Shown here one piece after another: positions 1 through 40,765 of a DNA stretch of 40,765 bases (position 1 is the stretch's first letter; each line of letters starts with the position of its first letter). Origin of the DNA: a virus; IMG/VR virus record IMGVR_UViG_3300044799_000427, positions 1 to 40,765 of that record. One strand, 5' to 3'. The notes below the pieces were generated by a model that did no database searches, was not told the DNA's origin, and worked only from the letters and a program-made list of their open reading frames with translations. The translations under genes were made by a program, and so were the position numbers.

Positions 1-294
1 ATTTTGTATCTCATTCTATTGCATGCCAGAATATCCTGATTTGAAATCCTTCCCCTCGAATCCACCAGCCACTCAGAGCGTGAGCCGCAGGGCGGGTGTG
101 CTATTCGGTTGATAAGTTTCTATGTTGGGCTTGGGGTCGAATGGAAGCACGAACACCCGCCATTAAGACGGGTGTTTATATGAGTGTCTCCCGCGTCGCG
201 GGTCGGATTCCCTAGGTTAAAAACAAAGCGGGTAGTTAGCATGGCCATCATGTCCATTCCACTGTGATGGCCCTGCGAACACCCGAATATAGTA
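1..294. other. Left bacterial flank, no gene recognised
   Basis: Bacterial DNA left of the attachment core. In the unintegrated chromosome this stretch would lie directly downstream of the tRNA-Glu gene now at 40571..40643. I see no convincing coding region. A hairpin with 8-bp arms (AACACCCG at 152..159 and CGGGTGTT at 169..176) could be a weak terminator for the tRNA transcript, but no clear T-run follows it on either strand. A short GC-rich hairpin lies near 190..202. The last part (248..294) is now read as the 3' end of the prophage integrase gene. Confidence 0.5.
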
Positions 295-1882
295 GTGCCC
301 CCAAGGGGGACAAACCTATAGGCAAATTATCCCCCTTCCTTGATGAAGGGGGATTTTCAAAAGGGGGCGAGGTGGATAGTGTTGGTGTAAAGTAAGTGAT
401 GCTCCCGACGAGCCGGTCGGGGGCTTCTTTTTTAATGACAATTTTATGGATGAGTGCCCGGAGGATTTGGCGGGTCTGATCGGCAGGAGCATTGGCTAGG
501 GTCTCGACCAAGTTCTTTGAGAGCATGGATATCTGATCAGACGTGAGCATTGGTATGGGTTCAAAATGCTGACGATCGAGTTCCATATATTCGGTATTGG
601 CCTGGGCGCGGCGGGCTTCCAGGTCAGTCAATTTTTCGAGCAGGGCTTGGGTGTGGCCACGCTCAGCGATGGCGCGGGTGATATTGGCGATCTGGGTGGA
701 GAGTTTGCGCCGTTCGTCCCGCAGTGTATCGAGCCGCTGCAGGCGGCGTTCTTCGTTTCGGCCGCTGGCGTTTTGTTGGATTTCGTAGATGGCGGCCAGG
801 CTGTCGGGGAGCAGGATGTAATCACGCAAAGTGGTCAAGACCGCTTCTTCGAGGGTTTTGCGGCCGATCCTTCCCTGGATGCAGCCTGCCCGGCGTTTGG
901 AGCGGGAGCAGCGGTAGGCTTCATTGCGGCCCCGATCATGGGTGACGGTATTGGCTGACATGGGCGATCCACACTCGCCGCAATAGACCAGGCCGCTGAG
1001 TATATAGGGACTATCGAAGCGGCGGGGATGGAGACGGTCATACTTGGCCCGGGCATGTTCCTGGATACGCTTCTGGACGGCGTTCCAGGTGGCCATGTCA
1101 ACGATCGGCTCGCAGTAGTTTTCAACGATGAGCCCGCCAAATTCCAGGATGCCGATGTAGAGGCGGTTAACGAAGAAAGTTTTATAGGAATTGATACTGC
1201 CAAAGAGGAGGAGTTCGGTGTGGATCTGCGCCAGGGTGGATCCACTGGCGCGCATCTCGAAAGCCTTCCGGACCCGTTCCTTGAGATCTGGATCATGAAC
1301 CCAGCGGTGGGCAATGCGGGGAGAGCCGTCACGCCGGGGTGGAAGGGTGACGGATTGACGGATGAAACCACGCGGCGGCACACCCGGCACGCAGCCATAA
1401 ACAGTTACCAGGTCCCGCAGGCCGCGCTTTGCATCCGTGGAGGTTTGTCGCCTTTTCTCCTCATTACTTATGTCGATGAAGAATTCAACGATGCGACCAT
1501 ATTGACCTTCCGGGATGGGGTCGGTGAGAGAATGGACGATAACGCCGCGGTTGCGCAGGAGAGCCTTGTAGTAGATGGCATCGTCGAGATCTCTTGCGAA
1601 GCGGGCATAATTCCAAAGCAAGATGCCCTGGGGGCGGTCTTCAGGGCGGCGGGTGAGATCCAGCATGCGGTTGAAATCGTCACGCCCTATAGTGGATCCG
1701 CCTGATTTGGCTGCATCATTGAATTTATGGCGGAGTTGGAGGCTGTGGTGTATGCAGTAGGCTTCGATTTCGGCAATCTGTTGATCAGTGGAGGCTTGCT
1801 GGCGCGGGCCGCCGCTGTCACGGACGTAGGCGTCCACGATGGAGCTAGGTGGGAGGGTGGAAGGAGGAGGGAGGTGGGACAT
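248..1882 (-). CDS. int: Large serine recombinase (phage integrase)
   Basis: A 544-residue site-specific recombinase that would integrate and excise the phage by a serine-phosphodiester mechanism. The N-terminal resolvase domain (about 15-160) carries the AYVRDS motif with S23 as likely nucleophile and a basic ARFARD stretch. A recombinase domain follows (about 165-290), then a zinc ribbon (YCGECGSPM with later CSRSKRRAGC, about 300-345), a coiled-coil region (about 375-440) and a C-terminal segment. The ATG directly abuts the TAA of the upstream lipoprotein gene, suggesting co-transcription from the repressor side and translational coupling. The frame runs through attL: residues 530-544 are encoded by bacterial DNA. 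In the circular phage the same frame would end PIYRQIFTHPIIFKKRP instead, giving 546 residues. Part of the 3' end overlaps a palindromic repeat (about 328..357). Confidence 0.95.
   Translation of the reverse strand: MSHLPPPSTLPPSSIVDAYVRDSGGPRQQASTDQQIAEIEAYCIHHSLQLRHKFNDAAKSGGSTIGRDDFNRMLDLTRRPEDRPQGILLWNYARFARDLDDAIYYKALLRNRGVIVHSLTDPIPEGQYGRIVEFFIDISNEEKRRQTSTDAKRGLRDLVTVYGCVPGVPPRGFIRQSVTLPPRRDGSPRIAHRWVHDPDLKERVRKAFEMRASGSTLAQIHTELLLFGSINSYKTFFVNRLYIGILEFGGLIVENYCEPIVDMATWNAVQKRIQEHARAKYDRLHPRRFDSPYILSGLVYCGECGSPMSANTVTHDRGRNEAYRCSRSKRRAGCIQGRIGRKTLEEAVLTTLRDYILLPDSLAAIYEIQQNASGRNEERRLQRLDTLRDERRKLSTQIANITRAIAERGHTQALLEKLTDLEARRAQANTEYMELDRQHFEPIPMLTSDQISMLSKNLVETLANAPADQTRQILRALIHKIVIKKEAPDRLVGSITYFTPTLSTSPPFENPPSSRKGDNLPIGLSPLGALLYSGVRRAITVEWT
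295..305. other. attL core (left prophage junction)
   Basis: GTGCCCCCAAG matches 40570..40580 exactly and the match stops on both sides. To its right (316..327) lies CTATAGGCAAAT, the inverse complement of the 12 bases at 40554..40565 just inside the right junction. Placing both phage flanks around one core gives a 49-bp imperfect palindrome centred on the core. Paired arms around a short crossover are the known layout of large serine integrase attP sites. The boundary is inferred from these repeats and was not measured. Confidence 0.88.
328..357. repeat. Palindromic element in the int 3' end
   Basis: ATCCCCCTTC and GAAGGGGGAT form a near-perfect hairpin, followed by a second G-run near 364..370. 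It lies in the last part of the integrase frame and resembles the other short palindromic insertions in this prophage. Confidence 0.6.
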
Positions 1883-2314
1883 TTATGGTGTGGCGCAGGA
1901 GATGGCTTCCTGGGCGCCGTCATCAAGTTGGCTGATATGCGCTTTGGTTTTGCTGCCTTCACCATAACCGGAATATAGAAAAGCAATTGCATTCGCAGAA
2001 AAAGTAAGGCCGGGATCATCTGGATCGCCGGAGATGGCCCATAATCCAATAACTTGGCCAGGTTCTATGCCAGGGCCTTTAATTTCGGCTGCAACGAACC
2101 AAACATTTTGATAATCCCCTGATTTGACAGCCCAAGCGGATCCAATATCGTTGGAAGAGGCGGTGGATTGCACGCCATCCCGGATATTTTTAGTCTGACG
2201 TATACTGGCGGTTTGGCAGCGAGGACTGGGGCTGATCGCTGAACTTCCGCAGGCAGTGATTGTCAAGATAATAATCACAAGAAGGAAAATATAGGGGAGG
2301 GATGGTTTTTTCAT
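1883..2314 (-). CDS. Predicted lipoprotein of the lysogeny operon
   Basis: A 143-residue protein with a classic lipoprotein signal: KK start, hydrophobic core (YIFLLVIIILTI) and lipobox ITAC-G with the cysteine at about residue 22. It would be exported, lipidated and kept on the outer face of the membrane. The mature part (WFVAAEIKGPGIEPGQVIGLWAIS) matches no family I can name. AGGGAG lies 6 bases before the ATG. It sits between repressor and integrase. Lipoproteins at this place in other temperate phages (Ltp of Streptococcus phage TP-J34) block superinfection, so exclusion of related phages is a reasonable inference, not shown here. Confidence 0.82.
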   Translation of the reverse strand: MKKPSLPYIFLLVIIILTITACGSSAISPSPRCQTASIRQTKNIRDGVQSTASSNDIGSAWAVKSGDYQNVWFVAAEIKGPGIEPGQVIGLWAISGDPDDPGLTFSANAIAFLYSGYGEGSKTKAHISQLDDGAQEAISCATP

Positions 2315-2324
2315 TTTGATCTCC

Positions 2325-2579
2325 CTAATGCGTAATCAAAGCGAATGCCAGCCCGCCTCCGATAGCAGTGGGCATAGATATGGGATGATGAGGCATGATG
2401 AGAAGCAGGGCGAAAATAGCAAACGCAGCATGGATAGCAAAGTCTTCCGGCGGATTCAAGCGGGGGATAACCAGCCAGTAGGCGTGGCAAAGCAGAACCT
2501 TGCGCTGCCAGGAATGAAGATGCGGCCAGGCACTAAGTAGTCTTTTCCATTGGCAGGGATCGGGCGGAGGGTTGTTCAT
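2325..2579 (-). CDS. Small hydrophobic protein (hypothetical)
   Basis: An 84-residue frame starting inside the 3' end of the repressor gene and ending 10 bases before the lipoprotein ATG. The second half holds a membrane-like segment (AIHAAFAIFALLLIM) and a glycine-rich hydrophobic tail (about 66-82). The tight fit between neighbours favours a real gene. The ribosome site is weak (a GAAGGGGA stretch lies too far upstream). It could be a small membrane partner of the lipoprotein. No family recognised. Confidence 0.5.
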   Translation of the reverse strand: MNNPPPDPCQWKRLLSAWPHLHSWQRKVLLCHAYWLVIPRLNPPEDFAIHAAFAIFALLLIMPHHPISMPTAIGGGLAFALITH

Positions 2580-2934
2580 TTTCGGTGATATATCTTTCCC
2601 CTTCTTCGCGTAGTGTATGACGGGCTTCTTCGGATAGGTGGGGCCAAATGCGTGTGAGAGTTTTTAGATCAGGATCAGGACGGGGCATCTCCAAAATGTC
2701 ATAAATTTCATCGCCAACTAATTCTATCAACTTGGGAAGAATGATCTCCGCGGTCCCTTTTGAAGGAAGTTTGTCGTTATCGAGCCATTGGCTAATAATG
2801 GGTCGACTAAATCCCAAATGGGAAGCGAACACATTAAGGGAGACGGATTCGCGATCAATTGTTTGGCGAGTACGCCATTCAATCAATGCTTTCTCAAGAG
2901 CGTAAGTAAATTGCTTTAAGTTCATATTAATCAT
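2533..2934 (-). CDS. HTH repressor (CI-like)
   Basis: A 133-residue protein with an N-terminal helix-turn-helix (SLNVFASHLGFSRPIISQWLDNDKLP, about 31-56), the XRE-type fold of phage repressors, and a helical acidic C-terminal part with no peptidase motif. It is divergent from the Cro-like gene at 3040, the standard lysogeny switch layout, and heads the leftward operon ending in int. Two ATG codons are possible (2934 and 2925, giving MINMNLKQ or MNLKQ). Neither has a clear Shine-Dalgarno, and the shorter form would be nearly leaderless if the promoter at 2935..2963 is used. The CI role is inferred from position. Confidence 0.82.
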   Translation of the reverse strand: MINMNLKQFTYALEKALIEWRTRQTIDRESVSLNVFASHLGFSRPIISQWLDNDKLPSKGTAEIILPKLIELVGDEIYDILEMPRPDPDLKTLTRIWPHLSEEARHTLREEGERYITENEQPSARSLPMEKTT

Positions 2935-2963
2935 TTTATATCATTATCTTCTAAGAATGTAAG
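2935..2963 (-). promoter_or_regulatory. Candidate leftward promoter of the repressor
   Basis: On the minus strand CTTACA (2958..2963) and TATAAA (2935..2940) are 17 bases apart. Transcription would start near 2928, so the repressor message would have almost no leader. The match is moderate. Confidence 0.4.
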
Positions 2964-2967
2964 GTAC

Positions 2968-2996
2968 TTGACAAACTGGTTGATTTGTTGTAATAT
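2968..2996 (+). promoter_or_regulatory. Early rightward promoter
   Basis: TTGACA (2968..2973) and TAATAT (2991..2996) with 17-base spacing, a near-consensus sigma-70 promoter. It would drive the Cro-like gene and the early region. The late promoter at 21224 has the same -35, the same spacing and the same 10 bases GTTGTAATAT. Confidence 0.8.
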
Positions 2997-3012
2997 GGTA
3001 ACAGATTTACCA
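2996..3012. promoter_or_regulatory. Operator-like dyad at the early promoter
   Basis: TGGTAA-CAGAT-TTACCA is a perfect dyad with 6-bp arms around 5 bases, starting on the last base of the -10 box, so a bound protein would block the promoter. ACTGGT (2975..2980) and ACCAGT (3009..3014) may be a second related half-site pair. Likely bound by the repressor or the Cro-like protein; inferred from position. Confidence 0.55.
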
Positions 3013-3039
3013 GTCAGCAATTACGGAACGGAATTAATA

Positions 3040-3363
3040 ATGATGACGATTGCCGAAATTACCCGAAAATACATGAGACAGTTCTTGCTTACCCAAGAGA
3101 AATTCACCGAGGCATTATGCGAGCATCTGGTGAACACAAACATCAGCCGTTCATCGGTTTCTTATTGGCTGAATGGGAAATATGAACCAGAGACAGATTT
3201 TCTTCTAATCTGCCTGGCGGTGCATAAAGATTGGCGCGCAGAGTGGGCAATAGAATGCCTGTGCGCGAAGCTGCCGGAGGTTTTCGACCGGAACCTCGAT
3301 GGGCGGATGATCGTTTTGAGCAATCGTATTGTGGTGCCTGTGAGTTCATCACATTCAGCATAG
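3040..3363 (+). CDS. Cro-like HTH protein
   Basis: A 107-residue protein. The start is put at ATG 3040 because the frame upstream runs through the promoter itself. GGAACGGA lies about 9 bases before it. Residues about 15-50 (LLTQEKFTEALCEHLV...SRSSVSYWLNGKYEPETDF) form a helix-turn-helix of the XRE type. It is the first gene of the rightward early operon, divergent from the repressor, so a Cro or early-regulator role is likely. The C-terminus (IVVPVSSSHSA) is unremarkable. Confidence 0.8.
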   Translation: MMTIAEITRKYMRQFLLTQEKFTEALCEHLVNTNISRSSVSYWLNGKYEPETDFLLICLAVHKDWRAEWAIECLCAKLPEVFDRNLDGRMIVLSNRIVVPVSSSHSA

Positions 3364-3404
3364 CACGAGATAGCGAATTTGTCTCAACTTCCCGAGGTAA
3401 AAGC

Positions 3405-3485
3405 ATGAAAAAATATCTCATTCTCCTGTCCTTCTGCGTTTTGGCTCTTTTAGGTTTACTAATATGGTCACTCTTAATACATTAA
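3405..3485 (+). CDS. 26-residue single-span membrane peptide
   Basis: Sequence MKKYLILLSFCVLALLGLLIWS plus LLIH: a lysine start and one long hydrophobic span. GAGG lies 7 bases before the ATG. Its end overlaps the next gene in another frame. It is one of a run of tiny membrane proteins in this early region; function unknown. Confidence 0.6.
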   Translation: MKKYLILLSFCVLALLGLLIWSLLIH

Positions 3486-3748
3486 TTCTGGTCATTGGAA
3501 TCCTATTTGCATTGGCGGCAGGGTTTGCCATCGCCAAGCTCCACTCCTGGATCAATACAACGCAGGCGCGATTAAATGAGCTCGAGCAGGCCAAGTCCAG
3601 GCGACTGCCATACAAGAGCGCGGACGCCATCGAGGATGCAACCGCGTCATTGATGTACCTGGAACAGCAAGAAGAGATTTTTAGTTTGTGGCTGGCCAAG
3701 GCGCACGAGTATCTAAAAACGGCCAGAAATCCGGATGGAATAAAGTGA
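3464..3748 (+). CDS. Small membrane protein with cytoplasmic helix
   Basis: A 94-residue protein. One membrane span lies at about 6-25 (LILVIGILFALAAGFAIAKL), followed by a charged helical segment (about 30-85) likely to form a coiled coil. It overlaps the 26-residue peptide before it. No family recognised. The layout (anchor plus soluble helix) is seen in phage membrane-associated early proteins. Confidence 0.7.
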   Translation: MVTLNTLILVIGILFALAAGFAIAKLHSWINTTQARLNELEQAKSRRLPYKSADAIEDATASLMYLEQQEEIFSLWLAKAHEYLKTARNPDGIK

Positions 3749-3762
3749 GGGAAGAGAAAACC

Positions 3763-3945
3763 ATGTGGATCGTCATTTTCGGTTTGACTTGTTTTTGGAT
3801 GGGTATTGCGGCGCTGACCGCCTGGGTATGCAGTTTCCCGGTCTGGCCGGTGGTGGTGGGGACAGGAATATTTGCCTTATTTACCGTCACAATAGCGTTT
3901 TCCCTGGCAAATGTAGCCAGAGAATCAACTGTGAAAGGAGAATAG
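3763..3945 (+). CDS. 60-residue membrane protein
   Basis: Two hydrophobic spans (about 2-22 and 25-47, separated by SFPVWP). The ATG at 3763 follows GAGGGAAGAGAAAACC. A longer in-frame start at 3688 would lie inside the previous gene and lacks support. Function unknown. It is followed after one base by another small membrane protein with the same MW start. Confidence 0.7.
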   Translation: MWIVIFGLTCFWMGIAALTAWVCSFPVWPVVVGTGIFALFTVTIAFSLANVARESTVKGE

Positions 3946-3946
3946 C

Positions 3947-4075
3947 ATGTGGACCAGCATTTTCATATTGACATTGTTCTGGATCGGGGCGGTAGGGATG
4001 ATCGCCGGATTAGTTTTGGGAACCCTGGAAGTGGTTTTCTTTCTTGCCGGTATCGCAAACTCGATCGGACGGTGA
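3947..4075 (+). CDS. 42-residue membrane protein
   Basis: Begins MWTSIFILTLFWIGAVGMIAG and continues with a second hydrophobic span ending NSIGR. AAGGAG lies 8 bases before the ATG, a strong site. The start MW..IFxLTxFWxG resembles that of the preceding 60-residue protein (MWIVIFGLTCFWMG), which suggests local duplication. Confidence 0.68.
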   Translation: MWTSIFILTLFWIGAVGMIAGLVLGTLEVVFFLAGIANSIGR

Positions 4076-4121
4076 TCGTTAGCGGGAATTCGCCCGCAAA
4101 TATTTTCGAAAGGAGAACAAA

Positions 4122-4328
4122 ATGCCAAAACGAGTTATTTCGATAGATGGAGTGAACCTTACAAGTCTGCAAGGCATGGTCCATACTCTCGGACGATTAA
4201 TCGGAAGTGAAGTTTATATCCGAAAAGTGGTCGAGGTTGAGAGTACCGAGCCAGTCATAAAGGCCCTGGATGCTGTGCTGGAAGGTATGAAGCAGAATCA
4301 GTTAAAGGAACAGAAGAAAACGGCTTAA
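4122..4328 (+). CDS. Hypothetical 68-residue protein
   Basis: A soluble, mixed-charge protein (MPKRVISIDGVNLTSLQGMVHTL...) with a lysine-rich tail. AAGGAG lies 8 bases before the ATG. No family recognised. Confidence 0.72.
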   Translation: MPKRVISIDGVNLTSLQGMVHTLGRLIGSEVYIRKVVEVESTEPVIKALDAVLEGMKQNQLKEQKKTA

Positions 4329-4344
4329 CACACCGTTCATGCCC

Positions 4345-4367
4345 GGGGATGGTGAACAGCCATCCCC
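4345..4367. repeat. Intergenic hairpin
   Basis: GGGGATGG and CCATCCCC are 7 bases apart. No T-run follows, so it is more likely a palindromic element or an RNA-processing hairpin than a terminator. Confidence 0.5.
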
Positions 4368-4385
4368 AGGCAATAGGAGTCTCCC

Positions 4386-4460
4386 ATGCCATTCGACGAT
4401 TTGGTTCCTTATCCGGCCAGCTCAGCCAGCCTGTTCGCCAGTCATGCCTGGCAGGCATAG
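4386..4460 (+). CDS. 24-residue peptide (possible)
   Basis: ATG preceded by AGGAG at 7 bases, encoding MPFDDLVPYPASSASLFASH and ending AWQA. Too short for any family call. Support is the ribosome site and the tight fit with its neighbours. Confidence 0.4.
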   Translation: MPFDDLVPYPASSASLFASHAWQA

Positions 4461-4467
4461 GTAGTAT

Positions 4468-4551
4468 ATGCGTAAATTGAATTTCCTGGATTACTTCAAC
4501 ATCATCGTTTTCATCCTGGTCCTGTTAGCGATCAAGGCCCTGGGATTGTGA
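4468..4551 (+). CDS. 27-residue single-span membrane peptide
   Basis: MRKLNFLDYFNIIVFILVLL plus AIKALGL: basic start, then one membrane span. AGGTAG is a moderate ribosome site. The stop is 8 bases before the next ATG. Another tiny membrane protein of the early operon. Confidence 0.55.
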   Translation: MRKLNFLDYFNIIVFILVLLAIKALGL

Positions 4552-4559
4552 GGAATACG

Positions 4560-4769
4560 ATGGAATGGCTCACCGCATATCAACCTGGATATCAGAAGAT
4601 AGCTAACCCGGCGGGAAAACATTACCGCCCTTATTTGTACCGACGAGGGGCGAGGCATTATTCGAGAATAAGTTTCCGGACAGCCGCCAAAGCACAAGTT
4701 TACGCTGAGCGCTGGTCGGATCGATTAACCCGGTTATTTCCGGGGAAGGAGAGCGGCATTGTTAACTGA
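4560..4769 (+). CDS. Small basic protein before the tyrosine recombinase
   Basis: 69 residues, strongly basic and aromatic (YRPYLYRRGARHYSRISFRTAAKAQVYAERWSDR). ATG 4560 follows GAGG at 6 bases; a GTG at 4548 is an alternative start. It overlaps the recombinase start by 11 bases, so the two are probably translated together. A nucleic-acid-binding accessory factor is possible from charge and position only. Confidence 0.65.
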   Translation: MEWLTAYQPGYQKIANPAGKHYRPYLYRRGARHYSRISFRTAAKAQVYAERWSDRLTRLFPGKESGIVN

Positions 4770-5718
4770 TCTGAAAGTTGCTCCTATTTTGACCACGTGG
4801 TTGGATGCTTTCGAAGCCTGGCTGCGGCTGGACGGTCGCAAGGGCAGCATGAAGCCTTTGCGCGAGAAGAGCATCGAGGCTATGTTGCAGGACATTCTTC
4901 ATTTTTCTCGATTTCTCGATCAATACGAGCCGAGTGCACAGGCATGCTCTCCCACACTCCAGGCGGTCAAGGCCTATTTCGAATGGCAGGCATCGTCCTG
5001 CGCACCGGCCAGCGTCAATCGACGCCTGGCCAGCCTGCGTACGTTGATGCGCTGGTCGCTTTCAGTAGGTCTGGTAGAGCAGGATCCCACGGCGCGTATC
5101 CCGCGTATTGAGATGTCGAAACTGCCGCCTCGGGCGAAGGACGAGCAGGAATGCCGGTCCTTGGCAAAGGCGGTCAAGGCCGGGAAACACCTGAAATGCG
5201 GCACGGAGCATTACCGGATCCTGGGTTTGCGTGACCGGGTTATCTGGTCGCTGTTTTACGACGCTGGTCTGCGCCGGGCCGAAGTGGCCGGTCTCCAGGT
5301 ACATGATTTATACCTGGGTGACCATCCTTATCTGCAATTCACCGGCAAAGGTGGCAAAGTCAGACAGGTGGCGATCAAGCACTCCATCTCGAAATTAATG
5401 GCTGCCTGGCTGAAGGCACGTCCAGGTTCGGAAGACGGTGCTCTGATCACCAACTGGAATGGGCAGGCGATCAGTCCCTGCCAGGTCTGGCGGCGGTTCG
5501 AGTTGATCTGCGCCGCGTCCGGAGTGGCAGCCACTCCACATGACCTACGCCATACGTTCGTCTACCGGACGGTCGAGGAGGCCATGAGCCGAGGAGCCAC
5601 CCGTGCAGCTGCGGTGGGAATTGCCTGCAGCCAGGCTGGTCATAGCGACAGCCGCATCACTGAGATGTATCTGCGGCCCACTTCTGATTTCATCTACCAG
5701 GTTGTGGAGGGGATGTGA
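4759..5718 (+). CDS. Tyrosine recombinase (XerC/XerD-like)
   Basis: A 319-residue tyrosine recombinase. An N-terminal SAM-like core-binding domain (about 10-115) is followed by the catalytic domain with R172 (GLRRAEV), a lysine in GKGGK (197-200), H261 and R264 (HDLRHTF), H295 (GHSDSRIT) and nucleophile Y304 (EMYL). All catalytic residues are present. The start is a TTG with AAGGAG 8 bases upstream. It lies in the early operon, far from both attachment sites, and the phage already has a serine integrase. Resolution of multimers, inversion or transposon-like recombination are alternatives to an integration role. Confidence 0.92.
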   Translation: MLTDLKVAPILTTWLDAFEAWLRLDGRKGSMKPLREKSIEAMLQDILHFSRFLDQYEPSAQACSPTLQAVKAYFEWQASSCAPASVNRRLASLRTLMRWSLSVGLVEQDPTARIPRIEMSKLPPRAKDEQECRSLAKAVKAGKHLKCGTEHYRILGLRDRVIWSLFYDAGLRRAEVAGLQVHDLYLGDHPYLQFTGKGGKVRQVAIKHSISKLMAAWLKARPGSEDGALITNWNGQAISPCQVWRRFELICAASGVAATPHDLRHTFVYRTVEEAMSRGATRAAAVGIACSQAGHSDSRITEMYLRPTSDFIYQVVEGM

Positions 5719-5719
5719 A

Positions 5720-5851
5720 ATGATCCACAAAATACTGAATTTGCTCGAACGAGATTGCCCAATGTGCGATGGCGGTAAATTGTTTGAAACAGGCGGAGTA
5801 TTCCTCCCCTGCGATTGCTGCAGAGACGGAAGAGTAGATCTGTTTCACTGA
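5720..5851 (+). CDS. 43-residue zinc-binding protein
   Basis: Cysteines in CPMCDGG (14-17) and PCDCCRDGRV (31-34) make a likely zinc knuckle, like the CxxCxG repeats of DnaJ. GGAGG precedes the ATG, which starts 2 bases after the recombinase stop. Function unknown; nucleic-acid or protein contact is plausible. Confidence 0.68.
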   Translation: MIHKILNLLERDCPMCDGGKLFETGGVFLPCDCCRDGRVDLFH

Positions 5852-5904
5852 CATGGTTTTTTCTGTTCAATATTAATCTTGTTTATTAAAGGAATAATGA
5901 TGAG

Positions 5905-6795
5905 ATGAAAGAGAAATTTGTCAATCACAAATTCAGTGGAGGCAGCTTGCAACTCATCGAGACGGCGAATGCCATCTTGAGAGAATACCAGGGCCAGGGT
6001 TACCGGTTGAGCCTGCGCCAGTTGTATTACCAGCTGGTGGCCAGGGATTACATTGAAAACTCAATCAGGTCTTATAAGCGCACCGGTGACCAGGTCAGCA
6101 ATGCACGCCTGGCCGGACTACTCGATTGGGGAATGATCGAGGATCGGGGGCGCGAGACGGTAATTAATCCGCATTGGACATCTCCTGCAGAGATCGTTCG
6201 GGCAGCTTCCCGGCAATTCCAGGTGGACCGTTGGAAGGGTCAAGATGTCTATGTCGAGGTCATGGTCGAAAAGGACGCCCTGAGTGGGATCCTGGAGCCG
6301 GTCTGCCGCAGATTGGATGTGCGGTTCACGGCAAACAAAGGTTACTCGTCCAGTTCGGCGATGTATGAGGCCAGCAAGCGGATCATCGAGGCTGCCAAGA
6401 TGGGAAAAGAAGTGCATCTATTCTACTTGGGCGACCATGACCCGAGCGGGATTGACATGACGCGTGACATCAAGGAGCGGCTGGAACTGTTCACCTACAA
6501 TCGGATCCGAATTGAGACTGTCCGTCTGGCGCTCAATTATGACCAGGTCGAGAAGTGGCAGCCACCGGAGAACCCGGCGAAGGAAACAGACAGCCGATAC
6601 GCAGTCTACGTGGAAAAGTTCGGAGAGAGCTCCTGGGAATTGGATGCGGTCGAACCTGCGACGCTGGCCAGTCTGGTCGAGGATGCGGTCAAGGAATTGA
6701 TCGATCTGGACACCTGGCAAGAAGTTGAAGAGGATGAAACTGGGATGCGCGAGGAGCTTGAGCGCTTCGCAGATGAATATGAGGATAAGGAGTGA
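5905..6795 (+). CDS. Lone TopoVI-A/Spo11-like (Mini-A type) protein
   Basis: 296 residues. A winged-helix part carries LSLRQLYYQLV (36-45), which resembles the RDxYY motif of the TopoVI-A/Spo11 active-site tyrosine (here Y41 or Y42). A Toprim-like fold follows with E122 (VMVEKD) and GDHDPSGID (176-184, D177 and D179) as metal ligands. These are the hallmarks of a type IIB topoisomerase A subunit. No B-subunit ATPase (GHKL) is encoded in the window. Short stand-alone relatives called Mini-A are known from mobile elements; their activity is not established as far as I know. It could cut or nick DNA for replication or recombination. The next ATG follows after 4 bases. Confidence 0.82.
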   Translation: MKEKFVNHKFSGGSLQLIETANAILREYQGQGYRLSLRQLYYQLVARDYIENSIRSYKRTGDQVSNARLAGLLDWGMIEDRGRETVINPHWTSPAEIVRAASRQFQVDRWKGQDVYVEVMVEKDALSGILEPVCRRLDVRFTANKGYSSSSAMYEASKRIIEAAKMGKEVHLFYLGDHDPSGIDMTRDIKERLELFTYNRIRIETVRLALNYDQVEKWQPPENPAKETDSRYAVYVEKFGESSWELDAVEPATLASLVEDAVKELIDLDTWQEVEEDETGMREELERFADEYEDKE

Positions 6796-6799
6796 TGAG

Positions 6800-7660
6800 A
6801 TGAAAAAGCAACAACAGCAAGTACCAGATGAATTGGAAGTCATTATTTCGGAAGAAAACATAAGGCAGGCCTTAAAGAAGAACATCGAGGAGATTGAAAG
6901 CCAGGTACGTGAAAAGGAACGGTTAAACGTCATCAAAAAGGAATGGCGCATGTTCCTGGCGGAAGCAAAGCCTTTGTTCCCGAAGATGCTTCATCGATAT
7001 ATCGCCAAAGCTCGCACAGAAGAACAGTGGAGATTACGGAATATCTTGTTCCATGTCCCGGGACTCTCACCGTTTTGGGCGGAGTATCAATGGAATCGGG
7101 AACAGGAGCATTATATTTTTCAAAGAATTCTGGTTACTGGGATATTCGACGGCGATCCCCAAGAATCTCCTAGATATTTATCGAATTGGGGACAGAAGTT
7201 TGATATTGCTGGTTTACCTAAAGCCCTGGCCTATGCCCGTAATGAATATCTGAAATATGAGTCGATTTCACAAAAAAGAGCCGAAAGGTTATTAGAAAAC
7301 AGGCGGTCAGAAAGAGATTCTGCACGACGGAATCGTGAAAATGAAAATAAGGCCATAAAGGCAGAAGAGCAGCGACGTTCCGAGGAGCAGGTACTTTTTG
7401 ACAGCGTGAAAAGCGATCCAGTAGCGATTCAATTGCTGAAGGCTATCTTGCTGATCAGGGAGGAAAGAATCACTTTTACAGAACAGTTAGAGAATGCTGA
7501 AAGCTGGGCTGAAACATCTGAACGACGCATGGCAGAGAAACTGCGCCTGGCAAAAGAGGATGTAGATCGTGCTCATCGGGATGCCGATGACGAACGGCGG
7601 CGCAAAGAAGATCTCCAGGATGAATTGGACAAGGCCGAAAAGAAGGCGAAACGTGGCTGA
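6800..7660 (+). CDS. Coiled-coil protein of unknown function
   Basis: 286 residues. ATG 6800 follows AAGGAG, the first gene after the Mini-A-like protein. Helical throughout: a charged N-terminal helix (about 15-50), a middle domain with conserved-looking aromatics (FHVPGLSPFWAEYQW, about 85-100), then long coiled coils (about 155-200 and 230-285) rich in Glu, Arg and Lys. It may be a structural or scaffolding partner of its neighbour. No family recognised. Confidence 0.75.
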   Translation: MKKQQQQVPDELEVIISEENIRQALKKNIEEIESQVREKERLNVIKKEWRMFLAEAKPLFPKMLHRYIAKARTEEQWRLRNILFHVPGLSPFWAEYQWNREQEHYIFQRILVTGIFDGDPQESPRYLSNWGQKFDIAGLPKALAYARNEYLKYESISQKRAERLLENRRSERDSARRNRENENKAIKAEEQRRSEEQVLFDSVKSDPVAIQLLKAILLIREERITFTEQLENAESWAETSERRMAEKLRLAKEDVDRAHRDADDERRRKEDLQDELDKAEKKAKRG

Positions 7661-7669
7661 TAGGAAAAA

Positions 7670-7858
7670 ATGGCAAAGCGCGCCAGGCCGGCAATCGAAC
7701 TAAAAGTGGAATTTGTCCCGCTCCCCCCGGAGCTGGAGACAGCCTGGCACGCAAGTCTCCTTCTACTACTGAATATTTTGAAAAGCGATATATGCGATGT
7801 CACCAGATGCGAGTCTTCGCCGATATTCATCGTGCAAACCTGTAAGGTGCAATTATGA
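7670..7858 (+). CDS. Conserved-looking small protein
   Basis: 62 residues (MAKRARPAIELKVEFVPLPP...). TAGGAAAAA precedes the ATG. The pattern VEFVPLPPELETAWHASLLLLL resembles small proteins found beside recombinases in other mobile elements, from memory. Function unknown. Confidence 0.6.
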   Translation: MAKRARPAIELKVEFVPLPPELETAWHASLLLLLNILKSDICDVTRCESSPIFIVQTCKVQL

Positions 7859-7947
7859 GATTGGAAGATCTGATTGTGATCGTAATGCTTGCTGAGCTGG
7901 CAATGATCCAGGATACCAGTCCCATCACGCGTTTGCGCATAGCATAG
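7855..7947 (+). CDS. 30-residue peptide (possible)
   Basis: The ATG overlaps the previous TGA (ATGA) and AAGGTG lies 6 bases upstream. Encodes MRLEDLIVIVMLAELAMIQD and ten more residues, a helical hydrophobic peptide. Support is coupling only. Confidence 0.4.
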   Translation: MRLEDLIVIVMLAELAMIQDTSPITRLRIA

Positions 7948-7955
7948 TCCAGGCC

Positions 7956-8030
7956 ATGCAGCGCACAGGCTTGATTGGGTTAATTTCATCCACCCTGGAT
8001 GAACTGGATGAGATGAGCCGGTCAGTATGA
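7956..8030 (+). CDS. 24-residue peptide (weak)
   Basis: Open frame from ATG to TGA encoding MQRTGLIGLISSTLDELDEM and four more residues, without a good ribosome site. Listed because it fills the space after the previous small gene. Confidence 0.2.
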   Translation: MQRTGLIGLISSTLDELDEMSRSV

Positions 8031-8140
8031 AGCATATATTTATTAATACAGTAGTAGAAAGAATCGCTATCTTCCCGTTTGATTGCGTTTGCGGGCATGG
8101 TCACAGGTGTCCCAGAAAAGGGTCCTGCCTGCTGAAAAAG

Positions 8141-8169
8141 ATGCGACATAACATGGGGTTATGTTGCAT
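8141..8169. promoter_or_regulatory. Long dyad upstream of the primase-helicase
   Basis: ATGCGACATAAC and GTTATGTTGCAT pair at 11 of 12 positions around 5 bases. No T-run follows, so a protein-binding site or RNA control element is more likely than a terminator. It lies about 115 bases before the primase-helicase start in a stretch (8031..8284) with no gene. Confidence 0.5.
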
Positions 8170-8284
8170 GAATTGACCAGGGACTGGGGGGCCGGGTGGT
8201 TTCATCTCGGATCACCGGGGGGCTGGGTTGGTAAGTGGCTCGAAAAATCTGAATAGGTTGAGAGAAACGTCATCAGAGAGACTC

Positions 8285-11266
8285 ATGGACAATATCATTG
8301 ATGAGATCAAACAACGAGTTTCGATAGAAGATCTGGTCGAGGAGAGCGGCTTTGCACTTCAGCGGCGAACAGGGCGGTATTTGAAATGCCGGGAACACAA
8401 CAGCCTGGTGATCGATACCTACAACCAGGCGTATCACTGGAATTCCCAGGATGAGCACGGCGACATTTTCAACTGGTTGATGAACCGCAACAAAGGCTGG
8501 GATTTCAAACAGGCATTGGAGGTGCTGGCAAAACGGGCCAACGTGCGGCTCCCAGAGCATGGCAGCGGAGATCTGAAGACCAGGCTGGCAGCCAGGGCGA
8601 AGGAAGATATTTTCCAGGTGGCTGCCCGAGTTTTTGCAAAATGGCTGAAGGGAGATAAGGAAGCCTGGGAGTACGTCAAAGGCCGAGGCTGGACGGATGA
8701 AATCATCCAGGAAGCGCAAATCGGGTTTTCGGGGCGGGGGACTACTGCTGCATTCAAGGCGGTGGGCGAAGAATTTGCCATGCACGGCGTGGACCCGGCC
8801 AGCCCGGCTGCAGTGGCCATCACCGGTTTCAAGGGAGACCCTTCGACAGGCTCAGGGCAAGCGGTGGCGAAGTGGCTCAATGACCACGAGATGGAAGCCA
8901 ATGAGGACTGGATAAAGTGGGGGATGATCCCAGGCATGATGAACCGGAAGCGACTGGTTTATCCGCACATCTACCAGGGCAGGATCCGGACGCTGTGCGG
9001 GAGGAACATCCTGGGGGACGATAAGAACCGGGATGGGGACGAAGTCAAAAGCTGGAATGTGCCGGTAGTACTGGGAGGGCCGCGGCAGTGCTACTTCAAT
9101 ACAGAATATGGGCCAAGGGCGGAGGAACTGGTGATCGTCGAGGGGCAGGCGGATGCGATCACGCTGGGGCAATGGGGGATGGCGGCGATGGCCACGGCTG
9201 GGACATCCTGGAAGGATCACGAGGCTCTGTTCAAGGAATTGAAGGAAATGCATAAGACGATCTACATGGCCACGGATGCAGACGAGGCGGGCCGGAAAGT
9301 GATCACCGGCAAGGATGGAGAATACCCGTTGGCCAGCGTGCTGGGGCCGATGCTGCGGGTGGTGGAATGGGTCGAGAAGGATGCGAACGACCAACTGCAG
9401 GCGTTCATTGCTGGAAATGTCGATCAAGAGCACCAGGTGGAGACCATACGGAAGACGCTGGACGGATCGGAGCCGATCGCCCTACTCATGGCCCGGCATG
9501 CAGGGTCCCTGCGAGGGGCGAAGAAAGACCATGCGGTCGAGCGGACAGTCAAAATAATCGCCAGGATGGACAACACCCGGCGGGCAATGTACCGCCTGCA
9601 ACTGGCGGATGCATTGGGCGTAACCGTGCGGGAATTCAACAACCTGGTGAATACCGAGCGGAAAGAGAAAACGACCGAGGATGGCGAAGGACCGGCAACG
9701 TTCGAGGAGATCTTGGGAGGATGGTACCCGACCGGTGAGGGAAAGAAGGGTTGGCTGATCGAATATTTATATGACCGGGAAACGGACAAGGCCATGCTGG
9801 CGTTCCGGGACCCGGACGGGAGGGTGGGAACGGCCCCGCACCTGGACATCAACGGGATCCGGTATGTGCCGATGCGGGATGATGAAATCATCAAACAGGG
9901 TGGGGTGATATTCGCATCCGATTTAGGGCAATTGAAATCCACACGTGAACTGGTGGGGATGGTGGAGCTCTTCCTACAGCGCAATTTTCTCCTGGATAAT
10001 CCATTCGATTACAAGTTGGCGGCATATTACGTGCTACTGACATGGGTATTCGACAGTTTCAGCGCCATCCCATACCTGCGGGCGCAAGGGGACACGAACA
10101 CGGGAAAGAGCGAGCTGATGCTGCGCATCGGGCAACTATGCTACCGGATGGTGATCAGCACGGGGGCCAGTTCGACGGCGGCGCTGAAATTTGCGCTGGA
10201 TGTTTACCGGGGGACGATGTTCATGGATGAGATGGATATCGCGGATCGCTTCGACGACCGGATCATAATCCTGAATGTGGGGGCGATGCGCGACCAGGCG
10301 AAGGTCTGGAACATGGTGGAGGTCAAAAACGAGAGCGGGGCGAGAGGCTTCCGGGGGGTGATGGCCAACGTCTACGGGCCGAAGTTGATCACCATGTATG
10401 GAAAATTCAAAGATCCCGCCACGGAGGGGCGCTGCCTGACGTTCAAATTGATGGAGAAGGAACCGTGGGAGCTGGCCAGGCGGGGAATCCCGATCGAGAA
10501 GGGCGAGGATTTCTACCGGGAGGCGCAGGTGATCCGGAACCTGCTGATGCGCTGGCGGTTGTGGCGCTGGGAACAGCGGATCGAGTTGAACAAGGAGCTG
10601 GCGGACATGCGGGTGAGCACACGCATCAACCAGGTGACGATGCCGATCAAGCAACTGGCCAAGGCGAAGGCGGGCGATCCGAACGACCGGGACGATCCAG
10701 AGTTGATGAAAGAAATCGAGACCTTCATCCAGAGCCTGAACGACGACCTGATCCTGGAACGGTCATTTGGCATCCAGGCAAGGGTATTCGATGCGGTGGT
10801 GGCGGCGTTGACCGAGAATGAATACGCAAATCTGGTGATCGAGAACGAGGTGGAGGGATTTGGGAGGGTGAAGTATATTTTTTATAAGCACCTGGCTGAG
10901 ATCGCCAACAAGATCATGGATGAGATGAACCTTGGCCTCAACCCCAGCCCCTCTCCTGATGGAAGTGCATCATCAGGAGAGGGAGGGCAAGAGTTCCATA
11001 AGAAGAAGTTCAAGGAGCTGACGAGCCCGACCGTTGGGGCGATCTGCAGGAAGGACCTGCGGCTGCCGGTTAAACGCATGGGTAAGGGCTTCGTAGTGAT
11101 CCTGGACAACGATAGGATCGATGCGCTGCGGGTGAAATACGGCCTGGTGAAACAGGCTGCAGATGGGAAGTATGAGCCGATGGCCGAGGCGGAGCGGACG
11201 CAACATGTTGCGCCCCTACAAGAGACATCTGATGAAGAGGAACCAGAGCAGGGAGAATTATTATGA
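8285..11266 (+). CDS. Primase-helicase fusion (phage replication protein)
   Basis: A 993-residue replication protein. The ATG at 8285 is chosen because it puts MDNIIDEIKQRVSIEDLVEES at the N-terminus, the usual DnaG start. Order: a DnaG-type N-domain (about 1-85) in which only one cysteine (KCREH) of the zinc site remains; the primase Toprim region with LVIVEGQADAI (E286) and ATDADEAG (D331, D333); a linker; then an ATPase with Walker A GDTNTGKSE (602-610) and Walker B-like TMFMDEMD (644-651). It would make primers and unwind phage DNA. Two palindromic elements are inserted in frame: PSTGSGQ (about 186-193) and NPSPSPDGSASSGEGG (about 886-901). The stop overlaps the next ATG. Confidence 0.9.
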   Translation: MDNIIDEIKQRVSIEDLVEESGFALQRRTGRYLKCREHNSLVIDTYNQAYHWNSQDEHGDIFNWLMNRNKGWDFKQALEVLAKRANVRLPEHGSGDLKTRLAARAKEDIFQVAARVFAKWLKGDKEAWEYVKGRGWTDEIIQEAQIGFSGRGTTAAFKAVGEEFAMHGVDPASPAAVAITGFKGDPSTGSGQAVAKWLNDHEMEANEDWIKWGMIPGMMNRKRLVYPHIYQGRIRTLCGRNILGDDKNRDGDEVKSWNVPVVLGGPRQCYFNTEYGPRAEELVIVEGQADAITLGQWGMAAMATAGTSWKDHEALFKELKEMHKTIYMATDADEAGRKVITGKDGEYPLASVLGPMLRVVEWVEKDANDQLQAFIAGNVDQEHQVETIRKTLDGSEPIALLMARHAGSLRGAKKDHAVERTVKIIARMDNTRRAMYRLQLADALGVTVREFNNLVNTERKEKTTEDGEGPATFEEILGGWYPTGEGKKGWLIEYLYDRETDKAMLAFRDPDGRVGTAPHLDINGIRYVPMRDDEIIKQGGVIFASDLGQLKSTRELVGMVELFLQRNFLLDNPFDYKLAAYYVLLTWVFDSFSAIPYLRAQGDTNTGKSELMLRIGQLCYRMVISTGASSTAALKFALDVYRGTMFMDEMDIADRFDDRIIILNVGAMRDQAKVWNMVEVKNESGARGFRGVMANVYGPKLITMYGKFKDPATEGRCLTFKLMEKEPWELARRGIPIEKGEDFYREAQVIRNLLMRWRLWRWEQRIELNKELADMRVSTRINQVTMPIKQLAKAKAGDPNDRDDPELMKEIETFIQSLNDDLILERSFGIQARVFDAVVAALTENEYANLVIENEVEGFGRVKYIFYKHLAEIANKIMDEMNLGLNPSPSPDGSASSGEGGQEFHKKKFKELTSPTVGAICRKDLRLPVKRMGKGFVVILDNDRIDALRVKYGLVKQAADGKYEPMAEAERTQHVAPLQETSDEEEPEQGELL
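8839..8861. repeat. Short palindromic element inside the primase gene (family D)
   Basis: CCTTCGACAGGCTCAGGGCA and flanks, an imperfect palindrome read in frame as DPSTGSGQA. The same or very similar sequence is a frequent dispersed repeat in environmental bacterial genomes, as I recall it. Confidence 0.6.
10937..10992. repeat. Palindromic element inside the primase gene (family C-like)
   Basis: CCCCAGCCCCTCTCCTGATG pairs with CATCAGGAGAGGG. It reads as a Ser/Pro/Gly-rich peptide in the protein. It resembles the intergenic family C elements at 11624, 29352 and 32369. Confidence 0.65.
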
Positions 11267-11700
11267 TTAAATTGATAAAAACGATGAACCTATGTACCAA
11301 ATGTACCCGATTCCGGGGTGGCGGGAAAAAATATGTTATGCACGGGAAAATGGGCTTTTACATCGCATATTTAATTAAAACAACAGGAAAAGGGGTACAT
11401 CGGGTTCATCGGTACATTAATTTTATCAAAAAAGCAATAAATATTGATAATAAATATCAATTATCTTATAAATATGATGTACCTATGTACCCCGATGAAC
11501 ATACAGGGGCGTATGGGTTTTTTATGCCCCGGCTAAAAGAAAGGGTTTTTGGGATGAGAAATAATGGTCAAAAAGAGGCGATTTTGGATGGTCAAACTAC
11601 ATCGAGGTACACAGGTTCATCGGCCCCACCCCAGCCCCTCCCAGAAGAGCACCGGGACGGTATCCCCAGATCAAAACCGATTTGGAGAGGGGAGAAATAG
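11263..11700 (+). CDS. Doubtful ORF over the iteron region
   Basis: A 145-residue frame whose ATG overlaps the primase stop and follows GGGAGAA, so it could be translated. Its composition changes along its length: a Cys/Gly start (CTKCTRFRGGG), an AT-rich middle made of iterons, and a tail that is a family C palindromic repeat. I think most of it is a cis-acting region that happens to be open. Confidence 0.25.
   Translation: MIKLIKTMNLCTKCTRFRGGGKKYVMHGKMGFYIAYLIKTTGKGVHRVHRYINFIKKAINIDNKYQLSYKYDVPMYPDEHTGAYGFFMPRLKERVFGMRNNGQKEAILDGQTTSRYTGSSAPPQPLPEEHRDGIPRSKPIWRGEK
11283..11621. other. Iteron cluster, candidate replication origin
   Basis: Four copies of a 16-17 bp element, consensus GATGAACCTATGTACC: direct at 11283..11298, inverted at 11394..11410, direct at 11476..11491 (one change) and inverted at 11606..11621. 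Extra TGTACC or GATGAAC units sit beside copies 1 to 3 (11302, 11411, 11494). Between copies 2 and 3 lies a very AT-rich run (about 11416..11475), suited to unwinding. Its place, just after the primase-helicase and before a ParB-like gene, fits an origin; binding sites for the ParB-like protein are the main alternative. Confidence 0.62.
11624..11695. repeat. Palindromic element (family C)
   Basis: CCCCACCCCAGCCCCTCCC at the left and GATTTGGAGAGGGGAG at the right, as in the elements at 29352 and 32369. Its right end lies just before the ribosome site of the ParB-like gene. Confidence 0.65.
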
Positions 11701-11708
11701 GAGAAATT

Positions 11709-12716
11709 ATGGAATTCCCAGGATGTAAAGTCAAGTCCGTGAATGATATTGCTGCCACCTCGATCATGGCACTCCCGGTCCACGTGCGCAAGCAGTCCAT
11801 CCGGATACAGTACCCGGATGAGATCCCGGTTGACCAGGTATACGTCAACCCAGAGCAGCCGCGCCACCTGTTCGATGAGCAGGAAATGGCGGAACTAACC
11901 GAGTCCGTCCGTCTCCATGGCGTGCTGATCCCCATCCTGGTGGAGCGTAACACAACCGGCGGCTACATCCTGCACGACGGCGAGCGCCGCTGGCGCGCCG
12001 CCAGGATGGCCGGGCTTGCCGCCATCCCGGCCCGCATCCTGCCGTCCGGCGCGGACAGCCTCAAACTGATCGACGCCCTGGTGGCCAACCTGCACAGCGC
12101 CTCCATGACCATCGTCGAGGAAGCCCTGGCATATCGGCGGCTTGGCGAGGTCTATGGATATGGTATGGAGCGCGGCTCCGCCAGGAAGATTTCCCGTCTG
12201 CTTGGGCTTTCCCGCATCCGGATCTATAATGCCCTGATCGTGCTCAAACTCCCCCCGGCAATCCAAGCGCACTTCGCCGCCCGTAAACTCCCCAACAATC
12301 CCGACGTCATACGGGCCCTGCTGCATATCCCGGACGACGAAGCCCGACTGCGGCTGGCCAATCACCTGGCAGCTTTCCCACATCCGCCCACCATCCAGAC
12401 CGTGCGAAGTGCCTGCACCCGCTTGAAAAATTTACTTGCAGCATCTGCAGAAGCAGATCGTTTTCAGGAGAAAATATCCACAGAAAGACGGGTCACTTCC
12501 GCCATGCGTTTCTCTGGTAAAAAGCCGCGCGCCGAATGGCCGGAATGGGAGGCCCTCTACCAGCTCGGCAAAGTTCCACCCTGGCCGGTGGTCAACGATG
12601 CCGTCATGGCCACCTGCGACGGCTGCGCCATGCGCCCGGCGGCCAGCAAGGCCATCTGCCGGGATTGCCCGCTGGTGGATTGCCTGCGCAGGATGATCAA
12701 GGCGGTGGAGAAATGA
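11709..12716 (+). CDS. ParB-like DNA-binding protein
   Basis: 335 residues. ATG 11709 follows AGGAG at 5 bases. An N-terminal ParB domain (about 35-125) carries NPEQPRHLF, HGVLIPILV and the GERRWRAARMAG box. A helix-turn-helix segment follows (about 150-180, ARKISRLLGLSRIRIYNAL). The C-terminus has a cysteine cluster (CDGCAMRPAASKAICRDCPL, then C), a probable zinc site. ParB proteins bind clustered DNA sites and hydrolyse CTP. No ParA is encoded in this window, so a replication, silencing or regulatory role is as likely as partition. The stop overlaps the next ATG. Confidence 0.85.
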   Translation: MEFPGCKVKSVNDIAATSIMALPVHVRKQSIRIQYPDEIPVDQVYVNPEQPRHLFDEQEMAELTESVRLHGVLIPILVERNTTGGYILHDGERRWRAARMAGLAAIPARILPSGADSLKLIDALVANLHSASMTIVEEALAYRRLGEVYGYGMERGSARKISRLLGLSRIRIYNALIVLKLPPAIQAHFAARKLPNNPDVIRALLHIPDDEARLRLANHLAAFPHPPTIQTVRSACTRLKNLLAASAEADRFQEKISTERRVTSAMRFSGKKPRAEWPEWEALYQLGKVPPWPVVNDAVMATCDGCAMRPAASKAICRDCPLVDCLRRMIKAVEK

Positions 12717-13660
12717 CTGCCCCCAATCTCGATCTGCTCATCCAAATCGCCGTGACGGGCGCACAGATCGCCACCGGCCGGCATGCGACCGGAAACCTGC
12801 CGGAGGCATTGTTCGCTGGCACACAGGTCCAGGACAGGACTGCCAAACAACCCAACTGGACCGCCGCAGAGGAGAAATTTATCGTCGAGAACTATGTCAT
12901 CTTGTCCGACATGGAGATCGGCGCAATCCTGGGCCGCAGCGCCACCGCAATTCATGTCCACCGCGAGCGCGAGATGAACCTGCCGGGGCCTTCGAAAGCG
13001 CACGGCATTCTCACCATCAACCGCGCTGCCAAAATGCTCGGCCTGAACTCCTGCCATGCCCTGGCATACTGGTTCGACGCAGGATTGCTGCCTGGTTATA
13101 AACTTCCCGGCGGGAGCATGTGCCGTTTAATCCAGGTTGCCGATTTCATCCGCTGGGTCTGCACCCCGGCCAACTGGATCTATATAGATATCGACAAGAT
13201 CACTGATGTGAAACTGAAACGCATGGCTTTCAAACGCCGCGAGCGCTGGAATGATGACTGGTGGAGTACTGTCCAGGTGGCGCAATACCACGGCGTTTCC
13301 ACCCAGGATGTAAAACGTTACATCAAACTCGGCTACATCCAGGCCATCCAGCCTGAATACTCCATCGGCGGGCGGGAACTCAACCGGAACTGGAAACCCT
13401 GGCGCGTCCTGCGCTCTGAGGCCACACATCCAGGCCTGCACTTCTGGACCAGGGCTGAAATCCGCACCGGCCGGCGCATCTGGAGCGCAGCCGCCGACGC
13501 CTGGATCCTGAAAGCCCGCGATGAACTGGGACTGAAATTCACAACCATCGGCCGCACGATGAAACGCAGCGACGAACTGATCGGACTGCGATATTACGCG
13601 CTCAAAAAAATGAATAAGGAGCAGGAATATCCCGCCCCTACGGAGAGATATGGAAAATAA
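12713..13660 (+). CDS. Multi-HTH DNA-binding protein
   Basis: 315 residues, starting at the ATGA overlap with the ParB-like gene. A SANT/Myb-like segment (NWTAAEEKFIVENYVILSDM, about 43-80) is followed by two modules that resemble helix-turn-helix/MerR-type DNA-binding folds (about 95-145, LTINRAAKMLGL; about 180-215, STVQVAQYHGVSTQDVKRYI) and a third SANT-like tail (about 260-300). Probably a regulator or a protein that bridges DNA together with its ParB-like neighbour. The tail YPAPTERYGK looks like half of a family B palindromic element. Confidence 0.65.
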   Translation: MTAPNLDLLIQIAVTGAQIATGRHATGNLPEALFAGTQVQDRTAKQPNWTAAEEKFIVENYVILSDMEIGAILGRSATAIHVHREREMNLPGPSKAHGILTINRAAKMLGLNSCHALAYWFDAGLLPGYKLPGGSMCRLIQVADFIRWVCTPANWIYIDIDKITDVKLKRMAFKRRERWNDDWWSTVQVAQYHGVSTQDVKRYIKLGYIQAIQPEYSIGGRELNRNWKPWRVLRSEATHPGLHFWTRAEIRTGRRIWSAAADAWILKARDELGLKFTTIGRTMKRSDELIGLRYYALKKMNKEQEYPAPTERYGK

Positions 13661-14447
13661 TAAGACGGGTTTTGTGGATCGGGTGGCGGGATTCCTGACC
13701 GGCTGGCGCAGATTGACACAGGAGGCCGAGCGGACGCTGGTTGACAACCTGGCAGCCACGGCTCCCTGGCTGGCTCCGCTGGCTCCGGCATACCTGGCAT
13801 ACCAGGCGATGTTGGACGTGCTGCGATTCCCAGTCTGGGTGGCAGGGACGGTGGGCATGACAGTGGAAGTGCTGGGGATCAGCACGATCAACACGGCGTT
13901 GAACTTCTGGACCTGGAACCGGGAGAAGAATAAAACGGACAAGGCCGCCCCCACATGGGTGGCACTACTGGCGGCCGGATTTTACATCACCGTGGTGATC
14001 ACTGTGAATGTGATGCTGGATGGTGGGACGGATCTGGAGAAGACAGCCAAAGGGTTGATCAGCTCGCTGTCGGTGGTGGCAGCTATTACGCTGGCGCTGC
14101 GGTCCCAGCACAGCCGGAGAGTGGTGGAAACGAAGCAAGCAAAGGCGGAAAGGCGGGAGGAACGCAGATTGCAGAAACTTGGCGGCGGCCGGGGAAAATT
14201 ACCGAAATTTTCAGTGAAAGTTACCGAAGCGGTCGAAGATCATCCCGAGACCTTCGGAAAATGGGAGCGCTGGCCGGACGTGCCCGCAGATGAGCAGATG
14301 AAGATGGTACGCATGACGATGAACCAGGTGGTGGAGTTCTACGGTGTGGACGAACGGACGGCTTACAACTGGCTGAAGTATGCAAAACGTGATCACGGCC
14401 TGGCGGGCGAGGTGGCCCAGTTCCAGGAAGAGTTGAAGGAGGCGTGA
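13650..14447 (+). CDS. Membrane protein with C-terminal HTH
   Basis: 265 residues. Hydrophobic stretches at about 36-70 and clear membrane spans at about 103-123 (WVALLAAGFYITVVITVNVML) and 138-152, then a strongly basic helix (RREERRLQKLGGGRGK, about 170-185) and a helix-turn-helix (MTMNQVVEFYGVDERTAYNW, about 223-245). That order suggests a membrane-anchored DNA-binding protein, for example tethering phage DNA or sensing the membrane. No family recognised. It overlaps the previous gene by 11 bases. Confidence 0.7.
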   Translation: MENNKTGFVDRVAGFLTGWRRLTQEAERTLVDNLAATAPWLAPLAPAYLAYQAMLDVLRFPVWVAGTVGMTVEVLGISTINTALNFWTWNREKNKTDKAAPTWVALLAAGFYITVVITVNVMLDGGTDLEKTAKGLISSLSVVAAITLALRSQHSRRVVETKQAKAERREERRLQKLGGGRGKLPKFSVKVTEAVEDHPETFGKWERWPDVPADEQMKMVRMTMNQVVEFYGVDERTAYNWLKYAKRDHGLAGEVAQFQEELKEA

Positions 14448-14448
14448 G

Positions 14449-14733
14449 ATGGGAGAAACTTATTTGTGTAAATCCACGGACAATATAAATATTTATGCGT
14501 TACAAGATCCGCGTTCAAAGCATACCTACGCGTTTGTTAGAAATAGAAATACCAACCGAGGCATTGGGATTGTCTGCTGGGAATATTCAAGAAAACAATA
14601 TATGTTTAAACAAATTTGGCCTGCGAGTTGGACGGCTCGAGGTTTATCCGAAATAGCAGACTTTATTAGAAAATGTAATAATTGGGAACTGAGATATCCG
14701 AGGACGAATGAGTTTGCAAAAAGGAGAAAGTGA
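14449..14733 (+). CDS. Hypothetical protein
   Basis: 94 residues, rich in Asn, Tyr and Trp, with AT-richer codons than its neighbours. AAGGAGGCG precedes the ATG. No motif recognised; the different base use hints at separate acquisition. Confidence 0.65.
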   Translation: MGETYLCKSTDNINIYALQDPRSKHTYAFVRNRNTNRGIGIVCWEYSRKQYMFKQIWPASWTARGLSEIADFIRKCNNWELRYPRTNEFAKRRK

Positions 14734-15041
14734 TGGACAAGGAAATCACCAAGTCAGGATCTGAACTGATTGCAGAAGAACGCCAGCGCCAGATCGAAAA
14801 GGAAGGCTGGACACCAGAGCACGATGATGAATGGAAAAATGGAGAAATGGCGATGGCGGCGATGGCATACACTTACTCGCGCTTTATACCATCCAAAGAT
14901 GTTCTGGTCCTATATTGGCCCTGGGATAAAAAGTTGTGGAAGCCCAAGGACGCAATTCGCGACCTGGTGCGTGCAGGGGCTTTGATTGCCGCCGAGATCG
15001 ACCGGTTACAGAGAAGAGGTGGCGATGGAAACAAAGACTAA
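14733..15041 (+). CDS. Conserved phage protein of unknown function
   Basis: 102 residues. AAGGAG precedes ATG 14733, which overlaps the previous stop (a GTG at 14730 is an alternative). The pattern ERQRQIEKEGWTPEHDDEW ... GEMAMAAMAY ... KPKDAIRDLVRAGALIAAEI is common in small early proteins of temperate phages. Acidic His/Asp pairs (HDD) could bind metal, as in MazG-like folds, but I cannot assign a reaction. Confidence 0.75.
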   Translation: MDKEITKSGSELIAEERQRQIEKEGWTPEHDDEWKNGEMAMAAMAYTYSRFIPSKDVLVLYWPWDKKLWKPKDAIRDLVRAGALIAAEIDRLQRRGGDGNKD

Positions 15042-15219
15042 ATTGAAGCACCCAACTTTCGGGATAGGCAGGGTAATTTCATTGTGGACTGATGATGAAG
15101 GGCGGCGGGTGGCGCGTTGCTACTTCGATAATCCGCCCGGGATGGCACAAGGCAGCCAGGGGATAAAGCCGGTGGCGGATGTGATCGTGGATGACACGAA
15201 AGAGCAAGGCAATGGATAA
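15025..15219 (+). CDS. Small Tudor/SH3-like protein
   Basis: 64 residues. KLKHPTFGIGRVISLWTDDEG looks like the small beta-barrel at the C-terminus of UvrD-type helicases and in CarD-like proteins (HxxFGxGxVI). It may bind protein or nucleic acid. It overlaps the preceding gene by 17 bases and the next by 8. Confidence 0.6.
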   Translation: METKTKLKHPTFGIGRVISLWTDDEGRRVARCYFDNPPGMAQGSQGIKPVADVIVDDTKEQGNG

Positions 15220-15874
15220 GATCATTGTGGTCCAGAACGACATGAGCCGCGAAGGGCAGCGGTGCCTGCATGTCATGTCGAACAGGCCGATGCGGAAAGG
15301 GGCGATTCATGAATCGCCCCTACCGGTAATCCCGAATTGGGCAGACATGAAGGAGTGGGAGGATGAGATCCATCTGCACCATCTGGCAGCCACGTGGCTG
15401 GCCAGGGAAGCGATGTATTACACTTTTCGGCGGGAGGGAAATGGAAAGAAGCACCCGGTGGTGGTGTGGGCGACCCCTATCCCCGCTTCGGCGACTCATG
15501 TCGCCGAAACAGCCGATGGCGGCTTGAGGCCGCCTCGGCCAGCCCCTTCCCTGACGGAAGAGCACCGTCCGGAGAAAGGGAGCATAGTGAGTTGGGACGA
15601 AATCAAGGTGGCGGCGGTGGATGCTGCAATAATCTTCTTTGGCACATTCGATTACTGGCCGAGAGTGGTCTGGGTACGGAATTGGCCGAAGGGATTGAAG
15701 GAAGAGGATGCATTCATCCCGATCGGGGAAGGGTATGGGATGGATCTAATCGCAGTGCGATGGGCGATGGATGGGTTCGTTATTGTTGGCGGTGGATTGC
15801 CGGCGACTCATGTCGCCGAACCAGCTGAGGGCGGCTTATGGCCGCCTCGGCTAGTCAACCAGAAAAGGAGTTGA
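15212..15874 (+). CDS. Hypothetical protein with three repeat insertions
   Basis: 220 residues from ATG 15212. Short unique segments (KIIVVQNDMSREGQRCLHVM; DEIHLHHLAATWLAREAMYY; IKVAAVDAAIIFFGTFDYWP) are interrupted by peptides that come from palindromic elements: KGAIHESPLPVIP (15298..15324), ASATHVAETADGGLRPPR (15486..15540) and ATHVAEPAEGGLWPPRL at the end (15800..15854). Function unknown. The elements are multiples of three in effect, since the frame stays open. Confidence 0.65.
   Translation: MDKIIVVQNDMSREGQRCLHVMSNRPMRKGAIHESPLPVIPNWADMKEWEDEIHLHHLAATWLAREAMYYTFRREGNGKKHPVVVWATPIPASATHVAETADGGLRPPRPAPSLTEEHRPEKGSIVSWDEIKVAAVDAAIIFFGTFDYWPRVVWVRNWPKGLKEEDAFIPIGEGYGMDLIAVRWAMDGFVIVGGGLPATHVAEPAEGGLWPPRLVNQKRS
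15298..15324. repeat. Palindromic element (family B) in a CDS
   Basis: GGGGCGATTCATGAATCGCC then CCTACC: a perfect inverted repeat with the CGCCCCTACC right end shared by other family B copies. Confidence 0.65.
15486..15540. repeat. Double-hairpin element (family A), copy 1
   Basis: TTCGGCGAC/GTCGCCGAA hairpin followed by GGCGGCTTGAGGCCGCC. In frame within the gene at 15212. Confidence 0.8.
15800..15854. repeat. Double-hairpin element (family A), copy 2
   Basis: CGGCGACTCATGTCGCCG then GGCGGCTTATGGCCGCC. It forms the end of the coding frame that stops at 15874. Confidence 0.8.
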
Positions 15875-15876
15875 AC

Positions 15877-16257
15877 ATGAACGACATATTTGTTGGCGTG
15901 AAGGAATGGCATTGCAAAAATGGGCATCTGCTTGGCCTAGTGAAACGGGTCAAGATCGAGTTACCAGATGGGATGGCGCTGCATGTCAGCCGACTGCTAT
16001 TATTCCGACAGGCAGTGGACCGGGAGGCGGTCAATCTCGAAGAGATTGACGTGATCGCAGCCGTGGAGGGGACAGCGCTGGAGATCCGCTGCTCGGTATG
16101 CGGGGAGGTGCGCCCCTGGTACATCGGGGCGGATGCGATGGAGAGGCTGCTGGAGAAGATCGCCCCAGCACCGGCTTCGGCGACTCGTGTCGCCGAAACA
16201 GCCGATGGCGGCTTGACGCCGCCTCGGCTAGCCCCTTCCCAAATTAAAAATTTGTAG
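15877..16257 (+). CDS. Small Cys/His protein with repeat-derived tail
   Basis: 126 residues. AAAGGAG precedes the ATG. WHCKNGH (12-18) and RCSVCGEV (about 71-78) make a likely split zinc ribbon around a beta-rich core. The tail from about residue 98 (ASATRVAETADGGLTPPRL) is encoded by a family A palindromic element and is probably not part of the original protein. Confidence 0.68.
   Translation: MNDIFVGVKEWHCKNGHLLGLVKRVKIELPDGMALHVSRLLLFRQAVDREAVNLEEIDVIAAVEGTALEIRCSVCGEVRPWYIGADAMERLLEKIAPAPASATRVAETADGGLTPPRLAPSQIKNL
16175..16230. repeat. Double-hairpin element (family A), copy 3
   Basis: TTCGGCGACTCGTGTCGCCG and AA, then GGCGGCTTGACGCCGCC. In frame at the 3' end of the gene at 15877. 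Confidence 0.8.
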
Positions 16258-16278
16258 AGTGGGAAAAGGAAGGTTGAA

Positions 16279-17112
16279 ATGAAGACGAAAGATGGTGAGT
16301 GGTGGGATTATTCCTGGAACATCTTGCCAGGTTGCACGAAGGTCAGCCCGGAATGCGACCACTGCTGGGCACGGGCGATGGCAAAGCGCCTGCAGGGGAT
16401 GAAAAAGCCAGGGTATGAGGGTCTTGTGAATGGACGAGGTAACTGGACCGGAAGGGTGAACATTCTAGGGGACCGGCTTGGGAAGCCACTGCACCTGAAA
16501 CGACCGCGAGTGATCGCCGTCAACCTGATGGGAGATCTGTTTCACCCGAATGTGCCGATGGATTTCGCCGACAAGGTATTTATGACCATGTTCCAAGCTG
16601 ATTGGCATATTTACATGGTATTGACAAAACGGCCGGAAAGGATGGCTGAATTTTGCAAGAATGAATATGGAATAAAGAATATACCCAAAAATATCTGGCT
16701 TGGAACGACGGCCGGGACGCAGCGCAGCGCCAACGAGCGCTGGGCACCGATGATGCTGATCAACCAGATGGGTTGGAAAACCTGGGTGAACAGCGAGCCG
16801 CGGTTGGAGGCGATCAATTGGCACGGGTGGAACTTCTTGAAGCGGATGGTGACAGGCGGGGAGAGCGGGCCATATGCCAGGCCAATGAGACCGGCGTGGC
16901 CACGGGCGGACCGGGACTGGTGCCAGGATCATGGGGTGGCGTTCTGGTTCAAACAGTGGGGAGAATGGGGGCCAGAGGTGTCCGGTGTGGACCTTTGGAA
17001 TTATGGTATGACGACGATGGGAGATGAAATCTTGTTCCGGTTTGGGCGGAGGCTGGCAGGGCGGATGCTGGATGGGCGAACATGGGAAGAGGTGAGATAT
17101 GTCGACGCGTAG
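16279..17112 (+). CDS. DUF5131 / phage Gp37-Gp68 family protein
   Basis: 277 residues. The start WDYSWNILPGCTKVSPECDH with C19, C26 and C29 is the signature of the DUF5131 (phage Gp37/Gp68) family, whose CxxxxxxCxxC cluster recalls radical-SAM-like iron-sulphur sites. Other family features are LMGDLFHP, LTKRPERM, WLGTT and GGESGPYARPM. The reaction is not known to me; relatives are frequent in phages and mobile elements. It overlaps the next gene by 14 bases. Confidence 0.88.
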   Translation: MKTKDGEWWDYSWNILPGCTKVSPECDHCWARAMAKRLQGMKKPGYEGLVNGRGNWTGRVNILGDRLGKPLHLKRPRVIAVNLMGDLFHPNVPMDFADKVFMTMFQADWHIYMVLTKRPERMAEFCKNEYGIKNIPKNIWLGTTAGTQRSANERWAPMMLINQMGWKTWVNSEPRLEAINWHGWNFLKRMVTGGESGPYARPMRPAWPRADRDWCQDHGVAFWFKQWGEWGPEVSGVDLWNYGMTTMGDEILFRFGRRLAGRMLDGRTWEEVRYVDA

Positions 17113-17620
17113 ATTTTCAGCAACACAACAAACAACAATCAAGGATCTGCAGCGGATCATGACCAAGATCGCGGCCACATCGCTGCGGATCGAGCAGGAT
17201 GTAATGGGCGGAAGCGTGAAGGTGATCTTCGACCGGGCAGGGAAGCGATATATCCGGGAATGCATGCGCTGGCCGGACAGTCTGGATAACCTAAGAGCCA
17301 TCGGATTGCAGATCGATTATCTCTACCGTGCCCTGGAAGTCTACGGGGTTGATATGAGCGAGGTAAGTTTTGACCAGGAATTCGATAATGTTTTTGCCGG
17401 TTTCCTGGCAACACCGGACGACAATGCATTACTGCTGGGAGATGGTCTAGCACACTGGTGGGAAGTATTGGGGATCAAGCCGGATTCCAACCAGAATGAT
17501 ATTCGCAACGCATTCAGGTCGCTGGCACGGATCCATCATCCGGACGTGGGGGGGAACGAAGAGGATTTCAAGCGGCTAAGAGCAGCCTTTGATGAGGCAA
17601 TGAAGGCGGTGAAGAAATGA
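17099..17620 (+). CDS. J-domain protein
   Basis: 173 residues. The C-terminal J-domain (about 119-166, HWWEVLGIKPDSNQNDIRNA) holds the HPD tripeptide at 147-149, needed to stimulate Hsp70 (DnaK). The N-terminal part (1-115) is not recognised. The phage protein probably recruits host DnaK for replication-complex remodelling or head assembly. GAGGTGAGAT precedes the ATG. Confidence 0.85.
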   Translation: MSTRRFSATQQTTIKDLQRIMTKIAATSLRIEQDVMGGSVKVIFDRAGKRYIRECMRWPDSLDNLRAIGLQIDYLYRALEVYGVDMSEVSFDQEFDNVFAGFLATPDDNALLLGDGLAHWWEVLGIKPDSNQNDIRNAFRSLARIHHPDVGGNEEDFKRLRAAFDEAMKAVKK

Positions 17621-18096
17621 AAGCCCTCACTCTCACCCAACCTTGGGCTACCCTGGTGGCAATCGGGGCAAAGAAGATAGAAACCCGCTCCTGGAATAGG
17701 AATTATCGCGGGCCGTTGGCGATTTATACTGGCAAGGACACCAAATTCATAAGCATGCGAGGAAAAGACTACATTTGTGATGAACATCCTTTTCGGGATG
17801 TTTTGATGAAGGCTGGAACATTCCCTTGGAAAAACAATTATCCCGGTGATTTCCCTCTCGGCTTCGTTATTGCAACTTGCGAGCTTATCTCCATCAAAAA
17901 GATTGATGAATATGACTGGCTTCCAGGAGCCGTATGGAAATTTGGTACTCGCTATTGGAATGGTTCTGAGCAGGAAAAAGCCTTTGGTGACTATACCCAA
18001 GGTCGCTATATGTGGTTCCTAGCAAATGTCAAAATTTTACCAGAGCCGATCGCAGCAAAAGGCGCCCTTCTCTTATGGGAATGGAACGAGATATGA
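17617..18096 (+). CDS. ASCH-domain protein
   Basis: 159 residues. The start KALTLTQPWATLVAIGAKKI ... ETRSW, then YRGPLAIYTGK and GFVIATCELI, is the ASCH beta-barrel, related to PUA RNA-binding domains; some ASCH proteins act on modified nucleosides. Its start overlaps the J-domain gene stop (ATGA). Its G+C is visibly lower than that of the replication genes. Confidence 0.85.
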   Translation: MKALTLTQPWATLVAIGAKKIETRSWNRNYRGPLAIYTGKDTKFISMRGKDYICDEHPFRDVLMKAGTFPWKNNYPGDFPLGFVIATCELISIKKIDEYDWLPGAVWKFGTRYWNGSEQEKAFGDYTQGRYMWFLANVKILPEPIAAKGALLLWEWNEI

Positions 18097-18458
18097 AACG
18101 CATCCAACGAAAGCGGACAAAGAGTTGGAAAATGCCACCTAACACTATATATGTTGGCAGGCCAGGAAAATTCGGTAATCCGTTTTTGACTGCGGCTGAA
18201 TATGATAAATGGTTATCTGGCAACAGCCCATTTGTTGGTAGATCTGGTGGAGAGAATTCTCCCCTATCTGTGAAACGGAGATGGATATTGAAGCATATTC
18301 AAGATTTACTTGGGCATGACCTAGCTTGCTGGTGCCCACTCGATCAATCTTGCCATGCTGATGTTCTGTTGAAACTGACAAACGAGGTAAAGAAATGTAT
18401 GCCAGGTGCGATCCTATACCTGGTGATGGGTGGGAGGTCAATCCGTGGGTGTGGATGA
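18093..18458 (+). CDS. DUF4326 family protein
   Basis: 121 residues, coupled to the ASCH gene by ATGA. IYVGRPGKFGNPF (22-34) and the later DLACWCPLDQSCHADVLLKL are diagnostic of DUF4326, a small phage and bacterial family with a conserved Cys-x-Cys...Cys-His group. Function unknown. The last 20 or so residues overlap a small ORF in another frame. Confidence 0.85.
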   Translation: MKRIQRKRTKSWKMPPNTIYVGRPGKFGNPFLTAAEYDKWLSGNSPFVGRSGGENSPLSVKRRWILKHIQDLLGHDLACWCPLDQSCHADVLLKLTNEVKKCMPGAILYLVMGGRSIRGCG

Positions 18459-18481
18459 TTGAATTCCGGAGGGTTAATTAA
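18395..18481 (+). CDS. 28-residue peptide overlapping DUF4326 (possible)
   Basis: GAGG 9 bases before an ATG, encoding MYARCDPIPGDGWEVNPWVW and eight more residues. Its TAA is 1 base before the next ATG. Trp/Pro-rich content looks protein-like, but it overlaps a recognised gene. Confidence 0.3.
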   Translation: MYARCDPIPGDGWEVNPWVWMIEFRRVN

Positions 18482-18482
18482 G

Positions 18483-18734
18483 ATGTTGAATAACCAAGAA
18501 TTGACAATCAATGAAATTCAGGACGCATATAACAACCTGCCGGAGAATGATAGAACGGCGTTGGATGTCCTGGTCAATGATCTGATCGCAGTGATGAAAG
18601 CGAAAGGAAGGGAAAAGACACTGAGATTGTTCGGTGAGCATAGAATGATCCAGTTCGGGCCGATGCAGGCGCTGGAGTTGCTGGCGAAAGTAGGAGTATG
18701 GTTGATCTACCACCCGCCGATTGGCGAGGCTTGA
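18483..18734 (+). CDS. Hypothetical last gene of the early region
   Basis: 83 residues, mostly helical (MLNNQELTINEIQDAYNNLP..., then LNDLIAVMKAKGREKTLRLFGE-like helix). GGAGG precedes the ATG. It ends 12 bases before the convergent gene at 18747, and no strong terminator is visible between them. No family recognised. Confidence 0.65.
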   Translation: MLNNQELTINEIQDAYNNLPENDRTALDVLVNDLIAVMKAKGREKTLRLFGEHRMIQFGPMQALELLAKVGVWLIYHPPIGEA

Positions 18735-18746
18735 TTGGCAAAACGG

Positions 18747-19274
18747 TTATGATTTTTTTAGCGCCTCGATCTCCCTGCGCAGGACGCGTGTGCGCCGTTG
18801 TGGGTTGGGCTCGTTCGGGTCCGGGTAGCCGGCGATTTTTCGACGGCTGATCATCTGCGAGAGCGATGACACCGATTTGCCGCTGATCCCGGCCGCCTGG
18901 CTGAGCGTGATCAGCTCGTCTCCGCCTGCCCATAGGTGCGCCCGCAGGACCAAATTGCCCATCGGCGACGCCCACCAATCCCCGGGAATGTGATATGCGC
19001 CTGGCAGGCCCGGCCGGGCAAACATCCACTCACAGAGTTCCTGCACGGCGCCCAGGGTTTCGTCAGTGTTGGTCTCGTTGCGTTCCACCAGTCCCTCAGC
19101 GGCCGCGGCGATCTCGCGTAGATTTTGTCCGAGCAGTTGATCGTAGAGCTGCTCCGGTGTCACGTGCGGGAGCTCCGCCCCGACCACTGTCTGGCTGGCC
19201 TGCCAGTTGAGGGCCTGCCACCACTCGGCCAAAAATTCCTCGATGATTTTTTTATTGCTTGCGCTGATTTCCAT
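18747..19274 (-). CDS. DNA-binding protein of the leftward island
   Basis: 175 residues, GGAGG 5 bases before the ATG. Long helical N-terminal part with AEWWQALNW (about 16-24); the C-terminal region (about 125-160, LITLSQAAGISGKSVSSLSQMISRRKIAGY) is a helix-turn-helix of the excisionase/MerR-like kind. It is the last gene of the leftward unit and a candidate for binding the 16-bp operators upstream of that unit. That link is inference. Confidence 0.7.
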   Translation of the reverse strand: MEISASNKKIIEEFLAEWWQALNWQASQTVVGAELPHVTPEQLYDQLLGQNLREIAAAAEGLVERNETNTDETLGAVQELCEWMFARPGLPGAYHIPGDWWASPMGNLVLRAHLWAGGDELITLSQAAGISGKSVSSLSQMISRRKIAGYPDPNEPNPQRRTRVLRREIEALKKS

Positions 19275-19320
19275 ATTGCCTCCATTTTTTCGCTCATCAG
19301 GCCGGGCCAGTTTCCCGGCG

Positions 19321-19347
19321 ACGTGGACGGCGGGAGGCCGTCCACGT
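19321..19347. repeat. Palindrome between the leftward genes
   Basis: ACGTGGACGG and CCGTCCACGT are perfect 10-bp arms around 7 bases. No T-run follows on the minus strand. It may be another mobile palindromic element or an mRNA-stability hairpin. Confidence 0.6.
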
Positions 19348-19357
19348 TTCGCGTCTG

Positions 19358-20326
19358 TTATTTAACCAGGTCCTTGCCGTCGTAGGCTGGATCGGTTATT
19401 ACGATTGCCTCGCGCGGCTCAGGTTCCTCTTCATCGTATTCATCGAGTTCCACTTTGTGATCTCTGGCCTCTGCGGTCAGCCAGACGATATCCACGGAGA
19501 CACCAGGATGCGCCGCCAGGAGAGCTGACTGTTCGTCCAGCGCCTCGAGGTTGGGGCATGAGCGTGAGCGCCATTCGGCGGTGTTCTCGAAATCGAGCAC
19601 ATAGCCTGGATATTCCAGCGCCGACCGCTCGATCAGGTATTTGCGGGTGCAGTCGTACCCGGCAGCCACGGCGCGGCGCAGATGCTCGGAGCCATGCTCG
19701 TCGATCCATGCTTGGCGTGCGGCCGCAGCCTGCTCGGCCGCGCTGCGTTTGCGCGCCTCATATGCCTGGTGCTCAGTCTCTATCTCTGCCCTGCGGATGG
19801 CCGCCATCGCGTCGTACTCGGCGTGCACTGCATCGTACTCAGAGCGATCGACTTGCAGCCGGACGCCGTTTCTGGCCAGATCGTTGTTGCGCCAGAGCGT
19901 GATGTCGTAATCTGCACCGATCACGCGCCGGGTCAGACAATCGCGCAATGCCTGGATTTTTTTCGCCAAATCCGCCTCGCAGACCTGGCGGCGGTTGATA
20001 TCATACTCGATCTGCGCAGCCTGTTTCTCGGCCTGCATCCGCTGGCCGTGGGCAATGACAGCCTCCAGATCCGGGATCGCATCGAGCTCGACCGACTCCA
20101 GGTAGAGTTTGGGATCGTCGAACATCACGTAACGATCCCATTTCCCGATCTCGAGCCTGAGATCGGCGCCGCATACAGTGATAACGGCCTGCCGCTGTTC
20201 GGGCGTGGCCGCGGCCATGTCCAGTTCGAGAGCCTGTTTGCTCTCCGGGAGCTGGCCGGTGGTCACGAACTGGCGCTGGCGAGAGGGCTCGCTCAGCAAA
20301 AACGTGACGTGCAGTTTGGTATCCAT
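19358..20326 (-). CDS. Unknown protein with acidic tail (leftward island)
   Basis: 322 residues from the ATG at 20326, chosen because GAGGAG lies 5 bases upstream; a longer open frame back to 20668 has no support. Begins MDTKLHVTFLLSEPSRQRQF, then a charged helical or coiled-coil middle (about 85-215, many Ala/Glu/Arg), and ends with an acidic stretch (ELDEYDEEEPEPRE, about 295-308). No family recognised. The product of an independently promoted island between early and late genes is a candidate accessory or host-modifying protein. Confidence 0.72.
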   Translation of the reverse strand: MDTKLHVTFLLSEPSRQRQFVTTGQLPESKQALELDMAAATPEQRQAVITVCGADLRLEIGKWDRYVMFDDPKLYLESVELDAIPDLEAVIAHGQRMQAEKQAAQIEYDINRRQVCEADLAKKIQALRDCLTRRVIGADYDITLWRNNDLARNGVRLQVDRSEYDAVHAEYDAMAAIRRAEIETEHQAYEARKRSAAEQAAAARQAWIDEHGSEHLRRAVAAGYDCTRKYLIERSALEYPGYVLDFENTAEWRSRSCPNLEALDEQSALLAAHPGVSVDIVWLTAEARDHKVELDEYDEEEPEPREAIVITDPAYDGKDLVK

Positions 20327-20457
20327 ACTGTCTCCTCGCGGCACTCGCCGCATTGTGTATTGCCGTCTGCCTGCGCCCACTCGGGCGCTGATCCTGCGCC
20401 ACCAGCAATAACGGCATTTGCAGGGTTGGCCGGATTTGTCGGCTCCGGCCGGGCCAC
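20293..20457 (-). CDS. 54-residue ORF between leftward genes (weak)
   Basis: GTG start without a clear ribosome site. Pro/Ala/Asn-rich first half, then QCGECREE and a C-terminal C-x4-C, possibly a zinc site. It overlaps the start of the 322-residue protein. The other frames here are also open, so I am unsure. Confidence 0.22.
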   Translation of the reverse strand: MARPEPTNPANPANAVIAGGAGSAPEWAQADGNTQCGECREETVWIPNCTSRFC

Positions 20458-20466
20458 GTCGATCGA

Positions 20467-20577
20467 TCAGTATCCCAGCATGTTGATCTGGATGAGCTCC
20501 AGGAGGGTGGGGATGGTTGGGGTGGTTGGGGTGGTAGGGGTAGTAGAGGTAGTAGGGGTGTTGCTGTTCTGGTTCAT
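20467..20577 (-). CDS. 36-residue Thr/Pro-repeat protein
   Basis: First gene after the leftward promoter. GAGGAG lies 6 bases before the ATG. MNQNSNTPTTSTTPTTPTTP, then TIPTLLELIQINMLGY: a low-complexity Thr-Pro repeat followed by an amphipathic helix. It could be a leader peptide or a small protein-binding peptide. Repeat number could vary by slippage. Confidence 0.55.
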   Translation of the reverse strand: MNQNSNTPTTSTTPTTPTTPTIPTLLELIQINMLGY

Positions 20578-20656
20578 TTTGTTCTCCTCGGGCCACTCGG
20601 CCCATTTTGTTTTCCGGGACACTCGCCCCGGTTGATAGGGTGATCTGACTATCTAT

Positions 20657-20685
20657 ATTGTACATCAATTTTATATAATTGTCAA
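20657..20685 (-). promoter_or_regulatory. Leftward island promoter
   Basis: On the minus strand TTGACA (20680..20685), 17 bases, then TACAAT (20657..20662). A near-consensus sigma-70 promoter for the genes at 20577 down to 18747. Operator O1 fills its spacer. Confidence 0.8.
20666..20681. promoter_or_regulatory. Operator O1
   Basis: CAATTTTATATAATTG, a near-palindrome lying between the -35 and -10 boxes of the leftward promoter, where binding would block RNA polymerase. Confidence 0.65.
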
Positions 20686-20696
20686 GTGTTTTTAGG

Positions 20697-20712
20697 CAAT
20701 TTTATAAAATTG
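20697..20712. promoter_or_regulatory. Operator O2
   Basis: CAATTTTATAAAATTG, a perfect 16-bp palindrome 31 bp (about three helical turns) from O1, so two bound proteins would sit on the same face of the DNA. Confidence 0.65.
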
Positions 20713-20725
20713 ATACAATGATACA

Positions 20726-20935
20726 TTAAGCCTTTTTTGTTGTGAGAGCCTCCCAGGAGCAGTTGCCGGTGTTTTTTGGTGATTCGCGATCCCCGGGTTT
20801 TGCCTCCAAAATGCTAAAAAACCGCTTTTCAGCCCGAAAACCCCGATTTTGGCGATATTTGATGCCCCCACAGGTGGGGGATGAAACTGCCATTTCCACC
20901 CTGATCAGCGCCGAAATACCCCCATAGGTGGACAT
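20726..20935 (-). CDS. 69-residue ORF (weak)
   Basis: ATG at 20935 with GGAGG 7 bases upstream, a good site. The sequence (MSTYGGISALIRVEMAVSSP...) is basic and matches nothing I know, and it lies upstream of the leftward promoter in an otherwise non-coding region, so I doubt it. Confidence 0.28.
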   Translation of the reverse strand: MSTYGGISALIRVEMAVSSPTCGGIKYRQNRGFRAEKRFFSILEAKPGDRESPKNTGNCSWEALTTKKA

Positions 20936-21129
20936 CGGACAGCCTCCTCCCTCAAACTGCCCCCATGTTGCCCCAGGATCTCTGCAAAAAAGGGGGGATA
21001 TATAAGTACCGGCAATTGCATAAAGTTGTATTTATTTTGACCACCATATACAGGCAAAACATGGATAAATCGCCATGTCCCCCTATATATGCTGGAAGAA
21101 AAACCTGAAAAAGCCTGTTTTTTGTTAAC

Positions 21130-21145
21130 CAATTTTATACAATTG
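21130..21145. promoter_or_regulatory. Operator O3
   Basis: CAATTTTATACAATTG, the third copy of the 16-bp operator, extended by C and G at its ends. It lies about 80 bases upstream of the late promoter, so the same protein may act on both transcription units. Confidence 0.6.
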
Positions 21146-21223
21146 GCGGCCTGAGACCATTTGGGAGCCGATCAGGAGATTGTTTCGACCAACTATGAGG
21201 GATTAGAGAATTAATCTAAGGAC

Positions 21224-21252
21224 TTGACAAAGAAATGAAATAGTTGTAATAT
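21224..21252 (+). promoter_or_regulatory. Late promoter
   Basis: TTGACA (21224..21229), 17 bases, TAATAT (21247..21252), with TATAAT also present 3 bases later. Same -35, spacing and GTTGTAATAT as the early promoter at 2968. Transcription would start near 21259 and run into the late genes. Confidence 0.78.
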
Positions 21253-21327
21253 AATCATACAACTGAATATCTTTTAGCAGCCTCGATGAAGTTGATTGGG
21301 GCAAGCCCCAAGTAAAGGTTCTGAGCA

Positions 21328-21357
21328 AACCCGTCGTGCAATGCACGGCGGGTTTTT
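21328..21357 (+). terminator. Leader terminator before the late genes
   Basis: CCCGTCGTGC-AAT-GCACGGCGGG hairpin (one mismatch) followed by six T. It lies about 70-100 bases after the expected late transcript start and 20 bases before the first late gene, so most transcripts would end here unless antiterminated. A smaller hairpin (TTGGGGCAAGCCCCAA) lies just upstream, near 21296..21311. The product would be a structured RNA of about 100 nt. Confidence 0.75.
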
Positions 21358-21376
21358 TGTTTCCGGAGGAGGAAAC

Positions 21377-21739
21377 ATGATCAATAAATTTTCTGAAACA
21401 TTGAAAAGCCCTCGTTTCTGGGCAGCCATCCTGGCAATTACTTTCATCCTGCTCAAGGTTTATGCCCCAATTTTGAAAATCAACGAGGTCGATCTGACCA
21501 GCGCGGTGATTGCCCTGGTGGCGTTCATCGCCGCGGCCAGCGTGTCATCGGCACCATCCTATCTCGACATATTGAAATCCCTCCGATTTTGGAGCCTGAT
21601 CGTCAGCCTGATGTTTGTATTCATCCGGACATTTTGGGCGGCCTGCCCGCTCAGCGAGGCGGATGTGCAGATGCTGGTGGTGGCGCTGGGTGCCGGATCC
21701 ATCGGCGTGAGCTACCGCCCGATCGGCGAGACATTATAA
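21377..21739 (+). CDS. Duplicated membrane protein (possible holin)
   Basis: 120 residues. GGAGGAGG precedes the ATG. About four membrane spans. Two halves look duplicated: ETLKSPRFWAAILAITFILL (about 6-25) and DILKSLRFWSLIVSLMFVFI (about 65-84), each followed by a second span (VALVAFIAAASV; LVVALGAGSIGV). Small size, hydrophobicity and place at the head of the late genes suggest a holin or membrane lysis factor. Not proved, since the endolysin is at the far end of the operon. Confidence 0.65.
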   Translation: MINKFSETLKSPRFWAAILAITFILLKVYAPILKINEVDLTSAVIALVAFIAAASVSSAPSYLDILKSLRFWSLIVSLMFVFIRTFWAACPLSEADVQMLVVALGAGSIGVSYRPIGETL

Positions 21740-21740
21740 A

Positions 21741-21983
21741 ATGTCGGGCGTCAGCAACAATCAGGTGCTAAAGGAGATCCAGGCATTACGCCAGGATCTC
21801 ACGGCACTGTCAAATCTGCTGATCGGATGCGCAGAAGAACCTGAAAAACCCGGGCTGGTGGAACGGATACGCATCCTGGAAGGGAACCAGCGCATGGTCA
21901 AATGGCTGGCAGGAGTTGCCATCGTGATCGTGATCGGCGACGTGGTGACCAAGGCAATCAGTTTGTATCGAGGCATGCCGTAA
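21741..21983 (+). CDS. Coiled-coil plus single-span membrane protein
   Basis: 80 residues: N-terminal helix (NNQVLKEIQALRQDLTALSN), middle helix (GLVERIRILEGNQRMVKWL) and a C-terminal membrane span (VAIVIVIGDVVTKAI, about 59-74). This layout is typical of XhlA-like phage lysis accessory proteins. It starts 1 base after the previous stop, without a clear ribosome site, so it is probably coupled. Confidence 0.65.
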   Translation: MSGVSNNQVLKEIQALRQDLTALSNLLIGCAEEPEKPGLVERIRILEGNQRMVKWLAGVAIVIVIGDVVTKAISLYRGMP

Positions 21984-22013
21984 TAGTATACAGGCGAACG
22001 GCTGGAGTTCCTG

Positions 22014-22652
22014 ATGTCATTAGATAAACCTGTATTTCAATTGATCCTGCCCCTGGGAGGCGTGGACGAAGCCATCCAGGACGATTTGCATTTAAGCGCC
22101 GAACAAGTGCGGGAGCGATCGGAAGCGGCTTTAACGGCATTATCTGCGGCGCGGGTGTTGGATCCAGAAACAGGTAAGGAAAAAGCCCCACGCTGGATGG
22201 AGTTATTCGAGCGCCTGCACGACGGCGGATGGCCATGGCGGGTGGCCGTATATATCGCATGGGCAGCCCAACCGAAAGCAACCCGTTTCCCGGAGACACA
22301 GGAACTGCTGGCAACCACATGCCTTGGCCTGAACAGCGACCGGGCAATCAGCACCTGGCGGAAGAAGAACCAGTCCATTGACAACACGGTGGGTATCCTA
22401 CAGGGAGCGATGATCTTCGAGGCGCTGCCGGATGCGTATGAAGCGATGATCACCGTGGCCACGGATCCGGACTACAAAGGGCACCAGGACCGGAAATTGA
22501 TGTTCGAGATGGCAGGTGTATATACGCCGAGGATTTCTGCCGAGCTGCGAAAGCGTGGATTGACGGTGGATGACCTGGCCGAACTGAGTGATGATGAATT
22601 GAGTGCAATCGCTGCCGCGGCAGAATTGAGAGGGCAGGAGGGTGAGAAATGA
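22014..22652 (+). CDS. terS: Terminase small subunit (probable)
   Basis: 212 residues. A helical segment with helix-turn-helix character (RFPETQELLATTCLGLNSDR and AISTWRKKN, about 85-120) followed by a long helical C-terminus. Position directly before the large terminase with ATGA overlap supports a DNA-recognition subunit. Family signature not certain. Confidence 0.72.
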   Translation: MSLDKPVFQLILPLGGVDEAIQDDLHLSAEQVRERSEAALTALSAARVLDPETGKEKAPRWMELFERLHDGGWPWRVAVYIAWAAQPKATRFPETQELLATTCLGLNSDRAISTWRKKNQSIDNTVGILQGAMIFEALPDAYEAMITVATDPDYKGHQDRKLMFEMAGVYTPRISAELRKRGLTVDDLAELSDDELSAIAAAAELRGQEGEK

Positions 22653-24214
22653 TGCCAGCTCCTATCGGGACCGTACGGACACAGATCTCGCCGGTGGCGG
22701 CGCGGGGAGAGCGGGTGCGCAGGGAGCAGGCACGCCGCAGTTTCCTGCGATTCTGCCAGTACGTGGATCCTCATTTCGAGACACCGGCGCACGTGCGGCT
22801 GGTGGCCGAGAAGTTACAACTGGTGGCGCGGTTCATCGAGAGCGGCGGGAGGGAAGGCATCAGCCGTCTGATGATCGAGATGCCACCCCGTCATGGGAAA
22901 TCCGAGCTTGCCAGCCGGAAGTTCCCGGCCTGGTTGATGGGACGCAGGCCGGATGTGCGGGTGATCCTGGCATCGTATGGGGCGGACCTGGCCAGCAAGC
23001 ACAGCCGGGCAGTGCGTGACGAGATCAATTCGACGCGTTACCAGGCGCTGTTCGGCGGGCTTTCGTCAACAGGGGAACCGGTGGAATTGAGCAGCGACAG
23101 CCGGTCGGTGGCGGCATGGGACCTGGCCAACCCACACCGGGGCGGGATGGTGGCGGCGGGCGTGGGAGGCGGTATCACCGGCCTGGGCGCGGATCTGCTG
23201 ATCCTGGATGATCTGTTCAAGAACCGGGAGGAAGGTGAGAGCGAGGCCCGCCGGGAATTCGTGGACGACTGGTACAGGAGCTCGGCATATACCCGCCTGG
23301 AGCCGTTTGCAGCAATCATCCTATTCTTCACCAGGTGGCACCAAGACGACCAGGCCGGGCGATTGATCGCACGAATGGCAGCCGACCCCACTACGGACCA
23401 GTGGGAGATCATCTTCCTACCGGCGCTGGCGCTGGGAGACTATCCAACCAGCGTGGAAGCGCAGCGGGAGAAGATGAGGGAGGGGATATTTCTCCCGTTA
23501 GCTGATCCCCTTGGGCGGCAGCCGGGCGAGGCGCTCTGGCCGTTGCGCTTTGGCCGGGAATGGCTGGAAGCCAAGAAGGCCAACATCGACCTGTACGAGT
23601 TCGAGGCGCTATACCAGCAGATGCCATATTCACGACAGGGAGGATTCTTCAAGCGGGAATGGTTCACGGGAGTGGACAGCGGGCCGGGGAAAGACGCAGT
23701 GATGCGGATCCGTTACTGGGACAAGGCGAGCACGCCGGGCGGCGGCGATTGGACAGCCGGAGTGCTGATCAGTAAAGATAAAGATGGCATTTATACCATC
23801 GAGCACGTGGCGCGCGGCCAATGGAGCCCGGGAGACCGGGACCGGAAGATGGCAGAGATCGGTAAGGAGGATTACGAGCAGTTCGGCGCGTTTGCGATCT
23901 GGCACCAACAGGACCCGGGCAGCGCCGGAAAAGACAGCGCCCAATCCACCAGCGCGGTAATGGCCGAAGCCGGTTTGAAGGCACGGTTCGAGCCGGTGAC
24001 CGGTGACAAGGAAGTGCGAGCAGGGCCACTTTCGAGCGCAGCGCAGGCCGGGAAGGTGAAGATCATAAAGGCCTCCTGGAATGGAGCATTCCTGGACGAA
24101 CTAACCTCCTTCCCGAAAGGACGATTCGATGACCAGGTGGATGCAGGGGCGAGCGCATTCAATAAAGTGCGTGAATTGCGGAAGAAAAAAGAAGTGACGA
24201 GCTATCAGGGATGA
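22649..24214 (+). CDS. terL: Terminase large subunit
   Basis: 521 residues; the motor that packages DNA into the prohead and cuts it. The ATPase domain has Walker A PPRHGKSE (79-86) and Walker B LLILDD (183-188) with a coupling region FFTRWHQDD (226-234). The RNase H-like nuclease domain has RYWDKA (D358), GGGDWTAG (D367) and a late acidic GRFDDQVDA near 497. Full length for the family. It cannot be said from this sequence whether packaging is cos or headful. Confidence 0.95.
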   Translation: MMPAPIGTVRTQISPVAARGERVRREQARRSFLRFCQYVDPHFETPAHVRLVAEKLQLVARFIESGGREGISRLMIEMPPRHGKSELASRKFPAWLMGRRPDVRVILASYGADLASKHSRAVRDEINSTRYQALFGGLSSTGEPVELSSDSRSVAAWDLANPHRGGMVAAGVGGGITGLGADLLILDDLFKNREEGESEARREFVDDWYRSSAYTRLEPFAAIILFFTRWHQDDQAGRLIARMAADPTTDQWEIIFLPALALGDYPTSVEAQREKMREGIFLPLADPLGRQPGEALWPLRFGREWLEAKKANIDLYEFEALYQQMPYSRQGGFFKREWFTGVDSGPGKDAVMRIRYWDKASTPGGGDWTAGVLISKDKDGIYTIEHVARGQWSPGDRDRKMAEIGKEDYEQFGAFAIWHQQDPGSAGKDSAQSTSAVMAEAGLKARFEPVTGDKEVRAGPLSSAAQAGKVKIIKASWNGAFLDELTSFPKGRFDDQVDAGASAFNKVRELRKKKEVTSYQG

Positions 24215-24215
24215 T

Positions 24216-25619
24216 ATGACGACTGATTTGGAAAGATCTTACACGGCCTTACAAGCCAAGCAGGAAGGATATAACAAACTAATCGCATATTACGACGGCG
24301 AACAGCCATTGACCTATACCGCCACCAGGTTGAAGGATATTTTCAAGGACCTGGATGCATATTTCGCCGAGAACTGGTGCTCGGTGGTGATCGACAGCAC
24401 GCGTGACCGGATCAACCTGCGGGAGGTACAGATCAGGAACACCGCGGCAGCGAAGATCTGGAAAGAGATATGGGAGCGGACGGAACTGAACCTGGAGAGC
24501 GATGAGGTGCACGAAGCTGCGCTGGTAACGGGTGAAGCCTACATCATCGTCTGGAAGGACGACGAGGGCCAGGTGGATGCCTATGCCAACGACCCGAGAC
24601 TTTGCCATATATTCTATGATGCCCAGTTCCCGCGCAAAAAGAAATTCGCGGCGAAATGGTTCGTGAATGACAACAAGAAGATCCGGTTGACCCTGTACTA
24701 CAAGGATCACCTGGAATATTACATCAGTAAAGCCAATTCGGAAAACGTATCGGACGCTAATTCATTCGTCGCAATGAAAACCGACAGGGCAAATAACCCA
24801 TTCGGGGAGATCCCGGTCTTTCATTTCCGCCTGGCGCAGAGGAAGACGAAGAGCGACCTTAAGAGCGTGATCGCTCCGCAGAATGGTATCAACAAGTTAT
24901 TGACCGACATGATGGTGACGGCGGAATACCTGGCGTTCCCGCAGAGATACATCATCAGCAATGCGGAAACCAAGGGCAAGGTGAGGAACGCCCCGAACGA
25001 GATCCTGGACCTGCCAGCCGGGGATGGGATCGGGCAGCAAACGCAGGCGGGACAATTCCCGGCTGCGGACCTGAAGAATTACCTGGATGCGATCGACAAC
25101 CTGGCAACGACAATCAGCTCCATTACAAGGACACCCAAGCATTATTTCTTTTCAATCGGTTCCAACCTGAGCGGCGAAGCGTTGATCGCCATGGAGGCGC
25201 CCCTGAATAAAAAAGCGCAGGACAGGATCGACCGGTTCATCCCGGTGTGGAAACAAGTGGCCATATTCATGTTGAAGGTGGCCGGGCAGGAAGTGAAGGC
25301 GGAGGAAGTTGAACCTGTCTTCGATAGACCGGAAACAATCCAGCCGCGCACGCAGGCAGAGACAAGGCAGATGAACGTCAATGCCGGGATACCGCTCAAA
25401 ACCGTGCTGCGGGATGAAGGAAAAAGTATGGCTTATATAGAGCAACTGGAGAAGGATATCGAGGAGGAAGGAAAACGCAAGAGTGACCTAGGAAAAGCCT
25501 ATCTGGATGCAGCCAGAGTGAAATTCGACCAAGGGAGTGGAACTTCGGCGACTCGTGTCGCCGAAGCAGCCGATGGCGGCTTGAAGCCGCCTCTACCAGA
25601 GGTGAATAATGCTGCCTAA
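24216..25619 (+). CDS. Portal protein
   Basis: 467 residues. SPP1 gp6-like portal: an N-terminal LIAYYDGEQPLTY segment, an alpha/beta wing with VDAYANDPRLCHIFYD, a stem helix region (TTISSITRTPKHYFF ... SGEALIAMEAPLNKKAQDRI) and a helical crown. The dodecameric portal is the DNA channel of the head. The last 20 residues (TSATRVAEAADGGLKPP and following) come from a family A palindromic element and probably extend the natural C-terminus. It overlaps the next gene by 11 bases. Confidence 0.92.
   Translation: MTTDLERSYTALQAKQEGYNKLIAYYDGEQPLTYTATRLKDIFKDLDAYFAENWCSVVIDSTRDRINLREVQIRNTAAAKIWKEIWERTELNLESDEVHEAALVTGEAYIIVWKDDEGQVDAYANDPRLCHIFYDAQFPRKKKFAAKWFVNDNKKIRLTLYYKDHLEYYISKANSENVSDANSFVAMKTDRANNPFGEIPVFHFRLAQRKTKSDLKSVIAPQNGINKLLTDMMVTAEYLAFPQRYIISNAETKGKVRNAPNEILDLPAGDGIGQQTQAGQFPAADLKNYLDAIDNLATTISSITRTPKHYFFSIGSNLSGEALIAMEAPLNKKAQDRIDRFIPVWKQVAIFMLKVAGQEVKAEEVEPVFDRPETIQPRTQAETRQMNVNAGIPLKTVLRDEGKSMAYIEQLEKDIEEEGKRKSDLGKAYLDAARVKFDQGSGTSATRVAEAADGGLKPPLPEVNNAA
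25543..25599. repeat. Double-hairpin element (family A), copy 4
   Basis: TTCGGCGACTCGTGTCGCCG and AA, then GGCGGCTTGAAGCCGCC, in frame at the 3' end of the portal gene. Confidence 0.85.
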
Positions 25620-26616
25620 TTATCCTGAACCGCTGGTGGTGCAGGTGCTGCGCGAGCACAAGATTCAGATCCTGGCACAGGAAGAAAACAGCATGCGCGA
25701 GATGGCCGAGCGCTGGATGCGGATGGAAGCGGCCTTAGAGTCCGATATGATCGCGGCGGCCACAGAGATCGACCTATTACGCCAGGCCGGGAAGGTTGTG
25801 GACGTGGCTTTGCTGCACCGGTATGACCGGTATGCAAGGCTGGTCTACCAGTCACATGCCGAGTTGAGAACATTCATCCAATTCGCAAGCGGATCCATCG
25901 GACAGTCACAGGAACGCCTGGCAGGATTGGGGATCGATCATGCAGCGGAGGCGATCAGGTCGGTTTACAGCCAGGCGGGAGTGATCGGCGCCCGATTCGA
26001 CATCCTGCCACGGGATGCCTTGCAGACTCTTATTGGATATGCCGCTGATGGGACCCCACTCGACCAATATCTGCGGCGCATCTATGGGGATGCCACAGAT
26101 GGGCTGACCCAGGCCCTGATCGATGGACTGGCCAAGGGACTGAACCCAGTGGAAGTAGCCAGGCAGATGCGGGATGGTTTCGGGATGGGATTGAACCATG
26201 CACTGAACACGGCCAGGACTGAAAGCCTGCGGGCCTACAGGGCGGCCAGCCTGGAGCAATACCGTTCGAGCGGCGTGGTGAGCGGTTGGAAACGGCTGGC
26301 GGCACACGATGAAAGGACCTGCGCAGGCTGCCTGTTTAGCGAAGGTGAGTTCTATCCAAACGAGGACGCATTCCAGGAACACAACCAGGGGCGCTGTACG
26401 ATGGTGCCGGTGGTCGAGGGCGTGGATGAGCCAACCTGGGTGAGCGGGCAGGATTGGTTCCTGCAGCAGCCAGAGGAGGCGCAAGTGAGCATTCTAGGCC
26501 AGGCACGCTTCGAGGCATGGAAAGGAGGCTCGAGCCTGGACAAGATGGTGACACGAGTTTACGACCCGGTGTGGGGAGCAAGTTTCATCCCGACGCCGGT
26601 GGGAGCGTTACCGTAA
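25609..26616 (+). CDS. MuF-type head morphogenesis protein
   Basis: 335 residues. A helical N-terminal half, then the MuF domain (about 175-280): RTESLRAYRAASLEQYRSSG, GWKRLAAHDERTCAGC and HNQGRCTMVPV, like SPP1 gp7. Such proteins join the portal inside the prohead and may be ejected with DNA. Cysteines of CAGC...C could bind metal. Normal position after the portal. Confidence 0.9.
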   Translation: MLPNYPEPLVVQVLREHKIQILAQEENSMREMAERWMRMEAALESDMIAAATEIDLLRQAGKVVDVALLHRYDRYARLVYQSHAELRTFIQFASGSIGQSQERLAGLGIDHAAEAIRSVYSQAGVIGARFDILPRDALQTLIGYAADGTPLDQYLRRIYGDATDGLTQALIDGLAKGLNPVEVARQMRDGFGMGLNHALNTARTESLRAYRAASLEQYRSSGVVSGWKRLAAHDERTCAGCLFSEGEFYPNEDAFQEHNQGRCTMVPVVEGVDEPTWVSGQDWFLQQPEEAQVSILGQARFEAWKGGSSLDKMVTRVYDPVWGASFIPTPVGALP

Positions 26617-26621
26617 CTATG

Positions 26622-26706
26622 CTTCGACGATTCATATCGTCGAAGTGGTCGAGCGCAGCGTGACGCTGCGTCGGCTCGGCTGAAGGCGGCTTGAAGCCGC
26701 CTCAGC
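26622..26706. repeat. Triple-hairpin element (family A), copy 5
   Basis: CTTCGACGA/TCGTCGAAG, then GCGCAGCG/CGCTGCG, then GGCGGCTTGAAGCCGCC. Intergenic, longer than the other copies, next to the scaffold ribosome site. Confidence 0.85.
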
Positions 26707-26721
26707 ACAAAGGAGAACGAG

Positions 26722-27315
26722 ATGTTCGAAAACAAATGGTTGAACCCGAATGATGGTGGATCCGGCGGTGCCGGTGGCGGCCAAGGAACCGATCAAGGAA
26801 CCGGTGGACAGGCACAAGTCACCCTAGGCGGGGGAACCCCGCCCCTACAATTTGAGGCCTGGATCAAGGACCAGAAACCGGACGTCGTGGGCATGCTAGA
26901 TGTGCAGGTTAAAGGACTGAAAACTGCGCTGGATTCCGAGCGGGAGATCCGTAAGGACACGGAAAAGCAACTGCGCGACCTGGCCAAGAAGGCCGAAAAA
27001 GGCAGCGAAGCGGAGAAGAAGTTGACCGAGATGGCCGACCAATTCTCAGTTGCCGATCGCCGGGCCGACTTTTACGAGGAAGCCCACAAGGCAGGCGTGG
27101 CGAACCTGAAACTGGCTTTCCTGGTTGCTACCGAGGAGAAACTCTTCGACAGCAAGAACCGGGTGAATTTCGAAGCCATGAAGAAGGATTACCCGGAACT
27201 TTTCGGCGGAACGAAAATGCCGGAAGGGGATGCGGGAAGCGGAACCGAAGGCAAGCCGGAAGGCTCGCAAAGCATGGACACCCTGATCCGTAAAAAGGCC
27301 GGGCGTTCAACATAA
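26722..27315 (+). CDS. Scaffold protein
   Basis: 197 residues. Gly-rich N-terminus (DGGSGGAGGGQGTDQGTGG), a long coiled coil (about 60-115, rich in Lys/Glu), and a basic C-terminus (DTLIRKKAGRST), the usual design of head scaffolds that bind the capsid protein by their tail. Located just before the capsid gene. GGGTPPLQFE (about 36-45) is encoded by a family B element (26828..26850). Confidence 0.85.
   Translation: MFENKWLNPNDGGSGGAGGGQGTDQGTGGQAQVTLGGGTPPLQFEAWIKDQKPDVVGMLDVQVKGLKTALDSEREIRKDTEKQLRDLAKKAEKGSEAEKKLTEMADQFSVADRRADFYEEAHKAGVANLKLAFLVATEEKLFDSKNRVNFEAMKKDYPELFGGTKMPEGDAGSGTEGKPEGSQSMDTLIRKKAGRST
26828..26850. repeat. Palindromic element (family B) in the scaffold gene
   Basis: GCGGGGGAACCCCGCCCCTA and CAA: hairpin plus the common CGCCCCTACAA end. 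Identical in core to 33198..33221. Confidence 0.75.
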
Positions 27316-27333
27316 ACTAAAAAAACCTAGAGA

Positions 27334-27390
27334 TTCGACGCCTCATGGCGTCGAACCAACCAGAGGCGGCCTGAAGCCGCCCTGGCCAGA
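27334..27390. repeat. Double-hairpin element (family A), copy 6
   Basis: TTCGACGCC/GGCGTCGAA, then GGCGGCCTGAAGCCGCC. Intergenic, between scaffold and capsid genes. Confidence 0.8.
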
Positions 27391-27404
27391 AAAAGGAGTT
27401 TGAC

Positions 27405-28373
27405 ATGGCTTACAACAATATAATCTCACGGACTGACGCATCGCCGTTGATCCCGCAGGAAGTCTCGAACGAGATCATCAAGAGCGTCGCCGAAACCGGG
27501 ACTTTGCTGCGGCTGGCGCGGCGCCTGCCGAACATGAGCGCGGCCCAGAAGCGCATGCCGGTGATGAGCGCCCTGGCGACCGCCTACTTCGTAAGCGGCG
27601 ACACCAAACTGAAGATGACCACCGAGGTCAACTGGGAAAACAAGTACATCGATGCCGAGGAACTGGCGGTGATCGTGCCGATCCCGGAAGCGGTCCTGGA
27701 CGACTCGCAATATCCCATCTGGGACGAGGTGCGCCCGGAACTGATCGCTGCCATCAACGTGGCCATCACCCAAGCGGTGCTATATGGCACCAACATCCCG
27801 GCGAGCTGGACGACCAACCTGGGAGCGGCCGGTCTCGTGGCAGGAGCACTGGCTGCCAGCCAGCAGATCTCGGCTGCCGCCTATACCGACCTGTACGAAG
27901 CCATCCTGGGTGAAATCGAGGGAGGCGCTTCGGGCCTGCTCGGTTTGCTCGAGGCGGACGGCTTCCTGGCCAGCGCACACCTGGCGCACACGACCATGCG
28001 GCGCAAGTTGCGCAACGTGAGGGATGCAGACGGCAAACCGATCTTCCTGCCGTCGATGCAGGTGCGCGGCCAATACGACCTGGACGGGGCTCCGTGCGAG
28101 TTCCCGATGGATGGGTCGCTAAGCTCGACGTACTGGCTGATCTCTGGCCAGTGGAACCAACTGGTCTACAGCATCCGCCAGGACATCACCTGGAAGATCC
28201 TGGACCAGGCCGTGATCCAGGACGGCAGCGGCGCCATCATCTACAACCTGGCGCAACAGGACATGGTGGCCTTGCGGGCTGTGATCCGCCTAGGCTTTGC
28301 CCTGCCGAACCCGATCAACCGGATGAACCAGATTGCGGCCACCCGGTACCCGTTCGCGGTGTTGACAGCGTAA
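27405..28373 (+). CDS. Major capsid protein (HK97 fold)
   Basis: 322 residues. Typical HK97-type pattern: N-arm (SRTDASPLIPQEVSNEIIKS), E-loop region with MPVMSALATAYFVSGDTKLK and KYIDAEELAVIVPIPEAVLD (about 60-105), A-domain, and the C-terminal AVIQDGSGAIIYNLAQQDMVALRAVIRLGF. There is no long delta domain, consistent with the separate scaffold. It builds the icosahedral head. AAAGGAG precedes the ATG. Confidence 0.93.
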   Translation: MAYNNIISRTDASPLIPQEVSNEIIKSVAETGTLLRLARRLPNMSAAQKRMPVMSALATAYFVSGDTKLKMTTEVNWENKYIDAEELAVIVPIPEAVLDDSQYPIWDEVRPELIAAINVAITQAVLYGTNIPASWTTNLGAAGLVAGALAASQQISAAAYTDLYEAILGEIEGGASGLLGLLEADGFLASAHLAHTTMRRKLRNVRDADGKPIFLPSMQVRGQYDLDGAPCEFPMDGSLSSTYWLISGQWNQLVYSIRQDITWKILDQAVIQDGSGAIIYNLAQQDMVALRAVIRLGFALPNPINRMNQIAATRYPFAVLTA

Positions 28374-28383
28374 GGAGGATGAG

Positions 28384-29352
28384 ATGGGTCTCTATCCGAA
28401 ATCTGCAGAACTGTATAAAGCCGTCGTGGGTATCCCACGCGGCCCGCACAGCCATTTGTTCATCGTGGACCCCCAAACGGGTCACGGCGATGACAACAAC
28501 AATGGCCAGACGTTCGAACGTCCTCTGGCGACCCTTGCGGCTGCCGAGGACCTGTGCGCCGATAACCACAACGATGCGGTGCTGCTCGTGGGCGGGCCGA
28601 CCGCCTTCAATCTGGCCGCCGCCCTAGTATGGGACAAGAGTTACACCCACCTGATCGGCCTGACAGGCGACCTGCCGGGCGTCGGTCAACGTGGCCGCAT
28701 CACCAGCGCCACGGATGCCGCCATTTTGGTGATGCTCACATTGTCAGGAAATGGCTGCATCTTCAAGAATCTGAACATCCAGAATGAATGCGTGGCGGAT
28801 GTCGATTCGGGCGCTTTGCTTTTGGCGGGGATGCGCAACTACTTCAAGAACTGCTTTATCTCCGGGATGATTCACTTGACCCCGGCAGCACGCGCGGCAG
28901 CGTATTCCTGCACGGTGACGGGTCCGGAGAACTTCTTCGATGACTGCGCCATTGGCCTCTCGACTATCTTGCGCGCACAATCCAATGCGGAACTGATCCT
29001 TTCCGGATCCAATTGCAAACGCAATCACTTCCGCAAGGTCCAGTTCCTGTCACAGTCCGTCACTGCAGGCAAAGTGCTGGTGCGGATCGCAGCCGCCACC
29101 GAGATCTGGCAATTGACGTTCGAGGACTGCACCTGGTGGAACCTGAACATGACCTCCGGTGGTGCGGCAGGATCTGCCATCAATCACGCGCTGGAAGACG
29201 GCGCAACCATGAAACACATGATCTTCCTGAAGGGGCTCAACACGGCCCTGGGCTGCACCCAGTTCACCGACGTGGCCGCCTCGGTCTGGACGCATGGAGC
29301 CGCCGTTGGCGGAGTCGTGGCGCCGATCGCACTGAACGACCTGACCACCTAA
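28384..29352 (+). CDS. Beta-helix protein after the capsid gene
   Basis: 322 residues. The start HLFIVDPQTGHGDDNNNGQT ... PLATLAAAEDL resembles the head of right-handed parallel beta-helix proteins, and the rest is repeated short strands (GCIFKNLNIQNE, NYFKNCFISGMI, ENFFDDCAIG, KRNHFRKVQF, WQLTFEDCTWW). Such folds usually occur in spikes and fibres. Its place directly after the capsid gene, 10 bases away, suggests a head decoration or head-fibre protein instead. Inference from position. Confidence 0.72.
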   Translation: MGLYPKSAELYKAVVGIPRGPHSHLFIVDPQTGHGDDNNNGQTFERPLATLAAAEDLCADNHNDAVLLVGGPTAFNLAAALVWDKSYTHLIGLTGDLPGVGQRGRITSATDAAILVMLTLSGNGCIFKNLNIQNECVADVDSGALLLAGMRNYFKNCFISGMIHLTPAARAAAYSCTVTGPENFFDDCAIGLSTILRAQSNAELILSGSNCKRNHFRKVQFLSQSVTAGKVLVRIAAATEIWQLTFEDCTWWNLNMTSGGAAGSAINHALEDGATMKHMIFLKGLNTALGCTQFTDVAASVWTHGAAVGGVVAPIALNDLTT

Positions 29353-29402
29353 CCCCACCCCCAACCCCTCCCCAAATGGAATAACGCCATTTGGAGAGGG
29401 GA
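29352..29402. repeat. Palindromic element (family C)
   Basis: CCCCACCCCCAACCCCTCCC left part and CCATTTGGAGAGGGGAG right part, with an inner AAATGG...CCATTT stem. Intergenic after the beta-helix gene. Confidence 0.8.
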
Positions 29403-29424
29403 GAAGGACAAGGAGAAAGTAAAT

Positions 29425-29631
29425 ATGAAAATCTCGTTTCTTGAAGATTATGGAGAATTCAAGGCCGGTCAGGAGGTGGATCTACCTGCCAATGAAGCGC
29501 AACGAATCATCAATACCGGTTATGCGTTTTCGGTGATGGGGCAGGTGGAGAAGAAAGGGCGGGGAAACCCCGCCCCTACCAGAAAACCGGTTGCGAAGAA
29601 AGGGCAGGGAAACCCCGCCCCTACCAATTGA
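29425..29631 (+). CDS. Small head-region protein with two repeat insertions
   Basis: 68 residues. The first half (KISFLEDYGEFKAGQEVDLP ... NEAQRIINTGYAF) is a common small phage head protein. The second half is made of two family B elements that encode GRGNPAPT and GQGNPAPT, joined by RKPVAKK. AAGGAG precedes the ATG. Confidence 0.75.
   Translation: MKISFLEDYGEFKAGQEVDLPANEAQRIINTGYAFSVMGQVEKKGRGNPAPTRKPVAKKGQGNPAPTN
29557..29626. repeat. Two tandem family B elements in a CDS
   Basis: GGGCGGGGAAACCCCGCCCC at 29557..29576 (element to 29580) and GGGCAGGGAAACCCCGCCCC at 29602..29621 (element to 29626), both with the CTACCA right end. Very similar to 30707..30730. Confidence 0.8.
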
Positions 29632-29637
29632 TCGAAA

Positions 29638-29706
29638 GGGCGGATCAAGAGATCCGTCCCCACTCATAAACATTTCCAAGCAGGGGAGGGGTTGATCCCC
29701 TCCCCA
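29638..29706. repeat. Two further hairpins (family B-like)
   Basis: GGGCGGATCAAGAGATCCGT with CCCC (29638..29661) and GGGGAGGGGTTGATCCCCTC with CCC (29683..29706). Intergenic. Confidence 0.65.
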
Positions 29707-29721
29707 TAAGGAGAAAAAATT

Positions 29722-30132
29722 ATGACAGCAGAAATCAACTCAAAAGTCGGCCACGGAGCACTCGTGATCGACATCGCAGGCAGCGCGGACTCCCACAACC
29801 TGGGAAACATCCTCAACCCTGAGGGCGTGGCCTGCGTGATCCTGGAAGCCGAACTGTACATCGTGCATGCGGGACTGGCGACCAGCGACCTGCACATCGG
29901 CGTGGGGGCGGCCTCGGCGGGTGTGACCCAGAACGACATGGGCGACAACTTCCCGGTGGATGGAACCGCCGGTCTCGTCTATGCGCTGATCCATCCGACG
30001 GCGGTCAATACCTCGATCACCGTTCCGGCCATCTGGCATGCGGATGATTACATCACTTTCTTCACCGATACCGCGTATTCGACCGGCTTTGTCGGCAAGT
30101 TGTTCGTCCGATACATCCGGTTGACCGATTGA
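29722..30132 (+). CDS. Head decoration-like protein
   Basis: 136 residues, beta-rich, Ala/Gly/Val-rich, no charged clusters (HGALVIDIAGSADSHNLGNI ...). Located between capsid and connector genes, where decoration (cement) proteins lie. I do not recognise a named family, so this is position plus composition. AAGGAG precedes the ATG. Confidence 0.6.
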   Translation: MTAEINSKVGHGALVIDIAGSADSHNLGNILNPEGVACVILEAELYIVHAGLATSDLHIGVGAASAGVTQNDMGDNFPVDGTAGLVYALIHPTAVNTSITVPAIWHADDYITFFTDTAYSTGFVGKLFVRYIRLTD

Positions 30133-30216
30133 TAAAGCAGGCTGCTTAGGGCAGGGGTCGGAATTGCGGACACAAGTCTGTTAACTTGCGCCCTGCCCGC
30201 CTTATAGTGAGGCAAA

Positions 30217-30663
30217 ATGGCTCCAACGGCTGCACAGATCGCAGAACTCAGGCGAATGATCAACGAACCAACCGCGGCAACCTATACGGATGACATGCTG
30301 ACAGGTTTCATCGAACGTTATCCGATGGTGGACGAATTGGGTGTATCACCCTATTACTGGACCCCAACCACAACGGTGCCAACACAGACGGCGAATATTG
30401 ACTGGATCCCGACCTATGATCTCAACTCGGCTGCAGCGGACGTCTGGGATGAGAAAGCCGCGGCGTTGTCGGTCAAGTATGACTTCTCGGCGGACGGAGG
30501 AAATTATTCGGTCTCGAAGGCGTTCGAGCAAGCGGATCGGATGGCCAGACGTTACAGATCGCGCCGATCCATGAAAACGGTCAAATTGAGCTCGGTGGCC
30601 GAAGAACTGACCAGCGAGAAGCCTGGATATATCGGCAACCTGCCGGAGGATGAGGATCTATAA
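30217..30663 (+). CDS. Head-tail connector protein
   Basis: 148 residues. The helical start AAQIAELRRMINEPTAATYT ... DDMLTGFIERYP and a basic RRYRSRRSMKTVK segment (about 112-124) resemble small head-tail adaptors. It sits between head and tail genes. Its leader (30133..30216) holds a GC-rich inverted pair (GGGCAGGG ... CGCCCTGCCC). Confidence 0.7.
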   Translation: MAPTAAQIAELRRMINEPTAATYTDDMLTGFIERYPMVDELGVSPYYWTPTTTVPTQTANIDWIPTYDLNSAAADVWDEKAAALSVKYDFSADGGNYSVSKAFEQADRMARRYRSRRSMKTVKLSSVAEELTSEKPGYIGNLPEDEDL

Positions 30664-30667
30664 GTAC

Positions 30668-30730
30668 GGGCGCACGCCATGCGCCCCTACCAGAATGATC
30701 GAAAAGGCGGGGAAACCCCGCCCCTACCAG
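30668..30730. repeat. Two family B elements (intergenic)
   Basis: GGGCGCACGCCATGCGCCCC with TACC (30668..30691) and GGCGGGGAAACCCCGCCCCT with ACCA (30707..30730), before the gene at 30741. Confidence 0.75.
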
Positions 30731-30740
30731 AGGATAAAGA

Positions 30741-31040
30741 ATGACAATAACCAAGACCGTAAACGGTGAAGAGTTTCCAGCCAGCGCATTCCTGGTAATT
30801 GAGGACCCAAAATCCCCCAGCACCTGGCATTTGCAGGTGCGAGGCTCCGATGGAAGACCAGACCATCGTTTGATGGGCGCGGCCTGGGCTGCCCTGCACG
30901 GCGGCTATCGAGGCAACAAATATGAGGGGCCAAGCAAAGGCGATGCTCTTGCAAAACTTTTATTGTTGTATGCCTCCGAGGAAATGCCCACTCCCTACGA
31001 GCAGGCCAACAGCAACATTCGAAAGGCAAGCGGTAGATGA
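30741..31040 (+). CDS. Hypothetical protein
   Basis: 99 residues. MTITKTVNGEEFPASAFLVI, then LMGAAWAALHGGYRGNKYEG and a helical C-terminus. No family recognised. It overlaps the next ATG. Confidence 0.65.
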   Translation: MTITKTVNGEEFPASAFLVIEDPKSPSTWHLQVRGSDGRPDHRLMGAAWAALHGGYRGNKYEGPSKGDALAKLLLLYASEEMPTPYEQANSNIRKASGR

Positions 31041-31429
31041 TGAGCCTGGCTTTTTCTACAGATGAACTGGAAACCATGAGGGCCATCCAACAGGAGCATA
31101 TGCTGGATACCGGCAACGTGATGCCCTACTCCGCGGCCGAGGATACCTTCGGCCAGTCGGTCGAAACCTGGCCAACGGACAGCGCATCCATCGCCTGCGG
31201 ACTGGACATGCGGCCGGGATCCGAGAGGCACGATGCCGACAAGGTGGTGCTGCAATATGATGCGACTGCCCGGGTGCCGATCGGCACCGCCATCGACGTG
31301 CGGGACCGGTTCAAAATAACGAAGCGATTCGGTGAGACATTATCAACGGCATTGATCTTCGAGGTCGCTGCACCCCCACAGCGAGGACCGTCAGGACTAC
31401 GGTTGTTGCTGAGAAGGATCGAGACATGA
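31037..31429 (+). CDS. Head completion / neck protein (probable)
   Basis: 130 residues. A helix (TDELETMRAIQQEHMLDTGN), then beta-rich PTDSASIACGLDMRPGSERH and VPIGTAIDVRDRFKI. This is the pattern of small head-closure proteins that plug the connector (DUF6093-like, from memory). Position agrees. Confidence 0.65.
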   Translation: MMSLAFSTDELETMRAIQQEHMLDTGNVMPYSAAEDTFGQSVETWPTDSASIACGLDMRPGSERHDADKVVLQYDATARVPIGTAIDVRDRFKITKRFGETLSTALIFEVAAPPQRGPSGLRLLLRRIET

Positions 31430-31524
31430 TGCCAACCATGATGAGATTGCTTCGGCGGGTTTCGATACGGCGGAAAAACACCGCCTACTCAACCACCGCC
31501 TCGAAACGACAGGTAAAAATATGA
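31426..31524 (+). CDS. 32-residue ORF made largely of a palindromic repeat
   Basis: It overlaps both neighbours by ATGA junctions, so ribosomes can pass through. It encodes a very basic peptide (MMPTMMRLLRRVSIRRKNTA and twelve more). Bases 31452..31505 (GGTTTCGATACGG ... CCTACTCAACCACCG) look like a dispersed palindromic element (family E). Probably a by-product of insertion that kept coupling intact. Confidence 0.35.
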   Translation: MMPTMMRLLRRVSIRRKNTAYSTTASKRQVKI

Positions 31525-31973
31525 GCGACAGCAAGGTGATCATCCTCAAGAATAACATCAGCGCCATACGGGGAGCCATCTCCGGAGAGGGCCTGAAGAA
31601 AGCGGTCCTGGCCGGTGGTCACGTCATCGAAGGAAATGCGAAGATCAATGTACGAGAGACTTTCTCATCGAAAATGGTTGGAGCACTGGCGAACAGCATC
31701 CAGGTGGTACTCAGCAAGGCTACGGAAACCTCAGCTGAGGCGGATATCGGGCCGACGGTGATCTATGGCCGCATCCAGGAACTGGGCGGGATCGTAAAAC
31801 CGGTCACCGCGAAGATGCTATCCTGGATCGACAATGGAATTCGCGTCTTTGCCCACCTGGTGCAGATCCCGGCCCGCCCCTACATGCGACCGGCGGTGGA
31901 CGAACATATAGAGCAAATCGGGGAGGCAGTTTCGTATCAAATCCGGAAGGACATCGAAAAGGCAGCCAAATGA
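31521..31973 (+). CDS. HK97 gp10-like tail protein
   Basis: 150 residues. AVLAGGHVIEGNAKINVRET, then ADIGPTVIYGRIQELGG and PARPYMRPAVDEH are the usual features of the HK97 gp10-like family (tail completion, head-tail joining). ATGA coupling links it to the next gene. Confidence 0.88.
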   Translation: MSDSKVIILKNNISAIRGAISGEGLKKAVLAGGHVIEGNAKINVRETFSSKMVGALANSIQVVLSKATETSAEADIGPTVIYGRIQELGGIVKPVTAKMLSWIDNGIRVFAHLVQIPARPYMRPAVDEHIEQIGEAVSYQIRKDIEKAAK

Positions 31974-32368
31974 CCGTTCTGGATGAGGGATTGATCGCCT
32001 ATTTGAAGAATTCTTTGAGTACGCTGGTCTCAAACCGCGTATATGGAATGATGATCCCCCAAAAGGCGACACTACCCTGCGTCACCGTCCAGAGGGTATC
32101 CACTCCCAGAAGCGTCACCATGGACTCGGCCGGAGCTTCGGGCGACCTGATCAGCCCCCGGTTCCAGATCGATGCCTGGGCGACCACACAGAAGAGCTCC
32201 AAGGCGATTGCGGATGCCATCCGGGCCGGGCTGCACGGGCACACGGGCACCACCGGTACGGGTGTCACCATCCGGGCAGCATTGGCAGACGAAGAAGTGC
32301 CATCATACGAAGCGGAGGTCGAGTTATACCGGACCCGCAGCGAGTATATTGTCTGGCAGCAGGAATAG
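31970..32368 (+). CDS. Tail terminator (DUF3168-like)
   Basis: 132 residues. VLDEGLIAYLKNSLSTLVSN, PCVTVQRVSTP, FQIDAWATTQKSSKAIADAI and a final YRTRSEYIVWQQE match the small tail-completion/tail-terminator fold. It caps the tail tube where it joins the head. Confidence 0.78.
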   Translation: MTVLDEGLIAYLKNSLSTLVSNRVYGMMIPQKATLPCVTVQRVSTPRSVTMDSAGASGDLISPRFQIDAWATTQKSSKAIADAIRAGLHGHTGTTGTGVTIRAALADEEVPSYEAEVELYRTRSEYIVWQQE

Positions 32369-32419
32369 CCCCACCCCCAACCCCTCCCCAAATCGAAGGA
32401 CACGATTTGGAGAGGGGAG
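32369..32419. repeat. Palindromic element (family C)
   Basis: CCCCACCCCCAACCCCTCCC on the left, inner AAATCG/CGATTT stem, GGAGAGGGGAGA on the right. Same design as 29352..29402 with a different inner stem. Confidence 0.8.
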
Positions 32420-32443
32420 AGTAATTACGAAAGGAAGGAAAAT

Positions 32444-33196
32444 ATGAGCGACAAGTATGCAGGTTTTGGAACGACCCTGGAGGCAGGCGTGCAGCAGGTG
32501 GAGACTGCCACGGTTGTCGGCACCATCGTAAACACCGGGAACGCGCATGTAATTGTCACAGCCACCGGGATGTCAGGATCCCCACTAACCACCCACGTGG
32601 CAGTGGTGGCGGCGGATACGGCAGATACAGTAGCAACCAAGATGAGAACGGCGCTCCGATTAGTAGGAGTGATCACTGCCTTATTCGCCGTGGGCGGCTC
32701 CGGACCATACATTACTCTCACCGCCCTGCTGGCTGATGATAACGATACTGACCTGAACATCGCCACGGAGAATGATACGTGTTCGGGACTGACCACAGAA
32801 GCAACCAGTGTGCAAACGATCCCAGGTGTGGCTCCGGTGGACATTGCGGCGGTCAAGAACATCAGCGGGCCGGGACTTTCAGTGGATACGGAGGACGTGA
32901 CCACCCACGACAGCCCGGCCGCCTTCGAGGAGGTGGTAACCACCATCATCCGGAGCGGGACGGTCTCGCTGGACATCGAATATGACCCGGCAGAAGCCAC
33001 CCATTCGGCCAGCGCCGGGGGTGTGATCTACCGCCTGGAAAACCTGCAGTACACCTGGTTCAGGGTGACCTTCCCAAGCAGCGAGACCTGGAGCTTCTCC
33101 GGGTACGTGACCGGATTCAACCCGTCGGGACCTGCCGCGGGCGCTTTGACCGCCACAGTGACGATCAAGATCACCGGGCAGCCGACTTTGGAATAG
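32444..33196 (+). CDS. Major tail protein 1, with inserted domain
   Basis: 250 residues. Residues about 1-15 and 130-250 match the following protein at 33267 closely (KNISGPGLS, DTEDVTTHDS, TLDIEYDPA-like, GYVTGFNPS, ITGQPTL), the tail-tube fold. Between them lies an extra domain (about 20-125: VVGTIVNTGNAHVIVTATGM ... CSGLTTEATSV), beta-rich. An extra domain like this could project from the tube surface. AAAGGAAGG precedes the ATG. Confidence 0.88.
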   Translation: MSDKYAGFGTTLEAGVQQVETATVVGTIVNTGNAHVIVTATGMSGSPLTTHVAVVAADTADTVATKMRTALRLVGVITALFAVGGSGPYITLTALLADDNDTDLNIATENDTCSGLTTEATSVQTIPGVAPVDIAAVKNISGPGLSVDTEDVTTHDSPAAFEEVVTTIIRSGTVSLDIEYDPAEATHSASAGGVIYRLENLQYTWFRVTFPSSETWSFSGYVTGFNPSGPAAGALTATVTIKITGQPTLE

Positions 33197-33197
33197 A

Positions 33198-33250
33198 GGG
33201 CGGGGGAACCCCGCCCCTACAATAGATGGCGGGTATAAATTCCGCCCCGA
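33198..33250. repeat. Family B element and a degenerate partner
   Basis: GGCGGGGGAACCCCGCCCCT with ACAA (33198..33221) and GGCGGGTATAAATTCCGCCC (33228..33250). Between the two tail-tube genes. Confidence 0.72.
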
Positions 33251-33266
33251 CAAAAGGAGTTAGAAA

Positions 33267-33677
33267 ATGGCTAAATATTCGGCTTTTGGTACGGCCTTGA
33301 AAAAGGGCGGCGTGACGGTCGCCCAGGTGAAGAACATCAGCGGCCCGGGATTATCCCTGGATACCGAGGATGTGACCACACACGACAGCGCTGGCGGCTG
33401 GGAAGAGGTGGTAGCCACGATATTGCGGAGCGGCACTATCACCCTGGATATCGAATACGATCCGGCCACGGCGACGCATAAATACGCAGCAGGCGGATTG
33501 CTGTATGACCTGGCCGCCAGGACTGCGAACACCTATACACTGGTGTTTTCTAGCGTGCCCGCGGTCACCTGGACGTTCAGCGCCTTCGTGACAGGTTTCA
33601 ATCCCTCGGCGCCGGCCGCGGGAGCCTTGACGGCTTCCGTGACCCTGAAACTTACCGGCCAGCCGACACTGGTGTGA
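33267..33677 (+). CDS. Major tail protein 2 (paralogue, no insert)
   Basis: 136 residues; the short version of the preceding gene. AKYSAFGTALKKGGVTVAQV, then KNISGPGLSLDTEDVTTHDS, ILRSGTITLDIEYDP and VTGFNPSAPAAGALTASVTL. It probably forms the tail tube; with a longer paralogue beside it, the tube may be mixed or have a decorated minor form. Tandem duplication is clear from the shared motifs. Confidence 0.88.
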   Translation: MAKYSAFGTALKKGGVTVAQVKNISGPGLSLDTEDVTTHDSAGGWEEVVATILRSGTITLDIEYDPATATHKYAAGGLLYDLAARTANTYTLVFSSVPAVTWTFSAFVTGFNPSAPAAGALTASVTLKLTGQPTLV

Positions 33678-33720
33678 CCCCCATCCCCGGCCCTTCCCCC
33701 CAAGGGGGGAAGGGAGAAGG
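33678..33720. repeat. Palindromic element (family C-like)
   Basis: CCCCGGCCCTTCCCCCC-AAGGGGGGAAGGG hairpin just before the chaperone gene. Confidence 0.65.
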
Positions 33721-33729
33721 AGTATATAT

Positions 33730-34140
33730 ATGTCAAAGATGCTGAAGAAAGAAACGATCCTCGGGATCAAGGATATTGCCGTCGAGAAGGTGGAAGTCCC
33801 TGAGTGGGGCGGACACGTCTACGCCAAGGGACTGACCGGGGCAGAGCGGGATAAGTTCGAAGCCTCGCTGGTGACCACGCGCGGCAAGGAACGAAACGTC
33901 AATATGGCCAACATCCGGGCAAAACTCGCCAGCCTGACGGTCTGTGACGATACAGGCGCGCGCATGTTCAGCGAGGAGGACGTACAGGCCCTGGGGCAGA
34001 AGAGCGCCAGCGCCCTGCAGCGGATCTTCGAGGTGAGCCAGCGCCTATCCCGGATCGGGGATGAGGACATCCAGGAACTGGCCGAGGGCCTGAAGAAGGA
34101 CCCTTTAGGCGGTTTACCTATCGACTTGCCCTTGCCCTAG
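33730..34140 (+). CDS. Tail assembly chaperone (gpG-like)
   Basis: 136 residues. Pattern VEVPEWGGHVYAKGLTGAER, NIRAKLASLTVCDDTGARMF, ALQRIFEVSQRLSRI is usual for the first tail chaperone, which coats the tape measure before tube assembly. Near the 3' end lies C-CCT-TTA (34101..34107), a canonical -1 slippery heptamer in the correct frame; slippage there joins this product to the next frame. Confidence 0.88.
   Translation: MSKMLKKETILGIKDIAVEKVEVPEWGGHVYAKGLTGAERDKFEASLVTTRGKERNVNMANIRAKLASLTVCDDTGARMFSEEDVQALGQKSASALQRIFEVSQRLSRIGDEDIQELAEGLKKDPLGGLPIDLPLP
34101..34107 (+). promoter_or_regulatory. Programmed -1 frameshift site
   Basis: CCCTTTA read as C CCT TTA in the gpG-like frame fits X XXY YYZ. 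After slippage the frame reads PFRRFTYRLALALGLPRQEM and continues to 34466 with no stop, giving a fusion of 245 residues. Frameshifting here is well known for lambda G/GT and many siphoviruses. Confidence 0.75.
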
Positions 34141-34466
34141 GCCTACCGCGACAGGAAATGCTGCAGCGGATGAGCAGTTCCGAGTTGTCGGAATGGGCTG
34201 CATATTATTCCCTGGAACCGTTTGGGGGCGGAGTTCAATTTCTCGGGCATGCGATCACTGCTTCCACGCTGGCCAACATCCACCGGCCAAAAGGACACGG
34301 GGCATATAAGATCGAAGAGTTCATGCCCAAGTTCGAGAAACAGGAGCAGTCCGTTGATGAAATGCTGCAAGTGGCCCAGATGCTGACGATCGGCCTGGGA
34401 GGCAAGGACCTGAGGAGCGAAGATGCCCAACACCCTGATGAGTCTCCTGGTGAAACTAGGAGTTGA
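34108..34466 (+). CDS. Second tail chaperone (gpT-like), expressed by frameshift
   Basis: The -1 frame is open from upstream of the slippery site to the stop ending at 34466. RLALALGLPRQEMLQRMSSS then ELSEWAAYYSLEPFGGG is a typical gpT segment, which begins before the first internal ATG (34158), arguing that it is made as a fusion rather than alone. It would recruit tail-tube subunits to the tape measure. It overlaps the tape-measure start by 44 bases. Confidence 0.8.
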
Positions 34467-36402
34467 TAGCACTGCCTTGAGCCAGGGCCTTGCCCTGGCC
34501 GAATCTTCATCCATGAAATCCATGGCGACCATTGGCCAAGGCATGATGAAGGCCGGGGCGGCCATGACCGTGGGTCTGACCCTGCCCCTGGTGGCTGCCG
34601 GACTAAAAATGGTTAATTTGGCCAGCAATATGGTCGAGAGCGTCAGCAAAGTCAATGTCGTCTTCGGGGAAAGCTCATTGATCATCAAGGACTGGTCAAA
34701 AACTGCAGCCAGCAGTCTGGGCATGAGCCAGCAGCAGGCCCTGGAGGCGGCAGGAACCTATGGCAACCTATTCCAGGCCATGGGTTTGACCAGAAATATG
34801 TCTGTAGATATGAGCAAGTCGGTGGTGCAACTGGCAGCCGACCTGGCCAGTTTCAACAATGCCAGCCCGGAGGAGACACTGCTGGCATTGCGTTCTGGCT
34901 TATCTGGAGAGATGGAGCCCTTGAAGAAGTATGGGGTGGCAATGAATGATGCCACCCTGAGCCAAATGGCCATGACGATGGGACTGGGAGATAATATGCT
35001 TGTCCTGTCCGAGGCTCAGAAGATGCAGGTGCGATATGCGGTCATCATGGATCAGACCAGCATGGCCCAGGGCGATTTCGCCAGGACCGCAGATGGGATG
35101 GCCAATTCAACCCGCATTTTGAAGGCTGAATTATCCGATGCCTCCGCCATGCTAGGAGAGCAGCTCCTGCCTATTGGGCTGAAGGTGGTGACCTGGGCCA
35201 AAGACCTTTTGACCAGGTTCGAGGCGCTGACCCCGGCCCAGCAAAAGACCATCGTGGTAATTGGCGGGATCGTGGCGGCTCTCGGTCCGATGTTGATTAT
35301 AGCGGGCAAAGCAGTTACAGTTTTTGGCGGCATTGCCGCAGCGCTCACGACACTAGAGATGGCCGCTGGAATAGCGGGTGCGGCGTTCGTAACGTTGGCG
35401 CTTTCGCTTCTCCCGATTATTGGATTATTTGCTGCGGCCGCTGCAGTTATTGCCATTCTTGCTACGCAGGAGGATACGAACGATAGAACATTGCGAAATC
35501 ACGTGAATACCATGGACAGAGTTTCAGATTCTTATAATGCAACTGCTTCAGCTACAATCCACATGGCAGGGGCATTTGACGCAGGAATGCGCTCGACCAA
35601 GGGGATGGAAGAGGCGCATGCAAGCCTTCTCCCACATTTAAAGTTAACCGAAGTGGAGTTGCAGGCTCTGGCTGACAAGGCCGAAGCACTGCGAAAACAG
35701 ATAATAGACGAGACCGCTTGGGAGGTGATGTACACCGGCGCGAAAAGCGCGGCTGAACAAACACAGGGAAGTTTTGACCTGTTAGGCAGCCTGGTACAGG
35801 GATTAAGCGCGGATGGGGCAGAAGTTTGGAAAGGATTCCTGGAGGCATCGGGGGCGATATCCGTACCTGCATTGACAGAATTTGCAAAAATACAAGATAC
35901 ATTTATTACTTTGCAGGACAAAATAAAAACATTAGGTGTCACGCTTGCTATTGAGTGGTTGGTACATCAATCGGGAGTGGGGATACCCGGTCAGGCAGAA
36001 AAGGGTTGGGCGGAACAGGGAGCGTATCTCAATAAAGTTTATGGATCTTTAGATTCTACTAGTGGCGTTTATACCATACCCGGTAGCGGGGTGTGGGAAT
36101 CAACCGACACTGGCGGACGAATGGTATACAAGAATAGCCGGGACGAATGGACAACCATTGCGCCTGGTTACGCCCTTGGCGGCTCCTTCATGGTCCCACC
36201 CGGTTTTCTGGATGATTCATTTCCGATGATGGTGCAGTCCGGGGAGGTTGTTTCGGTTACACCGGCCGGACAGACGGAGCAGGGAGGCAGCCAGGTGTCA
36301 GGGGATACGAATATTACAATCATAAATCCGACCCCGGCATCAGCTGAGGAAAATATCCGTGATGAGATGTTAATACTTTCGTTCCTAGGAAAGACGAAAT
36401 GA
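34423..36402 (+). CDS. Tape measure protein
   Basis: 659 residues, setting tail length. N-terminal helical part (LMSLLVKLGVDSTALSQGLA), conserved SLGMSQQQALEAAGTYGNLF and SPEETLLALRSGLSGEMEPL (about 90-170), then hydrophobic spans (about 280-355: IVVIGGIVAALGPMLIIAGK; GLFAAAAAVIAILAT), and a C-terminal ALGGSFMVPPGFLDDSFPMM ... GEVVSVTP. GAGGAG precedes the ATG. Bases after about 35450 are AT-richer than before, so the 3' third may be a recombinant segment. Confidence 0.92.
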   Translation: MPNTLMSLLVKLGVDSTALSQGLALAESSSMKSMATIGQGMMKAGAAMTVGLTLPLVAAGLKMVNLASNMVESVSKVNVVFGESSLIIKDWSKTAASSLGMSQQQALEAAGTYGNLFQAMGLTRNMSVDMSKSVVQLAADLASFNNASPEETLLALRSGLSGEMEPLKKYGVAMNDATLSQMAMTMGLGDNMLVLSEAQKMQVRYAVIMDQTSMAQGDFARTADGMANSTRILKAELSDASAMLGEQLLPIGLKVVTWAKDLLTRFEALTPAQQKTIVVIGGIVAALGPMLIIAGKAVTVFGGIAAALTTLEMAAGIAGAAFVTLALSLLPIIGLFAAAAAVIAILATQEDTNDRTLRNHVNTMDRVSDSYNATASATIHMAGAFDAGMRSTKGMEEAHASLLPHLKLTEVELQALADKAEALRKQIIDETAWEVMYTGAKSAAEQTQGSFDLLGSLVQGLSADGAEVWKGFLEASGAISVPALTEFAKIQDTFITLQDKIKTLGVTLAIEWLVHQSGVGIPGQAEKGWAEQGAYLNKVYGSLDSTSGVYTIPGSGVWESTDTGGRMVYKNSRDEWTTIAPGYALGGSFMVPPGFLDDSFPMMVQSGEVVSVTPAGQTEQGGSQVSGDTNITIINPTPASAEENIRDEMLILSFLGKTK

Positions 36403-36803
36403 ACTGGAGCTATAACAGCGTTCCGCTCACCGCTGCAGGTGATTACACAACAACTGAGATTTCAGGGTTTGCCATGCCGTCCATCCGCGGGGAGAATATC
36501 GTCATTCCCATGATGCCAGGGCGGATATATGTGGACAAATATTTTGACCAGCAAAAGATCGTGCTGGGGATCACTTTCTTCGGGACGGATCCTACCGACC
36601 TGGAAACAAACATCGCTACCCTGGTGGCGATCTTCAATAAGCTTACCCAGGCTTCACTGGAATGCACTTACCCTGATTCCGGCTCCGTGTCCGGGCAGGC
36701 GGAAGTATCCGACTTTCAAGGACCGGTTTACCATGGATCCACCATGGCCAAGGCTACGGTCACGTTTCTGGTGACAGATCCACCCCTGGAGGCTCCGTCC
36801 TAA
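36399..36803 (+). CDS. Distal tail protein (Dit-like)
   Basis: 134 residues. NSVPLTAAGDYTTTEISGFA, VIPMMPGRIYVDKYFDQQKI and a late VYHGSTMAKATVTFLVTDPP make a beta-sandwich typical of distal tail proteins, with a phage-tail-hub role. The stop and the next ATG touch. Confidence 0.72.
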   Translation: MNWSYNSVPLTAAGDYTTTEISGFAMPSIRGENIVIPMMPGRIYVDKYFDQQKIVLGITFFGTDPTDLETNIATLVAIFNKLTQASLECTYPDSGSVSGQAEVSDFQGPVYHGSTMAKATVTFLVTDPPLEAPS

Positions 36804-37969
36804 TGCCTGATGATGATGGTGCTGTCTGGACACTGTATGGCCGGGATTTTGCCACCAATCTCGGCGTTCTAAACGTAATTTATCGGGAAATTCATCCGAT
36901 ATTGAATGAGCCCGGAGCCGGGAAAGTAACCATCCTTGAAAGCGATGCCCTGGCATCTGTGGTAGATGCTGGACTGTGGGTCGCCTTTGATTACCGCGGT
37001 TCGAACCGGCTCGGTTTTATTGTTGAGCACCTGGAATATGTGGATGTTGATGAAAAGGAGGGTGCCGGGCAAATCCTGGCCATTTCCGGACGCGGACCAT
37101 TGGCGCTGCTAAACCGGGCAGTGGTATGGGATTACATGACTCCCGGATTTGAGAATATCCGCAGATTCGGGACGAAAGATGTTACAACAGGTTATGGCGG
37201 CGCGCCGGTTGCAAAAGGATTGATGTTGTATCACCTCCTCCAGGAGGCGCGAGAAACGAACAATCCCCTAGACCCGGCTACAAATCGCTATTGTTGGCGC
37301 GTAGGAGGTATCTCAACCGGTGACTTTTATCTAGATTGGGATTTTACCGACACTCTGGATAGTAATGGCGATCCGTGGTTGGACGCCGAGGATATTGAGA
37401 TAGCGGTAAATACACCGCTTCTGGACGTTGTTCGCCAGTTCGCCGCCCTGGGGTTGGATTTCGGGATGGATTGGGATGGAGCCGGTCTGTTCACCCTGCA
37501 TTGCTACCGAGAGAGAATTGTTGATGATGTCTCGGATGTGGTGGATTTCGCGGTGGGAACGAATGTACTAAAGGCGACGAGGACAACTGACGGCACAGAT
37601 ATGAGCAATGCCATCCTTCTGGCAGTCTCCAATCTGGCACTGCCTTATTACAACGTGACCGACCCTGTCTCTATCGGTATCTATGACCGGTATGAGAGTG
37701 GAATGCAAGCTGCAAATGCCTATACTCTGGCTAGTACCCTTTCACTCGGCACAGCAGAACTGGCGGTAACGGCCAACCCATCCAAGGCGTTGGATTTACA
37801 GGTCGCGGATGCAAAAGCACCAATGGCGTACGTTGATTATAATCTCGGATCTACCGTGATGTATTCGCCCGGTGGAACTCCCCTGTTCCCACGCATAGAT
37901 GGGATGCACCTGACCTGGATCGGTGAAGAGAAATATGCCCGGATCAAGCTCGAAACGGATTTGCCATGA
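36803..37969 (+). CDS. Tail hub protein (ReqiPepy6 Gp37-like)
   Basis: 388 residues. VWTLYGRDFATNLGVLNVIY, VEHLEYVDVDEKEGAGQILA, SGRGPLALLNRAVVWDYMTP and later DVVRQFAALGLDFGMDWDGA fit the siphovirus Gp37-like family at the tail tip. It overlaps the next ATG. Tail-tip attachment platform is the likely role. Confidence 0.78.
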   Translation: MPDDDGAVWTLYGRDFATNLGVLNVIYREIHPILNEPGAGKVTILESDALASVVDAGLWVAFDYRGSNRLGFIVEHLEYVDVDEKEGAGQILAISGRGPLALLNRAVVWDYMTPGFENIRRFGTKDVTTGYGGAPVAKGLMLYHLLQEARETNNPLDPATNRYCWRVGGISTGDFYLDWDFTDTLDSNGDPWLDAEDIEIAVNTPLLDVVRQFAALGLDFGMDWDGAGLFTLHCYRERIVDDVSDVVDFAVGTNVLKATRTTDGTDMSNAILLAVSNLALPYYNVTDPVSIGIYDRYESGMQAANAYTLASTLSLGTAELAVTANPSKALDLQVADAKAPMAYVDYNLGSTVMYSPGGTPLFPRIDGMHLTWIGEEKYARIKLETDLP

Positions 37970-39825
37970 GACCGCGAGATTTTAGAATTGCCAACATGAC
38001 AGATGTAGCAAAATACACCGGCGGGGGACATGCCGGAAGTCCGCTGATGAACCCGCCGCACACGAACGGGTTGGCAACGGCTATGACTTTGGGGTCGGAG
38101 GTGGTGATAAAAAAGGTAGATGAATCCGTTTGTAATTCTCAAGTTGTTCAAAATGACGACGAATTGTTTTTTCAAGGTTTAGCAAACGCCGTTTACAAAA
38201 TAGTAATTCACACGGTCATAGTTGAGGATCCGCCTTCGGGTGGATTTCAAGGTACAGTATATGGCGGGTCTTGGTCAAGTATTCATCAAATTATTCTGGG
38301 CGGGAGTTGGACTGCGATTGACCCGCTCATATATGAAATATATGGTACTCTTATAATGGGTGGTGCAGACGATGTAATTCATTTTAAGTGGGCACAATCT
38401 AGTCCTACTGCCGATTGTACAACACTGAAGGCGGGTTCATATCTGACATATTCGCGAAGTGATTTGAGTGGTTCTGGGGTTACAAACGGTGATGCTCACG
38501 ACCATTATGGCGGCGATGGGGGGCAAATTGCTTACAGTCATCTCTCCGGTTTGCCTACCTTAGGGACAATTGCAGACAACAATGAGGGCGATTTTGCCGT
38601 TGCATCGAAAGGTGTCACCAATGGCGATTCACATGACCACAACGGCGGTGATGGCTCACAAATTGCTTATGGGACACTTTCGGGTACTCCAACCATTCGT
38701 GAAGTCCTTTTCGCCAACCGTACTTATTATGTCCGTACGGATGGAAATGACGCCAACACTGGCTTGATCGATACTGCCGGAGGTGCTTTTCTTACCATCC
38801 AGCATGCTGTTAATGTTGTCGCCGCCCTTGATCTTTCAATTTATAACGTGGTCATTCAACTTGCAGATGGTACTTATTTTCATGGTTGTTTGGCAAGTGG
38901 TCCCTTTGTTGGCTCCGGCATTTTAACCATCCAGGGAAATAATGTCACACCTTCAAATGTATTAGTTTCCACTACAAGTGAAAATGCTTTTTGTTCCAAT
39001 TTCTCTGCCTTGATCGTCCATGATTTGAAGATAGAAACAACAACCAGTGGGTATGCCATCATTGCCACCAATAATGGAGCCATTAATTTTCAGGGTGTGG
39101 ACTTTGGCGCATGTTCCCAATCTCATATTCGTGCTGAAAATGGCGGTATTGTTACACCTACGGGAAATTATGTCATTACCGGAGGAGCGATACATCACTT
39201 TGATGCTTTTGGAATCATTAGATTTTCGACCGCCGCAACTGTTACTTTAATTGGTACTCCTTATTTTTCCTACGGTTTTGCATTTGTTCAATTATCTGGC
39301 TTTTTGGTTTCATGGGGAGTTACTTATACTGGTTCAGCAACAGGTTATCGATTTATTGTTCAAAAGAATGGGGCAATAGTTACCAATGCCGGTGGCCCTT
39401 CTTATTTTCCTGGAGATACAGCAGGTATTATTTCTACCGGTGGTCTCTATGATTCTATCCCTGCATATTTACTTGAAGTCTATCCAATCGGCGCCGTTTA
39501 CATTTCCGTACTTTCCACCAGTCCGGTTACTTTGTTTGGTGGTACCTGGGCATATCTCGGTCCTGGCCGGGTTCTGGTTAGTCTTGATGCCGGTGATGCC
39601 GATTTTGATACTGTCGAAGAAACAGGTGGAGCAAAGACGGTCACAGTTGCTCAACATGCTGCAAAGAATAGTGATGCGGCCGGAGTGGGTGCAACTGCTT
39701 ATGGTACAACTGCTTCCACTGTCACTCTCAAGGCTCATGTTCACAATATCACCGCTTATACTCATGCAGCGGCCAGCATCGTTCAGCCTTATCTCGTAGT
39801 CTATATGTGGAAAAGGACGGCTTGA
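37966..39825 (+). CDS. Tail fibre / receptor-binding protein
   Basis: 619 residues. N-terminal part (1-165) likely attaches to the tail. Two repeats follow: GVTNGDAHDHYGGDGGQIAY (171-190) and GVTNGDSHDHNGGDGSQIAY (216-235), each with an HxH pair that could hold metal in a trimer axis. A right-handed beta-helix follows (about 250-490, start YYVRTDGNDANTGLIDTAGG). The C-terminal tip (about 500-619: YPIGAVYISVLSTSPVTLFG ... GRVLVSL) is a collar/tip domain with another AHVHN. Host recognition is the likely role. Codons are clearly AT-richer than in the head genes. Confidence 0.85.
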   Translation: MRPRDFRIANMTDVAKYTGGGHAGSPLMNPPHTNGLATAMTLGSEVVIKKVDESVCNSQVVQNDDELFFQGLANAVYKIVIHTVIVEDPPSGGFQGTVYGGSWSSIHQIILGGSWTAIDPLIYEIYGTLIMGGADDVIHFKWAQSSPTADCTTLKAGSYLTYSRSDLSGSGVTNGDAHDHYGGDGGQIAYSHLSGLPTLGTIADNNEGDFAVASKGVTNGDSHDHNGGDGSQIAYGTLSGTPTIREVLFANRTYYVRTDGNDANTGLIDTAGGAFLTIQHAVNVVAALDLSIYNVVIQLADGTYFHGCLASGPFVGSGILTIQGNNVTPSNVLVSTTSENAFCSNFSALIVHDLKIETTTSGYAIIATNNGAINFQGVDFGACSQSHIRAENGGIVTPTGNYVITGGAIHHFDAFGIIRFSTAATVTLIGTPYFSYGFAFVQLSGFLVSWGVTYTGSATGYRFIVQKNGAIVTNAGGPSYFPGDTAGIISTGGLYDSIPAYLLEVYPIGAVYISVLSTSPVTLFGGTWAYLGPGRVLVSLDAGDADFDTVEETGGAKTVTVAQHAAKNSDAAGVGATAYGTTASTVTLKAHVHNITAYTHAAASIVQPYLVVYMWKRTA

Positions 39826-39826
39826 T

Positions 39827-40489
39827 ATGGACATTTTAGGTATTGGTGATGCCTCCGAGTACGATACTTTCTCTTCGACCGATTGGCAGAAGGCCGCAGA
39901 CATGGGTTGCAAGTTCGGTCTCGTGCGCGCCACTACTACTACCTTTGACTATAAACTTAATAAACCTTTTTCCCGGGAAGATATTCGTCATCTTGCCAAT
40001 TCCCAGGCCATGACTTTTGTCGGTATTGATCGTTGGTCTTATTGCTGGTTCGATCCCCGTCCTGCCATCACTGCCTGGGAACAGGCTGATTTCTTTATTT
40101 CCGCGGTCAACCATGCCGGTGGACCTGGAAATCAAGATTTTCGAGTTGCTCTTGATATTGAACCTTCTGATTCCATCAATTATGATCCAGCCGGTCTGGT
40201 CCGTGCCCGTGCATGGTTAGATATTGTTTCGCAGGCCGGCTTGAAACCTTCCATTTATACCTATCCTTCCTTTCTTGAAAAATGGAATAAGCCTGATATT
40301 GCCTGGATGAAAAAATATGAATTGATCATTGCTCATTGGTCCATTAACGTTCCTCGCTGTCCTTATCCTTGGTATCCGGGTGGTTTTCTCGCCTGGCAGT
40401 ACACAGCCAGCATTAATGGTGACCTTTACGGTTTCCATTCCTCCGTCCCGGGCAAAACCGCCCCCCGCATCTGCTTGGCAGTGATGTGA
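39827..40489 (+). CDS. GH25-type endolysin
   Basis: 220 residues. MDILGIGDASEYDTFSSTDW with D8, ALDIEPSD (D110, E112), SIYTYPSFLEKW and LIIAHWSINVP ... GGFLAWQYTA are the usual landmarks of the GH25 (Chalaropsis-type) lysozyme fold, which cleaves MurNAc-GlcNAc bonds. No signal peptide and no cell-wall-binding domain are visible. Last gene of the late operon. Confidence 0.87.
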   Translation: MDILGIGDASEYDTFSSTDWQKAADMGCKFGLVRATTTTFDYKLNKPFSREDIRHLANSQAMTFVGIDRWSYCWFDPRPAITAWEQADFFISAVNHAGGPGNQDFRVALDIEPSDSINYDPAGLVRARAWLDIVSQAGLKPSIYTYPSFLEKWNKPDIAWMKKYELIIAHWSINVPRCPYPWYPGGFLAWQYTASINGDLYGFHSSVPGKTAPRICLAVM

Positions 40490-40503
40490 TCCTACCGTAG
40501 ATC

Positions 40504-40531
40504 AAAAAACGACCTGTCAGGGTCGTTTTTT
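40504..40531. terminator. Bidirectional terminator at the prophage right end
   Basis: AAAAAACGACC and GGTCGTTTTTT are perfect 11-bp arms around TGTCAG, with an A-run on one side and T-run on the other, so it works in both directions. It ends the late operon. In the circular phage the integrase frame would run into it and stop at 40517..40519. Confidence 0.9.
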
Positions 40532-40569
40532 GAAGATTATGGGATGGGTAAAGATTTGCCTATAGATAG

Positions 40570-40580
40570 GTGCCCCCAAG
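40570..40580. other. attR core (right prophage junction)
   Basis: GTGCCCCCAAG, identical to 295..305. On the tRNA strand it is the last 10 bases of the tRNA-Glu gene plus one, so integration leaves the tRNA gene whole. Inside it (40554..40565) lies ATTTGCCTATAG, the inverse partner of 316..327. Confidence 0.88.
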
Positions 40581-40643
40581 CGGACTCGAACCGCTGTTTG
40601 GGCCTTGAGAGGGCCCCGTCCTGGGCCACTAGACGATGGGGGC
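40571..40643 (-). tRNA. tRNA-Glu (anticodon CTC)
   Basis: 73 bases fold as a standard cloverleaf: acceptor GCCCCCA/TGGGGGC with discriminator A; D arm GTCTAGTGGCCCAGGAC; anticodon arm GGGCC-CTCTCAA-GGCCC with anticodon CTC; T arm AGCGG-TTCGAGT-CCGCT. CCA is not encoded. Its 3' end faces the prophage and is the integration target. Confidence 0.95.
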
Positions 40644-40662
40644 TTAAGCGGGGGTGATTTTA

Positions 40663-40765
40663 TCAGACGGTCATGGAATCGTCAATCAAAAAGACGTGTA
40701 GTTCACCTGGTCCATGGACGCCGATGGTCAGGGTCATTTCGATGTCAGCGGTACGGCTAGGACCG
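40663..40765 (-). CDS. LutC-like LUD-domain protein (3' end, bacterial)
   Basis: The last 33 residues of a bacterial gene that runs off the window: GPSRTADIEMTLTIGVHGPG, then ELHVFLIDDSMTV. GPSRTADIE and GVHGPxxLHV are the C-terminal hallmark of LUD-domain proteins such as LutC (lactate utilisation). It ends about 20 bases before the tRNA-Glu gene on the same strand. It gives the host context only. Confidence 0.72.
   Translation of the reverse strand, partial: GPSRTADIEMTLTIGVHGPGELHVFLIDDSMTV

Follow-up and report, generated by a model that had tools for sequence, protein, structure and literature searches.

A prophage at the 3' end of a tRNA-Glu gene and the exchange of its serine integrase's C-terminal tail upon integration

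Where does the prophage in this stretch of DNA begin and end, which recombinase placed it at a tRNA gene, and what does integration do to the gene of that recombinase? Serine integrases are leading tools for genome writing, and the control of their direction is a central question. The stretch analysed, termed the window in the following, is the virus record IMGVR_UViG_3300044799_000427, positions 1 to 40,765 (40,765 nt). Its features are compiled in Table 1.

Table 1. Attachment sites, integrase gene and neighbouring features of the window
Feature	Position	Strand	Basis or remark
Host DNA, originally downstream of tRNA-Glu	1..294	+	deduced from attL
Serine integrase gene, prophage form, 544 aa; crosses attL, ends in host DNA	248..1882	-	ORF
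attL core GTGCCCCCAAG, left host/phage junction	295..305	+	sequence; sole other copy 40570-40580
Phage-encoded part of integrase gene, up to core	306..1882	-	translation
attP inverted arm CTATAGGCAAAT, phage side of attL	316..327	+	exact reverse complement of 40554-40565
Stem-loop ATCCCCCTTC-ATCAAG-GAAGGGGGAT	329..354	-	starts 4 nt (C-run at 6 nt) after heptamer
CCCCCTTTTGA, candidate -1 slippery heptamer C CCT TTT (359-365), then TGA in -1 frame	357..367	-	
XerC-like tyrosine recombinase of the phage, excluded as att-site owner	4759..5718	+	PF00589; TIGR02224 below cut-off
Terminator-like hairpin AAAAAACGACC..GGTCGTTTTTT	40502..40533	-	13-bp perfect inverted repeat
Orphaned integrase 3' end (PIYRQIFTHPIIFKKRP + stop)	40517..40569	-	in frame with 306-1882 on joining ends
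attP inverted arm ATTTGCCTATAG, phage side of attR	40554..40565	+	
Host tRNA-Glu(CTC), target attB, intact after integration	40569..40643	-	ARAGORN; Rfam RF00005, 59.7 bits
attR core GTGCCCCCAAG, last 11 bp of tRNA-Glu region	40570..40580	+	
Host gene fragment, end of LUD-domain (LutC-like) protein	40666..40764	-	PF02589, E 7e-9

The ends had originally been predicted from an 11-bp direct repeat together with its flanking inverted arms. Taken by itself the repeat is weak evidence, as 824 pairs of direct repeats of this length (11 bp) occur in the window. The core itself occurs just twice in the whole window, at its two proposed positions, and the two arms, separated by about 40 kb in the prophage, form a perfect 12-bp inverted pair once the ends are joined, exactly as the original prediction had it. 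Neither 3000 first-order Markov shuffles of both 40-bp flanks nor 3000 random pairs of 40-mers from the window produced arms of at least 12 bp, the longest being 11 and 10 bp, respectively. The rebuilt attP comprises 49 bp (27 + 22), and the phage measures 40,275 bp when one core copy is counted. The palindrome stands as predicted; its placement in the tRNA-Glu gene does not, as it is attB that resides in the tRNA gene, of which attP contains the last 11 bp only.

An unbroken attP of the same kind is present in 21 related phage contigs, three of which are circular by end overlap, and the arm element at 316..327 recurs in relatives with an unbroken site. Two further prophages (G009 and G021) are split at tRNA-Glu, and their attL and attR rejoin to a palindromic attP. 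Because relatives carry the same kind of attP unbroken, we regard the boundaries as settled, and with them the predicted phage length. It has a negligible probability that palindrome and repeat reflect chance or an assembly artefact and that the true ends lie elsewhere: repeats of 11 bp are indeed common in 40 kb, but the core is unique, the arms are unmatched in 6000 controls and the window is colinear with the relatives' unbroken attPs past both arms, so that the relatives refute this idea in practice. At the int genes of L013, L042 and L043 no recognisable attP was found, and L086 and L090 were discarded as attP carriers, their sites being chance pattern matches that lack an int frame.

Occupied sites lie in tRNA-Glu in five cases and in tRNA-Asp in one. 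Two of the tRNA-Glu sites (L065 and L066) and the tRNA-Asp site (L153) are represented by attR only; the latter had been predicted for a second core class and was retrieved with a looser tRNA-Asp sequence pattern, a stricter one having matched none. All 20 aligned attPs have their axis at a single base, which corresponds to tRNA position 66. Since tRNA genes are normally targeted by tyrosine integrases (PMC4383910) and a tyrosine recombinase is encoded in 18 of the 21 related records, the XerC-like enzyme might be thought to perform the integration, leaving another job to the serine recombinase. We judge this to be very improbable. The tyrosine recombinases of the relatives are heterogeneous (22-44% identity to that of the window), attP is always found at the serine int gene, and the arms are situated about 13-24 bp from the axis, like those of serine-integrase attPs (PMC4068962). 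Furthermore, arm similarity correlates with serine integrase similarity (r = 0.61; 0 of 2000 Mantel permutations as high) and, after correction for the serine integrase, is unrelated to similarity of the phage tyrosine recombinase (partial r = 0.004). The XerC-like recombinase was rejected as owner of the site for this lack of co-variation with the attP arms. Ownership of a tRNA att site by a tyrosine integrase, as in Islander-type elements, is thus not what we found; the arms track the serine integrase, to which the site belongs on sequence grounds.

The originally predicted targeting of a tRNA 3' end by a serine integrase is corroborated by this co-variation and by relatives that rebuild the same site at tRNA-Glu. 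That such use is less usual fits the literature (PMC4383910; PMC10654092): in the Islander work, serine integrases are stated not to be known to target tRNA genes (PMC4383910), and those attB sites of M. abscessus that are listed with a tRNA or tmRNA gene overlap belong to tyrosine integrases (PMC10654092). Contrary to the tRNA-island resource (PMC4383910), serine integrases are documented here at tRNA genes for Glu and Asp, and searches at tRNA genes that consider tyrosine integrases only will therefore miss these prophages.

The integrase of the window contains the Pfam domains Resolvase (PF00239), Recombinase (PF07508) and Zn_ribbon_recom (PF13408), all above cut-offs, and is a PHROG 95 integrase. 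Structure modelling gives long helices at 361-439 and a fold that matches SPbeta-type, Bxb1, phiC31 and A118 integrases. The N-terminal resolvase catalytic domain, Recombinase domain, zinc beta ribbon and coiled coil of large serine integrases are all present, as are a short (11-bp) core and a palindromic (49-bp) attP next to int, such that domain set, fold, core and attP are shared with phiC31, Bxb1, A118 and SPbeta. The palindromic attPs of classical large serine integrases measure 42-69 bp (PMC4068962). The best matches in INPHARED and PLSDB are likewise integrases, with less than 30% identity, and one scan of genome contigs returned only a Yoonia match at 25%. The family differs from classical serine integrases in two respects. 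In SV1 the position of attP is the usual one, outside of the gene (PMC4068962), whereas here it resides inside int, and tRNA genes, the targets in our case, are not among the known targets listed for large serine integrases (PMC4383910).

More precisely, attP is located within the 3' coding end of int, upstream of the int terminator, and the frame reads through it. The protein of the phage form ends in ...GAPIYRQIFTHPIIFKKRP and that of the prophage form in a host-encoded ...GALLYSGVRRAITVEWT. The exchanged tail comprises about 15-25 residues, and prophages keep all catalytic and DNA-binding domains in one integrase frame. This open frame through attP, and hence the change of the enzyme on integration, had been missed in the original prediction.

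Is the exchanged tail of any consequence? Of 24 complete attPs, 23 have the core in the same frame of int, and the tail frame is open over 15 codons in all 27 sites, whereas the two alternative frames are open in 17 and 2 sites, respectively. Beyond the arm, the codons of the tail exhibit 24 synonymous changes, where permutation yields a mean of 10 (0 of 2000 permutations), and an enrichment of third-position changes (1/2000); the window and G009 rows in this test were built from flanks joined by script. In L008 the zero frame stops before attP and the same tail is kept in the -1 frame. As a codon pattern, this shows protein-level selection on the tail. In a model of the L003 integrase, for which full serine integrases are the best fold matches, the tail forms a strand (543-548, pLDDT about 83) flanked by disordered stretches. 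The host-encoded tail in the lysogen-form model is also a short strand, of lower confidence (about 65), and the predicted structural contrast is modest.

In the free phage, int ends with the terminator-like hairpin, which in the prophage is located downstream of the tRNA-Glu gene. A terminator is present after attP in 13 of 20 relatives versus 5% of shuffles, as counted with a loosened hairpin script and a shuffle control; a generic scan misses AT-extended hairpins. In G009 and G021 a host terminator is now found 3' of int, while the same script detected no clear host terminator after int in the window. Because attP sits within the int coding end and upstream of the terminator, tail and terminators are both swapped by integration, and the swap of terminators explains why attP would be located between int and its terminator where a tRNA 3' end is the target. 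It could be argued that attP precedes the int terminator because integration at a tRNA gene needs a phage-side terminator, the tail being swapped along with it and activity unaffected. Terminators directly after attP agree with this, since their exchange accounts for the position of attP with no role for the tail, and tails vary highly in length and sequence, those of lysogens being arbitrary host sequence. The excess of synonymous tail change, the constant int frame at the core and the preservation of the L008 tail in another frame speak against such a passive overlap, which we consider rather unlikely.

We favour instead, as the probable scenario, a whole prophage at the tRNA-Glu 3' end whose integration swaps the integrase tail and most likely makes integrase activity dependent on the state of the phage. 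The large serine integrase would place the 40,275-bp phage at the 3' end of the host tRNA-Glu gene by means of an attP situated between its own conserved body and the int terminator. Recombination where the T-stem meets the acceptor stem (tRNA position 65-67) exchanges everything 3' of it: the tRNA retains its whole sequence and acquires a phage tail fragment plus terminator, while int gives up its own C-terminal tail for a host-encoded one, the original being brought back by excision. The full-tail enzyme would hence carry out integration, and the lysogen would possess an altered enzyme. We infer an activity difference between the tail forms as well as the crossover dinucleotide. Tail replacement could be an inherent switch that selects integration or excision.

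The regulatory part of this scenario is modelled on the Myxococcus phage Mx8. In Mx8, attP lies inside int and integration creates a new int 3' end that alters activity, reversibly on excision (Magrini et al. 1999, as cited in PMC6070905 and PMC4701971), the tyrosine integrase losing 112 residues for 13 (PMC4701971). Here, too, the int frame spans attP, the C terminus is changed by integration and excision would reverse this, and the tail swap may regulate the integrase by analogy. In contrast to Mx8, our enzyme is a serine integrase that exchanges about 15-25 residues with catalytic and DNA-binding domains whole, and a change of activity is demonstrated for Mx8 only. The resemblance is one of design and not of descent. 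Streptococcal rumA ICEs are described in PMC4701971 as having a serine integrase with the att site in its own gene, the excised element encoding a different C terminus; these are conjugative elements in the protein gene rumA, as opposed to phages in tRNA genes, and the description includes no tail or terminator analysis. Archaeal suicidal (SSV-type) integrases also have the recombination site inside the integrase gene, but are tyrosine enzymes split into inactive halves (PMC8371274); the integrases studied here are not split in this way, the tail alone being exchanged. Mx8 and the rumA ICEs are thus precedents for an att site within its own int, while the tRNA-targeting serine phage family represents a variant in its own right. 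With it comes a set of some 24 natural att sites in which the swap of the enzyme's C-terminal tail by integration itself can be tested.

Upstream of attP, int carries a putative signal resembling dnaX-type -1 frameshift sites, with an X XXY YYZ heptamer, spacer, stem, -1 stop and conservation at the nucleotide level. The heptamer region is invariant in all eight related genes, kept in two further members and constitutes the only run of three invariant codons among 144 conserved columns. A -1 frameshift before attP, which would also yield a short tail-less enzyme, is possible. We tentatively envisage a two-layer switch, doubtful as it is, in which frameshifting sets the tail-less share in every state and integration replaces the remaining tails, helping to fix direction. 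The chances are about even that the invariant CCCTTTTGA is instead a DNA element or encodes a conserved PPF peptide and is no frameshift site at all. It is located 40-60 bp from attP, it is followed by GCCCCCAC, which repeats the core in inverted orientation and could have a role at the DNA level, and the heptamer C CCT TTT is absent from the accessible part of a frameshifting review. On the other hand, the X XXY YYZ phase is exact and the -1 frame runs at once into TGA, all eight genes have a stem that starts 4-7 nt further downstream and is built from different pairing partners, the heptamer is kept in L082 despite a change of the peptide from PPF to YPF, and the L008 protein naturally ends at PPPF.

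The prophage ends were originally predicted to lie at an 11-bp direct repeat, with a tRNA-Glu gene as the site, flanked by phage-side arms that pair symmetrically only when the ends are joined, and each of these elements was recovered in the window (table below). The core repeat is weak evidence by itself, as 824 pairs of 11-bp direct repeats occur in the window. The 12-bp inverted arms are strong evidence for the ends: none occurred in 3000 shuffled flanks or in 3000 random pairs of 40-mers from the window. Once the right end of the phage (to 40580) meets the left end (from 306), ATTTGCCTATAG and CTATAGGCAAAT form a 49-bp palindrome. About 295 bp of host DNA remain on one side of the IMG/VR record and 185 bp on the other. 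Unbroken counterparts exist in relatives. The two contigs with the closest IMG/VR integrases (64% and 63% identity) carry an intact site directly after the integrase, with arms and core as in the window and with sequence past both arms that is colinear with the window's joined ends. Profile and pattern searches yielded 21 unbroken attP sites in total; three of the 21 contigs (G001, G012 and G013) are circular by end overlap, that of G013 falling exactly at attP. On sequence comparison, these sites prove the ends of the prophage. An integrase with 47% identity (L013, 3001-4713) is encoded on a short repetitive contig and has no recognisable attP at its 3' end.

Features of the prophage and its attachment site in the window
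Feature	Position	Strand	Remark
Core GTGCCCCCAAG	295-305 and 40570-40580		the two sole copies within the window
Left-of-core arm ATTTGCCTATAG	40554-40565		phage side, right end
Right-of-core arm CTATAGGCAAAT	316-327		phage side, left end
tRNA-Glu(CTC)	40569-40643	-	
Integrase ORF, prophage form	248-1882	-	through attL, ends 47 bp into host DNA
CCCTTTTGA	357-367	-	just before attP
XerC-like tyrosine recombinase	4759-5718		carried alongside the serine integrase
ParB-like partition protein	11682-12716		
Excisionase/regulator-like	12536-13660		weak match

The arms vary among phages (TTGCCTATA, TTTGTCTAT, ACTGTGTCT, GATGTGCCTAC) with symmetry kept, and the axis is the same base in 20/20 aligned attPs. 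All 20 palindromes are of odd length, with one base as the axis, whereas cleavage by serine recombinases is at a 2-bp centre; one half-site is seemingly 1 bp longer. Serine integrase attPs typically have a palindromic form, at 42-69 bp (PMC4068962), so a palindrome as such is ordinary. The target is less so: serine integrases were stated in 2014 as not known at tRNA genes (PMC4383910), in agreement with the expectation that their use of a tRNA 3' end is less usual. Relatives occupy similar sites. One end of the prophage G009 (L014/L025) has tRNA-Glu(TTC) with attR, and its opposite end has attL with a terminator behind it. The prophage G021 (L064/L071) sits at tRNA-Glu(CTC); behind its attL come a terminator and the beginning of a phosphofructokinase gene. 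Each pair of ends rejoins to a palindromic attP, whose 11-bp arms are perfect in G021 (TTGCCTATGTA / TACATAGGCAA). Contigs L065 and L066 have only attR, at tRNA-Glu(CTC). A second core class, TCGGGRCCGCC, resembled a different tRNA; tRNA 3' ends bearing it in a sequence search were mostly tRNA-Asp, and in L153 tRNA-Asp is followed by an arm and integrase tail of this class. For both tRNAs the palindrome axis lies at position 66 (numbered from sequence), the base with which the 3' strand of the acceptor stem begins. A family of phages whose serine integrases use tRNA-Glu and tRNA-Asp is new as far as the open-access PMC literature goes.

Similar but heterogeneous tyrosine recombinase genes are found in 18/21 related records, and the XerC-like enzyme was considered as owner of the site. 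Among 16 phages, attP arm similarity follows the C-terminal part of the serine integrase (r = 0.61; 0/2000 Mantel permutations as high, permutation counts here and below being guides because relatives are non-independent samples) and is unrelated to the tyrosine proteins (r = 0.15, partial r = 0.004). Judged by this covariation, the site belongs to the serine integrase.

The prophage integrase ORF has no stop inside phage DNA; in the joined phage its frame crosses attP and ends at 40517 within a terminator hairpin. As the frame crosses attL into host DNA in one form and attP in the other, the C-terminal end changes on integration, from ...GAPIYRQIFTHPIIFKKRP to ...GALLYSGVRRAITVEWT, and in G009 from ...GAHLHRRSISFEFQIAPQHITQKSRSQ to ...GAQSKDMLFSMSFYFIPASPLRG. 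In the G021 prophage (L071, about 1880-2040), the frame stays open through the host terminator into the phosphofructokinase gene start, in frame. The core lies in the same integrase frame in 23/24 complete attPs despite a variable linker ahead of it, and from the core onwards the tail frame has no stop for 15 codons at 27/27 sites (17 and 2 for the other two frames). Tail codons past the right arm show 24 synonymous and 40 non-synonymous changes (13 non-overlapping pairs), whereas column-permuted alignments give a mean of 10 synonymous changes and reached 24 in 0/2000 trials; third codon positions are enriched for changes (1 of 2000). The open frame, synonymous excess and third-position enrichment thus show that the tail is a translated, selected part of the integrase.

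In 13/20 relatives a terminator-like hairpin lies no more than about 70 nt downstream of attP, against 5% of shuffles. As tRNA and int have the same orientation, recombination swaps the sequence downstream of each: the phage terminator comes to lie behind the tRNA and the former tRNA-downstream sequence behind int. A host terminator behind int is clear in G009 and G021; in the window none is clear. This exchange is a plain reason for the location of attP between the int body and its terminator.

Attachment sites inside int are known from SSV-type archaeal integrases (PMC8371274), from Myxococcus phage Mx8 (PMC6070905; PMC4701971) and the streptococcal rumA ICEs, which like our phage use a serine enzyme (PMC4701971). 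Within the open-access literature, the terminator exchange, the evidence that the swapped tail is under selection and the candidate frameshift described below appear new. With ends, attP, target, ownership, tail exchange and tail selection established, we propose the following cycle as likely. After infection, full-tail integrase would recombine attP with attB; the prophage would then encode an integrase with a foreign tail, and for this reason excision would begin from the altered enzyme until the circle re-forms. The same arrangement in Mx8 alters activity, there of a tyrosine integrase (PMC6070905; PMC4701971). Alternatively, the exchange may be passive and leave integrase activity unaffected, which we consider rather unlikely. 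AlphaFold2 predicts a serine integrase fold for the unbroken L003 integrase, best matching cryo-EM complexes of serine integrases including Bxb1 and phiC31, with a disordered stretch on either side of a tail strand (543-548, block pLDDT 83). Since the host-encoded tail of the window's prophage form is likewise modelled as a strand (pLDDT about 65), the structural contrast between the tails is only suggestive.

Ahead of attP, CCC CCT TTT GA(A/C/T) is invariant in 8/8 related int genes, and apart from CCC CCT TTT the 144 conserved degenerate columns contain no three invariant codons in a row. CCCTTTTGA occurs in the window, in L003, L004, L009, L010, L037, L038, L039 and in the further members L082 and L083, one of these two with the altered peptide YPF. 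C CCT TTT fits the -1 slippery heptamer X XXY YYZ, and a slip there leads to an immediate TGA and a short integrase ending ...PPF, where L008 ends naturally. A stem starts 4-7 nt past the heptamer in 8/8 genes, its partner being the attP core itself in six and local in the window and L009. The chances that CCCTTTTGA and the stem constitute a -1 frameshift site yielding a short integrase seem to us about even, early termination by frameshifting being the arrangement known from dnaX (PMC5009743); the conserved bases could instead serve DNA binding. L008 (4486-4562) is the sole exception to the open zero frame, which stops there at ...PPPF just ahead of attP, with the conserved tail retained in the -1 frame (LNLPIALTPVGAPRYRQTFAHPIKP). 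A frameshift with reversed roles, a recent indel or an assembly error are candidate explanations. Elsewhere, in the phage replication region, the gene for the ParB-like protein (PHROG 4715) adjoins that with the weak match to an excisionase/regulator family.
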